In this document: piece after piece, positions 1-64,000 of the stretch | Layout of the letters: each line of letters starts with the position of its first letter | How positions within the stretch are numbered: position 1 is the first letter of the stretch | NCBI RefSeq assembly: GCF_902652685.1 | Contig: NZ_CACRUY010000001.1 | Span: forward strand, 124,001-188,000 | Direction: 5' to 3' | DNA length: 64,000 bases | Source of the DNA: Mycobacterium sp. Marseille-P9652 | GTDB lineage: Bacteria; Actinomycetota; Actinomycetes; Mycobacteriales; Mycobacteriaceae | Notes under the pieces: generated by a model | The model's input: the letters and a program-made list of their open reading frames with translations, nothing else | What the model was told of the DNA's origin: nothing | The model's database searches: none | Position numbers and translations under genes: made by a program

Positions 1-470
1 AGGTCCTTACCGAACTGCGGATCCTTGATGCCGAAATCCCCGCCGTGCAAAAACAACTGGACGCGCACCCAGTAGCTCTGCGCGATGATGCCGGCGAGCA
101 GGCCGATCGCCACCGGAACCCCGACCCCGACGACCCGCAGCCGGGACATCACGACCGCCCGATAGCGCGCCACCGGGTCGTTGTCGCTGCTCGGCACGAA
201 CACCGGCCGGGTGCGGTATGCCACGGCCAACCCCGCGAACACGATGCCGCCCACCAGCACGCCGGCGATCAGGAACACCAGGATGCGGGTGACCAGCACG
301 GTGGTGAACACCGACCGGTAGCCGAGCTCACCGAACCACAGCCAGTCGACGTAGGCGTCGATCAGGCGCGGGCCGGCGAGCAGCAAGGCGATCACACCCA
401 GTGCGATCAGGATCAGAATCCGGCTACGCCGGGTCAGCTTCGGCATCCTCGCGGTGGGCCGCATTCCCAC
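1..470 (-). CDS. UPF0182 family membrane protein (Rv3193c-like), N-terminal part
   Basis: The first 156 codons of a gene that continues beyond the left edge. The start is a GTG at 470, giving an N-terminus beginning [12 protein letters not shown], which matches my memory of the mycobacterial UPF0182 protein Rv3193c. Three hydrophobic stretches are visible: one directly after the basic N-terminus, one after a loop containing WFGELGYR, and one around residue 125 before LFLHGGDFG. The full family is about 1,000 residues with several N-terminal membrane helices and a large extracytoplasmic domain; its role is not established. It lies upstream of the protease gene and runs the same way. Confidence 0.9.
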
Positions 471-609
471 GGGCTACGTCTCCCTGATCGTCGGCCAGCA
501 TCTGCTCAGCTGGCGCCGTCCTGCTGTCCGCGGTTGCTGTGGTGGCCACCGATTTGTCTGGACGGTCACAACTGTACGCATCACGGACGGTGGCGTCGGC
601 GGGCTAGAA

Positions 610-1632
610 CTAGCACCTCGGCGGCTGGCCCCCCGACGTGATCGCATGCAGCGCGTCGACCGCCTGGCTGAGCGTCTCGACCTTCACCAGGCGCAAACCG
701 GAGGGGTTGTCGGAGTTCGCCTCGTAACAGTTCTTCGCCGGAACCAGGAACACCGTGGCGCCGGCGGCGTGGGCCGCGGCCATCTTGTGGGTGATGCCGC
801 CGATCTGGCCCACCTTGCCGTCGACGGAGATGGTGCCCGTGCCCGCGATGAAGTTCGACCCGGCCAGGTCGCCGGTGGTGAGCTTGTCCACGACGGCGAG
901 GCTGAACATCAGCCCCGCCGAGGGGCCGCCCACGTTGGCGAGGTTGAAGTCGACGACGAACGGCGCCCAGGGCGCGTCCAGCACCGCGACGCCCATGAAC
1001 CCGTAGTCGCGGTCCTTGTTGGTGCCGAGGGTGATCTGCGCCACGCCGGCGGGCTCGTTCTTGCGGCGGTAGTCGATCGTCACGACCTGGCCGGGCTTGC
1101 TGCTCTTGAGCATTCCGGTGAACTGTTCGACGCCCGTCACCGGCTTGCCGTTCACCGCGTCGATCGCGTCACCGGCCTTCAGCTTGCCCGCCGACGGCCC
1201 GGGGTCGGTGACGTTCGCGACGGTCACCGCGACCGGGTACTTCAGGTAACCCAGCGCGGCGTACTCAGCGCTGTCCTCGGACTCCTTGAAGTCGGCGTTG
1301 TTGGCCTTGTCCACTTCCTCGCGGGACTTGCCCGGCGGGTACACCAGGTCGCGCGGAATCAGCTGCTCCTGACCCGAAAGCCACAGCGTCAGCGCCTCGC
1401 CCAGGCTGAGCTGGTCGCGCTGGGACACCGTCGTCATGTTCAGGTGCCCCGTCGTCGGGTGGGTCTGGGTGCCCTCGATCGCGACCACCTGCTTGCCGTC
1501 CACCTCACCCAGCGTGTCGAAGGTGGGGCCCGGACCCAGCGACACAAACGGCACCGTCACCACGGCGAGCAACACACCGAACACCACGATCGGTACCAGC
1601 GCGACCATCAGGGTCGCAATCCGCCTGTTCAC
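610..1632 (-). CDS. PDZ and Lon-type serine protease (YlbL/Rv3194c family)
   Basis: A membrane-anchored protease. An N-terminal hydrophobic helix (about residues 7-30) is followed by a PDZ-like region (about 120-205) and a C-terminal S16 Lon proteolytic domain. The catalytic Ser is in GGPSAG (about residue 238) and the partner Lys is in GGITHK (about 283); a Ser-Lys spacing near 45 is right for the Lon fold. No ATPase domain is present, as usual in the YlbL family. I chose GTG 1632, giving MNRRIATLM as in the M. tuberculosis protein; an in-frame start at 1665 would add 11 residues. It precedes the UPF0182 gene on the same strand. Confidence 0.9.
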   Translation of the reverse strand: MNRRIATLMVALVPIVVFGVLLAVVTVPFVSLGPGPTFDTLGEVDGKQVVAIEGTQTHPTTGHLNMTTVSQRDQLSLGEALTLWLSGQEQLIPRDLVYPPGKSREEVDKANNADFKESEDSAEYAALGYLKYPVAVTVANVTDPGPSAGKLKAGDAIDAVNGKPVTGVEQFTGMLKSSKPGQVVTIDYRRKNEPAGVAQITLGTNKDRDYGFMGVAVLDAPWAPFVVDFNLANVGGPSAGLMFSLAVVDKLTTGDLAGSNFIAGTGTISVDGKVGQIGGITHKMAAAHAAGATVFLVPAKNCYEANSDNPSGLRLVKVETLSQAVDALHAITSGGQPPRC

Positions 1633-1728
1633 GCCGCTTACCCTAACCGGGCGCCGCCGCGACACGTTCAGCTACGAGCGTGACCCGAGATCGCGCGTCC
1701 GGTTGGCGCGGTGAGTACCGTTGACGGT

Positions 1729-3063
1729 ATGCCTGACCTGCCTTTCGGCTTCTCCAGCGGAGAAGACCCCGAAAACCGCGGCAAGAAAGACCCGGAGTCC
1801 GACGCGGGCGCGTTCGGCATGGGCGGTGACTTCGGCATGGGCGACCTCGGGCAGATCTTCACCCAGCTCGGCCAGATGTTCAGCAGCGCCGGCACCATGA
1901 CCGCGGGCGGCCAGACGTCGGGACCGGTCAACTACGACCTCGCGCGGCGGGTCGCGTCGAGTTCGATCGGCTTTGTCGCACCCATCCCCTCCGCCAGCGA
2001 GAAAGCGATCTCCGACGCGGTCCACCTCGCCGAGACCTGGCTCGACGGTGCCACCGCGCTGCCGGCGGGCACCACCCGCGCGGCGGCGTGGCGGCCCAAC
2101 GACTGGGTCGACAACACGCTGGACACCTGGAAGCGGCTGTGCGACCCGATGGCCGAGCAGATCTCGTCGGTGTGGGCGTCGTCGCTGCCGGAGGAGGCCA
2201 AGGCCATGGCCGGCCCGCTGATGGCGATGATGTCGCAGATGGGCGGCATGGCGTTCGGCTCGCAGCTCGGCCAGGCGCTGGGCCGGCTGTCCCGGGAGGT
2301 GCTGACCTCCACCGATATCGGTCTGCCGTTGGGCCCCAAGGGAATTGCCGCGATCCTGCCCGACGCCCTCGAGTCGTTCTCCGCCGGGCTCGAAGAGCCC
2401 CGCAGCGAGATCCTGACCTTCCTCGCCGCTCGCGAGGCCGCGCACCACCGGCTGTTCAGCCACGTGCCCTGGCTGTCCAGTCAGCTGCTCGGCGCGGTCG
2501 AGGCCTACGCCAGGGGCATGAAGATCGACATGACCGGCATCGAGGAGCTGGCCCGCGACTTCAATCCCGCCACCCTGTCCGACCCGGCGGCCATCGAAAA
2601 CCTGTTGGGCCAAGGTGTTTTCGAGCCCAAGGCCACGCCGGCGCAGACGCAGGCGCTGGAGCGGCTGGAGACGCTGCTCGCGCTGATCGAGGGCTGGGTG
2701 CAGGTGGTGGTGACCGCCGCCCTGGGCGACCGCATCCCGGGCGCGGCCGCGCTCAGCGAGACGCTGCGGCGGCGCCGGGCCAGCGGTGGGCCGGCCGAGC
2801 AAACGTTCGCGACGCTCGTCGGCCTCGAGCTGCGGCCCCGCAAGATGCGCGAGGCCGCCGCGCTGTGGGAGCGCCTGACGGAGGCCGCCGGCGTGGACGC
2901 GCGCGACGCCGTCTGGCAGCACCCCGATCTGCTGCCGTCCGCCGACGACCTCGACGAGCCGGCCGGGTTCATCGACCGCGTCATCGGCGGGGACACGAGC
3001 GGCATCGACGAGGCGATCGCCAGGCTCGAGCAGGAGGGCGACCCCGGCCCGGCGGAGAGCTAG
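1729..3063 (+). CDS. Putative zinc-dependent metalloprotease/hydrolase (Rv3195 family)
   Basis: A 444-residue member of the actinobacterial family annotated as putative hydrolase or zincin (Rv3195-type). The N-terminus MPDLPFGFSSG is the family start, so ATG 1729 is preferred over the in-frame GTG at 1711. After a glycine- and methionine-rich N-terminal segment the protein is helical. An EAAHHRLF segment near residue 236 could be the metal site by analogy with HExxH-like zincins, but this is inference. No signal peptide is seen. It is divergent from the Lon-like protease gene, with 96 bp between the two starts. Confidence 0.88.
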   Translation: MPDLPFGFSSGEDPENRGKKDPESDAGAFGMGGDFGMGDLGQIFTQLGQMFSSAGTMTAGGQTSGPVNYDLARRVASSSIGFVAPIPSASEKAISDAVHLAETWLDGATALPAGTTRAAAWRPNDWVDNTLDTWKRLCDPMAEQISSVWASSLPEEAKAMAGPLMAMMSQMGGMAFGSQLGQALGRLSREVLTSTDIGLPLGPKGIAAILPDALESFSAGLEEPRSEILTFLAAREAAHHRLFSHVPWLSSQLLGAVEAYARGMKIDMTGIEELARDFNPATLSDPAAIENLLGQGVFEPKATPAQTQALERLETLLALIEGWVQVVVTAALGDRIPGAAALSETLRRRRASGGPAEQTFATLVGLELRPRKMREAAALWERLTEAAGVDARDAVWQHPDLLPSADDLDEPAGFIDRVIGGDTSGIDEAIARLEQEGDPGPAES

Positions 3064-3139
3064 GCTCTCCGCTTCACGCTGCCGGGCTGCCGCCCGAGTG
3101 TTACGTTGCAGACCAACCGATGGTCTTAGCGAGCGAAAA

Positions 3140-3877
3140 ATGATCCCCTCCCGGATCGCCACCGCGGTGCGCGCCGCGCTGGCATGCGCGTGCGTCGCCG
3201 GCGTCCCAGTGGTTTCGGCGTGCAGCTCGGCACCGCCCTCGACGCATGCGGCGACCTCGCCGGTTACGACAGCCACCAGCGGCACCCCGGCGAGCGCGAA
3301 CACGGCCGCCGACGGGGTTTACGGCGATCCGGAGGCGGCGGCCAAGTACTGGGTGCAGCAGTCGCTGGAGGACACCTGCGGGCTCGCGTCGGTAGCCGAC
3401 GTGGTCGGTGAGGTCACGGGCAATGCTCCGACCGAGACCCAGATCATCACGCTGGCGCAGCACACACCCTCGGTCATCCGCGACGGTCCGATCTACCTGC
3501 CCACCGGCGACCCCGGCCACGAAACGGAGAAGGGTGGCATCGACATGGCCGACACCGTCGTCCTCCTCCAGCACTACGGCATCAAATCCCAGATGTTCTA
3601 CGACACCGAGCCCGACAAGACCGGGCTGCCGGCGCTGGAACAGTATCTGGGCGCCAACCGCAAGGTGATCGCGTGGGTGAACGGCGGAACGATCCTGGAC
3701 AGCAACGACCAGCGATCCTCGCCCGACCACTTGCTCGTCGTCACCGGGATCGACACCAACGACGAGACCGTTCACCTCAACGACCCCTACGCCGACCACG
3801 CCAACACGAAGGTCAGCATCAAGCGATTCATGACCGCGTGGAAAGTCGGGCAGAAGTCGATCGTCGTCACCGCCTGA
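3140..3877 (+). CDS. C39 peptidase-like lipoprotein
   Basis: A 245-residue predicted lipoprotein. The signal peptide ends in a lipobox VSAC with the lipidated Cys at about residue 28, followed by a Ser/Thr/Ala-rich linker. The mature part looks like a C39-type papain-fold domain: a Cys in DTCGLASVA, a His in DHLLVVTGID, and a following LNDPY that often supplies the third residue. It would act outside the membrane. ATG 3140 places the basic n-region directly before the hydrophobic core. It sits between the Rv3195-like and Rv3196-like genes, where M. tuberculosis has no counterpart as far as I recall. Substrate unknown. Confidence 0.75.
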   Translation: MIPSRIATAVRAALACACVAGVPVVSACSSAPPSTHAATSPVTTATSGTPASANTAADGVYGDPEAAAKYWVQQSLEDTCGLASVADVVGEVTGNAPTETQIITLAQHTPSVIRDGPIYLPTGDPGHETEKGGIDMADTVVLLQHYGIKSQMFYDTEPDKTGLPALEQYLGANRKVIAWVNGGTILDSNDQRSSPDHLLVVTGIDTNDETVHLNDPYADHANTKVSIKRFMTAWKVGQKSIVVTA

Positions 3878-3946
3878 CGGAGCGGCAGGCGGGCCCTGTG
3901 GATAACTGATCCGGACGGTTCCGCGGGCGTGGCACAGTCTCGGTTC

Positions 3947-4531
3947 ATGTCATCGGCCGTGCTCTCCCGGTATGCGTTGGACCCGGCGATGCCGGTGCTG
4001 CTGCGGCCCGACGGCGCCGTCCAGGTGGGCTGGGACCCGCGCCGCGCCGTCCTGGTGCGCCCGCCGGGTGGCCTGGCCGCCGCCGAACTGGCCGCCCTGC
4101 TGCGGTCGATGCGGTCGCCGACGCCGATCGCCGATCTGCAACGGCACGCGGCGCGCAGCGGGCTGGGGGACGCCGACGGGCTGCGCCGCCTCGTCGAGCA
4201 ACTGGTCGGCGCGGGCGTCGTCACCGAGTGCGGCCAGTCCCGGGGACGGGCGGCGTCGATCCGGGTGCACGGCCGCGGGCCCCTGTCGGAACTCCTCGTC
4301 GACGCGCTGCGCTGCTCGGGGGCCCGGGTGGCCCACAGCAGCCAGCCGCACGCCGGGGTGTCGCCCGACGCCGTCGATCTAGTGGTGCTCGCGGACTACC
4401 TGGTCGCCGATCCGCGCCTGGTCCGCGAGCTGCACGGGCAGGGCGTCGCGCACCTCCCGGTACGCGTGCGCGACGGCACAGGCCTGGTCGGGCCGCTCGT
4501 GGTGCCCGGCGTGACCAGCTGCCTTGTATAG
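3947..4531 (+). pseudogene. Rv3196-like cyclodehydratase/TOMM leader-binding protein, 5' part, cut by the element
   Basis: The N-terminal two thirds of a protein of the Rv3196 family, related to TOMM cyclodehydratase/precursor-binding proteins. The reading begins MSSAVLSRYALDP and runs to PGVTSCL. It then enters foreign DNA at 4525 and stops after one further codon (TAG 4529-4531). The missing C-terminus, starting with the same TSCL, is at 47987-48277. In the intact family the next residues form a Cys-x-x-Cys pair that probably binds zinc, so this fragment lacks half of it. A GTG at 3929 could add six residues. Whether the truncated protein is made is unknown. Confidence 0.93.
4517..4524 (+). 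other. attL core
   Basis: The 8-bp sequence agctgcct at the left boundary is identical to 47987-47994. To its left is host coding sequence (…GGC GTG ACC); to its right is element DNA (tgtatagcacta). Large serine integrases cross over at a 2-bp dinucleotide inside such short cores, so the exact crossover lies somewhere in these 8 bases. Confidence 0.9.
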
Positions 4532-4626
4532 CACTAAGGGGGCCTACTTACGTATCGGTTCACCTCCCGCCAGTTGTCACCCACCAGAGGGATACTGGGA
4601 ACACCCGTTCGAGAGGAGGTCAGATA

Positions 4627-5460
4627 GTGCTGACGATGGTGGCGGTCATCGTGGTCGGGTTGATGGCGTGGGTCCTGGCAATGAACGCTGCGGCGCTCTG
4701 GCGACATGCCGAACTGCGACAGGACTACCGACAGACGGTGCGGGCGATCCGGTGGTGGATGTTCCTCCTGGCACCCGCTGTCTTGTTCGTTGTGGTAGCG
4801 GTATCCGCTGCGCTGATCTATTTTCTGCCGTCAATGGCGATCGGTTGGTGGCGACTACTCGGAGGCCAGGGCAACATCGTGCTCGGCCGGACCCACAATG
4901 CTGGCATTGGCTGGCACCTGATGGCGATTGTGTTACCGGTCGGATTCGGGATTCTCGTTCCCCAGCTTGCAGCCGACGAAGAGTTTAAGTACCGGTTGGG
5001 TTCGGAGGACGAGAACCTCCCGCAGCGGTTGCTCCGGCAGTTCCTCTTCGGCATGCGTCACCTGCTGATGGGTATTCCGATCGCGGCAGGTCTGGCGCTG
5101 ACTTTCGGCGGCCTGTACTACATGGCCGTGTACCTGCGGGCTGTCCGGCGACTCTCACCCGAGATTGAGGCAGCGATGCAACCTCCTCGGTTCGAGCGGC
5201 TACCCTACCCCCGCATGGCCGGGACGGCCCGAAGCCGTGAAGACTGGGAGGCACACGACCGAGAGTGGGAGCGGGTCCACGCCGAGAACAGCCGGCTGTT
5301 CGACGAATGGGCTAACTCTCTCGAAGACTTTCCCGAGGCAGCAGCGGAACGCGTCGCGCGATTGAAACGCCGGGCCGTGTTCGAAGCCGCCGCCGCGCAC
5401 GCCGTCTTTAATTGGACCCTCTTAGGCATCCTCGCGGTAATGACGCTGGTCATGCTCTGA
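4627..5460 (+). CDS. Multi-pass membrane protein, unknown
   Basis: The first gene inside the left end. GTG 4627 is chosen because AGGAGGT (4614-4620) sits six bases upstream. The 277-residue product has a membrane helix at the N-terminus, others near residues 45-70, 95-115 and 145-165, a soluble acidic/basic segment (about 175-250) containing heptad-like charged residues, and a last helix at the C-terminus. No enzyme motif is visible. It runs toward the two leftward genes that follow it. Function unknown; it could be a membrane effector or an exclusion protein, but nothing in the sequence decides this. Confidence 0.7.
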   Translation: MLTMVAVIVVGLMAWVLAMNAAALWRHAELRQDYRQTVRAIRWWMFLLAPAVLFVVVAVSAALIYFLPSMAIGWWRLLGGQGNIVLGRTHNAGIGWHLMAIVLPVGFGILVPQLAADEEFKYRLGSEDENLPQRLLRQFLFGMRHLLMGIPIAAGLALTFGGLYYMAVYLRAVRRLSPEIEAAMQPPRFERLPYPRMAGTARSREDWEAHDREWERVHAENSRLFDEWANSLEDFPEAAAERVARLKRRAVFEAAAAHAVFNWTLLGILAVMTLVML

Positions 5461-5537
5461 CTACCCGGGGGCTGCCTGCGTGTCATAACAGGGAATGACC
5501 TAACCCATCTACATGGTGGAAGCCGCCCCGCTGGGGA

Positions 5538-6125
5538 CTACGTGCTGTCCTCGGCGTCGTGCGCAACCTCTATGGGGTCTAGGTTTGCCGGGTCGACGAC
5601 GTACTCGTCCTCACCAGGACGGAGGACATGAAAGTGGGCCAGTAGCTGACTAGCGCCGACCGTGACGGTCCACAATTTGCCCGGCTTCCAGTCGGGCCTG
5701 TCATACCGACGACGCTGAAACCACACAGCCCGGTCACGGTCGACGGTCCACGACATTCCGGTTCTCTTTACACCGCCGCGCCACAGCGTGAGCTTGAAGT
5801 CTGGCGGCGGGGGCGGCCAACTCGGCGGCCAACTCACGAAAGAATCTTCGATATAGCCGACAGCCCGGAACATTGCCAGCCACTCGTGGGTCGGCAGACA
5901 TTGCTCAGGTGGGTCCGACCCTGTCCACGCATAGGCGATAGCGATGGGACGCTGCTCGTTCGGAAGGATTTCCCACAGCCGGGACAGCAGCAAGGGCTGT
6001 TCGTTGGAAACCCCGAAGCCCAGTTCATTGACCAGTGACGTCCAGAGCGTCGTTGGGTCGGCCTGCATTCGGTTGACCGCTTCCTCGATACGCGCATCCA
6101 CATCACCCTGCCCGGCGTTGGTCAT
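5538..6125 (-). CDS. Hypothetical protein with ART-like core
   Basis: A 195-residue soluble protein. The centre has LWRGG followed by GMSWTVDRDRAVWF, which resembles the R-then-S-W-T-x-D-x-x-x-A pattern seen in predicted ADP-ribosyltransferase-like proteins of phages and mobile elements. This is a motif resemblance only; no catalytic Glu could be assigned. A proline-rich loop precedes the motif. It lies 48 bp downstream of the CoiA-like gene and is probably co-transcribed. A decayed relative of its N-terminal half is at about 8800-9015, so the element once carried two copies. Confidence 0.65.
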   Translation of the reverse strand: MTNAGQGDVDARIEEAVNRMQADPTTLWTSLVNELGFGVSNEQPLLLSRLWEILPNEQRPIAIAYAWTGSDPPEQCLPTHEWLAMFRAVGYIEDSFVSWPPSWPPPPPDFKLTLWRGGVKRTGMSWTVDRDRAVWFQRRRYDRPDWKPGKLWTVTVGASQLLAHFHVLRPGEDEYVVDPANLDPIEVAHDAEDST

Positions 6126-6173
6126 GCCTGCGCTCCGAGCACGGCGAGCGCGCTCGACTTGATCAACGCAGGG

Positions 6174-7235
6174 TTATGCCCCACGACGTTCCCTTTGCCA
6201 GCACGCCTCGCAGATGCCGCGGTCGCGGCTGATCGGTGCCCAAAGCGGTTGATGGCAGGTAGAGCAACTCGCTTCTGGTTCGGGCAGCTCGGGGACGCGG
6301 CGCGGTGGCGGTTGGGCTGAGGGGGCCGCTGGTAGTAGCGGTGCACGTTTCTCGACTGCCGGGCGGTCGGTCGGGTGCGCGGTACATTCGCGGGTGACAG
6401 CTTGCACGATTTCCCGCTGCCGTGGTGTCGAGCCGTCCGGTTTCCAAAGCGACGCCCCAGGCCCAGCGCACGAGTCGATGACCTCGATGGCCTCCTTGTA
6501 GGCGAGGCTGACTTGCCCTTTGGCACCTGTCGCGACGGCGACAATCTCGCCGGCGGGCATTAGGACGGCCAATTCGTCGAGCAGCACCGCGGTCGGCTCG
6601 CGGCGATACCACCAGCCCGAGGGGCGGCTGCCGTCCCGTTCGCGAATCAGCTTGCCGATGATCACGCGGGCGCTGTTGGCCGGCGGCATAACGTCCCAGC
6701 CTCGCACGGTCAGCCGGGCGGTTGGAACATGATCGGCCCAGTCGGGGTCGCGTTCGGTGTCGCTTACCCACGCCGTGGGCCAGCCCGCCTCAAACGACTT
6801 CATTGCGCGGACCTTGGCCCGGGCTCGTGACAGCTGAGAGCGCTGAACTTCAAACCCAACATCATGCAACCCGCTAACCGCGACGTCGAGGCGGGTGCCG
6901 TTCCCGGTCGACTTCTCCAGCACCGCGGGCAGGCCGGCCTCGGCGGCGGCCCGGCAGGTGTATTCCGCCTGCCGGCGGTGCTCGTCGGACATGGTGGTTA
7001 TGCGGTGACAGTGCCCATCAGAGTTGCCGCCCGGGTAATGCCTCGCATAGAAGCGGCCGGTGTGGTGTCGGTAGACGTACATTGGCTCACCGTTGCCCAG
7101 GCAGGTGAGCACGGCGGGCGCCGGTGGCGGGTCGATGTGCCCATGCAGGCTGACGATCTCGTTGTAAAGCCCGGCGGGCAGTTCGGCGAGGTCGATGTCG
7201 ATGCCGCGTGGATTGTAGCGAACGAGGGTGGTCAT
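6174..7235 (-). CDS. CoiA-like putative nuclease with C-terminal zinc ribbon
   Basis: A 353-residue protein. The region around residues 80-170 has SDEHRRQAEYT, then a D in RLDVAV and FEVQRS: the spacing of the CoiA-like domain, whose D-to-ExQ signature is a restriction-endonuclease fold active site. The C-terminus carries two Cys pairs, CSTC and CEAC, forming a probable zinc ribbon. CoiA-like proteins act on DNA during competence or in mobile elements. ATG 7235 is chosen because the upstream extension to 7295 has no conserved look. It is followed by the ART-like gene on the same strand. Confidence 0.65.
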   Translation of the reverse strand: MTTLVRYNPRGIDIDLAELPAGLYNEIVSLHGHIDPPPAPAVLTCLGNGEPMYVYRHHTGRFYARHYPGGNSDGHCHRITTMSDEHRRQAEYTCRAAAEAGLPAVLEKSTGNGTRLDVAVSGLHDVGFEVQRSQLSRARAKVRAMKSFEAGWPTAWVSDTERDPDWADHVPTARLTVRGWDVMPPANSARVIIGKLIRERDGSRPSGWWYRREPTAVLLDELAVLMPAGEIVAVATGAKGQVSLAYKEAIEVIDSCAGPGASLWKPDGSTPRQREIVQAVTRECTAHPTDRPAVEKRAPLLPAAPSAQPPPRRVPELPEPEASCSTCHQPLWAPISRDRGICEACWQRERRGA

Positions 7236-7419
7236 GCAATCGCGTCGTTCCGGTGGTTCTTGCTGTGCTCGCAGCCGTCGATGAGGGGTCGGCATCAGTC
7301 GGCAACCGTGACGTCACCAAGGATAATCCCGCCACGAACCCAGCGTCACGTGCGCCGAGACAACCCGCACCTGGCGACGTCATTTCAGCGACGAGAACCG
7401 ACAGAACCGATGGCCCTTC

Positions 7420-7587
7420 GTGTTGCGGCTCGGCATCATCGCGATCATCGCGGGCCTCGTCGTCGGAAACACCAACATCTCACTCGCCTCGGCGCAGGGC
7501 ATCTCGTGCGGCTCTGCGTTCCGCGGCGGCTCGGGCAGCCTCTACCCGAAGCAATCTCGGGCAGCTCACGCTGTATGGGTACCTTGA
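7420..7587 (+). pseudogene. Remnant of a small exported or membrane protein
   Basis: A short open frame that reads as one hydrophobic helix (LGIIAIIAGLVVG) followed by QGISCGSAF. That helix-then-Cys layout occurs in small actinobacterial membrane proteins, which normally continue to a second Cys that is absent here. The frame is closed upstream by a TAA near 7324 and starts only at a GTG. The rest of 7236-7656 holds nothing else I can support. Best read as a decayed gene. Confidence 0.3.
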
Positions 7588-7656
7588 TGCTGGGCCGACA
7601 GTCACCCGATCGACCCTGCAAACGCGCCGAACCTAGTGGGCAAAGCGCACCTTAGG

Positions 7657-8442
7657 CTACGTCGCTGACCGCTTTGGTTTTTCGACGTGAGTGTCGATCA
7701 GAAAGCCCGCGACGGCGAAGCCGGCATTGACGGCCAGCTTCGCGTGCCGAGGTGCGGGTCGGACGGAAGCCTTGCCACGTCCGTGGGAGTCGCTGAGGCT
7801 GTTGCGCATCGCCGCCAGCCCATTCACGACGGTGCCTACCCCACTTAGAATCTGCTTGATGATTTGCTCGGTATGTTGATCCGGTGCGATGTCCATAGCC
7901 GCCGCAGCCGCCTTGTACAGCTTCGAGAGCTCGCCGCTGTCGTCGTACGGAGCGCCACGCTCTTCACAGATGTGTTTGCAGATGCTCTCCAGCGTGGTCC
8001 TCGTCGCGGTGATCGCACCCTCGGGGTCACTGACGACCTTGGCCAGGGCGGAATCCCACGTCCGCCGGACTGCTTCCCAGTCCTCGAGTTGGTCGAGCCT
8101 GTCCGAGGCGGCCATTGCGCCCGGCGCAGCCCCCTCGAGCAACATGCCGCGCAACTTGGCGATGTGCTCATCTGAGGGCCTTGGGTACTTACTTGGACCG
8201 TCGTATGTGCAGAGGTCGAGCAGGAGGCGACGTTGGTCATCGACCGAGAGGCTATCGAGCCCTGTTTGGAACAGTTCCCAGCGGGAAGGACCGCCACTAC
8301 CCATGGTGTACGGACCGAGCACGTCGGTGTAGTCGGCGAACAGTTGGTGAATCTCGGGGCCACTGAACCCGGTGTCGCGCGCGAACATATCGGTCGCGAG
8401 CTTGACGATGCGATACGGCAACCCGACCTTCGGCTTCGGCAC
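7657..8442 (-). CDS. Abortive-infection C-terminal domain (Abi_C) protein
   Basis: A 261-residue protein. The C-terminal half matches the Abi_C pattern: DPEGAITATRTTLES followed by CKHI, a short loop, then a helix, GLAAMRNSLSDSHG, and a last helical segment with NAGFAVAGFL. The N-terminal half is helical and unrecognised. Proteins with this domain are linked to phage abortive infection, though the mechanism is unclear. GTG 8442 is chosen because TGGAAGG (8451-8457) lies eight bases upstream and the N-terminus MPKPKVGLPYR follows; a TTG at 8472 is possible. It is a stand-alone gene in the island. Confidence 0.72.
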   Translation of the reverse strand: MPKPKVGLPYRIVKLATDMFARDTGFSGPEIHQLFADYTDVLGPYTMGSGGPSRWELFQTGLDSLSVDDQRRLLLDLCTYDGPSKYPRPSDEHIAKLRGMLLEGAAPGAMAASDRLDQLEDWEAVRRTWDSALAKVVSDPEGAITATRTTLESICKHICEERGAPYDDSGELSKLYKAAAAAMDIAPDQHTEQIIKQILSGVGTVVNGLAAMRNSLSDSHGRGKASVRPAPRHAKLAVNAGFAVAGFLIDTHVEKPKRSAT

Positions 8443-8562
8443 GATCACATCCTTCCACCTGGGGTTGACCAATCCTGACCCCCTAACTCCCGGCGAGCCG
8501 TCCCAGGAACAGGCAGATGGTTTCCGCTTTGTAACCTTGCTGACCGGCGTATAACAAGCGGG

Positions 8563-8796
8563 ATGAGGCTAATCGCGACAGCGGTGGCAGCACTGCTGAC
8601 GATGGGGATGACGTGGGCCGCTCCGGCACCGCTGTCGCCATCGTGCGATTACGTGAACGTCGATAATCAGTGTCGGCCGGGCCCCGATCACAGCCAAGAC
8701 GGAGGCGGTCTAGAGCTTCCCTGCCGTGACGGCACGACCAGCCATGCGACGCATCGACAGGGTGCCTGTTCGGGCCATGGGGGCATTGCACACTAG
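8563..8796 (+). CDS. Small secreted protein, DUF3761-like
   Basis: A 77-residue protein with a clear signal peptide ending near AAPAPL. The mature part has two Cys around NQC and LPC, and ends in the DUF3761-like pattern CRDGTTSHATHRQGACSGHGG. It would be exported and probably disulfide-bonded. DUF3761 usually ends a few residues later with a hydrophobic tail, so the C-terminus may be slightly short. No clear ribosome binding site precedes the ATG. It is divergent from the Abi_C gene. Confidence 0.55.
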   Translation: MRLIATAVAALLTMGMTWAAPAPLSPSCDYVNVDNQCRPGPDHSQDGGGLELPCRDGTTSHATHRQGACSGHGGIAH

Positions 8797-8799
8797 CCC

Positions 8800-9015
8800 G
8801 AGCAGACCAAAATCGCCCGCAGACGCCGGGGCCACTGGGGCGTTCGACCACGCTTCGCCCGGGTGATGCAGGGGCAGAACCACGCCGAGGTGATGGCGAT
8901 GAGACTGGTTGTCAGGGAGCTCGTCCAACAGCCGGGACAGCAGCAAGTGCTGCTCAACGAAGCGGAATCCCACTCGTGACCAGAGTTATGACCAGAGCGT
9001 CTCGAAGGCCGGCCG
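8800..9015 (-). pseudogene. Decayed copy of the ART-like gene (N-terminal fragment)
   Basis: On the minus strand this stretch aligns with part of the 5538-6125 gene. The bases cagccgggacagcagcaag are shared exactly with 5980-5998, and gaccagagcgtc echoes gtccagagcgtc. The translation EQHLLLSRLLDELPDNQ parallels EQPLLLSRLWEILPNEQ in the intact protein, then the match moves to another frame (SLIAITSAW against PIAIAYAW). At least one frameshift and loss of the C-terminal half make this a pseudogene. Confidence 0.6.
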
Positions 9016-9312
9016 ACCGGAAAATCACGTAGGTCTTGAGCCGAGGTCAAAGCCGCGAACAGAGAGAATCAAGTACAAGTGCGAGCCCGCGGGCGCTTTT
9101 CGGCACCGGCAAATGGGCCAATTGGTGTGTAGGGTCCGCGTTTAGGTTGCGTGACCTCGGGCTTTGCGAGCGGGAGGCGCGCTCGGCCACCAAACTTCTT
9201 TCAAATATCTGGCCAGCAAGTACCACGCCCTGGAAGGCCAGCAAGTGGTACTTAGCCAAACCCGCGTCCTGCGACCCTGTCGGTGCACCATGCTCAGGAG
9301 CCAACTGTTGCC

Positions 9313-9612
9313 TCAAGGGGGGTGCTTCGCGTTGAGATCCCGCGAAACCCAGAGGCAAGTCAGGCAGATCCGCACGGTCAACGACCGCACCGGCGACGCG
9401 TGGTGCGTGACGACCGTGGTCACGTGCGATTCATCGCGTCCACGACGCGGGCCGGTTGCGATCCACTCGTGCCGGGCCTGCTGCCGTTCGGCGAACAGGC
9501 CCATGCACATCTCGGTCGTCTTCCACTTCCCGTACCAGTGCGCCGTCGAACCGGGGTCGGCGAATCGGGGGTACAGCACGCGCCAGTAATGGCGGTACGG
9601 CTCTTCTTCCAT
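9313..9612 (-). CDS. Small hypothetical protein
   Basis: A 99-codon frame beginning MEEEPYRHYWRVLYPRF. ATG 9612 is preceded by GGGAG at suitable spacing. The first 70 residues look like a soluble aromatic-rich protein; the last 25 (after HHASP) look less natural, so the true gene may have lost its end. No family recognised. It lies in a debris-rich stretch between two defence loci. Weak support. Confidence 0.35.
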   Translation of the reverse strand: MEEEPYRHYWRVLYPRFADPGSTAHWYGKWKTTEMCMGLFAERQQARHEWIATGPRRGRDESHVTTVVTHHASPVRSLTVRICLTCLWVSRDLNAKHPP

Positions 9613-9935
9613 GGTTGGTGCTCCCGTCTTGACCGGCAGCGCCAGCTACCAGCCCCGGCCTTCTCCGAAGGGCACCGTGCCGGGTGGCGCGGTTGCCGTC
9701 CGCCCACGTCGGAGGCGTGCGGGCGAATCTCTTGGCCGTGGTCAACAGTACAGAGCTAAGAGGCGATGGGGCCGAGCCCCATGGAGCTGATGACGGCGAC
9801 GACAGGAGGTCTGGGAAGTCGCCGGTCAGCTTGTAGGCCGGGTAGACAGCGCTCCCAGTTTCGTCGAGGATCACCGTGTGACCGCAGTCACAGGACGGTC
9901 TTTCGGTTACACGCGTGCTTGTGAGAAGGGACGCC
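9613..9935 (-). other. Gene debris, with a zinc-ribbon-like remnant
   Basis: No intact gene. On the minus strand about 9905-9820 reads SCDCGHTVILDETG followed by YPAYKLTGDFPD, which looks like the start of a small Cys-x-Cys protein, but there is no start codon in place and the frame soon turns into improbable sequence. The promoter of the downstream caspase gene must also lie here; no convincing -10/-35 pair was picked out. Confidence 0.35.
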
Positions 9936-12900
9936 ATGATGCCCAACGAGGCAAAGGCAGACACAAGACTTTTCGCTTTGCTCGTGGGGATCGACACCTA
10001 TGAGGCGGTCAATGGCCTGCAGGGTTGCGTCAACGACGTCGAAGCGATGCAGATCCTGTTGATGAACCGCTACGCCGTTCCTGACAAGCGGATCCGATTG
10101 CTGGTCAACGCGCAAGCAACCCGCAGAGGCATGCTGGAGGCCTTCGCTGACCACCTGATCAACAACCCCGATATCCGGCGCGGTGATCAGATCTTGTTCC
10201 ACTACAGCGGGCACGGCTCACAGAGCCCGGCGCGCCCCGAGGACTACGAACCCGACGGGCTTAACGAGACACTCGTCCCCTATGACAGCCGCCTCGCTGA
10301 CGGGTACGACATCACCGACAAGGAGCTGGCTTGCCTGCTTGACCGACTGGCCTCTGCCAAAGGCGATCACATCACGGTCATCCTGGATTGCTGTCACTCG
10401 GGCTCGGGCACGCGTGCTCCGCAGAGCGATTCAGCTGCGCGTGTACGTCGCGTGCCGGCCGACACTCGCATGCCGCCTGCCGGTCTAGATGCCGATCTGG
10501 TCGGGCCAAGGGGGGGAGATCCTCGATCGGCAGGGTTGTCCGCGGGGGAAGCAAACCGGTTGCCGTACGTGCTTTTGGCGGGCTGCCGGGACGAGGAACT
10601 GTCCTACGAGTACTACGGCAGTGTCGAAGACTCCGCCGCCTGGCACGGTGCGCTGACCTTCTTCACTCTCACAACGTGGCGGCAGCTGCCGGAGGGTGCC
10701 ACCTACAGCGAGCTCTACGACCGCGTCGCACCGCTGGTGAACGCAGAGTATCGAAGTCAGATGCCGCAGTGCGAGGGCGATCGCGATCGCGTCATCTTCA
10801 GCGGTGTCCGGGTTGAGCGCGACCCCCTCATCTCGGTGCACGCGGTCAGCCCGGACGGGGCCGCCGTGCAGCTCGCCGCCGGTCTGGTTCATGGCCTGCA
10901 CCCCGGAACGCAGTTGGCGATCTATCCGCCCGAGGTGCGCACCAAGTCGGAGATCCAGCAGAACCCGCTGGTCACGGTCGGCGTTGTGTCGGTGACTGCG
11001 ACCACCGCCGAGGCGACGCTCAACGGGCAGGCGACGCAGCCCATCATCGCCGGCGCCCGGGCGCTAATCACCGAGCAGTCCGATACCGGGCTGCGCCTAG
11101 CCGTGCGGCTCGCCGGCGACGAAGTTCACCGCGACGCGCTCGACAGGCTGCGCGCCGAGATCGCCGGTGACCCCCTCTCGCCCTATCTGCGGATCGAGGA
11201 CGACCCGGGTGCCCCTGCCGACCTTGTCGTGGTGGCACACAATCAGACGCTCGGCATATACGGCGACGCCGACATCGAGACCCCATTGGTGGAGCCGTTC
11301 GCTATTACTCCCGCTGGGGCGCAAGGTGACCCGATTCTCAGTGCGCGGAGGGCGCTGGAGAGCATCGTACGTTTCCGCGCTGTGCTGAACCTGAGCAACA
11401 ACACCGGCTCCACGCTCAACGGAAAGGTCAGACTGGGGCTGCGCCGCTACCTTCCTGACGGGCGCCGCGCGGAGAGTCTGCCGGCTGAGGCGATCGGGCC
11501 CGGTGGTGAGCTGTCGGTCTACTTCGATCCGCGCGACAGCTCGCGCAACCTGTGGGTCGTCGACGTGTACAACGACTCTGACGTCGATGTGTACCCCCAC
11601 GTGTTCACGCTGAGCCCGGACTACAGCATCAAGCGGCTCTACCCGGGGGTCGGTCAACCGGACACCTTTGCGCCCGGTCAGAGTGAGCCGTTTCCGGTCG
11701 GCCTCGCGAACAAGACAACGCAACTGGAACTGACGCTGCCCGAGGGCTGGGACGCCTCCCGCGACTACGTCAAAGCCATCGTGACGACTCAACCCAGCGA
11801 TCTCGGGATGCTCGCCCAGGACGCACTGACCGTTCCGGCACCCGTGCGCGCGGCAGACCGGGGGCCGCGATCGGCGATTGAGAAGTTGATCGACGCGGTC
11901 ACCTTCGGCCAGCAGACACGCTTCGCCTCCCCATACACGCCCGTGGACGAACAGGATTGGACGGTGGCGCAGCTGGCCATCAACACCATCCGCAAGTACC
12001 GCACGATCGAGCTGTCGCCGCGGGCCGATCGTGTTGCGTTGGCCGATGGTCTGACCCTGATCAAGCCTGAAGGGTTCACCGGCTCCGTCACGGTCACCAC
12101 GCTGGGATCGGCCACCCGTGGCGAGCTCGCCGACACCGACCTGCGTCCACCCCCAGGCCTGGCGTGCTGCCCAGACACCTTCCGACTGACGGGAAGGCCG
12201 GGAACACGTGGCCTGGGCCCCACGGGACTGATCCTGGGACTTGACATTGACGATGCGGCGCGTCGCGGGATCTCAGCGGACAATCCGTTGCGTATCGAGC
12301 TGCCCCCGGCAGAGCTGCACGGCGCCACGGACATGTGGCCGGTCATCTTCGACGGCGAGGACTACCTTCTCGCCGGCTACGGCGGCGAGGACAGCGTCGT
12401 GAACGTGGTCTCGCTGCCGACGCCGGTCACCACCCTCACAGACGGCGGCCGCCGCCCGACCACCCGGGGGCTTGGCCGCACCCTCCGCCTATTCATCTAC
12501 AAGAAGCTGGGCCGGCATACTCCCGAACTCGCGTTGAGGCGCGCGGATCTCGAAGACAATCAGGTGATCTACCACCCCGCAGAGCCTGGGCAGATACGCC
12601 GCGGGCAACGGGTTGCGCTGTTCATCCACGGGCTGGTGTCGGACACACGCTGGATGATCCAGGGGCCCGCGCAGTTCCTGCGCGCGCGGGTAGCGCGGTA
12701 CGACCACTTTTTAACTTGGGATTACGAGTCGTTCGGCACCGGCGCCGAACATAGCGGCGAGCAGTTGGCGCTCGCACTGCGACGGCAGTGCGGCTTTGGC
12801 CCCGACGACGACATTACGGTCGATATCTATGCGCACAGCTTGGGCACCCTGGTGGCTCGGTGCCTGATCGAACTGTCGGGTGGACACGCTTTTATCGACC

Positions 12901-13427
12901 GCGCTGTCCTCGCCGGTCCGCCCAACCACGGTTCCACGCTGGCCACGACCGGCCGCATGTTGGCGTTCCTGGTCACTCACTTGCTCAACCGGGCCTCGGT
13001 GATTCCGCTCCTAGGTTCCCTGAACTGGCCGCTGAAGTATCTCTACGAGCAAGGCGTCGCGCTCGCCGACTTGGCTGTCGACTCTCCGCTCACGACAAAA
13101 CTTAACAGGCTCGAGGCGCCGTCCAATGTTCCCTATCTGGTGTTGGCCGGAAAAAATCTGCAGAACGAGGCTGAGCCAAACCGCGTAAAGCGGCTCGCGA
13201 CAAAGATTTTCGACAAAGGGCTCTACGAACTCTTCGGCGACGATAACGACATCGCGATCGGCCTCACGAGCATGCTGGGGCTGCGCGATCATGCTTACCC
13301 CCTGCTGACCGCCGAGACCCTTCCGTGTGACCACTTCCAGTATTACGCCACGCCGGAAGGTCAGCAGGCCATACAAAGGTGGGCACAGCTGACGCGCCCT
13401 GTTCCCTCGGACACTTGGCCCCGATGA
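9936..13427 (+). CDS. Caspase-family protease fused to a C-terminal alpha/beta hydrolase
   Basis: A 1,163-residue protein. Residues 10-290 form a caspase/metacaspase (C14) domain, with the catalytic His in HYSGHGSQ (His93) and the catalytic Cys in LDCCHSG (Cys153). A long middle part (about 290-880) is beta-rich with no recognised enzyme motif and could be a binding or regulatory region. The C-terminus is a lipase-like alpha/beta hydrolase: oxyanion motif FIHGL (about 896) and nucleophile elbow AHSLG (Ser about 968). ATG 9936 follows AAGGGA; a GTG at 9915 is less likely. Its stop overlaps the start of the CHAT gene (ATGA), so the two are translated as a unit. Likely a protease/lipase effector of a cell-suicide or immune system (inference). 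Confidence 0.85.
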   Translation: MMPNEAKADTRLFALLVGIDTYEAVNGLQGCVNDVEAMQILLMNRYAVPDKRIRLLVNAQATRRGMLEAFADHLINNPDIRRGDQILFHYSGHGSQSPARPEDYEPDGLNETLVPYDSRLADGYDITDKELACLLDRLASAKGDHITVILDCCHSGSGTRAPQSDSAARVRRVPADTRMPPAGLDADLVGPRGGDPRSAGLSAGEANRLPYVLLAGCRDEELSYEYYGSVEDSAAWHGALTFFTLTTWRQLPEGATYSELYDRVAPLVNAEYRSQMPQCEGDRDRVIFSGVRVERDPLISVHAVSPDGAAVQLAAGLVHGLHPGTQLAIYPPEVRTKSEIQQNPLVTVGVVSVTATTAEATLNGQATQPIIAGARALITEQSDTGLRLAVRLAGDEVHRDALDRLRAEIAGDPLSPYLRIEDDPGAPADLVVVAHNQTLGIYGDADIETPLVEPFAITPAGAQGDPILSARRALESIVRFRAVLNLSNNTGSTLNGKVRLGLRRYLPDGRRAESLPAEAIGPGGELSVYFDPRDSSRNLWVVDVYNDSDVDVYPHVFTLSPDYSIKRLYPGVGQPDTFAPGQSEPFPVGLANKTTQLELTLPEGWDASRDYVKAIVTTQPSDLGMLAQDALTVPAPVRAADRGPRSAIEKLIDAVTFGQQTRFASPYTPVDEQDWTVAQLAINTIRKYRTIELSPRADRVALADGLTLIKPEGFTGSVTVTTLGSATRGELADTDLRPPPGLACCPDTFRLTGRPGTRGLGPTGLILGLDIDDAARRGISADNPLRIELPPAELHGATDMWPVIFDGEDYLLAGYGGEDSVVNVVSLPTPVTTLTDGGRRPTTRGLGRTLRLFIYKKLGRHTPELALRRADLEDNQVIYHPAEPGQIRRGQRVALFIHGLVSDTRWMIQGPAQFLRARVARYDHFLTWDYESFGTGAEHSGEQLALALRRQCGFGPDDDITVDIYAHSLGTLVARCLIELSGGHAFIDRAVLAGPPNHGSTLATTGRMLAFLVTHLLNRASVIPLLGSLNWPLKYLYEQGVALADLAVDSPLTTKLNRLEAPSNVPYLVLAGKNLQNEAEPNRVKRLATKIFDKGLYELFGDDNDIAIGLTSMLGLRDHAYPLLTAETLPCDHFQYYATPEGQQAIQRWAQLTRPVPSDTWPR

Positions 13428-16400
13428 GTGAGCCTGACCCTGCAGTCCTGCGCGCGGCCGCGGATCTGCAGATGGAGCTGTTCGAGATGTTCCACCGTGT
13501 GCCTGATCTCGATGATGCGATCAACAACTACTTCCAGGCCTTCAGCGGCGCGGCGCCCGGTGATCCCGACTGGCAGCCCAGCTTGGTCGGTTTCAGCAAG
13601 GGCCTGTGGAAGCACTACAAATGCAGCCAGGGGCTAGGGGATCTAGAGACGGCAATCAAGAGCCTGCGTCGTGCGCTCGACCTCATCCCGCCTGGCCAGC
13701 CGGACCGACATGAGATCGTCTCCACCTTGGGGGACGCACTGCAAGCTCGTTTCACCCGCCTCCCGCTGGCCGACCTTGACGAGGCCATCACCCTCTACCG
13801 TGAGGCACTCGGCGCGACCGAAATCGATCCCGCTGACGAACTCGGCATCAAGGCTGCACTCCTGCGCGCCCTGCTGAGGCGGTGGGAGCGCTCCGACACA
13901 CCCGCTGATCATGAGGCCGTAGCGGATCTCGACGAGGCGATCAGCCTTGGCCGCGAGCTGCTCGATAGCGCCGGGAACGCGGGGCAAGACCGCGCCACGA
14001 CCCTGATCAATCAGGGAAGCGCATTGCTGGAGCGTTTCGCGCTCACCGCGGTACCGGCCGATCTGGACGACGCGATCGTGGTTGACCGAGAGGCAGTTGG
14101 TGCGACAGCGGACAAGCCGCGGCTGCACATGCAGGTGGTGAGCCGCCTCGCGGGATCCCTGGGAACGCGTTTCGAGATCAACCGCACACCGGCCGACCTC
14201 GACGAGGCCATCACAGCCGGCCGGGAGGCTCTCGACGTCACCCCGGTCGGTCACCCGAACCGTCCGTCGATCTTCGTCAACTTCGGTAGCGCCCTCCGCC
14301 GGCGTTTCACACCCACCGGGGACGCCGCCGCTCTGGACGAGGCGATCACCACCGGCCGTCAGGCGCGCGAGGAAATCTCGATCACCACACCCCAGCGTCC
14401 CACGATCTTGATGAACCTCGGTGCGGCGTTGCGGATCCGGTTTGAGCAATCCGGAGTAAGGGCTGACATCGACGAGGCCATCACCGTTGACCGCGAGGCG
14501 CTCGATGCCGCCGAGGCCGGGCACGACGCCCGACCGGCAATCCTGACAGACCTCGGGGGTGCGCTGCAGGCCCGGTTCCAGCAAGCTGGTTCCCGGGCCG
14601 ATCTGGACGAGGCGATCACCGTTGGCCGCAAAGCCCTCACCGCCTCGAGTCCGCGTGACCCCGACTGGCCGGCCTTGGTGGGCAATCTTGTGGCTGGCCT
14701 GCTCAAGCGGTCCGCCCGCTTCAAGACCCCGGCCGATCTGGACGAGGCGATCAACATTGGTCGTGACGCGCTCACGGAAATCCCCACCACCGACCTCGGC
14801 CGCTCCAGCATCCAAGCGAACCTGGGCGCTGCCCTGCAGCTGAGGTTCGAGCGAACCGGGACACGAGCCTATCTCGACGATGCGATCACTCTATGCGGCG
14901 AGGCGCTCGATGGCGTACCGCCCAACAACCGCAACCGGCCTGGGCGCCAGGCCAACCTTGGGAGTGCGCTGCTGAGGCGATTCGCTCGCTACGACGACCC
15001 GGCCGATCTCGATGCGGCAATCGCCAACTACCGCCAAGCCGTCGACGCCAGCCCGCCCCAGGACCCCAACCGGCGCCGGCGCCTGTTCAATCTCGTTGGC
15101 GCGCTCGACAGTCGTTTCACGCTCAAAGAACAGGATGCCGATCTCGACGAGGCGATCGGCATATGCGAGACGGTTCTGGCAGGCACCTCCGCCGACAACG
15201 CTAACCGACCTATGATGCAGGTCATCTTTGGGACCGCGCTGCGGACACGGTTCGCTCACACTGGGAACCCGGTCGATCTCGAAGAGGCGATCACGCAAGG
15301 CCGCGAGGCCCTCGATTCACTGCCGGTCGATGACCCTGACCTGCCTGCGGCGTCATACGAGTTCGGCCTGTCGTTGCAGCAGCGATTTGAGCACGCAGGA
15401 CATAAAGCGGATCTCGACGAGGCATTGGACAAATTCCGGGCGGCGGCAACGACGCCGTCCGCGCCGGCTGACGAGCGGGCCCTTGCCGCCCAACAATGGG
15501 GCGCCGCGGCCGTGCAAGCGGAGGACAAAAACCAGGCCGTTGAAGCTTTCGGCACGGCCGTGGAGTTGATGGCACTCGTCGTCCCACGCTCGTTACAGCG
15601 CATCGATCAGGAGTACCAGTTACGCGGGCTAGCAGATTTGGCTTCGGAAGCGGCGGCGGCCTGTCTGTGGGCCGACCAACGCGACCGCGCCGTTGAGCTG
15701 TTTGAGCAGGGGCGCGCGGTGCTGTTCTCCCAATTGCTGGACACCCGCTCAGATCTGAGCGACCTGGAGCAGAAGTCGAAGCGCCCCGACCTGGTGGCAA
15801 AGTTCATTCACTGGCGCGATGTGCTCGATCAACTTGACTCGCCACCCGCCAGCGGGGTCGACGCGGCAACGGCGGCACGATTGGCTGCCGATGGCCGCCG
15901 AGATGCGGCCGCCCAGTTCGAGCGGGTGGTGGGTGAGATCCGCGCACTGCCCGACTGCGAGCAGTTCTTGCGGCCGCGCCCGGTCAAGGATCTGCTGCAG
16001 GCTGCCGCCGAGGGCCCGGTGGTGCTGATCAACTGCGCGGCATTGCGCAGCGATGCGCTCATCCTCACCCCGTCGGGAGCGGTGGAACTGGTGGAGTTGC
16101 CCGATGTGAGCCCCGACTCCGCGGCCACGCAGCTCGACACGTTCCTCGAGGCGCTCGACGTCCTGTCCAAGAGCCGGCACGCCGGCCCTGCCGCCTTCGC
16201 GGACGCAGGGGCGAACGCGGACACGAAGTTGAGCCAGGTACTGGGATGGCTCAGTGATCAGATCACCGCTCCCGTGCTCGATCGCCTTGGCTACAACGCC
16301 TCGGATGGGCCTACGGGGTTGCCGCGGGTGTGGTGGTGCCCCTCAGGTCCCCTTGCGCTACTGCCGATTCATGCTGCCGGACACCATGATCAACCGGCAG

Positions 16401-17101
16401 ACTCGAGCGGTGCGGCGGCGGTGATTGACCGCGTTATCTCGACGACGATTCCCACCGTGCGCGCACTGTTGCAGGCCCGCCACCCCGAGACGCAGACCGA
16501 CCCACGTGTGCTGGTGGTGGCCATGCCCACTACAGACGGGCAGGACCCGTTGCCGGGCGCCCAGAGGGAAGCTCAAACCTTACGAGAGCTTCTGCCCGAT
16601 CGGGTCGACGCGCTCGGGCTGCGTGACACTGATAAGGCCATCTTCGAGACCGTCATGACCGCCTTGCCCCTGCACGGGTGGGCGCACTTTGCCTGCCATG
16701 CTCTAAGCGATCTCAAAAATCCTTCGGCCAGCTTTCTGCTGCTGGGCGACTACCACGATCGGCCGCTGTCGGTGCAAGACCTCTCCGAATTGAAACTGCC
16801 GCACGCCGAGCTGGCATTCCTATCGGCCTGCACCACCGCGCGCACGGGGGCGACGCTGCCCGACGAGCCGATCCATCTGGCCGCGGCGTGCCAACTCGCC
16901 GGATATCGGCACGTCATCGCCTCACTGTGGCCAATCAGTGACCTCGACACCGTCGGGCTGGCCAAAAACTTCTACACCACGATCACCGAGACCACCGTGA
17001 ACCAAGCCGCCGCCGCCCTGCACCACGCCACGTGCGACCTACGCGCGCGCCACCGCCAACAACCCAGCATCTGGGCCCCGTACACCCACACCGGACCCTG
17101 A
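13424..17101 (+). CDS. Repeat (TPR-like) protein with C-terminal CHAT protease domain
   Basis: A 1,225-residue protein. Residues about 60-680 hold roughly 13 to 15 helical repeats of about 45 residues built on the motif ADLDEAI followed by a GREAL-type helix, i.e. tetratricopeptide-like units. The C-terminal 300 residues are a CHAT domain (caspase-clan protease): His1092 in HFACHA and Cys1136 in LSACTTA are the dyad, followed by ASLWPISD. ATG 13424 is fixed by the 4-bp ATGA overlap with the caspase gene. In known systems the repeat part senses a partner and controls the CHAT protease; here the natural candidate substrate is the upstream caspase protein. Confidence 0.88.
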   Translation: MSEPDPAVLRAAADLQMELFEMFHRVPDLDDAINNYFQAFSGAAPGDPDWQPSLVGFSKGLWKHYKCSQGLGDLETAIKSLRRALDLIPPGQPDRHEIVSTLGDALQARFTRLPLADLDEAITLYREALGATEIDPADELGIKAALLRALLRRWERSDTPADHEAVADLDEAISLGRELLDSAGNAGQDRATTLINQGSALLERFALTAVPADLDDAIVVDREAVGATADKPRLHMQVVSRLAGSLGTRFEINRTPADLDEAITAGREALDVTPVGHPNRPSIFVNFGSALRRRFTPTGDAAALDEAITTGRQAREEISITTPQRPTILMNLGAALRIRFEQSGVRADIDEAITVDREALDAAEAGHDARPAILTDLGGALQARFQQAGSRADLDEAITVGRKALTASSPRDPDWPALVGNLVAGLLKRSARFKTPADLDEAINIGRDALTEIPTTDLGRSSIQANLGAALQLRFERTGTRAYLDDAITLCGEALDGVPPNNRNRPGRQANLGSALLRRFARYDDPADLDAAIANYRQAVDASPPQDPNRRRRLFNLVGALDSRFTLKEQDADLDEAIGICETVLAGTSADNANRPMMQVIFGTALRTRFAHTGNPVDLEEAITQGREALDSLPVDDPDLPAASYEFGLSLQQRFEHAGHKADLDEALDKFRAAATTPSAPADERALAAQQWGAAAVQAEDKNQAVEAFGTAVELMALVVPRSLQRIDQEYQLRGLADLASEAAAACLWADQRDRAVELFEQGRAVLFSQLLDTRSDLSDLEQKSKRPDLVAKFIHWRDVLDQLDSPPASGVDAATAARLAADGRRDAAAQFERVVGEIRALPDCEQFLRPRPVKDLLQAAAEGPVVLINCAALRSDALILTPSGAVELVELPDVSPDSAATQLDTFLEALDVLSKSRHAGPAAFADAGANADTKLSQVLGWLSDQITAPVLDRLGYNASDGPTGLPRVWWCPSGPLALLPIHAAGHHDQPADSSGAAAVIDRVISTTIPTVRALLQARHPETQTDPRVLVVAMPTTDGQDPLPGAQREAQTLRELLPDRVDALGLRDTDKAIFETVMTALPLHGWAHFACHALSDLKNPSASFLLLGDYHDRPLSVQDLSELKLPHAELAFLSACTTARTGATLPDEPIHLAAACQLAGYRHVIASLWPISDLDTVGLAKNFYTTITETTVNQAAAALHHATCDLRARHRQQPSIWAPYTHTGP

Positions 17102-17325
17102 CCAACCGCGTCCGAGATCATGGTGTCGCGCAGGCGCCGAGATGGGCTTTTTGTGTCGAAATTGACCGATTGCGGAACGGGGGGGTGGAGGTCCGCTCTC
17201 GGCAGTTGCGTTGGCCACGACCGGCTGCGCCGAAACTACATGCCGAAAGCGCATTGTTATACGGCACTGGTCATTTTCGGTTCACTAATCCTAAGGGGAG
17301 GCATCCCGCATCCCGGTTTTGTGGT

Positions 17326-17973
17326 TCATCTGACCGCAGAGGTTTGGGCTATCTCAGCGGGTACCGGGATCCCCTCCTTTCGGAGGCTGCCCGGGAAGCA
17401 TGGCGATGTCCCGATGATCGTCGGGGGTGAGCCGGGCGGATACGCGGACTTGATTTGCATGACATAGCCGTCTGGGGCGTAGCCGAATCTGTTGGGCTTC
17501 TCGAAGCCTTGCCGCTCAAGGACCTGCCAACCCCAGCCTTTCCAAATGCCTTCGATTTGACCGAAAATGGCGTTGCTGTCAGTACCCGGTGGAAGATTCA
17601 GGTCACCCCAGTAGGCGTAGTTGACGGGAGAATTTTGGTCTTTGGGCTCGTCTTCGCAATAGGCGATTCCCGACCCGGTACCCGCGTAGCGGCTTCCGTC
17701 AACTTTGGTCCCCGGGGGGAGGGCGTCGACGGTCTGCTGGATGTAGTGGATCACCGTGTTCTGCGCTTCTTCTTGACTCGCAGGTATTTTCGGTGAGGGA
17801 ACGGCTGGTGTCGATTCCATCGGACCTCCTGGGATTAGTGTTGCACCAGACGGCGCACCCGACGCGGATTGTTTTTTGGCCGAGGGCGACGATCCCGATG
17901 AGCAAGCAGCCAAAAGCCCTATCGTGAGCGAGATTGCGAACAAGCAAACCAGGGCGCGGATCGTCGGCTTCAT
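17326..17973 (-). CDS. LppJ-like lipoprotein
   Basis: A 215-residue lipoprotein with lipobox LAAC (Cys24) and a Ser/Pro/Ala-rich linker. The mature domain contains two Cys (YCEDEP and SPCFPG) and a Trp-rich GIWKGWGW segment. Size, lipobox and position 8 bp downstream of the DUF1023-type gene resemble the M. tuberculosis pair Rv2079-lppJ (Rv2080). In such a pair the lipoprotein could be a partner or immunity protein for the secreted hydrolase; that role is inference. The 220 bp between its stop and the CHAT gene hold nothing I can identify. Confidence 0.7.
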   Translation of the reverse strand: MKPTIRALVCLFAISLTIGLLAACSSGSSPSAKKQSASGAPSGATLIPGGPMESTPAVPSPKIPASQEEAQNTVIHYIQQTVDALPPGTKVDGSRYAGTGSGIAYCEDEPKDQNSPVNYAYWGDLNLPPGTDSNAIFGQIEGIWKGWGWQVLERQGFEKPNRFGYAPDGYVMQIKSAYPPGSPPTIIGTSPCFPGSLRKEGIPVPAEIAQTSAVR

Positions 17974-17981
17974 CGCGGTGA

Positions 17982-19742
17982 TCAGGGGGTGAAGGTGGGC
18001 GGGGTGACGTCGACTCTTCCGGCGATGATACGGCCCATGTTGTCGAGCGCCGGGTTGCCGGTGTCCCAGTAGCTGCTATGGGCGGCTACCGTCGGCAGTC
18101 CGAAGGGCCAGCCCGGTCCGGGCGCTGCTTCAAACGGGATGCCTCCGAACTTCGAGCTCATCGGGTCGGGGCCCAGTGTCATGCCGGTGACCACGCCGAT
18201 GACGTCGTTTTGGGCGCGGGTCGCGAAGACGTGCGCACCGGGATCGAGGTTGAGGTCGCTGGCATGTCCGGCCAGTACCCCGGGGCTGCCCACCGCGACG
18301 ACGTTGTTGGCGTCGAGGTGGCGGCCGCCAAGCGCCGCAGCGCCTACTTCGGTGGAGCCGTAGCTGTGCCCGATGACGGTGTTCAATGAGGGGCCGCCGG
18401 CGAGCGCGTCGTTGTGGGAGGCGCGCAATCCGGCTTGGAAGTCGTCGAGCGCGGCGGCCCCGTTGTAGGCGTAGCTGGTCGACGCCGCGTCGACGAGGCT
18501 CATTGGCCGGTCGTAGCCCATCCACGTCGTCACTGAAACGTCCTGGGGACGGAGGCTCTTGTCGGCAGCGAGCGTGGCCGACAACATGCGCTCGGATTTC
18601 AGGGCGCTGGCATCAAAGCGCGTCAGGTCTTGGCCGGTGCCAGGGACGAAGGTGGCGTCGCGTTTTGCCGTGTCCGGGTTGTTGATGGAGACCGCGGCGT
18701 GGCCCTTGTCGTCGATGACGCCGAGGTACCTCGGAAGCTTGCCAGGCGCCACCTTGTCCGGTGGCGGGCCGAGCGAGTCTTTCACCTTCGAATATCCGTC
18801 GCGGGCACGATTGGCGGCGTCCCATTGCCGTCGCCAGTTCAGGTATTCATTGGTCTTCAGGAAGGGCATCTTCCCGTTGGCCCAATCCGGGTGCTGAGCA
18901 CGTAGGCGGTCGAGGTCGGCGTTGTTGGCGGTCTGCAGTTCGTCGAGATGGATTCTGTTGTAGTGGTCACGGTCGGTGAACGGCATGCCCCCGTGGTTGC
19001 CGATGAAGTGATCGCGGGCGTATTCCGCGTCTTTCTGTTCGGGCGTGAGCGAGTTCCACACTTGCGCAAACCGGTTGGGGTCGTCCGGCAGCTGTGGGGC
19101 TGGCGACAGTGGGCCCTCTTGCGCCCGAATCCCCGCGGGGTCGTATCCGTCACCCTTTAGCGTTCCCAGTGCGGTCTGCAGGGTGTTTGAGTAGCCGTCG
19201 CGGGTGGATTGCAGTTGGCCGAGGGCAGCCTTCGTGTCGCGAATGGCGTCGTCCTCGAGTGAGGTGATGTAGGCGTCGAGGGCATCTCTGTCGGCCGCGC
19301 TCAGGTTTGGGTGCTCGTTTTCGAGCTCGACGGCCTCGGCGATCATGACGTCGAGCCCCTTCAGTTGCGCTTCCAGCGTGCCGATCTGGCCGGCAGCGGT
19401 TCTCTGCGCCGCGGCCAAGGAGGCGGCGATTTCCTCGAGGTCTGCACCAATTCTGGGCAGCTGAACAGACTGATTCCCAAGGGATTTGGTCGCCCGCTGC
19501 ACTTCGGCGGAGTAGTTGATCGGATGATCGCCGTCTTGATGGTTCCAGGCGGCATCGAAGCGGGAGCGGGCTTGAGCGAACGTCGTATCGGCTTCAGCTG
19601 TGGAGCGACCCGCGGCATGAAAAGCGTTCGCCAGGTTGGAAATCTGCAGCGGGCTGCCCGCTTGCAAGGTCCGGTTGATCGCCCAGGGGTCACCGCCTGC
19701 GAAGGCGATCAACGCCGGGATGCTTATGTACTTGAGGTGCAT
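17982..19742 (-). CDS. DUF1023-type alpha/beta hydrolase (Rv2079-like)
   Basis: A 586-residue protein. The N-terminal 200 residues are helical and rich in Ala, Gln and Glu, as in type VII-secretion-associated substrates, then a linker follows, and a C-terminal DUF1023 alpha/beta hydrolase with nucleophile elbow GHSYGS (Ser about residue 460). A later ASTSY-to-AAHSSY stretch probably contains the catalytic His. No classical signal peptide is present. It is followed after 8 bp by the LppJ-like lipoprotein gene. The arrangement resembles Rv2079-lppJ and suggests an exported enzyme with a lipoprotein partner. ATG 19742 is the first start in frame; its ribosome binding site is weak. Confidence 0.75.
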   Translation of the reverse strand: MHLKYISIPALIAFAGGDPWAINRTLQAGSPLQISNLANAFHAAGRSTAEADTTFAQARSRFDAAWNHQDGDHPINYSAEVQRATKSLGNQSVQLPRIGADLEEIAASLAAAQRTAAGQIGTLEAQLKGLDVMIAEAVELENEHPNLSAADRDALDAYITSLEDDAIRDTKAALGQLQSTRDGYSNTLQTALGTLKGDGYDPAGIRAQEGPLSPAPQLPDDPNRFAQVWNSLTPEQKDAEYARDHFIGNHGGMPFTDRDHYNRIHLDELQTANNADLDRLRAQHPDWANGKMPFLKTNEYLNWRRQWDAANRARDGYSKVKDSLGPPPDKVAPGKLPRYLGVIDDKGHAAVSINNPDTAKRDATFVPGTGQDLTRFDASALKSERMLSATLAADKSLRPQDVSVTTWMGYDRPMSLVDAASTSYAYNGAAALDDFQAGLRASHNDALAGGPSLNTVIGHSYGSTEVGAAALGGRHLDANNVVAVGSPGVLAGHASDLNLDPGAHVFATRAQNDVIGVVTGMTLGPDPMSSKFGGIPFEAAPGPGWPFGLPTVAAHSSYWDTGNPALDNMGRIIAGRVDVTPPTFTP

Positions 19743-20174
19743 GGAATCGGCAGGGAGTTTCGATCAAGCCAGGCCCGAGCAGAGTGCCAGAGCTGGCGAC
19801 TGGCCGGACGACACGCTGATACATCTCGTATCGACCGCATCGCCACCCCTTTCGCGCTGGCGACAAGGTTAATGTTTTAAATCCAGTGGTCAATTCACCT
19901 TCCGGGGGACTTGGCCAGCCAATGCGCCCGAGCGGGATCGGCGAGCTCGGGGTGCTCGCGAGGTAGCGGAGGAAAGGGCCTGAGGGCGCTTTCGTTGAAC
20001 ATGTCGGGGTGCTACTTCATACTGGAATCGCTCAAGAGCGGACGGCTGTACGGGTACCTGGCCCGCTGTCCCGGCAACCGCGCATCCACCGCACGGTGCC
20101 CCAGGGGAAGAGCCGGTGCGCGAAGCGTGCAAGTGGTGGACGCCCGAGGGTGGCGTCGCCAGGAATGGCGAAGA
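19743..20174. other. Intergenic region between divergent genes
   Basis: A 432-bp stretch between the divergent DUF1023-type gene and the next rightward gene. Frames crossing it have no family resemblance and no good start sites. It must contain both promoters; an AT-rich spot (aatgttttaaatcc, about 19870) is the only obvious low-GC point. Confidence 0.5.
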
Positions 20175-20780
20175 ATGACTGAGCGAAAACTGAGCGCTAC
20201 CGACGCGGCGCTGCGCGAACGGATCACCGAGTTGTCGGTGCACATTCCGTGCGGAGGGCTACGGGGTCCGCGGCAGCTAAGAAACCCGGCGTATCCGCAC
20301 TTGCCGGTGAGGTGGCAGTCGTGCCAAGACGAGGACGCCCCCGAGAACTGGGAGGGATGCGACGTCTCGCGCGACTACGACCTGTGCATCATCTGCTTCC
20401 GAGCCACGGCTGGCGGCACGTCTCGCTGGTCCTGGCTTGCCTGCGCCGACTGCCGTGCCGTCAACGCAGCACTGGGGTCGAAATGTGGCGCCCTCCCGTT
20501 CGCGCTCGGACGGCACAGCCTGATGAATGGGATCGGCGTCCGCGGCGGTAGTCCGCCCGAAGTCCGGGATGCGCAGATCGCCCGGCTCCTGGCGTTCGCG
20601 CGGGGCGACAACCGCCTGCGGGAGTGGGAGACACGGGAGTACGGGAGGTTGGCCAGCCGGTTCGACCCGCTCGCCGACGTTCCTTTGAAGGTGTGGCAAC
20701 AAGAATGGCCGCCGGGCCGAAGCGCATCTTGGGACGCCTTCTTTCGTCTGACTGGGCTCGAAATCCCTGGCCCCCGCTGA
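20175..20780 (+). CDS. Hypothetical protein with Cys pairs
   Basis: A 201-residue soluble protein starting MTERKLSATDAALRERI. A central part has several Cys: SCQDED, then CDVSRDYDLCIICFRATAGG, then LACADCR, which could bind zinc. It is followed by a helical C-terminal half. No catalytic motif recognised. The frame is open further upstream to 19911, but the upstream sequence looks random, so ATG 20175 is chosen. It is the start of a rightward run of small genes interrupted by a decayed regulator on the other strand. Confidence 0.6.
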   Translation: MTERKLSATDAALRERITELSVHIPCGGLRGPRQLRNPAYPHLPVRWQSCQDEDAPENWEGCDVSRDYDLCIICFRATAGGTSRWSWLACADCRAVNAALGSKCGALPFALGRHSLMNGIGVRGGSPPEVRDAQIARLLAFARGDNRLREWETREYGRLASRFDPLADVPLKVWQQEWPPGRSASWDAFFRLTGLEIPGPR

Positions 20781-20793
20781 TTCGAGCCGATGA

Positions 20794-21043
20794 TTAAGAG
20801 GCGGCGTGGCGGGCCTCGTCCAGGCGTTCCAACACGGCCTCGAGCGTCGTCCCAATGGCCGCGGCGACGTGGCGGAGCTCGATGACATCCAGTCGGCGTT
20901 CGCCGGACTGGTACAGCTGACGAACGATTGAGGTACGTCTAGCCGCTCGGCGACGTCGACCTGGGTGAGTCCAGCGTCCGGCGCAAATAACGCAGCAAAG
21001 CGCAAAGTTGCTGGTATTGCGCGGAATAGGTGGACTTTTCCAC
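20794..21043 (-). pseudogene. Frameshifted XRE-type helix-turn-helix regulator
   Basis: Reading across frames gives a normal small regulator: MEKSTYSAQYQQLCALLRY, then GLTQVDVAERLDVPQSFVS (the helix-turn-helix), then SGERRLDVIELRHVAAAIG and a tail ERLDEARHAAS. Two single-base losses break it, one near 20970 between RYLR and DAGLTQ, and one near 20917 between FVS and Y-Q-SGERR. Start GTG 21043 and stop TAA 20794-20796. The gene cannot make an intact DNA-binding protein unless the sequence has errors. Confidence 0.7.
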
Positions 21044-21139
21044 CTCGTCAGCGGACGGCGCTCCTGCTAACATCCCAATTCTGGATATTCCGGCTATCGC
21101 TCCTCCCGGTCACTGCGACCCGGAAAGAACGAAGGGGCA

Positions 21140-21364
21140 ATGATGCTAAACACCATCGCCGCGTTAACTTTCGCAGTGGCGTCGGTAGGAGCGCCGGTGC
21201 CCCTTGCCCCGCAGGGATGCCCTGCGAATTGGGTGGCCAGACCCTCCTACACCTGGCCGTACCAAATGGGGTGCTATCCACCAGAGCCACCGCCGCCGCC
21301 CAACGGACACTACCCACCGTGCAACAGTGTGGACCCTCGATTTTGCCCGGGATTGTGGAACTGA
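21140..21364 (+). CDS. Small secreted proline-rich protein
   Basis: A 74-residue protein with a short signal peptide (MLNTIAALTFAVASVGAPV). The mature chain has a run of prolines (EPPPPPNG) and four Cys spaced in two pairs. AAGGGG precedes the ATG. It is the first of three consecutive small secreted proteins reading rightward. No family recognised; the paired Cys suggest disulfides outside the cell. Confidence 0.55.
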   Translation: MMLNTIAALTFAVASVGAPVPLAPQGCPANWVARPSYTWPYQMGCYPPEPPPPPNGHYPPCNSVDPRFCPGLWN

Positions 21365-21435
21365 CCCAGAGGCCGTTGCTATTCCTCGAACCGCAAGCGC
21401 ATTCATTTAGCTGCCCCCGAGAAGTAAGGCCAAGA

Positions 21436-21819
21436 ATGAAACTGCTCGTAGCGGCGCTCACCGCCGCAGCTGTGCTACCGGTGGCTGGTTTCTTCGCTCC
21501 CGCAGCAAACGCCGACTGCTACTCGCCCGCGTATCACTGGCGTGAGGTGTGCACCGGGCCTGGGGGTGCACCAGGCCCCGGGCAGACACCGTTCACTGGC
21601 TACCCGGACACACCCGCGCCGATTCACTGCACGTACACCGCGACAGGGCAGGTCGCTGATTGTAGTTCGGGTGGGCCGGCCGATATGCCGCAAAGCCCGA
21701 TCACCGGCGCCCGACCGGTGCCAAATCCGTGCCCCAACGGCATCGACCCGACGCACACCTCACCGAACTGGCAAGACCCGTCGTGGCCCTTCAATCAGTG
21801 CGGACTGCCGAAACGATGA
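21436..21819 (+). CDS. Small secreted Cys/Pro-rich protein
   Basis: A 127-residue protein. The signal peptide is well formed and ends in an ANA-type cleavage site (PAANADC). The mature region has six Cys and many Pro, Gly and Thr, with the last Cys in FNQCGLPKR. ATG 21436 follows AAGG at workable spacing. No membrane anchor or enzyme motif. It lies 71 bp after the previous secreted protein and may share its transcript. Confidence 0.65.
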   Translation: MKLLVAALTAAAVLPVAGFFAPAANADCYSPAYHWREVCTGPGGAPGPGQTPFTGYPDTPAPIHCTYTATGQVADCSSGGPADMPQSPITGARPVPNPCPNGIDPTHTSPNWQDPSWPFNQCGLPKR

Positions 21820-21948
21820 CCGAGATCAATTCAGGTTCGCAGACCAGCCCACGGCTCGACAGTAAGTTCCCATGCGATTCCAGGGCGCCTTTCAACCGTT
21901 GCAATTAGTGGCTCGTGCCGGAGGCTCAGGCCGGAGGGAGGACTAGCG

Positions 21949-22203
21949 ATGGCGAAGAAGCTCCTCGTGGCGGGCCTTGCCGGGATGACGTTCGGGTTAT
22001 CCACACCGTTTGCTATCGGGGTCGCCCAGGCCGGGTGCACAGGTTCACCGGTGACTCATAACTGGAGGTGCGACTGCAACCCTGGGTCCTACTGGGATCC
22101 GGCCATGGGCGGATGTCATGTAACGCAGGATTGGATAGACACCCACCAGCCGAGCGGGCCATGGCCGATCCACACCTGTCAGACGGCGTCCTGCGCCCCG
22201 TAG
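21949..22203 (+). CDS. Small secreted cysteine-rich protein
   Basis: An 84-residue protein with a signal peptide ending in AQAGC and a strong ribosome binding site (GGAGGGAGGA) before ATG 21949. The mature 55 residues contain seven Cys (GC, RCDC, GGC, TCQTASC), with NPGSYWDPAMGGC typical of small mycobacterial secreted proteins of unknown role. Third in the array of secreted proteins. Confidence 0.7.
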   Translation: MAKKLLVAGLAGMTFGLSTPFAIGVAQAGCTGSPVTHNWRCDCNPGSYWDPAMGGCHVTQDWIDTHQPSGPWPIHTCQTASCAP

Positions 22204-22409
22204 TAGGTAACACGGTCATCGCCGCTGCCCTGGCATAACAACGTTTGGCGAGCGGCGTTGCTGCGCGAAGATGAGTCAAACCTCCAGTGTTTGGCTAAGG
22301 ACCAGACCCGGCTATCCGGGAGCAGAGGCCCTTGAGTCTTGCCCCGCCCATAGTTGGAGCGATTGATGACCTTTGTCCCTGGCCCTATTCCCTCTGCGAA
22401 ATTGTCGCC

Positions 22410-23654
22410 ATGATCAGGGTCGCCCTCGATGCACGCCGCCAGCGGGACAATGGAGTTGCCCGCGTGACGCGACTGGTGGCGACGGCTCTCCGCCGATTGC
22501 CAATACGGCTCGTCCTGCTCGGCCCAGTCGATGAACTCCACGGTCAGTACCCCGCGTGCGAGCTCGTACCATACGGTGCTCCGCTCCTCTCGTTGCGAGA
22601 CCTTCACGGTTTGTCACCCCTACTCGACAGCCTCGACGTGGACTGCTTCGTGGCGCCCCAGTTTTACAACTCGCCCTGGACGACCTGTCCCCAAGTGCGC
22701 ATCCTCCACGACACGTTTCCCCTGGAACCTGGAGCCCAGTTGCCCCGCGCGTCGGATGCGGGACGCGCATATGGCATCGATGCTTTGCGTGCTGTAAGTG
22801 CCGCGCTACTGGGCGCCATTCCGCTCGAGGAGGATCGTTGGGCCGAGAGCCTCTACCGCGCTTACTACGAGCTTGCGGTCAAGAACGCAGCGGTGGTTCT
22901 GACGGTATCCGCGACCTCGCGGTCAAGCCTCGAAAGGCACTTTCCGGAGACGGTCGGGAAGATTGATGTGTTGCCGCTGGCACCCGACCCGACCTTGGTC
23001 GGCGCATCGGTCCCCGCGATGACCGATCGTGAGAACGACGTCATCCATGTCAGCAAGTTTGAACCACGCAAGAATCAGCTGACGCTGCTTGAAGCTTGGA
23101 GTTCTCTGGCGGCCACAACAGCGAATTTCCGCGCCTGCATCGTTGGCTCGCCGAGTGCCCTCTTTCACGACTACGGGGTCCAGGTAATTCAGCGAATCGA
23201 GCACGCCCACAGAGACGGTTGGCTGAAGTTTCACCGCTCGATCGATGACCTTCACCTTGGTGAGCTTTACCGAGCGTCGAAGATCTTGTGTGCTCCGTCG
23301 ACGGCGGAGGGGTTCGGGCTCCCAGCTCTCGAAGGCCTCGCGAATGGGTGTGCGGTCATCGCTCAGCCGGGGACCGCCATCGACGAAATCTGTGGAACCG
23401 AGATCGTGCACGCTGCCAATAAAGCAGAGGCGATCGCCGCGCGGGTCGCTGAGCTTCTCACCGACCCGTCCGACCTCCAACAACGGTCGGTATCCGCCGT
23501 TTCTCATGCCTCGACGTTCACGCTCGAGCGAACGGCAGAAGAGCTTATGCGGGCCATTGAGCGAGCTCTCGACGTAGAAATGCCGCGCCCCTCACCGAAG
23601 GGCGCGGCAGCAAATGCTGTTCAGGGCTTTTCTTACGAAGTGAAGAACTCGTAG
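22410..23654 (+). CDS. Glycosyltransferase family 4 (GT-B)
   Basis: A 414-residue glycosyltransferase. The N-terminus MIRVALDARRQRDNGVARV is the GT-B start with a glycine-loop region; the C-terminal domain carries VSKFEPRKNQ and the E-x7-E donor-binding motif in EGFGLPALEGLANG. It would transfer a sugar from a nucleotide-sugar donor; the acceptor is unknown. ATG 22410 is chosen since the sequence upstream to 22332 lacks family features. It is not next to other sugar genes. A phage-receptor masking role would fit a mobile element, but this is a guess. Confidence 0.8.
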   Translation: MIRVALDARRQRDNGVARVTRLVATALRRLPIRLVLLGPVDELHGQYPACELVPYGAPLLSLRDLHGLSPLLDSLDVDCFVAPQFYNSPWTTCPQVRILHDTFPLEPGAQLPRASDAGRAYGIDALRAVSAALLGAIPLEEDRWAESLYRAYYELAVKNAAVVLTVSATSRSSLERHFPETVGKIDVLPLAPDPTLVGASVPAMTDRENDVIHVSKFEPRKNQLTLLEAWSSLAATTANFRACIVGSPSALFHDYGVQVIQRIEHAHRDGWLKFHRSIDDLHLGELYRASKILCAPSTAEGFGLPALEGLANGCAVIAQPGTAIDEICGTEIVHAANKAEAIAARVAELLTDPSDLQQRSVSAVSHASTFTLERTAEELMRAIERALDVEMPRPSPKGAAANAVQGFSYEVKNS

Positions 23655-23770
23655 GTCCGCCATGCCAAGGTTGCGACATTAGCGAGGATGCGAGTGGTCA
23701 CAGCGATCCAGCGAGCGCGGCGGAGCCGTTCTTCTCCTAGATCTTCATCGTGGTCTTGATTCATCGTCAT
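23633..23770 (-). CDS. Possible small protein with one hydrophobic helix
   Basis: A 45-residue frame, MTMNQDHDEDLGEERLRRA followed by a moderately hydrophobic helix ending AWRTYEFFTS. It fills the gap between the glycosyltransferase stop and the next gene, antisense to both ends. Amino-acid order looks natural (acidic head, basic patch, helix), but there is no clear ribosome binding site and its upstream part overlaps the start of the rightward gene. Low confidence. Confidence 0.28.
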   Translation of the reverse strand: MTMNQDHDEDLGEERLRRARWIAVTTRILANVATLAWRTYEFFTS

Positions 23771-23777
23771 AGACACC

Positions 23778-25412
23778 ATGAACCCAAATCGGCGATCCGA
23801 GGTCACGCAAGGAGAGCTTCCGTTGCAGAAACCGGCGTCATCGGTGCGTTCCCCCAATCCCGGGGTGCCCACGAGGCTGATGATCGGGTCGTCCGAAGTC
23901 AAAACGATGCGCCGGTGGCTTTGGGAGCGATTCAACATCTCGGCAAACTTTCGCACGGAACCGCCAGAGTTTGTGCGCCGCGTTTGGAACGCCGATCCAG
24001 TGGCGTGTGCGCACAGTCTGACGGCGACGCTTAGTCGCATGATTCGTGAGGAGAGTTGCGATGCTCGAGTCGCGATCACATGGGCCCGCAGCGCAGCTAT
24101 TGAGGGCCGAAAGGTTTCCCGGGTCACCATCGCTTCCTCCCTTGGCGTACAACCGCGGGACTTGCACCGGCGTCTCGCCGCTCTGGACGACGCCATCGCG
24201 GCGCACGTCTCGGTTCACGGATTCGAGCGCCCTCGACCGATCACTCCACGAGAAAGAGTCATAGCTGGACTGGTCCAGTCCGCCGACGCCCGCGTGTGCG
24301 GTTTGGTCGACGAGGCCGACGGCTTCTACCTTGCGGCGGCCGATCTGGCAGGTCTTCCGGCATACGTCCGGATCCGTCCCATCGGCAGTGATCGTACGAC
24401 GCGCGCGCGTGTGCGAGATCGAGCTCGTCGGACGCTCCCACTCTCGCCCAAGGTGTCACTGGGGAGCACCCGGCGCGACCTCGTGCTTGTCCGGTCCACG
24501 CTCGAGAGCGAGCCGGCACAGGCGGTTGGACAGCTGGAGCACGCATGGCGCATTGGCGAGTTCGCGGCGCTTCCGTTGCTGCTCGATCATGCGCTATCAA
24601 TCGCACCCGACCCCGCCTCCGTCGGCCCCGACCTACGAGGATGGCTCCTCGAAGTTGGGGTGAACATCTACCGAGACGCCGAATCGTTAATGGCACTGAC
24701 CTGGACGTCCACCTGGATCCGAGAGGCAACGGCGGACGACGCACGCGCGAGACGCATCGCGGCGAACGGGCGGAAAACTCGGGCTCACGTGTTGCAACTC
24801 CACGGCTTTCTCGATGCAGCCCGTGACGAGTTGGAAGCCGCGGATGCGGAGTTCTCCGGGGTCGACCGCGAAATCGGTGACTATCAGATCATCAATGCCG
24901 ATCTCCAGATCAGATCAGCCGCCCTGGCTGCCGTCGCCGGCGATATAGCGGTCGCGCGCGAACTGCTCGATGCGATCAACGATGAGGCGCCCGACCAGAT
25001 GCGGCTCGGCGCCCAGCGCTACCGTCTTCACGCCGAGAGCATGGCGATCGCTCGTTCTCGCCAGCGGAGATCCTTTTCTCCGGTCAGAGCCGCGAGGTAC
25101 GAACAGGCGCTAGCCGAAATAGATAATGTGTTGCCGAGCGTCCCTGTCGACCGACAGCTCACCGTCATAGACACGGTGATCGGGGCGGCGTTACGGGTCG
25201 GCGACGTTGGCGCTATCCGTGCAGTCGTTGACCGGGTCGACTGGGCAAAGGCAGCCGCACAGCCCAACATTGAGTTCCGACTCGCGGGCCGTCTCAGACA
25301 GGCCTCGAATTTGCCCTCCCTGGAGGATCTCGGCGACATCCACCTCCGGAGCGAAGATCATCCGCTCCGACAGGCCGGCATGGTGCCACGGGAGTTGAAG
25401 TTCCTTTTGTGA
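23778..25412 (+). CDS. Large hypothetical protein
   Basis: A 544-residue soluble protein of unknown function. Around residues 115-145 RVTIASSLGVQPRDLHRRL resembles a DNA-binding helix-turn-helix. The C-terminal half (about 330-520) is helical with Ala/Leu/Asp-rich segments of repeating character (ARDELEAADAEF, VARELLDAINDE), as in TPR-like scaffolds. The first 40 residues are low complexity, so translation may start later (for example MRRWLWERF, near residue 44). No catalytic motif. It stands alone between the glycosyltransferase and a 490-residue unknown. Confidence 0.55.
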   Translation: MNPNRRSEVTQGELPLQKPASSVRSPNPGVPTRLMIGSSEVKTMRRWLWERFNISANFRTEPPEFVRRVWNADPVACAHSLTATLSRMIREESCDARVAITWARSAAIEGRKVSRVTIASSLGVQPRDLHRRLAALDDAIAAHVSVHGFERPRPITPRERVIAGLVQSADARVCGLVDEADGFYLAAADLAGLPAYVRIRPIGSDRTTRARVRDRARRTLPLSPKVSLGSTRRDLVLVRSTLESEPAQAVGQLEHAWRIGEFAALPLLLDHALSIAPDPASVGPDLRGWLLEVGVNIYRDAESLMALTWTSTWIREATADDARARRIAANGRKTRAHVLQLHGFLDAARDELEAADAEFSGVDREIGDYQIINADLQIRSAALAAVAGDIAVARELLDAINDEAPDQMRLGAQRYRLHAESMAIARSRQRRSFSPVRAARYEQALAEIDNVLPSVPVDRQLTVIDTVIGAALRVGDVGAIRAVVDRVDWAKAAAQPNIEFRLAGRLRQASNLPSLEDLGDIHLRSEDHPLRQAGMVPRELKFLL

Positions 25413-25728
25413 GGCGTCCTCATCGACAGCTCACGGACCTGTCGATCTTGAATGGGGCCCCTGACGTTGGCCGTCGGCGTCGATGAAGAGGGCGGCCGGA
25501 TTTCGCCGTTGCGGAAACGTATCGGGCCCTCGCCCTCGCCCAAGCTACTTGCCGCGACTAGAACCCCCAGCAAGTGGCATGACCTGGCGCTCAGCCGCGG
25601 CCAGGCGATGAAGAAGCTCGGATGCCGCCCGTTCTGTGTTGCCTGTCGGTGTCGCCATTTATCGTTGCCCCGCACGACGGGGGCAGAACAACGCGGCGAT
25701 CGCGCGTCACTAAAGGGGGAGGAATTGC
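25413..25728. other. Intergenic region, nothing recognised
   Basis: A 316-bp stretch. Short frames exist on both strands but read as unlikely protein. The only clear element is the ribosome binding site GGGGAGGAA at 25716-25724 for the next gene. Confidence 0.5.
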
Positions 25729-27201
25729 GTGACTCTTGAGGAGATACAGGCCCTCGGCGGCAAGCCGACCCGCGTTCTGGTCATCCGACCCGGGATCGAG
25801 CCGTCAGGCCGATGGGCCACGATGTACGGCCTGAGCCACGACAAGAAGCACGTCCGCATCAGGTGGGAAACCGGAGCGGGGGACGTTTGGGAAATGCCCA
25901 TAAGCATGCTCGAGCGAATCATCCCCTACGACACCCCGGCGCACATCCCGACGGATGACTACGCTTCGAACAATCCAGCTATCGGCTACGACTCGACGCG
26001 TGAGTTCCGCGATGATGACCGAGGCTACTTGGCCTGGCTCGGGGGAAACCCCGACGGCTACGTGATCAACATCGCGCGTAAGCACAGCGCGACCGCGGCG
26101 CGTATGCACCGTGCCCGTTGCCGGACGATCAGCGGTCAGAACCCACACGGGGGCCCGTGGACCGGACCTTACGTCAAGGTTTGCGCGGAGCAGCTGGCCG
26201 AACTCGAGCAGTGGGCGATCGATCAGGTGGGGCAGCCGATCCCGCCGTGCGGAATCTGCCGTCCGGCTAGCGCCGCCGGACAACACACTTTCCCCAAACA
26301 GGCCGAGCGGGCGGCTCCCCCGCCGGTGCCCGACGGCCGCTGGGAAATCAATGGGCCGCGCCCGGACAGCGCCATCGTCGAGGCCTGGGCCGATGACTAC
26401 ATCCGCTTCGAGCGCCGACCCGCCTGGCAAGAGCAGTTGCGGACCGAGATCCGGAATCGCTGCCGACAGCTCGAACCGTCAGCGGGGCGGGTGTTGCACG
26501 CCACCTTTTTCGGCGACAAACTCCCCAACGCTGACGTCGAGAACCTCCTGCTCTACAACATCGACTCGTTCGCCGTCGCCGGGCGCGACGGAATCCGCTT
26601 CGAGCTCGGCGCCGCCGTGCCGCCTGCTCCTAGCGGGGCCGGCTACCGGGTCTGCTACCGCTACTCGCTCGCGCCGCGGTCGGGCACCTTCGCCGACTGG
26701 CAGCAGGAGCGTACGTTGGCGTCGTTCGACTGGACCGACCTTGGCGCGTTCTCCGGCGGGAAGAAGCTGGCGCAGGTCTGGTTGGCACTCGCCCGCAGCA
26801 ACGTCGAGGTGGCCGCGCCACGCACGCCTGGGAGGCCCTTCACCGTTCGAGTCCGAGTCCGCCCACCAGGTGGGCAAAAGGCGGTGCTCGGCGGATTAAT
26901 GAAGGGGATTCTTGATGGGGTGGTCTGCGCGTTCCAAGCCCACACCGACACGGCGGTCCTGCCGGAGGTCGTTTCGCGGATCGCAGAGGCACTTCAGGCA
27001 GATCCCGCAGAGATCGAGAAGCTATTGCTTGATCGACGCCGAGCCGTGCTCGGCGTCGTGCCGCGGCTGGTCCACCCCTACGGCGAAGGCGTGAAGTGGG
27101 ACCCGGCAGACCACCTCTGCGTCGCGGGCGAGTTGCTCGGCGCTGAACCGGTGGACCGACGCTGGGCGATCAAGGGTGAGGTCGTCGAGCTCTCCCGCTA
27201 G
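25729..27201 (+). CDS. Hypothetical protein, possible nucleic-acid-associated
   Basis: A 490-residue protein starting at GTG 25729, five bases after GGGGAGGAA. Residues about 100-185 form a domain I have seen in proteins near restriction genes: DRGYLAWLGGNPDGYVIN, then MHRARC, KVCAEQ and a closing CGICRP, with a Cys arrangement that may bind metal. The C-terminal half (about 220-490) is a separate globular region with WQQERTLASFDWTD and no recognised motif. It points toward the leftward OGG-fold gene pair. Function unknown; the island context suggests defence. Confidence 0.6.
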   Translation: MTLEEIQALGGKPTRVLVIRPGIEPSGRWATMYGLSHDKKHVRIRWETGAGDVWEMPISMLERIIPYDTPAHIPTDDYASNNPAIGYDSTREFRDDDRGYLAWLGGNPDGYVINIARKHSATAARMHRARCRTISGQNPHGGPWTGPYVKVCAEQLAELEQWAIDQVGQPIPPCGICRPASAAGQHTFPKQAERAAPPPVPDGRWEINGPRPDSAIVEAWADDYIRFERRPAWQEQLRTEIRNRCRQLEPSAGRVLHATFFGDKLPNADVENLLLYNIDSFAVAGRDGIRFELGAAVPPAPSGAGYRVCYRYSLAPRSGTFADWQQERTLASFDWTDLGAFSGGKKLAQVWLALARSNVEVAAPRTPGRPFTVRVRVRPPGGQKAVLGGLMKGILDGVVCAFQAHTDTAVLPEVVSRIAEALQADPAEIEKLLLDRRRAVLGVVPRLVHPYGEGVKWDPADHLCVAGELLGAEPVDRRWAIKGEVVELSR

Positions 27202-27403
27202 GAGCCGACCCGCTGAGCACTCCGTACTGAACCGAAAGCGCTGCCTGCTCCTCGTCCACGCACAAAAGTTGCGGTGAGGCCGATCGACCATGCTCATCAG
27301 CCGGTCGTACTCCGGGTCACCGGGCTTGAGCACCTAACCTTCCAGGGCATACCGCACTTCACCTCGTGACGGCACGACGCCGACGTCGACCACCCGGGTG
27401 ATG

Positions 27404-27649
27404 CTAGTTGCCGCCGACGTCACCACTTGCTTTTCTCTGCCTGAGATCATTAGCGAGACCCTTTATATAGACGCACGTTTCGAGCAACTTCTCCCGACAG
27501 CCTGATGACCACTCCGCGAGCGGCGGGGCGGTCAGGATGCAGTCAATCAGCAGGCCCCGCTTCTCATCGTCGCCCGTTTTCTCTGCCGTGAGGGCCAGGA
27601 GGGCTTGGATCGCCGCGTCTCCGGGGTCCACAACGTCATCGGAAGTCAT
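27404..27649 (-). CDS. Small hypothetical protein downstream of the OGG-fold gene
   Basis: An 81-residue helical protein, MTSDDVVDPGDAAIQALLAL at the start. ATG 27649 follows AAGGTG at good spacing; the longer frame to 27778 overlaps the upstream gene and lacks natural composition. It lies 71 bp after the OGG-fold gene and runs the same way, so it is probably a co-transcribed partner. No family recognised. Confidence 0.5.
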   Translation of the reverse strand: MTSDDVVDPGDAAIQALLALTAEKTGDDEKRGLLIDCILTAPPLAEWSSGCREKLLETCVYIKGLANDLRQRKASGDVGGN

Positions 27650-27720
27650 GTTGGGCACCTTAAGCCTGGGCACCGACACACTGCTGGCTTGCGATGCAAT
27701 GACGTTCTGCGCCTGAAGGA

Positions 27721-28371
27721 TCAACGTCCTCCGATCGCAAACAAGGCGTACTCGACCACTTCTGGCGTCTGCTGCCATGTGGGATCAGACGCCCACCTCT
27801 CGGCCTGCTCGAGGTAACGAAGGTAGTCGGGCTGGCGTACCAAACCGGTCGGCGGCACCGTCCCCGGCGCTATGTCGGGTTCATTGAGTGCGTCGCGGAC
27901 CCGCTTGTCCAGGACGAGCGGTCGTGGCCGGTGATCAGTGGTATAACCGGCGAAATAAAGCAGTTTGGTGCCGAACGACATATTCAGGCCGTCGATCTTG
28001 TGGGTATTGAAGAGCGCGTGCCACCCAGCACCAGCGCCCTCGGTCCGGGTTATGGCGACGATGGACCGGATCTTGTCTTCCGCGCCGTTCGTGCCGAGGA
28101 TTGTCTGGACGCGGTGCGGCCCATAATCCTTCGGTGCGTATCCCCACGCCATCGCCATCATGAATAGGTCGACCGGATCAGCATCAGCCCGGTCGCGAAT
28201 GAAAGAGCGCGCGATTCCGCCCTCAGTTTCGGAATGGGCAGTTAGCTTGGCGTGGGCAGCTTCGTGGCCGCGGAATACTGCCGTCCACCGTTCGGGTGCC
28301 CACCTGACCCGATGCGCGTCGACGTCAGCGACGGTGTAGCGCCGTAGCCGTTCGGGCACACCCTCGTTCAT
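27721..28371 (-). CDS. 8-oxoguanine glycosylase-fold (OGG-like) protein
   Basis: A 216-residue protein matching the family annotated as OGG-fold proteins: MAMAWGYAPKDYGPHRV, then a helical segment with GAGAGW, then GLNMSFGTKLLYFAGY and PLVLDKRV. In base-excision glycosylases a Lys after a helix-hairpin-helix and a later Asp do the chemistry; here Lys in GTKLL and Asp in VLDKRV occupy comparable places (inference). Such proteins occur in prokaryotic defence islands rather than as housekeeping repair enzymes. Start ATG 28371. Confidence 0.7.
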   Translation of the reverse strand: MNEGVPERLRRYTVADVDAHRVRWAPERWTAVFRGHEAAHAKLTAHSETEGGIARSFIRDRADADPVDLFMMAMAWGYAPKDYGPHRVQTILGTNGAEDKIRSIVAITRTEGAGAGWHALFNTHKIDGLNMSFGTKLLYFAGYTTDHRPRPLVLDKRVRDALNEPDIAPGTVPPTGLVRQPDYLRYLEQAERWASDPTWQQTPEVVEYALFAIGGR

Positions 28372-28589
28372 CGCAACCCCCCAGCGCTACGCCGCGAACG
28401 GCTTCAATCGGCCCACGACGGGAGCGACGATACTCAGCCTGGGCGACACGCGCCGGGCAACGCGGTTAGCGGGACCAGCCCAGGAGCTCAACACAGCTGT
28501 GGCGCGGCCAACGACCCTCGCCTTGCAGCAAGTCGATTGGCTCACGCTTGCAGGGCCGTGAACATCCGGCGAGGGGTACCCTTGTCGAC

Positions 28590-30410
28590 GTGCGGCTCGT
28601 CCGGATCTACCTTTCGGGGGGCGGCCCATTGCGGACGATGGAGTTCGAGGCAGGCCCGTTCACGGTCCTGTTCGGAAAAAACAACGCCGGTAAAACCAGC
28701 ATCCTTGAGGGCCTCTACGAAGCGTTTCAACCCTCCGATAAACGGGCGGTCCGCAGGAGAATGTACGTCCCAGGACACCCTCAATACGGCTATGCCGCCC
28801 CACCTCGCTGCGACCTATACGTTGAGTTGGAGCAGGGCGTTCCATTCGACGACGAGGTTTGTGCGGCAGTCGGCGAGAAGACAACTACGCCTCCACCCCG
28901 GTATGTCGCGTTTAACGAGGACGGCCTTTTCCCAGGCGGCCCCCTCGGGTATCGGGACCAATACGGCTGGCCGAGCCGGGAACATCCGGGGCGTGAGCAC
29001 ACCATCGCAGGTCCGCTCCCGCACGTGCTGTTTCTCGACTGGGATGTCGAAGACTTGAACACCCGCGTCGAGGACGCGATCGCCGATCTCGCTACGTATG
29101 ACAGTGTCGGTATGCGCGCGGCTGGCATAGCCCCCGACTGGCCATGGCTTCAGCGCATCGAGCTCAAACGACGGTCTGTGGTGGAAATCAAAGGGGCCAG
29201 AACGGAATTGGAGAGAGATTCTGTTGTCTGGCGCGTGTCCCCCGCAGTGCAGCGCAAGCTCGATCAGCTCAACTCGTTAGCGACAGATTTGCTCCCGGAT
29301 TTCGTCCACGAGCCGATCTCTGTTCAGGTCCTAGAGCCCAGGCGCTGGGGAGTCTCTACCAAGGTCGGCCTCTACTACGGCGACTACCCAAGGTCGGTCG
29401 AAGTTGATGCGGCGGGTCACGCGGCGGCACGTTGGGCCGCGGCTTCGTTGCAACTAGCGCTGCACCTAATGGCGGAGTACCCCGACATCACCAGGCTGGA
29501 AGACCTGGGAGTCCGGGGGTTCTCAGGACATATCTTGTTGATCGACGAGCCGGAGGCACATCTGCATCCTTCTGGTGCGGCCAGCATTGTCCGTTGGTGC
29601 CAGCGAATGGTTGTTCATGGCTTCACGATCGTGGCGGCATCACATCATGAGGAGTTCCTCCGAGCACCAACCGATGAGGTGACACTGGTACACGTCACGA
29701 GACCGAGTGTGGACGGCGACGTCTACACGAAGGCTCGCACATTGGACTCCTCGATGACCATTCACCTTCAACAGTTGGCCGCTGACGTCGGTATGCACCC
29801 TGCGCACGTGCTGGCGCTGCGCCGAGCGATCTTGTTCGTTGAGGGACCGCTCGACGAGGCAGTCTTGGATGAGTACGGCGGCCTAGAACTGGATGCCGCA
29901 GGCGTGAAGGTCATCCCAATACATGGCACGAAGAATCTCGAGGGCCTGGTTTCCGCTGAACTGGCGACGCAGCTAGGGATCAAGATCGGCGTCCTCACTG
30001 ATGCCACCGACCCAACCACCATCTCGCAACGATCGAGACGGAAGTGGTCTTCCGAAGAACGAAAAGTTGTCAGGCTAATTGAGATGGCCAAGGAGAGAGG
30101 CTTACCCCCACCGATGATGTTTGGGGTCCCCGAGGCCGATCTTCTCTTCGCCCTGCCCGTCGACGCAATCCGCGAGTACCTGCAGGGTCCGTTTCCCGGC
30201 TGGAAGGAGCTTTTAGCGGAATGTCGTGAGGCGTTGGGCAAGGGGCCGTCAGACTCTGTCGACTGGAAGTCCTATGCGCTCGAACGTTACCGGCTGCCGA
30301 TCACTACGGCGGGCGGAGTGAGGGATATCGTCCGCACTCTCGACCTTAACAAGGTGCCACTTACATCAATCCGCCGAGTAATAGGCGAAGTTGTGAACTG
30401 GGCTAAATGA
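28590..30410 (+). CDS. OLD-like ATPase with TOPRIM-type C-terminus
   Basis: A 606-residue protein. Walker A GKNNAGKTS lies near residue 30 and Walker B ILLIDEPEAHLHP near 320, with ASHHEEFL afterward: an ABC-type ATPase of the OLD/RecF class. The C-terminal part has FVEGPLDEAVLD (near 415) and VLTDATDP (near 470), which look like the Glu and Asp motifs of a TOPRIM nuclease, although the usual DxD is only partly present. OLD proteins cut DNA and exclude phages. GTG 28590 is chosen because MRLVRIYLSGGG is the expected N-terminal strand. It is divergent from the OGG-fold gene, with 218 bp between the two starts. Confidence 0.78.
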   Translation: MRLVRIYLSGGGPLRTMEFEAGPFTVLFGKNNAGKTSILEGLYEAFQPSDKRAVRRRMYVPGHPQYGYAAPPRCDLYVELEQGVPFDDEVCAAVGEKTTTPPPRYVAFNEDGLFPGGPLGYRDQYGWPSREHPGREHTIAGPLPHVLFLDWDVEDLNTRVEDAIADLATYDSVGMRAAGIAPDWPWLQRIELKRRSVVEIKGARTELERDSVVWRVSPAVQRKLDQLNSLATDLLPDFVHEPISVQVLEPRRWGVSTKVGLYYGDYPRSVEVDAAGHAAARWAAASLQLALHLMAEYPDITRLEDLGVRGFSGHILLIDEPEAHLHPSGAASIVRWCQRMVVHGFTIVAASHHEEFLRAPTDEVTLVHVTRPSVDGDVYTKARTLDSSMTIHLQQLAADVGMHPAHVLALRRAILFVEGPLDEAVLDEYGGLELDAAGVKVIPIHGTKNLEGLVSAELATQLGIKIGVLTDATDPTTISQRSRRKWSSEERKVVRLIEMAKERGLPPPMMFGVPEADLLFALPVDAIREYLQGPFPGWKELLAECREALGKGPSDSVDWKSYALERYRLPITTAGGVRDIVRTLDLNKVPLTSIRRVIGEVVNWAK

Positions 30411-30428
30411 TCCGGCTCGCCTGAGCTT

Positions 30429-31019
30429 TCAGCGCCATGCTGATACCGACCCCTGCTGCTTCAAGACCTTGAGGGTCCTGAACAGGGTGCTCCGGCTGAT
30501 GCCAAACATGGTGGTTAACTCACTCACCGGCTCGCCTTGTTGGTAGAGGCGCAGAAGCCGCTTCTGTTGGGCCACATCGAGCTTCATGGGCTTGGTGGCC
30601 GCCAGGCCCCGGGCGAGCCGGGCCTCGCGGGAGGCGGCGCGGCGCTCCTTGCCGAGTTCGAGTTCCAGTTCTGCGATGGTGGCCATGATGCTGGTGACTG
30701 CGCGCCCCGTCGGTGTGCTCGTGTCGACCCCCTCACGCAGCGAGCGGACGTGGACCCCGCGAGTGGTCAGCTCGTGCAGTGCGGTCGCGACTTCCCGAAC
30801 CGACCGTCCCAGCCGGTCCACGGCGAACACCACGAGGTGATCACCTTCGCGCAGCCAGCCCATGCACTCGCTCCAGCCCGGCCGGTTGCTGCCGGCGCGG
30901 CCGGATGCGGTGTCGGTGAAGACGCGGTCCGGTCTGATGCCTGCAGCAGCGATGGCGTCGTGCTGCTGGTCGACGGATTGCTGCCCGGTGGACACCCGGA
31001 GGTACGCGGCGGTGCTCAT
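30429..31019 (-). CDS. Small serine recombinase (resolvase/invertase)
   Basis: A 196-residue resolvase. The catalytic Ser is in YLRVSTGQQS near the N-terminus; VVFAVDRLGRSVREV and ATIAELELELGKERR are the other signature blocks; the C-terminus (ELTTMFGISRSTLFRTL) is the helix-turn-helix. ATG 31019 gives the usual MSTAAYLRVS start. It is much shorter than the integrase at 46445-47947 and has its own family. It may resolve multimers of the excised element, invert a segment, or be left from an older insertion. Confidence 0.85.
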   Translation of the reverse strand: MSTAAYLRVSTGQQSVDQQHDAIAAAGIRPDRVFTDTASGRAGSNRPGWSECMGWLREGDHLVVFAVDRLGRSVREVATALHELTTRGVHVRSLREGVDTSTPTGRAVTSIMATIAELELELGKERRAASREARLARGLAATKPMKLDVAQQKRLLRLYQQGEPVSELTTMFGISRSTLFRTLKVLKQQGSVSAWR

Positions 31020-31201
31020 GGTCACAATTAACCACCGGAGCCCGACATTTAGTTCGATGTCAGATCCTGACGAAGTCGGACTCCCGTTGTGACACCAGGA
31101 AATCGGACTTAGCGACCTGCACCAATCCTGCGCCCGAGGTCGTGGCGGCTTGGTCGCAGATCTTTAGATCTGAGACGTCGAGCTGATTGAAGTGTTCCTG
31201 G

Positions 31202-31681
31202 TCATGCGTTCTCCTCGTTGCTGTTGTGCAGATCCTTCACGGTGCCGATGAACACGTCGGTGATCTCAGGTAGCCGGGACACCAAGTCCCACAGCGGCTT
31301 ATCAGTCTCGTACCGCACGGCGGCGTTTTCCTGGTCCCACTGCTGCTTCCACGCTGCATAACCAGGCAGGTCATCGGGATCGGAGCTGTAGTCCAGCGGG
31401 TCAATCCCATCGGGATGCTTCGGCCGGATTATGTAGAAGCGTGCTAATCGTCCAGTGTGGCGGTGGTACGCCACCACGTTGATCTTGAGCTCGCTTGGCA
31501 AGTCGCTGCGCATCTGTACGCGGCCCAGAAGCTGCCACTCGTCCAAGTCTGGCACCTGTAGGCAGGTGCCCTCGGTCAGCGTGATGGCCATCCGTCCATC
31601 GGAGTGCACGTGCGCAATCACCTGGTCAGGGCTGCTGGGGCCGTAGCCGGGGCGAAGTGGTGGGGTCGGCGTGATGCTCAT
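31202..31681 (-). CDS. Hypothetical protein after the restriction operon
   Basis: A 159-residue protein starting MSITPTPPLRPGYG with AAGGAAAG upstream of ATG 31681. The middle is beta-rich (RMAITLTEGTCLQVPD, KINVVAYHRHTGRLARFYII) and the end is acidic. It overlaps the end of the preceding small gene by 56 bp in another frame. The pair follow the restriction operon on the same strand. No family recognised; it could be a regulator or an accessory protein. Confidence 0.5.
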   Translation of the reverse strand: MSITPTPPLRPGYGPSSPDQVIAHVHSDGRMAITLTEGTCLQVPDLDEWQLLGRVQMRSDLPSELKINVVAYHRHTGRLARFYIIRPKHPDGIDPLDYSSDPDDLPGYAAWKQQWDQENAAVRYETDKPLWDLVSRLPEITDVFIGTVKDLHNSNEENA

Positions 31682-31901
31682 GCGTGCTTTCCTTCAATGT
31701 GCGATTTAGGGACGTTGCCAGCGCCTGAGCCTCTGGTCTCGTTTCTTTTAAATGCGAGACAGCCACTCGGTTTAACTGCTCCACCGCAGCTCTGCCGGCG
31801 CAGTCGCGACAGTCGTTGCTCTCGCGTACGGCGAGCTGCGCGTCGTGCGCTGCTTTGAACCCCGGCGTGACGCGCCACGCGGACGGCAGCTCCAAGCTCA
31901 C
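31626..31901 (-). CDS. Small hypothetical protein downstream of the methyltransferase-like gene
   Basis: A 91-residue frame starting at GTG 31901, nine bases after the stop of the methyltransferase-like gene. The product MSLELPSAWRVTPGFKAAH is followed by CRDCAGRAAVEQLNRVAV and looks like a natural helical protein with one Cys pair. No strong ribosome binding site; translation may be coupled to the upstream gene. An alternative frame over the same bases (31678-31914) is Arg-rich and judged a shadow. Confidence 0.45.
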   Translation of the reverse strand: MSLELPSAWRVTPGFKAAHDAQLAVRESNDCRDCAGRAAVEQLNRVAVSHLKETRPEAQALATSLNRTLKESTHEHHADPTTSPRLRPQQP

Positions 31902-31910
31902 GCAGTCTCA

Positions 31911-34382
31911 TCACCTCGACGCCAGTGCCCCAAACTCCGCGCGGAAACTCTCCAGGTCGGCCTGCACTTCGCTCTCCGGTCCGTGCTGGTAGCTGACCAT
32001 TCGGACGTTGGTCCCTTCAGTCCGGTTATAGAAGTAGGTCGTGTACTGGGCGTTGCGCGGAGCGGTACGAAGCTGTACGAACCGCCCGAGGCGCAATGGC
32101 GACTGCGATCCATCTCTCACCAGGTATAGCTCGCCGTCGATCATGGGCTCGCCGACGCTGAAGTCCTGTGTGCGGAACGGGGAGCGGGTGCCGACGGCGA
32201 CCTCCGCCTGCTGCACGTAGCCGTCCTGTGTGCGCTTGGCGCTTCCTGCGCGGACAAGCAGGAGCTGCGTCCAGACGTTCCCGAGGAGCTGGCGAAGGTT
32301 AGTGAGGTCCGAGACGAGGGATGCGACCTGCGCTTCCCATTCGTCCCTAGACGTGAAGCCGGTGTGCCCACTCCACCGGTTACGCTTGGTGTTCAGCTCC
32401 TTGAACTTAATGACGACGTCTTTGGAGATCAGGCGTTCTATTCCGGTCTGGCTGAGGTCGCCGAACGCATTGCGGACGCGAGCGACGTTGTCTGGGTCGT
32501 TACTCTCGAGCGCGCGACGGAGTTCCTTCGATGTCTTCTCGACGATGACCACCCAGGTCCCGAACGAGGCCCGTTCGATACCCAAATGTTGTTCTCGCAG
32601 AGTCTGACTGATCGCTGCTTCGACGTCCCTGCTGCTGCCCGGATCGCAGCGAGTCGCGGAAAGCAGCACCGTTGCATGGAAGGCCACAATGGCCTCCCAC
32701 GCGTGGAGGTACGCACGCTGCTGGTCGCCAGGCGAAGTGGCGGTTTCAGCAGTCCAAAGCGCCGAGGCGATGGGGAAGGGCAGCTGGTCGAGCCAGGTAC
32801 TCAAAGAGTCATCGAAAGCAGTCGCGATCCTGCTGACCACGTCTGCCGCGCTGTCGGGAGCTGCCCAAATACTCTCTCGTTGGCGGTTCAGTTCGGCGTG
32901 ATAAGAGCCGAGCCTTTCGTCCGCCGCCGCGAGTGCGAGCTGTGTGCTGCGCGCGGGCACGGGGATGATGAGCTCGTCGGCCCAGCACATCAGGGATTTT
33001 GGGTCGGAGCTCAGCGCCGCGTGGAGTCGGATGGCGACGCCTTGCTCTGAGTTGAGCCATGCCGCCAGGAAAGTCGGCTCGACCACGTTGACATCGAGGT
33101 GAATCGAAAGCACTCGGCCAGAGGACTCCTTACCAACAGGTCCCGCGGAAACCTTGCCGCTGCGAGTCGTCGGAATGAACACTTGCCCGTCGACGGCAGC
33201 GGTCGAGTGAGTGGCCGATTGAGGCTCTCTGGTGAGGAGTTGGCTCAGACGCCGGCTGGCCCATCCGTTTGCATCTATGTCTTTCAGGAGGTCGCGCGAG
33301 TCGTCGCCGAAGAAGGGGCTGGGGTCAAGGTCGACGATGCTGGTCGGCTCGGTGTCGACGGAAATGGCGGAATCTGCCCCGTAGCGAGATTCCAGTAGCC
33401 GCTCGTCGATCGCCGTGTTGCCGTAGGTCGTGAGACGCCACGAGAGTCGGTGCCCGTCGCTGGACTCTCGTGTAAGCGAAGCTTCCCTGCGGATGAACTG
33501 CCCAACTCCGATCGTGCGGTTGCGGGGTCCGGACTTTCCGGTCCTAAGTCCTGCCTCGAGCTCCCGGAATGCGGACGCAGGGATCGCTCGATCAAGGCGG
33601 CTGGTCGTGAACTGCGTCTGCAGGTCGGCGATCGCCACCTTGCCACGTCCAGCTCCGTCGGCGCTGTTCGTAAAGGTCAGGAGGTACACGGTGGTGTTCG
33701 GTGCCAGCCTCTCGGGCAGCCGTGTTACTGACTCGAGCAGCTCGGCTTCGACGATCCCCTGCCGCACGGCGCCAGTGTCACCTCCCGCGCTCAACGCTTT
33801 GGGAGTGACCAGAGCCGCGACCCGCCCACCTCCCTGGGCTGCCGGTCGCAGCTTCTCCAACGCCAATGATATGAAAAGCCAAGTGGGGTCGGACTGTTGC
33901 GGTAGGCCGAACCGGAACGCACCTGATTCTCGACGAGATTCCACAGCCGGCGCTGAAAGCATCCACCCCATGTCCCACTGCGGATCGACGATCACCAAAT
34001 CGGCTTCGAAATCCGCGAACTCGTCGTTCACGAGAGTATTTCCGACGGCCAGCTCAGCATCTGGCACGGCTTCGAAGCGACGTCGGCTGGCCAACACTGC
34101 CCACTCATTGATGTCCTGGCCGCGATATCGGACACGTATCCCGGCTGATTGGAGCGCGTCGACCAGCACAAATCCCGCGAACCCGGAGCCCGCTGCGGGA
34201 TCCCAGATGTTGACGGACGCGATACTTGGGTCCAAGCGAGCGAGACACCCAACCGCAAGCGCTCGGGCCAACGACAAACTCGTGGTTAGCCCGTGGGCCA
34301 TCAAATCGCGGTCACGGTCGGAATTCCTGTCACTCTTGGGCTCTTCGAGAACGGCTCGAAGAGCCGGATGCGCATCCCTCAT
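31911..34382 (-). CDS. N6-adenine methyltransferase-like protein with altered catalytic motif
   Basis: An 823-residue protein. The N-terminal third has a Rossmann methyltransferase: AdoMet motif DPAAGSGFAG (near residue 60) and, at the catalytic position, VDPQWDMGW (near 131) where active N6-adenine enzymes have N/D-P-P-Y/F. The second Pro and the aromatic are replaced, so activity is doubtful. The middle resembles a target-recognition part (HLDVNVVEPTFLAAWL, IIPVPARSTQLA); the last 350 residues are helical and unrecognised. ATG 34382 overlaps the hsdR stop (ATGA), so it is translated with hsdR. It may be a specificity or sensor subunit rather than a modification enzyme. Confidence 0.75.
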   Translation of the reverse strand: MRDAHPALRAVLEEPKSDRNSDRDRDLMAHGLTTSLSLARALAVGCLARLDPSIASVNIWDPAAGSGFAGFVLVDALQSAGIRVRYRGQDINEWAVLASRRRFEAVPDAELAVGNTLVNDEFADFEADLVIVDPQWDMGWMLSAPAVESRRESGAFRFGLPQQSDPTWLFISLALEKLRPAAQGGGRVAALVTPKALSAGGDTGAVRQGIVEAELLESVTRLPERLAPNTTVYLLTFTNSADGAGRGKVAIADLQTQFTTSRLDRAIPASAFRELEAGLRTGKSGPRNRTIGVGQFIRREASLTRESSDGHRLSWRLTTYGNTAIDERLLESRYGADSAISVDTEPTSIVDLDPSPFFGDDSRDLLKDIDANGWASRRLSQLLTREPQSATHSTAAVDGQVFIPTTRSGKVSAGPVGKESSGRVLSIHLDVNVVEPTFLAAWLNSEQGVAIRLHAALSSDPKSLMCWADELIIPVPARSTQLALAAADERLGSYHAELNRQRESIWAAPDSAADVVSRIATAFDDSLSTWLDQLPFPIASALWTAETATSPGDQQRAYLHAWEAIVAFHATVLLSATRCDPGSSRDVEAAISQTLREQHLGIERASFGTWVVIVEKTSKELRRALESNDPDNVARVRNAFGDLSQTGIERLISKDVVIKFKELNTKRNRWSGHTGFTSRDEWEAQVASLVSDLTNLRQLLGNVWTQLLLVRAGSAKRTQDGYVQQAEVAVGTRSPFRTQDFSVGEPMIDGELYLVRDGSQSPLRLGRFVQLRTAPRNAQYTTYFYNRTEGTNVRMVSYQHGPESEVQADLESFRAEFGALASR

Positions 34383-37300
34383 TGCAGCCCCACCTTGCCA
34401 GCTTGGTCCGCGACCACCTGGTGGAACCATTTGGCGATGTCGGTGATCAGGTGTGCCCGTCCTGGTGCGTTGGTGAAGAAGTAGTCGCTCATCTTCTCGT
34501 GCGCGCCTTGGTTGTCGGCGACCGCGCCTGTCACGGCGTCGTCGAAGTCGGGAGACTCGACGAATTGCTTGGCGGAGTTGACTTTCGCCTGCTGCACGAG
34601 CGCATGGTCGTCGAGCAAGGTTCGCAATAGCGCTTCAAGGAAAGAAACCTTTTGCGGCTCGGTGAAGTCCTCAGACCCGAAGAGGTCGTTGAGCCGGTCG
34701 AGCACTTGTTGGAAGGCGACCATCTTGGGGTCACGCTTCTCGCCGGACCCCGCGGCGGTGATGCCGGACAGCCCGACCCGCATGCCAAGGCTGATGTCGA
34801 TCCGTCCCCGGTCGATCTGCTTGACCTGCTTTAGCACGACGTCGGACAGGTCGATGGGTGCGGTGTAGTTGTCGGGCTGGATCACCCGCTCGAGGTTTCG
34901 GAGGTAGATCTGCTTCTTCTCCAGGGCCGGGTCGCCGTAGTCGATGATCTGCGACATGAAGTCGTAGAGGCGCACGAAGGATCCGACGTCCTTGCGGAAC
35001 ATGTCCAGCTCGGCCAACGCGGCCTTGTCGCCCTCGCCGCCGTTGTCGATCAGGGCGGCTTGGTAGCGTTCGGCGAAACGCTTCTTGCCGGGGTCGACCG
35101 CCGCGGCGAGCGCGTTGTTGCCTTTGTTGGTCACGAACGCCTTTGCGCACTGGTCGATCTCGGCTTCGGTGTAGATGCCGGCCGTGTCGAGTTTCGCGGC
35201 CAGATCGTGCACCAGGTTCGGGTCCGTCTCAGTCTCCAGGAACGCGTCGGTGAAGTACGGCTCGAACGCCTTGCGGATCTCCTCGGGCTCGTTGACGAAG
35301 TCGACGACCTGTGTCATCGTCGCGGTCTTCTGGACGCCCGATGGGGTGCGGTAGGTGCGGTTGAGCCGCGACAAGGTCTGGACTGCGGTGACGCCGGACA
35401 GGATACGGTCGACGTACATCGCGCACAGCAGCGGCTGATCGAACCCCGTCTGGAACTTATTGGCGACGATCATCACCTTGTACTGGTCGCCCCGAAACGA
35501 GGTACGGAGATCGTGCACGCCCGGGTTCATCGTGGATTCGGTGAAATCGTCGGGACCCGACTCGGGGTCGTGCACCGTGCCGGAGAATGCGACGAGGGTG
35601 CCGTAGCCGTAGCCCTTTTGGGCGATGAACGCGTCGATCGCGAGCTTGTAGCGCACCGCGGCCTTGCGAGAGTCGGTGACGACCATCGCCTTGGCATGCC
35701 CGTCGAGCAGGTGCGCCACGTTCTCGCGGAAGTGTTCGACGATGATCGCGGCTTTCTGGGTAATCGTCTGCGGGTTGAGTTTGACCCACCGCATCACCTC
35801 TTTGGTGGCCTGGGCCTGATCGACCTCGCCCCCGGCGGCGTTCTGCCCGACCTGGAAGGCCAACTTGAACGAGTGGTATCCGGTCAGCACGTCGAGGATG
35901 TATCCCTCCTCGATGGCCTGCTTCATCGTGTAGACGTGGAACGGCAGCGGCGCCTCGTCGGGAGTCGGCTTGCGGCCGAACAGTTCCAGCGTTTTGGCCT
36001 TCGGGGTGGCGGTGAACGCGAAGTAGGAGATGTTGGCCGACTCGGCACGCTCGGTTGCCTCGGCGGCCAGCACTGCCTCGACGTCGATCTCGCCGCCTTC
36101 TTCCATCTCCCTGAGCTCCTCGGCGGTCAGCACGGCCTTCAACTTGCCCGCAATCTGCCCGGACTGCGACGAGTGAGCTTCGTCGGCGATGACGGCGAAG
36201 GTTTTGCCCTTAAGTCCCTTGTTCTTTCGAATCTCTGCCATGGCGAAGGGGAACGTCTGGATGGTCACGACGATGATCAGCTTGCCCTCGATCAACGCTT
36301 TGGCCAGCAGCCCGGACTTCGACTTCGATTCGCCGCCCGCCTTCGCGTCCTCGTCGCGGTCGATCGCGACCACGATGCCCTGGTCGTTGTCGATCTGCTT
36401 GATCGCGTCCTGCAGCTGGGCGTCAAGCACATTGCGGTCGGTCACCACGATGACCGAGTCAAACACCTTGTGGTTGTTGACCTGCAGGCGTGCCATTCGG
36501 TGGGCGGTCCAGGCGATCGAGTCGGTTTTGCCCGAGCCGGCCGAATGTTGGACCAGGTAGCGCTTGCCGACTCCCTCGGCGGTGACCGCGGCGGTGAGTT
36601 CGGTGACCGCCTCCCACTGGTGAAAGCGCGGAAAGCGCAGCGACGACGACTTGGTGGTCTTGCCGCTGATCGGGTCGGTGCTCGACTCGTGCTTGATGTA
36701 CATCAGTCGGCCCAGGATGTTCAGCCAGGCGTCGCGCTGCAGGACCCGCTCCCATAGGTACGCGGATTTCGAGCCGTTGGGGTTGAGCGGGTTCCCGGCG
36801 CCGCCGTCTTCGGCACCGCGGTTGAACGGCAGGAAATGTGTTGTGTCATCGGAGAGTTTGGTGGTCATCCAGACCTCGTCGTTGGACACCGCGAAATGCA
36901 CCAGCGCGCGGGCACCGGAGACGAACAGCGGCTGCACCGCCCCGGTGGCGGGATCCTTCGGCAGCCGGGAAGTCTTGTACTGGGTGATTGCTTCGGAGAC
37001 AGTTTGGGTGAAGTACGTCTTCAGCTCCGCGGTCGCCACCGGTAGCCCGTTCACGAAAAACACTAGGTCCACCGAGCGCCGATCGGCGGTGGAGAAGTGC
37101 ACTTGGCGCACGACCCGCACCCGCACCGCCGCGTAGTGGGCGTTGCGTTTCTCATTCAGCGTGGATTCGGGCTTGAATACACACATTTGGAACTTGGCGG
37201 CCAGGTGCGAAAAGCCCTTCCGGAGCAGGCTTAGGGTGCCGCCACCGTTGTCGAGCGGGGTGTCAAGAACTTTCGCAATTCGGTCGAACAGCTGTGCCTG

Positions 37301-37504
37301 CTGCTTGGCGATGTCCCCAGAGCCTGGCTTCACGACCTTCGCCAGCTGTTCGGGCTGGGTGTCGGCCAGCCAGCCGAGGACGTCTTCTGGGAATAGGGCA
37401 CGTTCGCGGTCGTAGCCGTCGTCATTGGGCGAGTAGAACCAGCCGTGAGCGGCGAGGTATTCGGCGAGTTCCTTTTCAAACTCGATCTCATTGTGCTGCG
37501 CCAC
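34379..37504 (-). CDS. hsdR: Type I restriction enzyme R subunit
   Basis: A 1,041-residue HsdR. The N-terminal nuclease has the PD-(D/E)xK pattern SVDLVFFVNG to AELKT (near residues 145-165). The SF2 helicase follows with Walker A HSAGSGKTDS (near 322), the DEAH box IADEAHSS (near 437), YFAFTATPKAK and later TGFDQPLL and LSRLNR. It translocates DNA and cuts unmodified sites together with HsdM and HsdS. GTG 37504 lies one base after the hsdS stop. The frame is complete and shows no lesions. Confidence 0.93.
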   Translation of the reverse strand: MAQHNEIEFEKELAEYLAAHGWFYSPNDDGYDRERALFPEDVLGWLADTQPEQLAKVVKPGSGDIAKQQAQLFDRIAKVLDTPLDNGGGTLSLLRKGFSHLAAKFQMCVFKPESTLNEKRNAHYAAVRVRVVRQVHFSTADRRSVDLVFFVNGLPVATAELKTYFTQTVSEAITQYKTSRLPKDPATGAVQPLFVSGARALVHFAVSNDEVWMTTKLSDDTTHFLPFNRGAEDGGAGNPLNPNGSKSAYLWERVLQRDAWLNILGRLMYIKHESSTDPISGKTTKSSSLRFPRFHQWEAVTELTAAVTAEGVGKRYLVQHSAGSGKTDSIAWTAHRMARLQVNNHKVFDSVIVVTDRNVLDAQLQDAIKQIDNDQGIVVAIDRDEDAKAGGESKSKSGLLAKALIEGKLIIVVTIQTFPFAMAEIRKNKGLKGKTFAVIADEAHSSQSGQIAGKLKAVLTAEELREMEEGGEIDVEAVLAAEATERAESANISYFAFTATPKAKTLELFGRKPTPDEAPLPFHVYTMKQAIEEGYILDVLTGYHSFKLAFQVGQNAAGGEVDQAQATKEVMRWVKLNPQTITQKAAIIVEHFRENVAHLLDGHAKAMVVTDSRKAAVRYKLAIDAFIAQKGYGYGTLVAFSGTVHDPESGPDDFTESTMNPGVHDLRTSFRGDQYKVMIVANKFQTGFDQPLLCAMYVDRILSGVTAVQTLSRLNRTYRTPSGVQKTATMTQVVDFVNEPEEIRKAFEPYFTDAFLETETDPNLVHDLAAKLDTAGIYTEAEIDQCAKAFVTNKGNNALAAAVDPGKKRFAERYQAALIDNGGEGDKAALAELDMFRKDVGSFVRLYDFMSQIIDYGDPALEKKQIYLRNLERVIQPDNYTAPIDLSDVVLKQVKQIDRGRIDISLGMRVGLSGITAAGSGEKRDPKMVAFQQVLDRLNDLFGSEDFTEPQKVSFLEALLRTLLDDHALVQQAKVNSAKQFVESPDFDDAVTGAVADNQGAHEKMSDYFFTNAPGRAHLITDIAKWFHQVVADQAGKVGLQ

Positions 37505-37505
37505 G

Positions 37506-38726
37506 TTAGGCCGCTTCCCGCACGTCGACCTGTCCCGTCACGGCGGCTATGATCAGCGCTGACCGCCGTTCCACGGCGAGTTCGATGAACTTTTCGGTCT
37601 CGGCGATCAAGGTGTCGATTTTGGCGGTCTCCTTGCGAACCTCGGCCACTACATCTCGCTGTACGTCGGCCGCAGGGAGTGCGACGGGTACACGCGCAAA
37701 GGTCGCCCAATTGCGGAAATCGACGCTCCGTTGCCTCACATTCGGAGCTTGGGTCGCCAGATAGCCACTAACGCCGAGGTAGCGGAGAAGCATCGCAAGG
37801 TAGACCGGATCGTCGTCGCTGACCACCTCGCACACGTGGTAAACGGGAGTGGCGTTGCCATGACTGTCAGAAATTCCCACCGCCCCAGCGAATCCGTCAA
37901 GAGCATGGAACACGAGGTCACCGACGCGGACTTCCTGGTAGCCCTGCTCGGTGTCGGAGAACGTGTACCCCTCATCCCGTTTATTCGACCGGAGGGTTAC
38001 CGAGCCATCGCGATACGCAGTAACAACGCCGAGTCCTTGGATTGCCGGGCGCGCAAGAGGACGGATTACTCTGCGCAAGGTGGTTTCCCGCTTTCCGCTG
38101 CGGGAGTAGAAGTGCCGATCTCCGATCGCCGCCCGCCGTTCTCGCAGCATCTCGATTAGTCGTTGCTGCTCGCCTATCAGTGTGTCGATCTGGAGCGTCT
38201 CTCGGTCAAGGTAGTTCGCAATCTCTCGCTGCTCCGGCAGGGCTGGGATTGGAATAGGGAGCGCTCGTAGCACGTCACGGGATAGTGACGGGAGTGTGGC
38301 CGTCCGGTTGTTCGCTTCGATAAAGCCGCTCGCGAGACACGCCTTCAGGCAGTAGATGAGAAAGCCAGGCCGTACCGAGCCCCGGCCGCGGACTCGGGCG
38401 ACGTGGTTCTGGAACCCCCATCCGGGCATGTCTTCGGCGAGAAGATAGCTGCGACCGTAGCCTGCCCCTCCTTCGACCACGACGATGTCACCCTTACGGA
38501 GGTCGTACTGAGCGAGTTCGGCTTCGGTGAACGCCATCGTCTTGGTTTCGTCGAGGACGAGGTGTTCCGGCTGGATTGAACCGGCAGCCAGATAGGGAGC
38601 CTGGGTTTCGCCAGCTGAGTGTTTGGAGCCGTTCAACATCTTGCCGAGCACAACATCGAAGTAGTATCCGAGAGGCGCGGCCCTCCAAGAGCTGGGCAGG
38701 TCCCCGAACCAGTCGCTCCGGCTCAC
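37506..38726 (-). CDS. hsdS: Type I restriction enzyme specificity subunit
   Basis: A 406-residue HsdS with two target-recognition domains. The first runs from DWFGDLPSSWR to about residue 160 and is closed by the conserved PALPEQREIANYLDRETLQID; the second covers about 215-360 and ends at AEVRKETAKIDTLIAETEKF. The two long helices after each domain are the spacers that bind HsdM. Target sequence cannot be read from the protein. GTG 38726 overlaps the hsdM stop (GTGA), so the genes are coupled. Confidence 0.92.
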   Translation of the reverse strand: MSRSDWFGDLPSSWRAAPLGYYFDVVLGKMLNGSKHSAGETQAPYLAAGSIQPEHLVLDETKTMAFTEAELAQYDLRKGDIVVVEGGAGYGRSYLLAEDMPGWGFQNHVARVRGRGSVRPGFLIYCLKACLASGFIEANNRTATLPSLSRDVLRALPIPIPALPEQREIANYLDRETLQIDTLIGEQQRLIEMLRERRAAIGDRHFYSRSGKRETTLRRVIRPLARPAIQGLGVVTAYRDGSVTLRSNKRDEGYTFSDTEQGYQEVRVGDLVFHALDGFAGAVGISDSHGNATPVYHVCEVVSDDDPVYLAMLLRYLGVSGYLATQAPNVRQRSVDFRNWATFARVPVALPAADVQRDVVAEVRKETAKIDTLIAETEKFIELAVERRSALIIAAVTGQVDVREAA

Positions 38727-40459
38727 TTCTCCACCTCCCGTAGCAATTCCAAGATCTTTGCGACCTGCTTCTCCAGGTCCGCGTCGATTTCGGCGAGCGG
38801 CCGGGGCGGGACGTACTTGTAGAAGTGGCGGGTAAAAGGAATCTCATACCCAACTTTTGTCTTCGCGGCGTCGACCCAGGCGTCGGCGACGTGCGGACGC
38901 ACCTCGGCTTCGAAGTACGCCTTGATCGTCGATGTCCGGCCCGCGTCACCCTCGGTGTTGCCGCCGTAGGTGAAAGGCACGTTCTCGGTGTCGCGCTTCT
39001 TCGCGTCCGGTTTCGGGTTGCCTTTACGGTCGGTCATCGGCTTCCCGTCCTCGTCGAGTAGCGCCCGTTCGACGGTAATGGTCCAGTAAGCGAAGTCGTT
39101 GACGGTGAACACTTTCGAGAAGTCGGAGTCGGCCTCTTCGAACGCGTCGTAGAGCGCGAGGATGCGCTCGCGGGACGCGGTGTCGACCTCGCGGTTTTTC
39201 GCACCGAGGTTCTTGCGAAGCTTTGTCCAGAACGACGTCGCGTCGATCAACTGGACCTTGCCGACGCGCTCAGGGCGCTTGGTGTTGTCCAGGACCCAGA
39301 TGTAGGTGGCTATGCCGGTGTTGAAGAACATGTTCGTCGGCAGCGCAATGATGGTTTCCACCAGATCCGACTCGAGCAACCATTGACGGATCTTCGACGG
39401 GCCGGATTCGGCGGCGCCGTTGAACAGTGGCGAGCCGTTCAACACGATGCCGCCTCGACCGCCGCCTTCGTGAGCAGGTCGCATCTTGTGCGCGAGGTGA
39501 CACAGAAACAGCATCTGGCCGTCACCGATCGAAGGCAGACCGTGTGAGAACCTAGAACCGGTGGCGAGCGCTTCCTTCTCGACGGCCCCGTGCGAGGCCT
39601 TCCAGTCAAAACCGTACGGTGGGTTGGACATACAGAAATCGAAGGTGCGGTCCCAGAACTGGTCGTCGGCCAAGGTGTCGCCCAGGCGGATGTTGCCAGC
39701 GTCCTGACCCTTGGCGATCATGTCGGACTTGCAGATCGCGTACGACTGGTCGTTGATCTCCTGCCCGTACAAGCGCAGCCGGGCGTCCGGATTGCGTTCC
39801 AGCAACCGCTCCTCGGCGACCGAAAGCATGCCGCCCGTGCCGGCCGTGGGGTCGTAGATCGTTCGGACGGTGCCGGGTTCGAGCAGGGCCTTATTGTCCT
39901 CCGCGAACAGGAGATCGACCATGAGTCGGATCGCGTCACGCGGCGTGTAATGTTCGCCTGCTTCCTCGTTGGAGGCCTCAGCGAACTTATAGATCAGGTG
40001 CTCGAACAGGTCTCCCATCTCGGCGTTGGGCACCGTGTCGGGGTGCAGGTCCACCTCGGAGAACTTCGACGTCACCAGGTACAGCCGGTTCTTCTCGTCC
40101 AGCGTCGCCAGCTCGTTCTCGAACTTGAACCGCTCGAAAACGTCGATGTTGGCCGAGAACCCGGTGATGTAGTCCATCAGGTTCGCCCGCAGGCCCTCGG
40201 GATCCTCCAGCAGCCGCGCGAAGTCAAAGTGGCTGGTGTTGTAGAAGGAAAGCCCCGTCTTGCGCTTAACCTGTACGTCCAGCGCTCCCCCGACGTACTT
40301 CGCGGCCAGCGTTCGCACCTCGTCGCGAGTGGGTTCGAGGACGCAGTCGAGGCGTCGGAGGATCGTGAACGGCAGAATAACCCCGCCGTACTGGTGCGGC
40401 TTGTACACGCCGCGCAGCTGGTCGGCGATCCCCCACACGAAGTTGCCTAGCTTGCTCAA
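38723..40459 (-). CDS. hsdM: Type I restriction enzyme M subunit (N6-adenine methyltransferase)
   Basis: A 578-residue HsdM. The N-terminus SKLGNFVWGIADQLRGVYKP is the family helical domain. AdoMet motif YDPTAGTGGML lies near residue 205 and the catalytic motif SNPPYGFDWK near 275, both intact. TTG 40459 is chosen: AGAGGGAG sits about six bases upstream and the family N-terminus starts here; a longer frame to 40513 reads unlike HsdM. First gene of the operon hsdM-hsdS-hsdR-methyltransferase-like. Promoter presumably in 40460-40670, shared with the divergent DUF488 gene. Confidence 0.93.
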   Translation of the reverse strand: MSKLGNFVWGIADQLRGVYKPHQYGGVILPFTILRRLDCVLEPTRDEVRTLAAKYVGGALDVQVKRKTGLSFYNTSHFDFARLLEDPEGLRANLMDYITGFSANIDVFERFKFENELATLDEKNRLYLVTSKFSEVDLHPDTVPNAEMGDLFEHLIYKFAEASNEEAGEHYTPRDAIRLMVDLLFAEDNKALLEPGTVRTIYDPTAGTGGMLSVAEERLLERNPDARLRLYGQEINDQSYAICKSDMIAKGQDAGNIRLGDTLADDQFWDRTFDFCMSNPPYGFDWKASHGAVEKEALATGSRFSHGLPSIGDGQMLFLCHLAHKMRPAHEGGGRGGIVLNGSPLFNGAAESGPSKIRQWLLESDLVETIIALPTNMFFNTGIATYIWVLDNTKRPERVGKVQLIDATSFWTKLRKNLGAKNREVDTASRERILALYDAFEEADSDFSKVFTVNDFAYWTITVERALLDEDGKPMTDRKGNPKPDAKKRDTENVPFTYGGNTEGDAGRTSTIKAYFEAEVRPHVADAWVDAAKTKVGYEIPFTRHFYKYVPPRPLAEIDADLEKQVAKILELLREVEK

Positions 40460-40670
40460 ACCCGTGCTCCCTCTGGCCGTCCCGCATTCAGGCCTGGCAC
40501 GCACTCTAGCCACAGCAGGCCAGGTTTACGGCGGCGTTGGCGAGGCCGTCATGTTTCGGACGGGAACCACCGCGAAACTTGCGTGCGGTAATCCTGCGAC
40601 GTGTCGACCAAGACTCCTGAGGCTTGGTCACGGTCGCGTTGCGGCGCCGGGGGTTCCGGCACCCCACTCT

Positions 40671-41168
40671 ATGGACAGTGCACGATTAAGGCCCATGGGA
40701 CGCTCCGACATCACCGACCCGTACGAAGCCGCCCAAGGGACCGTGGTGAGCATCGGCTACGAGGGCAGAACCGTCGGTGATCTCGTTGCCCAGTTGCTCA
40801 ATCAGCGTGTGCGCGTGCTGGTGGACGTGCGCCTGACCCCGCTGAGCCGCAAGCCCGGACTGTCGAAGAGAAAGCTGTCCGAGGCGCTGGCCGCCGTGGG
40901 CATCGGCTACGTGCATCACCGCGCACTCGGCAATCCGAAGGACAACCGCGCCGGATTCCGCGCCGGCGAGCCGTGGTCCCGCGCCCGGTACCGCGACGTC
41001 CTCGAGACCGCCGCGGCGACTAACGCGCTGGCCAAGGTGTCCGAGCTACTCGACGATGGCGTCGTGGCGCTGCTGTGCTTCGAGTACGACCACGCCGCGT
41101 GCCACCGCGACCTCGTCGTGCGCAGGCTCCTTGAAGCCAGGCCCACGGCCGACGTGGTGCACATCTAG
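40671..41168 (+). CDS. DUF488 family protein
   Basis: A 165-residue protein starting at ATG 40671 or ATG 40695. Family signatures: VVSIGYEGRTVGDLV, VDVRLTPLSRKPGLSK, YVHHRALGNPK and the end CFEYDHAACHRDLV with the conserved Cys-His. DUF488 proteins are small soluble proteins of unknown function often found beside restriction genes; here it diverges from hsdM. Its stop overlaps the end of a decayed gene on the other strand. Confidence 0.82.
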   Translation: MDSARLRPMGRSDITDPYEAAQGTVVSIGYEGRTVGDLVAQLLNQRVRVLVDVRLTPLSRKPGLSKRKLSEALAAVGIGYVHHRALGNPKDNRAGFRAGEPWSRARYRDVLETAAATNALAKVSELLDDGVVALLCFEYDHAACHRDLVVRRLLEARPTADVVHI

Positions 41169-41395
41169 AACAAGGCGTTCTCGAACTTGGGACGCCAGAC
41201 GCCGAGGGCGGAGAACGACCGGCGACGGCGGTTCTGATTGCCGACATAGAAATGCACGTCGTTGTCCGCCGACAGAATCTAGTCGCGCCACTTTTTGAGC
41301 ATCGCCTCCCGGGCGCCGTCAGCGCCGTACTCGCGCAACCACTTCCGACCGCCCTGCCCGGCCTCCCAGTCGAGCACCTTCTGGTCGTGTCCACT
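41165..41395 (-). pseudogene. C-terminal fragment of a DUF488-linked protein, with in-frame amber
   Basis: The minus strand reads KVLDWEAGQGGRKWLREYGADG, then MLKKWRD, a TAG at 41279-41281, and continues in the same frame with SADNDVHFYVGNQNRRRR, then SFSALGVWRPKF to a final stop at 41165. The residues on both sides of the TAG look like one conserved domain, so the stop is probably a mutation. Upstream of about 41395 the frame loses any protein character, so the gene is also truncated at its 5' end. Confidence 0.55.
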
Positions 41396-41516
41396 GCCTG
41401 CCCCTAAAGGCGCAGTGGGCAAAGTTAACGGTCGTCGTGGTCGTATCTGACGAAGTCGATCGAGGTCACCACGCAAGGTGCCTAATGGTCCCGAGCACCT
41501 ACCCCCACGCGGCGAG

Positions 41517-42560
41517 TTACTGCAACCGAGGCGGTATGGGGTTGTCGGTGAGATGCTTTCGGACGACGTCGAGGGCGTTAAGTCCATAATCCGGTCCCGG
41601 CGAGGCTGGGTAGGTCAAGCGCAGTGCGCGCTTATCTTCGCGTCGGCTGTCGGGAATCCTGCCACGGGTGCGGTCGTCGGGGTCGTATATCTCAATCAGG
41701 CCGAACTCGCACAATTCATGCACAGAACCATAGGCCTCGTGGGCCAGGCCGTAGTAGCTCCACTTGAGCTTGTCGGGGATGGCGATGCCGTCTTCGGGCT
41801 CAGATTTCCTCCTACCGCGTCGGAGCCGTCGAGTGTGTTCCATGATGACGAGCAACGTCGCCATTTCCTCGGGCGTCAAAACCAGATGCCAACCCGCGCG
41901 GAAGAACCCCGCGGGAAGCACGACCGTGTTTGTCGTGGAGGCGCCCGGGACGCTGTAGGGGCGGCGAAACCCGTCGTCGCTGTTGAGACGGAACCCGTGG
42001 TATCGGCGAGGGCTGCCAGCGTCTGCGACTGTGACGAGGCCCAGTCGGTCGAGCGTCTTGAGAGCGCGGGTGACCCGGAGATTCAGTTCGCGGGTGTCCA
42101 CACCGCGCGTTCGCAGTCCGCACAGGTCGGCCCATCCGTCGCGGACCACGTTATGGTGGCGGTTTTCAACCAAGTCGCCGGATTCGAACTCTTGGTGGGC
42201 GACATAGATGCCAGTGAGATAGGCCTGTTGAGCGTTACCTGGCCGATTGATGAGTCTGGTATTGGGCGGGCGGGTGGCCGCGTCGGCCTCGCGTCGCGCG
42301 AGTGGTGTGCCCGCTTCGCGGGCTGCGCGGGGTTTTTCCAGTCGGATGAAGCCACTGCGGATGCGGATATCCGGATGGTCTCCGGTATCGAGAGATTGAT
42401 AAAGGTCTACGGCGGCGTTGATGCCGTATTCGCGAGCGCCAAGGTCTTTCAGCCGCTTCTGCCTGATGGCTTCGGCCTTGGCCACCGCCCTCCTATCGTC
42501 TTCCTCCCTCTTCCTCAGAAGCGCGACTTCTGCGACAGCCCGATCGAAACCTTCCGTCAC
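41517..42560 (-). CDS. Hypothetical protein with possible winged-helix region
   Basis: A 347-residue soluble protein. The N-terminal 50 residues are a charged helix (LLRKREEDDRRAVAKAEAIRQ); the centre has RVTRALKTLDRLGLVTVADAG, the usual shape of a winged helix-turn-helix, followed by LPAGFFRAGWHLVLTPEEMA and a helical end. It could be a replication or copy-control protein given its place after the primase/RepA block, but no family was recognised. GTG 42560; weak ribosome binding site. It runs the same way as the replication block. Confidence 0.6.
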   Translation of the reverse strand: MTEGFDRAVAEVALLRKREEDDRRAVAKAEAIRQKRLKDLGAREYGINAAVDLYQSLDTGDHPDIRIRSGFIRLEKPRAAREAGTPLARREADAATRPPNTRLINRPGNAQQAYLTGIYVAHQEFESGDLVENRHHNVVRDGWADLCGLRTRGVDTRELNLRVTRALKTLDRLGLVTVADAGSPRRYHGFRLNSDDGFRRPYSVPGASTTNTVVLPAGFFRAGWHLVLTPEEMATLLVIMEHTRRLRRGRRKSEPEDGIAIPDKLKWSYYGLAHEAYGSVHELCEFGLIEIYDPDDRTRGRIPDSRREDKRALRLTYPASPGPDYGLNALDVVRKHLTDNPIPPRLQ

Positions 42561-42737
42561 GGCGTGTCCAGAATGTCCAAAAAGTCGTGGGTTGTTCCCA
42601 GCGGGGTATCTCCTGGCGGCATATAGGTCATAGCTCTATAACTAAGTCTACGTCCCGCCAGCGGCTACCCGATATACCGCTAGGAGCAACCCGGATGCTG
42701 CGCGACATCGAGGTTGCCCCCGTCGCAGGATGTGGCC

Positions 42738-42929
42738 ATGACCAACCGCAAAGCCAGCAAAGGCGAGCTGGAACGGGTCGCCGCACGCGGCTGGCTTTTC
42801 ACATTGCGATATGCCCTGCTATTGCAGGCGAGCACGCCGTCCACGCGGCTGGGCAAGTGGGCCACAGCGCTGGTCTCGGCCATAGGGTCCAGCCTCATGA
42901 GCATTGCGGCAGCGCGAGGTTTTCGGTAG
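42738..42929 (+). CDS. Small hypothetical protein
   Basis: A 63-residue frame, MTNRKASKGELERVAARGW at the start and a helical, mildly hydrophobic remainder. AGGA lies about eight bases before ATG 42738. It is the only rightward frame between the leftward replication genes. Composition is natural for the organism, but no homologue comes to mind. Confidence 0.35.
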   Translation: MTNRKASKGELERVAARGWLFTLRYALLLQASTPSTRLGKWATALVSAIGSSLMSIAAARGFR

Positions 42930-43249
42930 CGCGGGCCAATCCCCTGGTCACACTGATGTGAGCAAGTGACATGGCGGGCGGTGGTTGCGATCCCGGCCGG
43001 CCGCGGGCCCGGGGGCCAGCGTCACCGATATCACCAGGCGGGGAATCGATCGAAAGCGAGGCAGGGTTGTCCCGAGTAGGTTCACTACCACTGCTGACTG
43101 AGTGACTGCGCCCCTAAGGGGCGCAATCGTTGCACTCAGTCCTGGCCGGGTAGGAGCGATGATCCGGGTGCGCGCACTCGGTGGATGCACTCAGTGCTCC
43201 GCCCGCGCGTATTTGCCCTGGTAAATGGGCGTTTGACCGATTGCAGTGG
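42930..43249. repeat. Inverted and direct repeats after the RepA-like gene (43096-43195)
   Basis: A 320-bp non-coding stretch. An outer inverted repeat gactgagtg (43096-43104) / cactcagtc (43133-43141) encloses a second one, tgcgcccc (43107-43114) / ggggcgca (43118-43125). The decamer tgcactcagt occurs at 43131-43140 and again at 43186-43195, and gcactcgg lies between. The large hairpin could end transcription of the replication block; the repeated decamers could also be initiator-binding sites of an origin. Nothing else was seen in 42930-43095. Confidence 0.6.
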
Positions 43250-44485
43250 TCAGTCCGACTCCGCACTCCCTCGCCGATCCTGCGCGCAGTCGGGATGACT
43301 CCCCCGGGCAAGGCCCGTAATCGGTCGTGAGCACACCGAGCACGGGTTCGCCAGGGCGTAGAGGTGGGACTTTCGCGGTCCCGGGGTGCGGGTCAGGGTG
43401 CACTGAAGAACACCTTGCCTCAGCGCCGGGTCGATGGTGCGGGCGTTGCGGCCAAATCTCTTGGCCTCCTTGAGGATGGCGTTCCGGGTCAGCTCGGTGC
43501 CCTCGCCGCTAGCTAGGTGCTCGACCAGGATCTCGATGACCTCGTTGAGCACCTCGTCCTCGTTGGCTCGGCGCGCACGTGCCTGCCGGGTACCGTCCGT
43601 GTAGGTCAACCGCCGGGTGTCGGCGTCGAAGTCCAAGCGACCCTCGGGCACGTCGACGTCACGCCCGTAGGCGGTGAAGTACACGGGCGAGTCGGGTGCG
43701 TCCTTCTCGCGGACCAGCCGCCAAATGGCATCGGGCCAGTCCTGCAGCCGGGAATCGCCCCGGGCTCGTTCGCCCGAGTGGCCCATGTGGTGGACGACGA
43801 CTGCTTCGCCGATGCCGGAATCGGCCAGCAGGGCGTCGAAGGCCACAAGGAACCGGCCGGCATCGTGGTTCTCGTCGAGGCCCAGTGCGTCCAGCACCGG
43901 GCGCAGGCAGTCGAGGATCAGGTAGTCGGCCCCGCGGAGGCGCTCGGCCCACTCCGCCCGCACGTCCTCGTTGAAAATGTTGAAGGCGCCGAGGTGCCCG
44001 CGCATGGTCACCACGTCGACGCGGTCGGCGTTGGTGATGCGCTGATCCCGGAACCAGCGGCGCAAGGTGTTCTCCGCCAGCTCGTCATCGATGAGCACGG
44101 CGCGCCGCGTCTGGGTGGTCACCGGGAACCGGCCCAGGAACGGGTCGCCGTCGGCTAGGGACCGCAGCAGGTTGCCGACCAGGGTGCTCTTGCCCGCCTT
44201 GTATTGGGCCGCCAGCAATACGCGTCCCTGGGCCGGTGCCAGCCGATCGATGCGGTACTCGGCATCGGCATCGGGCTCTGCGAGCAGTTCGGCCAAGCTG
44301 CGAAACGCGGGAAGGGGGGACGGTGGGTGGACCTCCTGGTCGAAAAGCAGCTTTGCCTCGTGTTTGGCGCGCAGTACGCCGAGCTGGTAATCGACGTCTT
44401 CCTTGAAGCTGCCGTCACCGTCCGATCCGCTCCGGTTGGACATCGTCTCGAACTGCGTCTCGCGGCAGGGCCCGGTTACCGCCAT
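43250..44485 (-). CDS. RepA-like AAA ATPase (replicative helicase type)
   Basis: A 411-residue P-loop protein. Walker A QYKAGKSTL lies near residue 97, Walker B YLILDCLRP near 190, and HHMGHSGERARGDS near 235 is the sensor-like motif of RepA/DnaB-type (AAA_25) ATPases. The C-terminus carries a Cys pair, CSVCSRP, and a later Cys. It would unwind or load at the element origin. Its start overlaps the primase stop by 10 bp, so the two are co-translated. Analogous genes sit in phiRv1/phiRv2-type elements. Confidence 0.8.
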   Translation of the reverse strand: MAVTGPCRETQFETMSNRSGSDGDGSFKEDVDYQLGVLRAKHEAKLLFDQEVHPPSPLPAFRSLAELLAEPDADAEYRIDRLAPAQGRVLLAAQYKAGKSTLVGNLLRSLADGDPFLGRFPVTTQTRRAVLIDDELAENTLRRWFRDQRITNADRVDVVTMRGHLGAFNIFNEDVRAEWAERLRGADYLILDCLRPVLDALGLDENHDAGRFLVAFDALLADSGIGEAVVVHHMGHSGERARGDSRLQDWPDAIWRLVREKDAPDSPVYFTAYGRDVDVPEGRLDFDADTRRLTYTDGTRQARARRANEDEVLNEVIEILVEHLASGEGTELTRNAILKEAKRFGRNARTIDPALRQGVLQCTLTRTPGPRKSHLYALANPCSVCSRPITGLARGSHPDCAQDRRGSAESD

Positions 44486-45369
44486 GGTCCCTCCTGGACG
44501 AGGACCGCGGCGATCGCGTCGCAGATCGTGCGCTCGACTTCGTCGGAGCGCAGCCCGGCATCGGCGGCGGCGTCGGCCAGCGCGGCATAGATGGGGTCAT
44601 CTTCGTCGATGAGGCCCTCGTCGGCGGCACGGCAGGCCGCCCAGTACAAGACTGAGTGGCGTTGGCCCTCCGAGGCGTTAGCCACAGTGCGTACCAGGCC
44701 CCGGCACTTCCGCCGGGCTGCGCTGGGGGACAACCGCCTGCCGTGACGCCCGGGGCGATGTCTTGGTGCCCGTTCCGGCCTGGCAGCCAGCTCGCACAGC
44801 CACCGGGGGGCGACGGCGATGTCGGCCAGCGGCTGCTCGAACGTGTAGGGCCTCTCGGTGAGCCCGTGCAGGCTGGGCGGCATGACCACGAAGTTCCGGT
44901 CGTGGCAGAGAATGTCAACGCCGCGGCACAAAGTGCTCCGTACCGGCGCCTCGAAGCCGTCGAACCACAGGTGGCGACCGCCGTCGCCGCGGCCGCTGAT
45001 CGTCGTCAAGGTCTCGGGGAGCGGGCCATGCTCGGCCTCAAACTCGAGCAGCGCGACGTCTCCACCGTGGCGGGGGTCGACATCGAGGACAATCTGGCCT
45101 GGGTGCGGCCTAGCGCCGATCCCGTGGTCGGGATGTTCGGCCCAGTGCCGGTCGGCCCACTCCACGTCGCAGCTGGCGTCGTAGAACCCGTGGCCCATCA
45201 ATCCACATGCTCCGCGGCACTTCCCCTTTTCCCGGCTGTGCCAGGGGTGCGGGCTGGCCAGCGCCGGGGTCTTGCTACATGGGAACAGCGGTATGGTTGC
45301 GAACCCGCACTCGCGGTAGGCGGTGGCCACCTGGCGGTAGTCCTCCCGGTATCGGTAGTGACTAGGCAT
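44476..45369 (-). CDS. Prim-pol domain DNA primase/polymerase
   Basis: A 297-residue protein with a bifunctional primase-polymerase domain: YRECGFATIPLFPCSKTP, VLDVDPRHGGD (catalytic Asp pair), then SGRGDGGRHLWF and VDILCHDRNFVVMPPSLHG. It would make primers for element replication. ATG 45369 follows GGAGGAGGGGAG, a strong site; the frame open to 45474 is only upstream noise. It is overlapped at both ends by neighbouring genes, as in a compact phage-like operon. Confidence 0.88.
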   Translation of the reverse strand: MPSHYRYREDYRQVATAYRECGFATIPLFPCSKTPALASPHPWHSREKGKCRGACGLMGHGFYDASCDVEWADRHWAEHPDHGIGARPHPGQIVLDVDPRHGGDVALLEFEAEHGPLPETLTTISGRGDGGRHLWFDGFEAPVRSTLCRGVDILCHDRNFVVMPPSLHGLTERPYTFEQPLADIAVAPRWLCELAARPERAPRHRPGRHGRRLSPSAARRKCRGLVRTVANASEGQRHSVLYWAACRAADEGLIDEDDPIYAALADAAADAGLRSDEVERTICDAIAAVLVQEGPWR

Positions 45370-45829
45370 GGTCTCCCCTCCTCCTGCTGGCGCGGCGGTC
45401 TTTCTCCGTCCTCCCAGAAGCCCCGGAAATACGCTGAGGCCTATCGCCCTCGGGGTGGGGGGTAAGTGCCTCACCGTCCGTCACGGCGGCTAGGGGGCGC
45501 ACTTCGTACACCCGGAACCAGGCGGTGTCGCCCCCCGCGAGCGAGCCGTTGGGTCGCCTAGACACAGAGCCAAACGCCACCGCGTACTCGGTTAGGTGTG
45601 GGCGCTTAATTTCCGCATTGACCTCGATGATCGTCCCTGTCTTGCCGCGAAATTGCGGCCAGGTGCCCTTGGTCGGGTACCGCGTCTGGTCGCGTTCGAT
45701 GCGGACTCGCTCGCCGACGGTCAGCTCGGAAACGCCTTGCCCGTTCGGGGTGGTGTCATCGCCACCGGGGTGCCTCCGACGTTTGCGAACCGAGTGGCTT
45801 TTCCCAGCGTTCGAGGCGATCGTGGTCAC
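45362..45829 (-). CDS. Hypothetical phage-type protein
   Basis: A 155-residue basic protein. GTG 45829 is chosen because it overlaps the stop of the preceding small gene (GTGA). The middle has GERVRIERDQTRYPTKGTW and FRGKTGTIIEVNAE, which looks like a small SH3/KOW-like beta barrel; the two ends are basic and disordered (VRKRRRHPGG, KDRRASRRRG). Part of the replication operon; function unknown. Confidence 0.6.
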   Translation of the reverse strand: MTTIASNAGKSHSVRKRRRHPGGDDTTPNGQGVSELTVGERVRIERDQTRYPTKGTWPQFRGKTGTIIEVNAEIKRPHLTEYAVAFGSVSRRPNGSLAGGDTAWFRVYEVRPLAAVTDGEALTPHPEGDRPQRISGASGRTEKDRRASRRRGDHA

Positions 45830-45966
45830 GATGCCGCCTCCAGGGCGCGCGGCCGGACTGGCCGGAGTAATTCGCACAGCCTGATCCGCTGCTCGTCGCT
45901 GAGCGGGGGCGCTTCGGCCAGGATCTTCTCGACGTAGTCATCGATAGCCGGGCTGACCTCAGACAT
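45826..45966 (-). CDS. Very small phage-type protein (46 residues)
   Basis: MSEVSPAIDDYVEKILAEAP, then LSDEQRIRLCELLRPVRP and a short tail. The pattern of a helix followed by a P-L-S/T-x-E-Q-R-x-x-L helix is common in tiny genes of mycobacterial prophage-like elements. It overlaps the 45959-46213 gene at one end and the 45829 start at the other by a few bases, which strongly supports that it is translated. Confidence 0.65.
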   Translation of the reverse strand: MSEVSPAIDDYVEKILAEAPPLSDEQRIRLCELLRPVRPRALEAAS

Positions 45967-46213
45967 GCGCACCCCCGCCGGGGCCCCGCTTGGCGTTGAG
46001 CAGGGAGATTAGGTCGTCGATCTGTTCGTCGGTCAGCGACGGGGTGGCGACCAACGCCAAGCGCACGTGTTCTTTGAGCTTGAGCGCGCGAAGGTTCCTG
46101 CGCGCCTCGATTAGGTCGGGATCGTCGGGGGAACGCTCTCCGTTCTTCACACAGCGAGCCAAAGCGGCCACGCGGGCGCGTTCAAACTCCCAGGAACGGG
46201 ACGGTATGGACAT
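45959..46213 (-). CDS. Small helical phage-type protein
   Basis: An 84-residue protein starting MSIPSRSWEFERARVAALAR, helical throughout, with SLTDEQIDDLISLLN near the end, similar in style to its downstream neighbour. ATG 46213 is preferred over a GTG at 46255. It is the first gene of the leftward replication operon, 231 bp downstream of the integrase stop. A role as a directionality factor for the integrase is conceivable but not shown. Confidence 0.6.
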   Translation of the reverse strand: MSIPSRSWEFERARVAALARCVKNGERSPDDPDLIEARRNLRALKLKEHVRLALVATPSLTDEQIDDLISLLNAKRGPGGGAHV

Positions 46214-46364
46214 GGCTGGGACCTCCGGGCAGTTGAAGAACACTGCCCCGTCCACAGCCCCGACCCGGCGACCTCAGGGGATACATCATTGCTCACGGTT
46301 CGCCCCCGTCTTCAGTGTCCGGGTCGGCGCACTTCAGGGGACCGCGTGACAATGGTAGAAGGAG

Positions 46365-46404
46365 CTAGACCGTTACGCACCTACGGATTGGAATTGCGGT
46401 CTAG
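46365..46404. promoter_or_regulatory. Inverted repeat between integrase and replication operon
   Basis: Perfect 8-bp arms ctagaccg (46365-46372) and cggtctag (46397-46404) around a 24-bp spacer, in the 231-bp gap between the integrase end and the first replication gene. It could be an operator for the leftward operon or an end-of-transcript structure for the integrase mRNA. Confidence 0.4.
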
Positions 46405-46444
46405 ATCACACGGAGCGCATCCGTCTTAAGGAGCGCTTGTTGAG

Positions 46445-47947
46445 TCAGTGGTGTCCATTCCAGGTCACCCGAACCGTTTCCGGTTCAAAGCCGGGCCCGT
46501 GCTTCTCGCGGGGGATCAGGACCACCTCCATGCCGAGCGTCTCCAGCACGGCCCGTCGGGCGGATACCGGCATCGCCTCCCAGTTCTCGGCGGCCTTCGG
46601 TCCGGCGAGCTTTCGCAACACATCGATGTCTAGGGATTGGACCGCGGCGTCACGCTCGCGGCGGGTGGCCTCCAATTCAGGTGCCAGCCGGGCGGTGATG
46701 CGCTCGAGCTGGCGAATGGTGATCTTCCCGTCGGCCTGGGAGTCGGCGGCCTCGTCAAGGCGCTGCTGCAGCTGATCACACCGTTCCGATAGTCGGCGGG
46801 CCCGGTCATCATCTCCCAGCAGCCAGTCCAGCGCGTCGGGCTTGGCAAGGCGCCCAATGACCACCCTCGCAACGAGGTCGTCGACGGGTTCCTGCAGGCG
46901 TCCGGTGCAGCCACCGCCGTCGAGACACAGATAGATGCGAGTACCGTTGCCCCGTCGGCCACCGCGACGGGCGACCCGGAGCGGACCACCACACACACCG
47001 CACTTGCCGATTCCGCCAGTCAGTAGATGCTTGCGAGCACCGGGTCGCGGGCCGCTGTGACTGCGCCGCTCCGGCGACGCGAGCAGAGCCACCACACGAT
47101 CGTGCTTGGCGCGGTCCACGATCGGCGGCCAATCGCCGGGCATCTCGGTGCCGCCGTCGTCGCGCTTCCGATAACGGCGGATGCCCGCGTTGGCGTCACG
47201 TAGAAGCAACGTCCTCACTGTGCTCTTGGCCCACGTTTCTGCCGGGATCTTGCGGCCCTTGGATTCCCGCTGCTTGCGCACCTCCGGCGACATCTTCATC
47301 CACTGCGAAAAGCCGGGGGATGGTTCACCTCGGGCGTTCATGTCGCGGTAAAGCTCGTTCAGCGACACGCCCGCGAGCACGCGGTCTACCAGCTCTCGCA
47401 CGATGCGTGCTTCACGCTCGTTGACAACTTGATTTGCATGGATACCCCGGCCTGTCCGGTCCCAGCCGTACGGGCAATAGCCCCACGCTTTCCCGCGCCT
47501 CGCCAGGTCCGCGATGGCCGCCGACACCCGTTCGGCCTTTACCTCGCCCTCCATGGAGTCGAACGCGGTCATCATGTCGGCCAAACCCCGCCCGTAGGCA
47601 GATCGCAGCTCCAGCGATGGCCCCTTAACGGCGATCACGTCGACGTTGTGCTTACCGAAGGTGGTGATCACCTCGGCGCGGTCCTTGCGGGACCGCATCA
47701 GGCGCGAGGATTGCCAGACGATGACGTGATCGACCCGCTCCGAGACGACCAGCTCCCAGACCTTGTCGTATCCGGGCCTGCGCAATGCCTTACTGGCGGT
47801 GACGTCGTTCTCTACGATCTCGTCGGCGACCTCATAACTGCGCGCCTGGGCCAACTCGCGCATGTCGTGAAGTTGGCGGTTGACGCCGATCTCCTCGCCG
47901 GTTTTGTCCACGCTGATCCGCGCGTAGAGCACAGCCCGTTCCGCCAC
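46445..47947 (-). CDS. int: Large serine integrase
   Basis: A 500-residue large serine recombinase. The resolvase domain starts AVLYARISVDKTGEE (catalytic Ser near residue 12) with IVWQSSRLMRSRKDRAEV; the recombinase domain follows with WGYCPYGWDRTGRG and AGIRRYRKRDDGG; a zinc ribbon has CGVCGG and a later Cys; a coiled coil (RLSERCDQLQQRLDEA) and a C-terminal segment complete the family layout. Its start is 39 bp from the right core, as expected for an integrase that acts at attP. It would insert the element in the Rv3196-like gene. Confidence 0.95.
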   Translation of the reverse strand: MAERAVLYARISVDKTGEEIGVNRQLHDMRELAQARSYEVADEIVENDVTASKALRRPGYDKVWELVVSERVDHVIVWQSSRLMRSRKDRAEVITTFGKHNVDVIAVKGPSLELRSAYGRGLADMMTAFDSMEGEVKAERVSAAIADLARRGKAWGYCPYGWDRTGRGIHANQVVNEREARIVRELVDRVLAGVSLNELYRDMNARGEPSPGFSQWMKMSPEVRKQRESKGRKIPAETWAKSTVRTLLLRDANAGIRRYRKRDDGGTEMPGDWPPIVDRAKHDRVVALLASPERRSHSGPRPGARKHLLTGGIGKCGVCGGPLRVARRGGRRGNGTRIYLCLDGGGCTGRLQEPVDDLVARVVIGRLAKPDALDWLLGDDDRARRLSERCDQLQQRLDEAADSQADGKITIRQLERITARLAPELEATRRERDAAVQSLDIDVLRKLAGPKAAENWEAMPVSARRAVLETLGMEVVLIPREKHGPGFEPETVRVTWNGHH

Positions 47948-47986
47948 CCGACCCCTCGATAAAGTAGTTCCTTTTTAGATGGTACT

Positions 47987-47994
47987 AGCTGCCT
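47987..47994 (+). other. attR core
   Basis: Second copy of agctgcct. Left of it is element DNA (ttagatggtact); right of it, gggatgcgcgg resumes the host gene. Joining 4516 directly to 47987 rebuilds the uninterrupted attB: the codons read G-V-T-S-C-L-G-C-A-D-L-H, as in the Rv3196 family. The inferred attP is the element right end, the core, then tgtatagcacta. Confidence 0.9.
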
Positions 47995-48277
47995 GGGATG
48001 CGCGGATTTGCATCGCCGCGACCGCGACGCGGCGTGGCCGGCGATCTCGGCCCAATTGCGCGAGACGGTCGGCGTGGCCGACCGCGCGACGATCCTGGCG
48101 ACCGCGGCGCTGGCGCTGAGCCAGGTGAACCGGGTGATCGCCGCCGTGCGCGGGCGGGAGGCGCTGACGGACGCCGGCCCGCCGCAGACCCTGAACGCCA
48201 CCCTGGAGTTCGACCTCAACGCCGGCGCCATCGTCGCGCGCCGGTGGACCCGCCACCCGCTGTGTTCGTGCGGCTAG
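47987..48277 (+). pseudogene. Rv3196-like gene, 3' part
   Basis: The missing C-terminus of the 3947-4531 gene: SCLGCADLHRRDRDAAWPA at the start, then VGVADRATILATAALALS and a final RRWTRHPLCSCG. It has no start codon of its own at the right place. The Cys pair CLGC and the C-terminal CSC are likely zinc ligands of this TOMM-type family. With the 5' part the protein would be about 286 residues. The last four bases overlap the end of the small opposite-strand gene. Confidence 0.92.
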
Positions 48278-48447
48278 CCCAGCCGAGCCTGGTCCGGAAC
48301 GCTCGTCGAGACCGCGGCGTACGCACGCGCCAGTTCCTCGAGGACCGTGGCCGTCAGGGTGCCGTCCTTACGGTTCTTGTCGAGCGTCTCGATGATCGCC
48401 CGGAACAACGAGTCCGCGGCGTCGTGCTGGGATTGCTTTGCTGCCAT
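48274..48447 (-). CDS. Conserved small mycobacterial protein (Rv3196A position)
   Basis: A 57-residue protein, MAAKQSQHDAADSLFRAIIE at the start, helical, with VLEELARAYAAVSTSV near the end. ATG 48447 is chosen: AGGAGAG lies just upstream on the minus strand. It is tail to tail with the Rv3196-like gene and divergent from the ABC1 kinase gene. Function unknown. Confidence 0.75.
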   Translation of the reverse strand: MAAKQSQHDAADSLFRAIIETLDKNRKDGTLTATVLEELARAYAAVSTSVPDQARLG

Positions 48448-48546
48448 GGTGTTCTCTCCTACCACCCTTCGATGCGCGACTCGCCGCGTCGTGACTGTTG
48501 CGGAGATCAATACCACGACTACCTAACCGTCGTGGATGATGGACGT

Positions 48547-49875
48547 GTGGCAGACATCAAACGCGGCCGGGCTGCGCGAAACGCGAAGCTGGCCAGCATC
48601 CCGGTCGGCATGGCCGGCCGGGCGGCGCTCGGCATCGGCAAGCGGCTGACCGGCAAGTCGAAGGACGAAGTCCAGGCCGAGATGCTGGAGAAGGCCGCGA
48701 ACCAGTTGTTCACCGTCCTGGGTGAGCTCAAGGGCGGCGCGATGAAGGTCGGCCAGGCGCTGTCGGTGATGGAAGCCGCGATCCCCGAGGAGTACGGCGA
48801 GCCCTACCGCGAGGCCTTGACCAAGCTGCAGAAGGACGCCCCGCCCCTGCCGGCGCATAAGGTCCACCGGGTGCTCGACGCCCAGCTGGGCACCAAGTGG
48901 CGGGAGCGCTTCACGTCGTTCGACGACACACCGGTCGCCTCGGCCAGCATCGGCCAGGTGCACAAGGCGGTGTGGTCGGACGGGCGCGAGGTGGCCGTCA
49001 AGATCCAGTACCCGGGCGCCGACGAGGCGCTGCGCGCGGACCTCAAGACCATGCAGCGGATGGTCGGTGTGCTCAAGCAGCTCTCCCCCGGCGCCGACGT
49101 GCAGGGCGTGGTCGACGAGCTGATCGAGCGCACCGAGATGGAACTCGACTACCGCCTGGAGGCGGACAACCAGCGCGCGTTCGCCAAGGGGTACCAGGGC
49201 CACCCGCATTTCGCCGTGCCGCACATCGTCGCGAGCGCGCCGAAGGTGGTGATCCAGGAGTGGATCGACGGCATGCACATGGCCGACATCATCCGCAACG
49301 GCACGCCCGAACAGCGCGACCTCATCGGCACCCGGCTCACCGAGCTCACCTTCGACGCGCCCCGCCGCGTGGGCATGATGCACGGTGACGCCCACCCCGG
49401 AAACTTCATGCTGCTGGCCGACGGCCGGATGGGCGTCATCGACTTCGGCGCCGTCGCGCCCCTGCCCGACGGCTTTCCGCTCGAGCTCGGCGTCATCATG
49501 CGGGCGGCCCGCGACAAGGACTACGAGGTCCTGCTGCCCACCATGGAGAAGGTCGGGTTCATCCAGAAGGGCCAGCAGGTGTCGGTCAACGACATCGAGG
49601 AGATGCTGCGCCAGTACGTCGAGCCCATCGAGGTCGACGTCTTCCACTACACGCGTAAGTGGCTGCAGAAGATGACCGCTGTGCAGATCGACCGGTCGGT
49701 GTCGCAGATCAAGACGGCCCGGCAGATGGACCTGCCGCCCAAGCTGGCCATCCCGATGCGCGTCATCTCGTCGGTGGCCGCGATCCTGTGCCAGTTGGAC
49801 GCGCACGTGCCGATCAAGCAGCTCTCGGAAGAGCTGATCCCCGGGTTCGCCGGGCCGGATACCGCCGCCGTCTAG
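48547..49875 (+). CDS. ABC1/AarF family atypical kinase (Rv3197-like)
   Basis: A 442-residue atypical kinase. Family signatures: KGGAMKVGQALSVMEAAIP (the KxGQ motif), SASIGQVHKAVW (A-rich nucleotide loop), VAVKIQYPG (Lys), MHGDAHPGNFML (catalytic Asp) and VIDFGAVAP. Mycobacterial Rv3197 has been linked to macrolide resistance within the WhiB7 regulon, as I recall. GTG 48547 gives MADIKRGRAAR as in M. tuberculosis; the frame open upstream to 47998 is the Rv3196 end read out of frame. The whiB7 gene follows on the other strand. Confidence 0.9.
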   Translation: MADIKRGRAARNAKLASIPVGMAGRAALGIGKRLTGKSKDEVQAEMLEKAANQLFTVLGELKGGAMKVGQALSVMEAAIPEEYGEPYREALTKLQKDAPPLPAHKVHRVLDAQLGTKWRERFTSFDDTPVASASIGQVHKAVWSDGREVAVKIQYPGADEALRADLKTMQRMVGVLKQLSPGADVQGVVDELIERTEMELDYRLEADNQRAFAKGYQGHPHFAVPHIVASAPKVVIQEWIDGMHMADIIRNGTPEQRDLIGTRLTELTFDAPRRVGMMHGDAHPGNFMLLADGRMGVIDFGAVAPLPDGFPLELGVIMRAARDKDYEVLLPTMEKVGFIQKGQQVSVNDIEEMLRQYVEPIEVDVFHYTRKWLQKMTAVQIDRSVSQIKTARQMDLPPKLAIPMRVISSVAAILCQLDAHVPIKQLSEELIPGFAGPDTAAV

Positions 49876-49884
49876 CGCGGGTCG

Positions 49885-50145
49885 TCAGGCGGCCACCGCG
49901 TCCTTGCGGGGCCGCCCGCGCGGGCGTTTGTAGCTGATGACGGAGCCGCGGTCGAAGATCTCGCCACCCCACACACCCCACGGTTCGGCGCGCTGTACGG
50001 CAGCCGCCAGGCATTGCCGCCGGATCGGGCAGTCCGCGCAGAGCGCCTTGGCCCGCTCGAGGTCGGCGGGGGCGTCGGCGAACCACAGGTCGGGGTCGCC
50101 GGCGTGACACGGCAGGGGCTGTCTTCGGAGGGTCGGTGCCGGCAT
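49885..50145 (-). CDS. whiB7: WhiB7 iron-sulfur transcription factor
   Basis: An 86-residue WhiB protein. Four Cys (PCHAGD, LCADCPIRRQC) hold the [4Fe-4S] cluster, GVWGGEIFD is the beta-turn that meets the sigma factor, and RPRGRPRKD is the C-terminal AT-hook specific to WhiB7. It activates intrinsic antibiotic-resistance genes and itself. ATG 50145 has CAGGAAG at nine-base spacing; ATG 50151 is the alternative. A long leader with an upstream ORF and hairpin precedes it. Confidence 0.95.
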   Translation of the reverse strand: MPAPTLRRQPLPCHAGDPDLWFADAPADLERAKALCADCPIRRQCLAAAVQRAEPWGVWGGEIFDRGSVISYKRPRGRPRKDAVAA

Positions 50146-50218
50146 GTGCATCTACTTCCTGGTCAGTGTGTCCTTCTGCGGTGATCCGGACCAGGGAGTT
50201 TTTCCTCTGAGAACGACT

Positions 50219-50256
50219 ATGGCCACGGATCCTGGTGACTTCGGGTCCGTGGCCAT
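50219..50256 (-). terminator. Hairpin in the whiB7 leader (attenuator candidate)
   Basis: Perfect 11-bp arms atggccacgga (50219-50229) and tccgtggccat (50246-50256) with a 16-base loop. In whiB7 orientation it lies just after the upstream ORF stop (50273) and about 70 bases before the coding start. There is no long U-run, so it may end transcription weakly or need another factor. Leader attenuation controlled by ribosome stalling is known for whiB7 in mycobacteria. Confidence 0.65.
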
Positions 50257-50272
50257 TGGGGTGGTGTGGGGC

Positions 50273-50428
50273 TTAGGTGTGCCCCCGATCCACGGACGCG
50301 TCGGTCGCGGCGGCATGCTTTGCAGCGGCCGCCGGTACGGCGGCGTGGGCGGCATGGAAGGTGCGCGCGGACAGCACGGTGGTGCGCAAGGAGCCGGCCG
50401 CGACCGTTACGAACGCGTCGTTGATCAT
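50273..50428 (-). CDS. Upstream ORF of the whiB7 leader
   Basis: A 51-residue leader peptide: MINDAFVTVAAGSLRTTVLS then an Ala/His-rich tail ending VDRGHT. ATG 50428 has a strong ribosome binding site (GAGAGGAGG) upstream. It ends 17 bases before the hairpin, so its translation can control whether the hairpin forms. It carries no recognised protein function. Confidence 0.7.
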   Translation of the reverse strand: MINDAFVTVAAGSLRTTVLSARTFHAAHAAVPAAAAKHAAATDASVDRGHT

Positions 50429-50468
50429 GCTGGCCACCCTCCTCTCGCTGCGACTGTCGGCCTGTTCG

Positions 50469-50507
50469 AGGGTAGACGGCCGCCCGTGATGGACACAACC
50501 GAATTTC
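50469..50507 (-). promoter_or_regulatory. whiB7 promoter with WhiB7-type AT-rich box
   Basis: On the minus strand: GAAATT (50507-50502), then three bases, -35 TTGTGT (50498-50493), an 18-base spacer, and -10 TACCCT (50474-50469). An AT-rich element three to five bases before -35 is the hallmark of WhiB7-SigA promoters, so this should be the autoregulated whiB7 promoter. The upstream ORF starts about 40 bases downstream. Confidence 0.7.
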
Positions 50508-50547
50508 TGACCTGCGCGTTTACGCCAGGCGCCGCGGCCCGCGCCCG

Positions 50548-52647
50548 TCAGCGCCCGCGGACCAGCTCCAGCACGTCGGGCCCGTACTGTTCGAGCTTGC
50601 GCGCGCCGATGCCCGGGATCGCGACGAGCGCCTTCTCGTCGTCGGGCAGCAGTTCGGCGATCGCGATCAGCGTGTTGTCGGTGAAGACGACGTAGGCGGG
50701 CACCTTCTGCTCCTTGGCCACCTCCAGCCGCCACGCCTTGAGCCGCAGCAGCAGGTCCTCGTCGATGTCGGCGGCGCAGGTCTCACACCGGCGCAGCATG
50801 ACCGCGGCAGGCGTCGTCAGGTCGCGGTTGCAGATCCGGCAGCGGGTCGCGGCGGCCCGATTGCGCCGCGACTTGCCCGGACCGGGCTCGGACCGGGCCT
50901 GCGGCGCGATGCCGTTGAGGAACCGCGACGGCTTGCGGCTCTGCCGGCCGCCCGGGTTGCGGGCCAGCGCCCAGCTCAGCGACAGGTGGACCCGCGCCCG
51001 GGTGATCCCCACGTACAGCAGGCGGCGCTCTTCCTCGACGGCCTCGCTCTCGGGGCCGTGGGACAGCGCGTGCGAGATAGGCAGTGTGCCGTCGGCCAGG
51101 CCGACGAGGAACACCGCGTCCCACTCCAGCCCCTTGGCGGCGTGCAACGAGGCCAGCGTGACACCCTGCACCACCGGCGGGTGCCGCGAGTCGGCGCGCG
51201 TCCGCAGCTCGGCGAGCAGGCCCGGCAAATCGAGCCCGGGACGCTGCGCCACTTCGGCGTCCACCAGTTCGGCCAGTGCGCTCAGCGCGTCCCAGCGGTC
51301 GCGGGCGCGGGTGCCGGTGGGCGGTTCCGCGGTCAGGCCCAGCGGCTCGAGGACGGCGCGCACCACCTCGGGCAGGGGCCCGCTGAGGTCCGGGCCGTCG
51401 CCGCGGCCGGCCGCGCGCTGCAGCGCCAACAGCGCCTGCTTGATCTCCTGTCGGGTGAAGAAGCCCTCGCCGCCGCGGACCTGGTAGGCGATGCCGGCCT
51501 CCGTCAGCGCCTCCTCGTAGATCTCCGACTGGGCGTTGACCCGGTAGAGCACGGCGATCTCCGACGCCGCGGTGCCCGCCTCGATCAGCTGCGCGATGGA
51601 CGCGGCGACGGCCGCGGCCTCGGCGGTCTCGTCGGGATACTCGCGGAACGTCGGGGCCGGGCCCGGCCGGCGCTGGCCGACCAGGTGCAGCTTGCTGCCG
51701 GCGACCCGCCCGCGGGCCGCCGCGATCACCTGGTTGGCCAGCGACACCACCTGCGGGGTGGACCGGTAGTCGCGCTCGAGGCGGACCACGGTGGCGTCGG
51801 GAAACCGGCGTGAGAAGTCCAGCAGGAACCGCGGCGAGGCCCCGGTGAAGGAGTAGATGGTCTGGTTGGCGTCGCCGACGACGGTCACGTCGTCCCGGCC
51901 GCCCAGCCACGCCTCGAGGACCCGTTGCTGCAGCGGGGTGACGTCCTGGTACTCGTCGACGACGAAGCAGCGGTAGCGGTCGCGGAATTCCTCGGCCACC
52001 GCCGGGTCGTTCTCGATCGCGGCCGCGGTGTGCAGCAGGAGGTCGTCGAAGTCGAGCAGGGTGACGGATTCGTCGCGGGTCTTCAGCGCCTCGTATGCGG
52101 CGTAGACGCCGGCGATCTGGGCGGCGTCGAGCGGGATGTCCCGGCCGGCGGCGGCGACGGCGTCCGGGTACTGCTCGGGGCTGATCAGCGACGCCTTGGC
52201 CCATTCGATCTCGCCGGCCAGGTCGCGCACGTCGTCGGTGCTGGCGTTGATCCTCGACCGGTTGGCGGCGCGGGCGACGACGGCGAACTTGCTGTCCAGC
52301 AGCTGCCATCCGGTGTCGCCCACGACGCGGGGCCAGAAGTACCGGAGCTGGCGGTGCGCGGCGGCGTGGAACGTCAGGGCCTGGACGGCGCCCACCCCGG
52401 AATCGTTGTCGAGCGCGCGCAGCCGGGAGCGCATCTCCCCCGCGGCCCGCTGCGTGAACGTGACCGCCAGGACCTGCCCGGCCGCGACGTGGCCGCCGGC
52501 GACCAGCTGCGCGATGCGGTGGGTGATCGTGCGCGTCTTGCCGGTGCCCGCGCCGGCGAGCACGCAGACCGGACCGCGCGGGGCAAGGACGGCCTCGCGC
52601 TGCTCGTCGTCGAGACCGGCAGTCAGGGGTTCAACGACCATCGGCAT
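50548..52647 (-). CDS. uvrD2: ATP-dependent DNA helicase UvrD2
   Basis: A superfamily-1 helicase of about 700 residues. Walker [11 protein letters not shown] is near the N-terminus; [33 protein letters not shown] and [14 protein letters not shown] are later helicase motifs. A tetracysteine segment (CRICNRD, RRCETC) and a C-terminal HRDC domain ([12 protein letters not shown]) are typical of mycobacterial UvrD2, which is essential in M. tuberculosis. Start: ATG 52647 gives [17 protein letters not shown]; in-frame starts at 52677, 52656 and 52641 are possible. Confidence 0.93.
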
Positions 52648-52763
52648 GGCTGCCATCTTGGCAGGGACGGCCGACACATCGTCGCCGCGCCGCGTGCGCG
52701 TCGCCGGGTTTTGCCGGGGCCGCCCACTCGGAATCTATTGTCACCGGGCTACGTTAACGAGTC

Positions 52764-53018
52764 ATGACCAACGCTGCACTCACGGTGTACACGACGTCCT
52801 GGTGTGGTTACTGCCACCGGCTGATGACGGCGCTGAAGTCCAACGGCATCCCGTACGACACGGTCGATATCGAGCAGGACCCGGCCGCGGCCGAGTTCGT
52901 CGGCTCCGTCAACGGCGGCAACCGGACGGTGCCGACGGTCAAGTTCGCCGACGGGTCCGCCCTCACCAACCCCAGCCTGGCCCAGGTCAAGGCGAAGCTG
53001 GCAGAAACCGCGGGTTGA
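52764..53018 (+). CDS. mrx1: Mycoredoxin (glutaredoxin-like)
   Basis: An 84-residue thioredoxin-fold protein with the CGYC redox motif in TTSWCGYCHRLM and the cis-Pro in NRTVPTVKF. It reduces mycothiol mixed disulfides using mycothiol as electron donor. It is divergent from uvrD2 and convergent with nudC, as in M. tuberculosis (Rv3198A). Confidence 0.93.
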   Translation: MTNAALTVYTTSWCGYCHRLMTALKSNGIPYDTVDIEQDPAAAEFVGSVNGGNRTVPTVKFADGSALTNPSLAQVKAKLAETAG

Positions 53019-53045
53019 CGGACCCCGCCCGCATCAGGTAGCGGC

Positions 53046-53978
53046 TCAGTCGAGCTCCGCCCAGGACTCGATGATCACACGCGCGATCGAAATCGACCCG
53101 GGCAGAAGCAGATTCGACGTCGAGGAGCTGCTCCAGTCGCCGGCCTGCAAAGCGGTGCGCACCTCGTCGCGGGTGAACCACCTGGCCTCGGCGATCTCGC
53201 CGTCGTTGAACGCGAAGTCCTCGGCGGGATCGCCCACGGCGTGGAAGCCGACCATCAGGGAGCGGGGGAACGGCCAGGGCTGGCTGCCCAGGTAGCGCAC
53301 GTCGTGCACCGTCAGCCCGATCTCCTCGCGGATCTCCCGCGCGACGCAGGCCTCGAACGACTCCCCCGCCTCGACGAATCCGGCCAGCAGGGAGAACATC
53401 CGCTCGGGCCACACCGCCTGACGGGCCAGCACCACGCGGTCACCGCCGTCGTGCACCAGGCAGATCACCGCCGGATCGATCCGCGGGAACTCCTCGTGGC
53501 CGGTGACCGGGTTGACGCGCGCCCAGCCCGTCCGCGCCGGCCGGGTCGGCGAGCCGTCCACCGGGCTGAAGCGTGCGCGGTCATGCCAATTGAGCAGCGC
53601 GATGGCCGACGAGACCAGTTGGCTGCTGGTGTCGTCGAAGATCGGGCCGAGGCTGCGCAGGTTCAGCACCTCGGCCTGCACGCCGAGGTCGTCGGGCGCC
53701 TGCAACGGTCCCCGCATCGCCCACACGTGGCGGCCGTCCTCGAGGCGGCCCAAAAACACCGCGTCCGGCGGCGGCGCGTCCGCGGCGTCGGCCGCCGCGC
53801 CGAGCACCACCCGGCCGTTGGCGACCAACACCTGATTGCGCGAATCCACCCGCAGCAGAACCGCTTCCGCCCACCCGGCCGCGGCGGCCTCGACATCGGT
53901 GCGCAACTGGTCGGCCCGGTCGGCGCCGACGCGCGAGAGCAACGGAACCTCGCGGAGACGAAAGTCCGCGATCGCCAT
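53046..53978 (-). CDS. nudC: NAD+ pyrophosphatase NudC (Nudix)
   Basis: A 310-residue Nudix hydrolase. The Nudix box is GFVEAGESFEACVAREIREE, followed by the NudC-specific SQPWPFPRSLM. It splits NAD(H) into NMN(H) and AMP and can remove NAD caps from RNA. The Cys zinc site of the E. coli enzyme is not seen, as is usual in mycobacteria. A linker with a 41-bp direct repeat separates it from the channel gene. Confidence 0.93.
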   Translation of the reverse strand: MAIADFRLREVPLLSRVGADRADQLRTDVEAAAAGWAEAVLLRVDSRNQVLVANGRVVLGAAADAADAPPPDAVFLGRLEDGRHVWAMRGPLQAPDDLGVQAEVLNLRSLGPIFDDTSSQLVSSAIALLNWHDRARFSPVDGSPTRPARTGWARVNPVTGHEEFPRIDPAVICLVHDGGDRVVLARQAVWPERMFSLLAGFVEAGESFEACVAREIREEIGLTVHDVRYLGSQPWPFPRSLMVGFHAVGDPAEDFAFNDGEIAEARWFTRDEVRTALQAGDWSSSSTSNLLLPGSISIARVIIESWAELD

Positions 53979-53991
53979 CAGTGCCCCTCGC

Positions 53992-54083
53992 GGCGACCCG
54001 CTGCGCCCGGCTTCGCCGCGCTTGCGATCGCCCCTGCCTGATGGCGACCCGCCTCGCCCGGCTTCGCCGCGCTTGCGATCGCC
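53992..54083. repeat. Tandem 41-bp direct repeat between nudC and the channel gene
   Basis: Two copies of about 41 bp (53992-54032 and 54043-54083), differing at only a few bases and ending in cttgcgatcgcc. The sequence gcgatcgccatcagtgcccc also occurs twice, once across the nudC start and once before the channel stop. Repeats with this ggcttcgccgcgcttgcgatcg core recur in mycobacterial intergenic DNA, as I remember. Confidence 0.7.
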
Positions 54084-54084
54084 A

Positions 54085-55155
54085 TCAGTGCCCCGCGGTC
54101 TTGATGTAGAGCAGCCGGTCGGTCGCCTCGATGGCGTCCACCTCCGGCGCGCCGATGCGCAACAGGTGACCGTCGCGCACGACCCCCAGCACGATGTCGC
54201 GCAGATGGCGGGGCGATCCCCCGACCTCGGTCTGCTCGACCTCTCGTTCGGCGATCGCCAGCCCGGCGTCCGGCGTCAGCAGGTCCTCGATCATCTCCAC
54301 GACGCTGGGCGTGCTGGTGGCCAGCCCGAGCAGCCGGCCCGCCGTCTCCGAGGACACCACCACCGAATCCGCGCCCGACTGCTGCAACAGGTGCTGATTC
54401 TCCGCTTCGCGGATCGACGCGACGATCTTGGCTTTCGGCGCGAGTTCCCGCGCGGTCAGGGTGACGAGCACCGCGGTGTCGTCGCGGTTGGTGGCGACGA
54501 CGATCGAGGCGGCGTGCTGGGCGCCGGCGAGGCGCAGCACGTCGAATTTCGTGGCGTCGCCGTGCACCGTGACCAGCCCGGCGGCGGCCGCGTTCTCCAG
54601 GACGGTCCGGTCGGTGTCGACGACGACCACCTCGCCCTGGGCGGCCTCGTCGCCGAGGATCGCGGCGACCGCCGTCTTCCCCTTGGTGCCGTAGCCGATG
54701 ACGATGGTGTGGTTGCGCACTCTGGTCCTCCAACGCTGAATCTTCCACGCCTGCCGGGAGCGCTCCGAGAGCACCTCGAGCGTCGTACCGACCAGCACGG
54801 CCAGGAACGCGATCCGCAACGGGGTGAAGATCACGGTGTGCGTGAGGCGCGCGGTCTCGGTGAACGGGGTGATGTCGCCGTAGCCGGTGGTCGACAGCGA
54901 CACCGCCGAGAAATACACGCAATCCAGAAAGGTCAGCCGCTGGCCCCGGAGGTCGCGGTAGCCGTTGCGGTCGAGGTAGACGATGACGGCGGCGGCGAAC
55001 AGCACCAGCAACGCGATCGCCACCCGGCGGGCGATGACCCGGAACGGGCTCGCGTGCTCCTCGGGGATGCGCACGACGCCGACCAGTTGGTGACCGGGCT
55101 GGGCGGACAGCGTTTCGTCCAGGCCGGTGAGCTTGCGCGACCTACCGTTGCCCAC
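54085..55155 (-). CDS. Potassium channel with RCK/TrkA-N domain (Rv3200c-like)
   Basis: A 356-residue two-helix channel. The pore has the selectivity filter STTGYGDITPF between two membrane helices, followed by a Rossmann RCK domain (VIGYGTKGKTAV) and a TrkA-C part. It would pass K+ in response to a bound ligand. GTG 55155 matches the length of the M. tuberculosis protein; the frame continuing to 55497 is the end of adnB in another frame. Confidence 0.9.
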   Translation of the reverse strand: MGNGRSRKLTGLDETLSAQPGHQLVGVVRIPEEHASPFRVIARRVAIALLVLFAAAVIVYLDRNGYRDLRGQRLTFLDCVYFSAVSLSTTGYGDITPFTETARLTHTVIFTPLRIAFLAVLVGTTLEVLSERSRQAWKIQRWRTRVRNHTIVIGYGTKGKTAVAAILGDEAAQGEVVVVDTDRTVLENAAAAGLVTVHGDATKFDVLRLAGAQHAASIVVATNRDDTAVLVTLTARELAPKAKIVASIREAENQHLLQQSGADSVVVSSETAGRLLGLATSTPSVVEMIEDLLTPDAGLAIAEREVEQTEVGGSPRHLRDIVLGVVRDGHLLRIGAPEVDAIEATDRLLYIKTAGH

Positions 55156-55216
55156 GTTGGCCCGTCGTCGGCTGAACCGCAGCGCAGGTGACACGCACGA
55201 CTCAATGAAACCACGC

Positions 55217-58200
55217 TCACCGGGCCCCCCGTGCGTCGACGGCGAGCAGCCCGGCCAGCTCTTCCGGCCCCGGCAGGTCGTCGGGGGCGACGGTGGCGCC
55301 CGTGCGCACGTAGTAGAAGGCCGTGCGTACCGACGTTTCCGGCAGTCCGGACAAGGCGGCCCACGCCATGCGATAGACGGCCAGCTGCACCGCGGCCTGA
55401 CGCATGGCCTCCGCTCCGCGCGGCGGTTCGCCGGTCTTCCAGTCGACGACCGTGGCGCCGCCGTCCGCGTCGGCGAAGACCGCGTCGATGCGGCCACGCA
55501 CCACCGTGTCGCCGATCGGCATCTCGAACGGCACCTCGATGGCTACGGGAGTTCTTGCCGCCCAGTCGGATTGAGCGAACGAGGCCTGCAGGGCCGCCAG
55601 CTCCTTCGCGTCGCCGACGTCGGAGTCCGCCGCGCCGGGCAGGTCGCCGAGGTCGAACAACCACTCGACGCCGTAGAACTTCTGCACCCACGCGTGAAAG
55701 GCGTTGCCCAGCAACGCGTGTGGCTCCGGACGCGTCGGCAGTCGATGCAGCAGCCGCTGCGCCGCGGCCACGGGATCGCGCGCCAGGTCGACCAGGCCGC
55801 TCACCGACACCTGGCTCGGCAGGCCGGGGGCGGGTGCCGCGGCCGAGCGTTCCCGTTCCGCGAGCAATGCGTCGACGTCCGCCGCCCAGCCCTCGGCGTC
55901 GGTGCCGGCCTCCGCCATGTCGCCCGCCATCGCCCGGGCCACCATGTCCGCCCCCCGTTCGACGTCACCGCGGCGCCCGGCCAGGGGGTCGGCAGGCCAC
56001 ACCGCCTCGATCACGTTGTCGCGCAACGGGTTCTGTTCGCCGTCCGCTGGCGCGGGTGCCCAGTGTTCGACCACCCCGCAGGGTTCGCCCGCCGCCGCCC
56101 ACTCGATCACATCCTTGAGTTCGCAGAGGAACTCCGACGGGCCCCGCGGCTTGATGCCGGTGGCGCCCCACCGATGGCCGGAGACCAGCAGCGTGTCCTC
56201 CGCCCGCGTGATCGCGACATACAACAACCGGCGCTCCTCGTCGACGCGCCGCTGGTCCAGGCGGCGGCGGTGCTCGGCGATCCGGTCCGACAACTGCTTG
56301 CGGTCGGTGACGTCCGAGCTGTCGAGCACGGGAATGCCCAGCGACCCGGCCGAGGACCGGTCGCCGCGCAGCAGGGGCGGCAGCTCGGCGGCGTCGGTGA
56401 GCCAGCTGCTTCGCGACGCGGTCGACGGGAACACCCCACCCGACAGGTGCGCCACCGCGACCACCTGCCACTCCAGCCCCTTGGCCGAGTGCACGGTGAG
56501 CACCTGCACGCGGTCGCGCGCCACGGCCGTCGCCGCGGGCGGTAGGCCGTTCTCGACCGCCTCGGCGGCGTCCAGGTAAGCGAGCAGGCCGGCGACCGAG
56601 GCCGTCCCCTCGGGCCCCCGGCCGCCGGCGCCGGCACGCTCGGCGTATCCGGCGACGACGTCGGCCAACGCATCGAGGTGTTCCGCCCCGGTCCACCCGG
56701 CGGCCGCCCCGGCCGAGGCGCGGGCCTCACAGTCCATTCCCAGCACGCGCCGCACCTCGGCCACGAGGTCGGGCAGCGAGTGGCCGAGGTGGCCCCGCAG
56801 GGCGCTCAGCTCGGCGGCGAGCGCAGTGATCCGCGCATACCCCGCCGGCGAGTACGGCCCCGCGGGGCCCGGGTCGCTGATGGCGTCCGCCAGGCAGGCC
56901 CGGTCGGCGTCCGGGCCGGCGGCCCTGGCAATCGACTCGGCCGACGCCGCGTCGTCCGCCGGCTCCCCGCCGAGGGCCTGTGCGCGCCGCCACAGCGCGG
57001 CGACGTCCCGGCCGCCCAGGCGCCACCGCGGGCCGGTCAGCACCCGCATGGCCGCCGCGCCCGCCGTCGGGTCGGCGACCAGGCGCAGCATCGCGACGAC
57101 GTCCGCGACCTCGGGGACGGACAGCAGTCCCGCGAGACCCACCACCTCGACCGGGATCCCGCGCGCGGTCAGGGCGGCGGCGATCGGCGCGGCGTCGGCG
57201 TTGCGGCGCACCAGCACGGCGGCGGTCGGCGGGGCGGCGCCCTCGGCGCCGGCCGGGTGATATCGCGCGGCGATCTGGTCGGCGATCCACTCGCGCTCGG
57301 CGACGACGTCGGCGAGCAGGGCGCACCGGACCGTCCCGGGAGGCGCATCCGGGCGGGGCCGCAACTCGTGCACCGCCACCGATCGGCGCCGGGCCTCCGC
57401 CGAGATGGCGTTGGCCACCCGCAGGGCGTTCGGGGGGTTGCGCCAGCTGGTCCGCAGCTCCAGCGTCGGCGCCGGGGTGCCGTCGGACCGCGGGAAGTCG
57501 GTGGTGAAGCGCGGCAGGTTGGTCGCCGATGCGCCGCGCCAGCCGTAGATCGACTGGATGGGGTCGCCGACGGCCGTCAGCGCCAGCCCGTCGTCGACCC
57601 CGCCGCCGAACAGGGCCGACAGCGCGACGCGCTGGGCGTGCCCGGTGTCCTGGTACTCGTCGAGCAGCACCACGCGGTAGCGGTTGCGCAGGTCCTCGCC
57701 GACCTGCGGGAAGGTCGCCGCCAGGCGCGCCGCCGACGCCATCTGCACCCCGAAGTCCATCACCCTCTCGGCCCGCATCCGCTCCTGCAGGGCATCGAGC
57801 AGCGGCACGAGTTCCGCTCGCTCGGTCTGGGTGGCCAGCAGCCGCAGCAGCCACTGGTTCGGACCGCGGTCGCGCTGGTAGGGGGCGGCCGGCAGGGTGT
57901 GGATCAGCCGCTCGAGCTCGAGGTGGGTGTCGCGCAGTAGCCCGGTGTCGACCAGGTGCTCGGAGAGCTGGCCCCACAACCGCAGCACCATCGAGGTGAC
58001 CGCGGCCGGCGTCTTGTCGGTGCTCAGCCTTCCGCGGTAGCGGGTGACCACGTCGAAAGCCAGCTGCCACAACTCGGTTTCACCGAGCAGGCGGGTGTCG
58101 GGCTCGACGGGCAGGAGCAGGCCGTGCTCGCGCAGCAGCGAACCGGCGAAGGCGTGATAGGTGCTGACGACGGGGGTGCCCGCCGCGTCGGCGGCCGCAG

Positions 58201-58486
58201 GGCCCGCGATCCCGCCCAGCCGGGCCAACCGGGACCGCACCCTGCGCAGCAGCTGGCCCGCGGCCTTGCGGGTGAACGTCAACCCCAGCACCTGGCCCGG
58301 CTCGGCGTAGCCGTTGGCGACCAGCCACACCACCCGGGCGGCCATCGTCTCGGTCTTGCCGGCGCCGGCGCCGGCGATGACGACCAGCGGGCCCGGCGGC
58401 GCGGCGATGACCGCAGCCTGTTCATCGGTGGGCGGGAAAAGCCCGAGGGCGCAAGCGAGTTCGGTCGGGGTGTAGCGGGGATTCAT
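55217..58486 (-). CDS. adnB: AdnB helicase-nuclease subunit
   Basis: A 1,089-residue UvrD-type helicase with a C-terminal nuclease. Walker A AGAGAGKTET near residue 40; LLDEYQDTGHAQR, GDPIQSIYGWRGA and VHSAKGLEW are later motifs; the nuclease has VVDWKTGEPP followed by QLAVYRMAW. With AdnA it resects double-strand breaks, replacing RecBCD in mycobacteria. ATG 58486 overlaps the adnA stop (ATGA). Confidence 0.95.
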   Translation of the reverse strand: MNPRYTPTELACALGLFPPTDEQAAVIAAPPGPLVVIAGAGAGKTETMAARVVWLVANGYAEPGQVLGLTFTRKAAGQLLRRVRSRLARLGGIAGPAAADAAGTPVVSTYHAFAGSLLREHGLLLPVEPDTRLLGETELWQLAFDVVTRYRGRLSTDKTPAAVTSMVLRLWGQLSEHLVDTGLLRDTHLELERLIHTLPAAPYQRDRGPNQWLLRLLATQTERAELVPLLDALQERMRAERVMDFGVQMASAARLAATFPQVGEDLRNRYRVVLLDEYQDTGHAQRVALSALFGGGVDDGLALTAVGDPIQSIYGWRGASATNLPRFTTDFPRSDGTPAPTLELRTSWRNPPNALRVANAISAEARRRSVAVHELRPRPDAPPGTVRCALLADVVAEREWIADQIAARYHPAGAEGAAPPTAAVLVRRNADAAPIAAALTARGIPVEVVGLAGLLSVPEVADVVAMLRLVADPTAGAAAMRVLTGPRWRLGGRDVAALWRRAQALGGEPADDAASAESIARAAGPDADRACLADAISDPGPAGPYSPAGYARITALAAELSALRGHLGHSLPDLVAEVRRVLGMDCEARASAGAAAGWTGAEHLDALADVVAGYAERAGAGGRGPEGTASVAGLLAYLDAAEAVENGLPPAATAVARDRVQVLTVHSAKGLEWQVVAVAHLSGGVFPSTASRSSWLTDAAELPPLLRGDRSSAGSLGIPVLDSSDVTDRKQLSDRIAEHRRRLDQRRVDEERRLLYVAITRAEDTLLVSGHRWGATGIKPRGPSEFLCELKDVIEWAAAGEPCGVVEHWAPAPADGEQNPLRDNVIEAVWPADPLAGRRGDVERGADMVARAMAGDMAEAGTDAEGWAADVDALLAERERSAAAPAPGLPSQVSVSGLVDLARDPVAAAQRLLHRLPTRPEPHALLGNAFHAWVQKFYGVEWLFDLGDLPGAADSDVGDAKELAALQASFAQSDWAARTPVAIEVPFEMPIGDTVVRGRIDAVFADADGGATVVDWKTGEPPRGAEAMRQAAVQLAVYRMAWAALSGLPETSVRTAFYYVRTGATVAPDDLPGPEELAGLLAVDARGAR

Positions 58487-61400
58487 CGTGCGTCCTCCGT
58501 GTGGGCGGGGCAGCTGGGCCGCAGCGGGCAATGGCTGCACCCGTCGTTGCGCCGCGCGGTGAACTCGGGTCCGGCCGTCGCGTCGGCCGCCTGCCGGACG
58601 AGCTCACGCCATTCGTCACGGGCTTCGGCGGTGAGGGGATCCTGCTGACGTTGCGTGGCGCCGGATGCCCCGGTCTTTCCCAGATAGACCAGCCGGGCCC
58701 CACCGGGCTCGTCGCCGGCCCCGACCAGGCCTTCGGCCACCGCCAGCTGGTACATCGCCAGCTGGGCGTGCCGACGGGCGTCGTCCTTGCTGACCGGCGT
58801 CCGCCCCGTCTTGATGTCGACGATCACCAGCCGGCCGGCCGCGTCGCGTTCGAGGCGGTCGACGCGGCCGCGCACCCGGATCTCGCCGCCTAGAACACCG
58901 GCGCCGCGCGTCGCGGGCAGGGTTCCGTCGATCTCGACCTCGACGCCGACCTCGGTCAGCTCGCCGCGGCTGTGCTGTCGCCACTCGACGAACGCCTCGA
59001 TCATCGCGCGGTGCCGGGCCAGCTCGTTGGCGGAGTGCCACTCGGCGTCGAAGGGCAGGTGCTTCCAGGCGCGCTCCAGCTCGGCCACGAGTTCCGCTCC
59101 CCCGCTTGACGATTCGGCGATCAGCGCGTGCACCACCGACCCGAGGGCGGACCGCAGGTCGCGACCGTTCGCCCCGCCGTGCCGCTCGGCCAGCCACCGC
59201 AGCGGGCAGTCGTTGAGCGTCTGCAGACTCGAGGGCGTCAACGTGACGGGGTCGTCGGCGTCCCGCAGCGGTTCGCCGGTGCTGACCGGCGCCATGCCGT
59301 GCCAGCCCGCCGGGTCGGCGCCGGGCACGCCGGCCCCGGCCAGGCGGGCCAGTTGCGCAGCGGCGCAGCGCCTCTCATCCTCGTCGACGCTCCCGTCGGG
59401 CGCACACACGACGCCGCGCAACCGCCCCACGAGCGCGGCGGCGGACAACACCCGCGGCGTGGCAACCGGCTGATCGACGGGCGCATCGGCGTCGGCCAGC
59501 CGCGCGATCTCGTGGAAGAACTCCGAGGGCAGCGCGGTGCCCAGGTCGGTGCCGTCGGACTCGCTGTCAACGGCCGTGACCACCAACCGGCGACGGGCCC
59601 GGCCCATCGCCGCCACCAGCAGGCGGCGTTCCTCGCTCAGCAGCGGCGCCCGCACCGACGCGTCGCCGCCGACACCGTCCATCATGTCCAGCAACCGCTG
59701 GGTGCCCAGCACGCCGCCGCGCGGAACGGTGTTGGGCCACAGGCCATCCTGCAGGCCGGCGACGACCACGAGGTCCCATTCGTGCCCCAGCGCGGCATGC
59801 GCGCTGAGGATGCTCACCCGCTCGGGTGCGCACCCGGCGTCGCGGGCGGCGGCCGGCAGCTGCAGCGCAGCGACGTGCTCGACCAGACCCCGCAGCGTCG
59901 CGCCGGACGTGCGGGAGACGTAGTCGTCGGTGACGTCGAACAGCGCGGTCACCGCCGCCAGGTCGCGGGCGGCCTGGGCGCCAGCGGGGCCGCCGCGCTC
60001 GGCGGCCAACAGCCAGCGGCGCTGCAGACCGGCGCGGTGCCAGGCCGCCCAGAGGACGTAGCGCGGATCTTGGCCGGCGCGATGACAGCGCGCGGCCGCG
60101 TCGAGCACCGCGCGCACCCGCTGCAGCGGCCGGGACTGCGCGCCGGTGTCGGCGGACAGCGACTCGACGAGCAGCGTGGCGAAGTCGGCCGGCGACCGAT
60201 CGGGGTTGGCGCGCTGCAGTTTCCGTCGCAGCTGCCGCAGGGAGACGGGGTCGACGCGACCGATCGGGCCGGTCAGCAACGCCAGCGCCCGCTCGCCGTC
60301 GAGCCCGTCGGCTGTCGCGGCCAGCACGGTGAGCAGCGCCGCGGCTGCCGGCTGGCCGGCCAGCGGTGCGCTGGCCGCCGGGGCCGCGACCGGCACCCCG
60401 GCGGCCGCCAGCGCGCGGGGCAGCTGGGTGCCCGCCCGCGGTACCGAGCGGACGACGACCGCCATCTGCGACCACGGGACGCCGTCGATCAGGTGTGCGC
60501 GCCGAAGCGTGTCGGCGATCAGCGCGGCCTCGGCGTGCGCCGACGCGGCCAGGCGCACGGTGACCGACCCCTCCTCGGGACCGGTGCCGTCGATTCCTTT
60601 GCCTGCGGGGCTGCCCGGCAGCCGGCGGGCGATGCCCGTGACGGCACGCGCCACCGCCGGGGCGCAGCGGTGCGACGACGTCAGCGTCAGCTGCGGCGTG
60701 GGGGCACCACCCGCTTGCGGGGGATAGTCGCCCAGCAGGCCGGCCGACCCGCCGCCGCGGAAGCCGAACACCGCCTGGTGGGGGTCGCCGGCGATCAGCG
60801 CGAGGTCGGGACCCTCGGCGAGCGCGCGGACCAGGCGCGCCGCCTGCGGATCGAGCTGCTGGGCGTCGTCGACCAGCAGGATGCGCACCCGGGCGCGTTC
60901 GGCCGCCAGCAGGGCGGGGTCGACCGCGAACGCCTCCAGGGCGGCGCCCACCAGCTCGGCGGCCCCGAGCGCCGGTGTGGTCGCCTGCGGCGCCGCGGTT
61001 CCCACTGCCGCCCGCAGCAGCATCACCTGCTCGTACTGGCGCGCGAACTGACCGGCGGCCACCCATTCCGGGCGTCGGCTGCGGCGGCCCAGCCGCTCGA
61101 GCTCCTGCGGGTCCACGCCGCGTTCCGCGCACCGGGCCAACAGGTTTCGCAGTTCGGTGGCGAACCCGGCGGTGGCCAGGGCGGGGCGCAGGTGGGCCGG
61201 CCAGGCGGCGGCCGCGCGGGGACCGTCCTCGAGGTCGCCGGCCAGCAACTCCCGGATGATGGCGTCCTGCTCGGCGCTGGTGACCAGCCGCGGCGGCGCG
61301 TCCCCGCCGCGTTGCGCGGCCCGCCTCAGGACCGCGTACGCGTAGCTGTGCACCGTGCGCACCAGCGGCTCACGCACCGCGGCCCGCACCGCACCCGCGC

Positions 61401-61632
61401 CGCGCGCCCCGAGCAGCTCCGTGGTCAGGGCGCTGCGCGCCCCGGTCCCGATGCGACCCGAACCCGTAAGCAGCAGAACCGATTCCGGGTCGGCGCCCGA
61501 CCGGATCCGGGCGACCGCGGCGTCGACCAGTAAGCTGCTCTTCCCGGTGCCCGGACCGCCCAGGACGCGCACCATCCCGCGCAGCTGCGGGGCCAGCAGG
61601 GCGGCCGCCTCGTCGTCCCAGGTGTGTGGCAT
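58483..61632 (-). CDS. adnA: AdnA helicase-nuclease subunit
   Basis: A 1,049-residue protein with Walker A LGGPGTGKSS near the N-terminus, LVDDAQQLDPQAARL, GDPHQAVFGFRGG and a C-terminal nuclease (IVDIKTGRTP, QLAMYQLAV) followed by Cys residues in CSHCPLRPSC that suggest an iron-sulfur site. It works as a heterodimer with AdnB. ATG 61632 (MPHTWDDEA) is chosen; the frame to 62181 runs into opposite-strand lipV and is not coding. Confidence 0.94.
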   Translation of the reverse strand: MPHTWDDEAAALLAPQLRGMVRVLGGPGTGKSSLLVDAAVARIRSGADPESVLLLTGSGRIGTGARSALTTELLGARGAGAVRAAVREPLVRTVHSYAYAVLRRAAQRGGDAPPRLVTSAEQDAIIRELLAGDLEDGPRAAAAWPAHLRPALATAGFATELRNLLARCAERGVDPQELERLGRRSRRPEWVAAGQFARQYEQVMLLRAAVGTAAPQATTPALGAAELVGAALEAFAVDPALLAAERARVRILLVDDAQQLDPQAARLVRALAEGPDLALIAGDPHQAVFGFRGGGSAGLLGDYPPQAGGAPTPQLTLTSSHRCAPAVARAVTGIARRLPGSPAGKGIDGTGPEEGSVTVRLAASAHAEAALIADTLRRAHLIDGVPWSQMAVVVRSVPRAGTQLPRALAAAGVPVAAPAASAPLAGQPAAAALLTVLAATADGLDGERALALLTGPIGRVDPVSLRQLRRKLQRANPDRSPADFATLLVESLSADTGAQSRPLQRVRAVLDAAARCHRAGQDPRYVLWAAWHRAGLQRRWLLAAERGGPAGAQAARDLAAVTALFDVTDDYVSRTSGATLRGLVEHVAALQLPAAARDAGCAPERVSILSAHAALGHEWDLVVVAGLQDGLWPNTVPRGGVLGTQRLLDMMDGVGGDASVRAPLLSEERRLLVAAMGRARRRLVVTAVDSESDGTDLGTALPSEFFHEIARLADADAPVDQPVATPRVLSAAALVGRLRGVVCAPDGSVDEDERRCAAAQLARLAGAGVPGADPAGWHGMAPVSTGEPLRDADDPVTLTPSSLQTLNDCPLRWLAERHGGANGRDLRSALGSVVHALIAESSSGGAELVAELERAWKHLPFDAEWHSANELARHRAMIEAFVEWRQHSRGELTEVGVEVEIDGTLPATRGAGVLGGEIRVRGRVDRLERDAAGRLVIVDIKTGRTPVSKDDARRHAQLAMYQLAVAEGLVGAGDEPGGARLVYLGKTGASGATQRQQDPLTAEARDEWRELVRQAADATAGPEFTARRNDGCSHCPLRPSCPAHTEDAR

Positions 61633-61706
61633 GGCTGCATGCAACCACTGGGGTACGACAAGCCGGCTCCTACGCTGGAGGGCGACAACATGGAAGGGGT
61701 CGGAAA

Positions 61707-61907
61707 GTGGAAGACGTCGAGCGCGGCTTTCCCATCGACGAAGCGCCCGAGGGCGACGCCGTCGAACAACAACAACCCGTCGACGAGGACGACACGGGCT
61801 TGGACACCGAATACCTGACCGCCGGGGAGCGCGAGGCCAACGAGGCGGACGTGATCGAACAGGCGTACGTCGTCCCCGCCGAAGACGACTGGGATGACAA
61901 TCGCTGA
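61707..61907 (+). CDS. Small acidic protein
   Basis: A 66-residue very acidic protein, MEDVERGFPIDEAPEGDAVE at the start and ending VVPAEDDWDDNR. GTG 61707 follows AAGGGGT. Its last bases overlap the lipV start, so it is probably co-translated with lipV. Conserved position in mycobacteria; function unknown. Confidence 0.7.
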   Translation: MEDVERGFPIDEAPEGDAVEQQQPVDEDDTGLDTEYLTAGEREANEADVIEQAYVVPAEDDWDDNR

Positions 61908-62676
61908 GCTGCACGTGCACCGCTACGGCCCGCCCGGGCCCACGCAGGTGTTGGCGATCCACGGATTGACCGGCCACGGGCAGCGCTGGCAGCACCTGGC
62001 CGGCTACCTGCCCGAGCTGACGATCGCGGCGCCCGACGTGCTGGGTCATGGCCGGTCGTCGTGGGCGGCGCCCTGGACCATCGACGCCAACGCCGAGGCG
62101 CTGGCGGCGCTGCTCGACGAGGAGGCTGACGGGCCGGTGGTGGTGGTCGGCCACTCCTTCGGCGGCGCGATCGCGCTGCACCTGGCCGCGGCGCGCCCGG
62201 ACCGCGTCAAGGGGTTGCTACTCCTCGACCCGGCCGCGGGGCTGGACGGCGGCTGGATGCGCGACATCGCCGAGGCGATGCTGTCGTCCCCCGACTACCC
62301 CGACGCGGCCGAGGCCCGGATGGAGAAGGCGACAGGCGCCTGGGCGGACGTGGACCCCGCCCTGCTCGACGCCGAGCTCGGCGAGCACCTGGTCGAACTG
62401 CCCGGCGGGCGATACGGGTGGCGAATCAGCCTGCCGGCGATGATGTCGTACTGGAGCGAGCTGGCGCGCGACCTCGTGCTGCCGCAGCCCGGGACGGCGA
62501 CGACGCTGGTTCGGGCGAAGCGGACCTCGCCGCCCTACGTCGGCGACCGGCTGATCGCGGGGCTGCGCCACCGCCTGGGCTCCGATTTCGAGCTGCTGGA
62601 CTTCGACTGCAACCACATGGTGCCCTACGCCAAGCCCGCGGAGGTCGCCGCGCTGGTCCGCAAGCTGGCCGGCTGA
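61894..62676 (+). CDS. lipV: Alpha/beta hydrolase LipV
   Basis: A 260-residue alpha/beta hydrolase: IHGLTGHGQRW oxyanion region, nucleophile in GHSFGG, and the last His in DCNHMVPYAKP. It would hydrolyse esters or lipids; the natural substrate is not evident. It overlaps the small acidic gene by 14 bp and is followed after two bases by the alkyltransferase-like gene, so the three form an operon. Confidence 0.9.
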   Translation: MTIAELHVHRYGPPGPTQVLAIHGLTGHGQRWQHLAGYLPELTIAAPDVLGHGRSSWAAPWTIDANAEALAALLDEEADGPVVVVGHSFGGAIALHLAAARPDRVKGLLLLDPAAGLDGGWMRDIAEAMLSSPDYPDAAEARMEKATGAWADVDPALLDAELGEHLVELPGGRYGWRISLPAMMSYWSELARDLVLPQPGTATTLVRAKRTSPPYVGDRLIAGLRHRLGSDFELLDFDCNHMVPYAKPAEVAALVRKLAG

Positions 62677-62678
62677 TC

Positions 62679-62987
62679 GTGGCCGCGATCACCGACGAGC
62701 AGGTCGAGCTGGTGCGCGCGCTGGTCGCGGCGATACCCGCCGGGCGGGTCGTCACCTATGGCGACATCGCCGCCGTCGCAGGGCTTTCCAGTCCCCGCAT
62801 CGTCGGCTGGATCATGCGGACGGACTCCTCGGACCTGCCGTGGCACCGCGTGATCACCGCGTCCGGACGCCCCGCGCCGCACCTGAGGGCTCGCCAGCTG
62901 GAGCTGCTGCGGGCCGAGGGCGTGCTCGCCGACGACGGCAGGGTGGCGCTGCGCGAGGTCCGCTACGAATTCCCGGATCCCGCATAG
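62679..62987 (+). CDS. Alkyltransferase-like protein (ATL, Rv3204 family)
   Basis: A 102-residue member of the O6-alkylguanine transferase family. The active-site PCHR is replaced by PWHRV, so it has no acceptor Cys: the hallmark of alkyltransferase-like proteins, which flag alkylated bases for nucleotide excision repair. GRVVTYGDIA and the DNA-binding helix are intact. GTG 62679 lies just after the lipV stop. Confidence 0.9.
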   Translation: MAAITDEQVELVRALVAAIPAGRVVTYGDIAAVAGLSSPRIVGWIMRTDSSDLPWHRVITASGRPAPHLRARQLELLRAEGVLADDGRVALREVRYEFPDPA

Positions 62988-63036
62988 ACCGTCGAAATCG
63001 ACGGTGTCGCGTCCTGTTTCGGCGTGGCGTAAACCG

Positions 63037-63891
63037 CTAGAGCACCAAGCGGACCAGCGCCGCGGTGCGGGCCAGGCCGGGAAACGCCTCGGCGGTCGAA
63101 CGCGGGTGCAGCGCATGGACGGCGAGCCGAAACATCAAGGCGCGCAACAACATCTGCGGCCATTCCGGTAGCGCGCTCCAGCGTTCGATGAGCCCGTCGT
63201 CGGCCTCGCCCCACGACAGCGCGTCGACCACGACCACGCCCGCCGCCCAGGACGCGGGTCGCCAGTACGGCGTGATGTCGGTGATCCCCGGCGCCGCCGT
63301 GCCCACGAAAAGCACTGTGCCGTAGAGGTCGCCGTGCACCAACTGGTTGGGACTGCGCGTCGGCTTGCGCAGCCGGGCGAGCTGTTCGATCAACTCCACC
63401 GACCGCTCGGCGTCCGCGGACGCGGGCGCCGTGCGCGCGCCCGGCGGCACCGACGCCAGGGGGCGCTCCTCCCAGGCCGCGCGGTCGGCGGCGATGAAGA
63501 CGTCCACCTCACCCCACGGCGCCGTCGGCCCCTGCGTGAGGAACCGCGGTCGCTCGAGTTTGCCCGTCGCCTCGTGCAGGCGGACCGCCGCCGAAACCAC
63601 CTCGTCGTGGCGGGGCTCCGGCACGCCGGCGACGAAGGTGTCGGCCCGCCATCCCGACACCACGTAGCGGCCGTCGGTCGAGCGCACCGGGCGGGCCAAC
63701 CGCACGCCGTCGACGAACAGGGTCTCGCGCACCCGCGCCGACCAGGCCGCCCGCGCATGGTCGGGCACGGTCGACAGGACGACCTCGCCGCACCGCCAGC
63801 CGCCCTCCCATCCGGGCCCGAGCGGGGCGGGGGTGACGCCCGCCAAGCCGAACGCCGCCAGCACATGCTCCGGCGGTGGCTCGACGATCAC
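63037..63891 (-). CDS. Phosphotransferase-like protein (Rv3205c family)
   Basis: A 284-residue protein related to aminoglycoside/choline phosphotransferases and known in actinobacteria as TIGR02569. NQLVHGDLYGTVLF is the catalytic-loop-like motif and GITDITPYWRPASW stands where the DFE/DxD motif is in kinases. Whether it is active is unknown. ATG 63891. It lies upstream of nothing else on its strand except the following alkyltransferase-like gene, which faces it. Confidence 0.85.
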   Translation of the reverse strand: MIVEPPPEHVLAAFGLAGVTPAPLGPGWEGGWRCGEVVLSTVPDHARAAWSARVRETLFVDGVRLARPVRSTDGRYVVSGWRADTFVAGVPEPRHDEVVSAAVRLHEATGKLERPRFLTQGPTAPWGEVDVFIAADRAAWEERPLASVPPGARTAPASADAERSVELIEQLARLRKPTRSPNQLVHGDLYGTVLFVGTAAPGITDITPYWRPASWAAGVVVVDALSWGEADDGLIERWSALPEWPQMLLRALMFRLAVHALHPRSTAEAFPGLARTAALVRLVL

Positions 63892-63927
63892 ATGCGTAGC
63901 GTAATGGAGGCGCTACCCCTCAAAGGT

Positions 63928-64000
63928 TCAGTACATGACCATGTCGGGCTGCATCTGTTCGGCCCAGGCGACGATGCCGCCCTGCAAATGCACCGCGTCG
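63928..64000 (-). CDS. moeZ: C-terminal end of MoeZ/MoeB1-type sulfurtransferase
   Basis: Only the last 23 codons are inside the window: DAVHLQGGIVAWAEQMQPDM to the stop at 63928-63930. The HLQGG-x-x-AW stretch is the end of the rhodanese domain of MoeZ-type adenylyltransferase/sulfurtransferases, and gene order (Rv3206c) agrees. The rest continues past the right edge. Confidence 0.8.
   Translation of the reverse strand, partial: DAVHLQGGIVAWAEQMQPDMVMY

What the first reader, a model, noticed from the sequence alone, without database searches (positions are those of the whole stretch)
4517..47994. 43.47-kb integrative island inserted inside the Rv3196-family gene
Both halves of one conserved gene flank the island and rejoin in frame across an 8-bp duplicate, which gives base-level boundaries. 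The target is a protein-coding gene (a TOMM-type cyclodehydratase relative) rather than a tRNA or a REP13E12 element as used by phiRv2 and phiRv1. The insertion removes the C-terminal zinc-binding part of the host protein.
Basis: partly seen in the sequence, partly recalled or inferred. Interest (0 to 1): 0.9.

Follow-up and report, generated by a model that had tools for sequence, protein, structure and literature searches.

The report
Defence island splitting a zinc-protein gene
A 43.5-kb mobile DNA island loaded with likely anti-virus genes sits inside one cysteine codon of a conserved mycobacterial gene; sister integrases in four other genomes use the same spot, while more distant ones use a different gene and, unlike this one, bring along a replacement for the part they cut off.

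Summary
Confirmed. A 43,470-bp element splits an Rv3196-family gene: in 19 of 19 fetched relatives the two gene parts, searched apart, abut directly. The octamer alone is at chance level. A large serine integrase lies 39 bp inside the right junction. Its nearest relatives (56-81% identical) occupy the same codon in four other genomes, in elements of about 8.5 to 30 kb with other cargo. Comparing attL with attR in all five leaves two possible exchange dinucleotides, TG and CT; pooled island-arm symmetry picks TG, in the codon of the first zinc-motif cysteine.

Twelve phage records with a 45% integrase carry that 3' end beside it. The five Rv3196-type elements carry none, so integration truncates the gene. 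Best reading: a satellite-like defence island from a lineage that changed target and lacks target repair. Excision, transfer and defence are inferred.

The parts
3947..4531 (+). Target gene, N-terminal part, truncated at attL (host 3947-4516, then S-C-L-V-stop)
   Evidence: most relatives have open frames of about 280 aa or more, here 217
4517..4524 (+). attL core AGCTGCCT; inferred exchange dinucleotide TG at 4520-4521
   Evidence: Five attL/attR pairs leave TG or CT (read by eye); pooled arm symmetry peaks at TG
4525..4557 (+). Island-side att arm at the left end
   Evidence: Arm symmetry pooled over 5 elements: 69 of 162 pairs, 0 of 5000 shuffles as high; this element alone not significant, 2178 of 5000
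4627..5460 (+). Predicted membrane protein, unknown
   Evidence: Translation; no PHROG match
5538..6125 (-). Left-end gene shared with the G621 element (72%); phrog_4776, unknown function
6174..7295 (-). Left-end gene shared with the G621 element (86%)
7657..8472 (-). Abortive-infection C-terminal domain, AbiJ-like
   Evidence: PF14355 2.7e-21; PADLOC AbiJ 1.1e-21
9915..13427 (+). Caspase-domain protein with C-terminal DUF7379
   Evidence: PF00656 4.4e-18, PF24096 6e-13; PADLOC caspase 5.9e-32
13379..17101 (+). TPR-S plus CHAT protein, overlapping the caspase gene
   Evidence: PF12770 3.7e-47, PF20308 4.9e-13; no PADLOC match
17326..17973 (-). Predicted lipoprotein beside the hydrolase
   Evidence: Translation only
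17982..19742 (-). Hydro_N_hd / Abhydrolase_8 protein
   Evidence: PF22905 1.1e-78, PF06259 1.9e-26
22332..23654 (+). Glycosyltransferase
   Evidence: PF00534 8.8e-21
27721..28371 (-). OGG-like protein
   Evidence: PF21790 1.1e-42
28548..30410 (+). OLD/GajA-like ATPase-TOPRIM protein
   Evidence: PF13175, PF20469; PADLOC GajA 4.1e-15
30429..31025 (-). Small serine recombinase (invertase/resolvase type)
   Evidence: PF00239 1.2e-33; phrog_125
31911..34430 (-). N6-methyltransferase-domain protein
   Evidence: PF02384 1.2e-14
34379..37504 (-). Type I restriction subunit R
   Evidence: PF18766, PF04313; REase_I
37506..38726 (-). Type I specificity subunit S
   Evidence: PF01420 6e-9
38723..40513 (-). 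Type I methylase subunit M
   Evidence: PF02384 2e-58, PF12161 8.7e-26
43250..44485 (-). AAA_25 helicase-like protein
   Evidence: PF13481 3.9e-23
44476..45474 (-). Prim-Pol primase/polymerase
   Evidence: PF09250 1.6e-24; PHROG DNA polymerase/primase
45959..46255 (-). 98-aa gene downstream of the integrase with counterparts in related elements; candidate directionality or regulatory factor, by position only
   Evidence: tblastn to L059, L060, L061; similar frames by eye in L053, L056
46445..47947 (-). Large serine integrase, 500 aa
   Evidence: PF00239 2.1e-24, PF07508 5.7e-12; phrog_95 2.2e-87
47954..47986 (+). Island-side att arm at the right end
   Evidence: Right-end arms of the two target groups agree best in one register
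47987..47994 (+). attR core AGCTGCCT; inferred exchange dinucleotide TG at 47990-47991
47987..48277 (+). Target gene, C-terminal part with the CxxC and CxC motifs, cut off from its start

Best explanation
The interval is an integrative element moved by its own large serine integrase. The integrase recombined a circular form (att arms at both island ends) with a chromosomal attB inside an Rv3196-family gene, most likely exchanging strands at the dinucleotide TG in the codon of the first cysteine of the gene's C-terminal zinc motif. Shown by sequence: the precise split, reuse of the same codon in five genomes, the pooled arm symmetry, and truncation of the gene. Inferred: the element circularises, replicates through its Prim-Pol and AAA proteins, moves by hitch-hiking on a helper (no conjugation or virion genes were recognised), and pays its way with anti-phage cargo (type I restriction, AbiJ-like, caspase plus CHAT, OLD-like). 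The integrase belongs to a lineage whose other members found here use an MBL-fold hydrolase gene and, where traced, bring a substitute 3' end that keeps it whole. This clade uses another target and brings no such end, so integration cuts its target short. Because both gene parts remain open and conserved, the insertion is probably recent or reversible.
For: Parts abut in 19 of 19 fetched relatives. Integrase domains. Integrases of at least 56% identity: 5 of 5 elements (own included) at the same codon. Pooled arm symmetry peaks at TG: 69 of 162 pairs, 0 of 5000 shuffles as high. Integrases of 38-47%: 13 of 13 beside an MBL C-part; one branch separates the five from these, support 93/91. 13 of 13 MBL-type genomes also hold an N-part contiguous with a C-part; letter-level reading-on in G045 and G024. 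12 of 12 Mycobacterium phage records with a 44.5-45.1% integrase carry the MBL tail about 30 bases from the integrase match. 0 of 5 Rv3196-type elements carry a substitute end; no phage record of 50,697 matches the C-part at E <= 0.001. The C-part has no premature stop in 5 of 5; changes special to G000 are 7 silent to 3 not in the C-part and 10 to 6 in the N-part. Cargo.
Against: Nothing here shows excision, circles, replication, transfer or defence. The attL/attR comparison alone leaves TG or CT; only the pooled symmetry decides. In single elements the symmetry is weak: G000 alone gives 2178 of 5000 shuffles as high; G621 and G670 tie at a neighbouring centre, and G670 scores higher by fraction at the CT centre (12 of 30). 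Only five elements of this type were found. The replication module is not shared: this island's Prim-Pol and AAA proteins have no tblastn match (E <= 1e-5) in the sister elements. The direction of the target change rests on a weak root, 61/80. The likeness of the two attB sites is moderate: best of 61 registers, but the median site is only in the top 0.5% of background and the worst (L020) in the top 16%. Silent-to-other ratios in control relatives vary widely.
Confidence: 0.82

Rival explanations
1. A phage satellite (PICI-like) proper: it replicates on helper induction and is packaged in helper particles.
For: Prim-Pol and AAA genes near the integrase; the sister element in G678 at the same site has terminase, portal, protease, capsid and tape-measure genes; in MBL-type genomes the two hydrolase pieces on one contig are 9.6-16.6 kb apart; candidate PICIs with serine integrases are reported in Mycobacterium (PMC10654092, passages).
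Against: No capsid, terminase, portal or tail match among the 28 island ORFs given to Pfam or the 18 given to PHROGs; one scaffold hit below cut-off. 43.5 kb is large for a satellite (recalled).
Confidence: 0.35
2. A decayed prophage that kept integrase and accessory genes and gained cargo.
For: The G678 element at the same site is phage-like; Kratio/Larva-type phages have a related integrase.
Against: No near DNA match in 50,697 phage records for either stretch of the island searched; no structural genes recognised among the ORFs scanned.
Confidence: 0.2
3. A conjugative or mobilisable element (ICE/AICE).
For: Parts of the cargo are plasmid-like: the type I RM block is 80.7-82.3% identical to DNA of five plasmid records (four Rhodococcus, one Mycolicibacterium alvei), and about 500 bp near 31.2-31.7 kb is 92.5% identical to a 24.6-kb M. 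intracellulare plasmid.
Against: No relaxase, FtsK/TraB or type IV secretion match among the 28 island ORFs scanned; small ORFs were not all scanned.
Confidence: 0.12
4. An assembly artefact or chance octamer.
For: The octamer occurs about as often as expected.
Against: Abutting gene parts in relatives, the integrase position, and four other genomes with an element at the same codon.
Confidence: 0.01

Closest known systems
Bxb1-type and M. abscessus MabI/MabJ serine-integrase prophages
   Same: Serine integrase, short core (5-8 bp; PMC8092301, passages seen), integration within a reading frame that is disrupted
   Different: Other target genes (groEL1; MAB_2445, MAB_3230, MAB_3265); those are prophages, here no virion genes were recognised
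Mycobacterium phages Kratio, Larva, Edugator and kin (subcluster K5; that label was seen in print only for some)
   Same: Nearest phage integrases, 44.5-45.1% identical
   Different: They carry a 60-codon MBL tail beside the integrase, pointing to another target gene that they repair
Mycobacterium candidate PICIs (PMC10654092, passages only)
   Same: Integrase, in some with replication genes; some serine integrases away from tRNA genes
   Different: Those were found by having a capsid gene, which was not recognised here
Defence islands with type I RM, Abi, OLD/Gabija-like and caspase genes
   Same: Several such genes side by side
   Different: Here the borders and the integrase are resolved and the landing site is shared by other elements

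Membership tests
Large serine recombinase (integrase) | Resolvase, Recombinase and zinc-ribbon domains in one protein of about 500 aa | tested here: met
   (Zn ribbon at 19.0 bits is below its 25.3 cut-off)
Serine-integrase element | attL and attR share a short core, integrase at one end, uninterrupted attB in relatives | tested here: met
Serine-integrase element | Recombination of the att sites by the integrase | not testable with these tools
   Needs an assay
Phage satellite / PICI | Integrase and primase/replication genes | tested here: met
Phage satellite / PICI | Capsid or packaging-hijack genes | tested here: not met
   None in 28 ORFs (Pfam) or 18 (PHROGs); small ORFs incompletely scanned
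Phage satellite / PICI | Helper-dependent induction and transfer | not testable with these tools
   -
Prophage | Virion structural genes | tested here: not met
   (the ORFs given to them)
ICE / AICE | Relaxase or FtsK-type transfer gene | tested here: not met
   (28 ORFs)
TOMM leader-peptide-binding family (target gene) | TIGR03882 match in the intact gene | tested here: met
   L006, 37.6 bits against 36.9; one intact relative tested; N-part and C-part alone: no match
TOMM leader-peptide-binding family (target gene) | Four conserved cysteines (CxxC and CxC) | tested here: met
   19 of 19, 19 of 19, 18 of 18 and 17 of 17 of the rows aligned at each column (19 relatives)
MBL-type target-repairing integrase elements | Element supplies a substitute 3' end of its target | tested here: not met
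   0 of 5 Rv3196-type elements

The most novel reading that the evidence does not exclude
A serine-integrase lineage that repaired its target gene with a carried 3' end moved to a second, unrelated gene through a cryptic attB likeness and a different central dinucleotide (inferred TT in the MBL gene, TG here), and carries no repair tail there. Integration thus became a reversible off-switch for a TOMM-type zinc protein, and the same codon became a shared landing site for satellites, phage remnants and defence islands in the genus.
Probability: 0.35. Interest if true: 0.72.

Novelty: new member of a known kind. Interest (0 to 1): 0.55.

Why it matters
It gives near base-level borders for a large mycobacterial defence island and a landing site that I did not find in print: 'Rv3196' with 'integrase' gave one paper, on another topic by its abstract, and 'Rv3196' is absent from the main text of PMC10654092; supplementary attB tables could not be read. 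The contrast between an integrase group that repairs its target and a sister group that does not makes a testable case of how integrases change targets and what it costs the host. Five elements at one codon with differing cargo show a shared landing site for defence genes.

Tried and rejected
Octamer as proof: rejected. attL/attR comparison as the sole pointer to TG: rejected on recount, it leaves TG and CT. Symmetry of this element's arms alone: not significant. An MBL-attB matrix as a strong predictor of the Rv3196 site: only moderate. 'Both targets are hit at a metal-ligand codon': dropped; by the register the inferred TT of the MBL gene lies in the Phe codon after GDCL. Wider search for the integrase clade at E <= 1e-100: order sample 1 of 397 (own only); relatives sample 2 of 148 (own and G084). 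Literature searches: of which only listings and abstract starts were seen; PMC10654092, PMC8092301, PMC10083194, PMC5679794 and PMC9202399 were seen as passages only.
Full report
1. The observation. The window is part of a 5.70-Mb genome in 128 contigs. Two relatives with an element at the same site appear in public records as Mycobacterium sp. (identified with G670 and G678 by equal contig lengths). AGCTGCCT lies at 4517-4524 and 47987-47994. As a bare octamer it is at chance level. The proof is the gene. The N-part matches 140 of 148 genus genomes and the C-part 378 of 396. In 19 of 19 relatives fetched as loci the two parts, searched apart, meet base to base. Neighbours: an ABC1-kinase gene was seen in 18 of 19 relative loci and the hydrolase further upstream in 13 of 19, with only about 1.5 kb of flank held; the 259-aa gene just upstream was seen in 2 of 19.

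2. The target protein. One intact relative was scanned and matches TIGR03882, the TOMM leader-peptide-binding family, just above its cut-off. A profile of ten intact relatives finds LynD at E 0.0076 and TruD at 0.082, with the first CxxC pair aligned. In 19 relatives the cysteines of CxxC are conserved in 19 of 19 each, and those of CxC in 18 of 18 and 17 of 17 aligned rows. After insertion the frame gives four residues past the N-part, S-C-L-V, and stops, so only the first of these four cysteines is kept. The own genome has no second copy of the N-part at E <= 0.001.

3. Reuse of the same codon. Of 396 genus genomes, 15 hold an integrase match at E <= 1e-60. Five of these (own, G621, G670, G678, G084; the four others 56-81% identical to the window's by tblastn) lie beside the C-part of the same gene, with the N-part at the far end of elements of about 43.5, 30.0, 8.5, 15.8 and 11.4 kb. 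Comparing attL with attR, the shared stretch is 8, 10, 11 and 14 bases in G000, G621, G670 and G678. In G084 the stretch is broken by mismatches, and around the junction it leaves ACCAG, TG and CT. What all five share is TG or CT (read by eye). The symmetry of the island arms, pooled over the five, peaks at TG: 69 of 162 complementary pairs, none of 5000 shuffles as high; the CT centre is the lowest or near lowest of the 19 centres tested (25 of 150). Single elements are weaker: G000 alone has 2178 of 5000 shuffles as high; G621 and G670 tie at the neighbouring centre 4.0; G670 scores higher by fraction at the CT centre, 12 of 30 against 12 of 33. TG starts the TGC codon of the first zinc-motif cysteine, and TGC is present in 19 of 19 empty sites.

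4. A sister group with another target. The other ten integrases and three more from the family sample (38-47% identical) lie beside the C-terminal part of an MBL-fold hydrolase gene, 13 of 13. A tree of 21 integrases puts the five Rv3196-type sequences on one side of a branch with support 93/91, with none of 500 label shuffles as low; two phage rows have very long branches and the root is weak, 61/80, so that MBL came first is inference. Right-end island arms of both groups agree best in one register, mean identity 0.376 against at most 0.301 in the 20 other shifts, with 8 of 5000 column shuffles as high. By that register the MBL exchange dinucleotide is TT, in the Phe codon of GDCLF. The Rv3196 sites score best in the predicted register among 61 when tested with a matrix of 29 intact MBL sites, though the median of 19 sites is only in the top 0.5% of 638,702 background positions and the worst in the top 16%.

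5. The MBL group repairs its target. In G045 the host N-part runs straight into a diverged C-part and gives a full-length frame, while the displaced C-part lies beside the integrase about 9.9 kb away; G024 shows the same pattern without an integrase match in the 18 kb examined. In 13 of 13 MBL-type genomes an N-part contiguous with a C-part exists besides the piece beside the integrase. In the nine where both are on one contig they are 9.6-16.6 kb apart, and in nine of nine the piece beside the integrase is closer to the own-genome hydrolase than the attached one. In the other four (G178, G501, G688, G701) they are on different contigs, so the element cannot be traced. Phage Kratio carries the tail 18 bases from its annotated integrase gene. 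The 12 Mycobacterium phage records that hold a 44.5-45.1% integrase are the 12 that hold the tail, annotated as hydrolase or hypothetical protein; two unnamed phage records also match the tail.

6. The Rv3196 group does not. Reading on from the N-part gives 4, 6, 6, 53 and 34 residues to a stop in G000, G621, G670, G678 and G084, none ending in CxC. No second C-part is found inside the five elements; the best chance match is E 0.093. No phage record matches the C-part at E <= 0.001. The stranded C-parts have no premature stop in five of five, and the changes special to G000 are mostly silent (10 to 6 in the N-part, 7 to 3 in the C-part). This fits a recent or reversible insertion but proves neither, and the control relatives vary widely.

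7. Cargo. The island carries AbiJ-like, caspase, TPR-S/CHAT, glycosyltransferase, OGG-like, OLD/GajA-like, small serine recombinase and type I restriction genes, with Prim-Pol and AAA proteins near the integrase. Sister elements: G621 has DrmA and DrmB (DISARM) matches and a caspase and shares the two left-end genes at 72% and 86%; G084 has a kinase and a TPR protein matching PDC-M71A and PDC-M71B and a Toprim hit below cut-off; G670 has an AAA_25 protein with a Toprim hit just below cut-off; G678 has terminase, portal, protease, capsid, tape-measure and connector genes. One integrase clade and landing site thus serve differing cargo. The type I block is 80.7-82.3% identical to DNA of five plasmid records, which points to exchange with plasmids.

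8. How it most likely works. Integrase dimers bind the island site and the host site, cut at the central dinucleotide and rejoin, leaving attL and attR (established knowledge of serine integrases). Going back needs a directionality factor; the 98-aa gene next to the integrase, with counterparts in related elements (others by eye), is a candidate by position only. Replication, transfer and defence are inferred from gene content.

9. Novelty. Serine integrases in coding genes are well known: PMC8092301 (passages) for M. abscessus, and PMC10083194 (passages), which infers thousands of integrases and their disrupted target genes. The element is therefore a new member of a known kind. The less expected part is the pair of sister groups, one repairing its target and one not.

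Noticed in passing
9915-17101: A caspase protein with a C-terminal DUF7379 overlaps a TPR-S/CHAT protein; His and Cys motifs of both look intact by eye (motifs recalled; translations). PADLOC names only the caspase. Possibly a two-protease defence pair.
   Followed up: partly
34379-40513: Type I restriction genes are 80.7-82.3% identical in DNA to blocks on four Rhodococcus plasmid records and one Mycolicibacterium alvei plasmid.
   Followed up: partly
about 31192-31695: About 500 bp 92.5% identical to a 24.6-kb M. intracellulare plasmid, next to a small serine recombinase: perhaps a nested insertion.
   Followed up: no
17326-19742: Predicted lipoprotein beside a Hydro_N_hd/Abhydrolase_8 protein with a WXG100-like match below cut-off; recalls prophage-borne ESX-type pairs.
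   Followed up: no
L101, L103-L129, L066: Elements and Kratio/Larva-type phages beside an MBL-fold hydrolase gene carry a 60-codon substitute end for it, annotated in phages as hydrolase or hypothetical protein.
   Followed up: yes
L052 17028-19996: The sister element in G621 carries DrmA and DrmB (DISARM) matches.
   Followed up: partly
L057 487-10928: The sister element in G678 carries a run of phage head, packaging and tape-measure genes in under 16 kb.
   Followed up: partly
about 45830-46255: Two small frames downstream of the integrase share an APPL-DEQ-like stretch that recurs, by eye, downstream of related integrases.
   Followed up: partly
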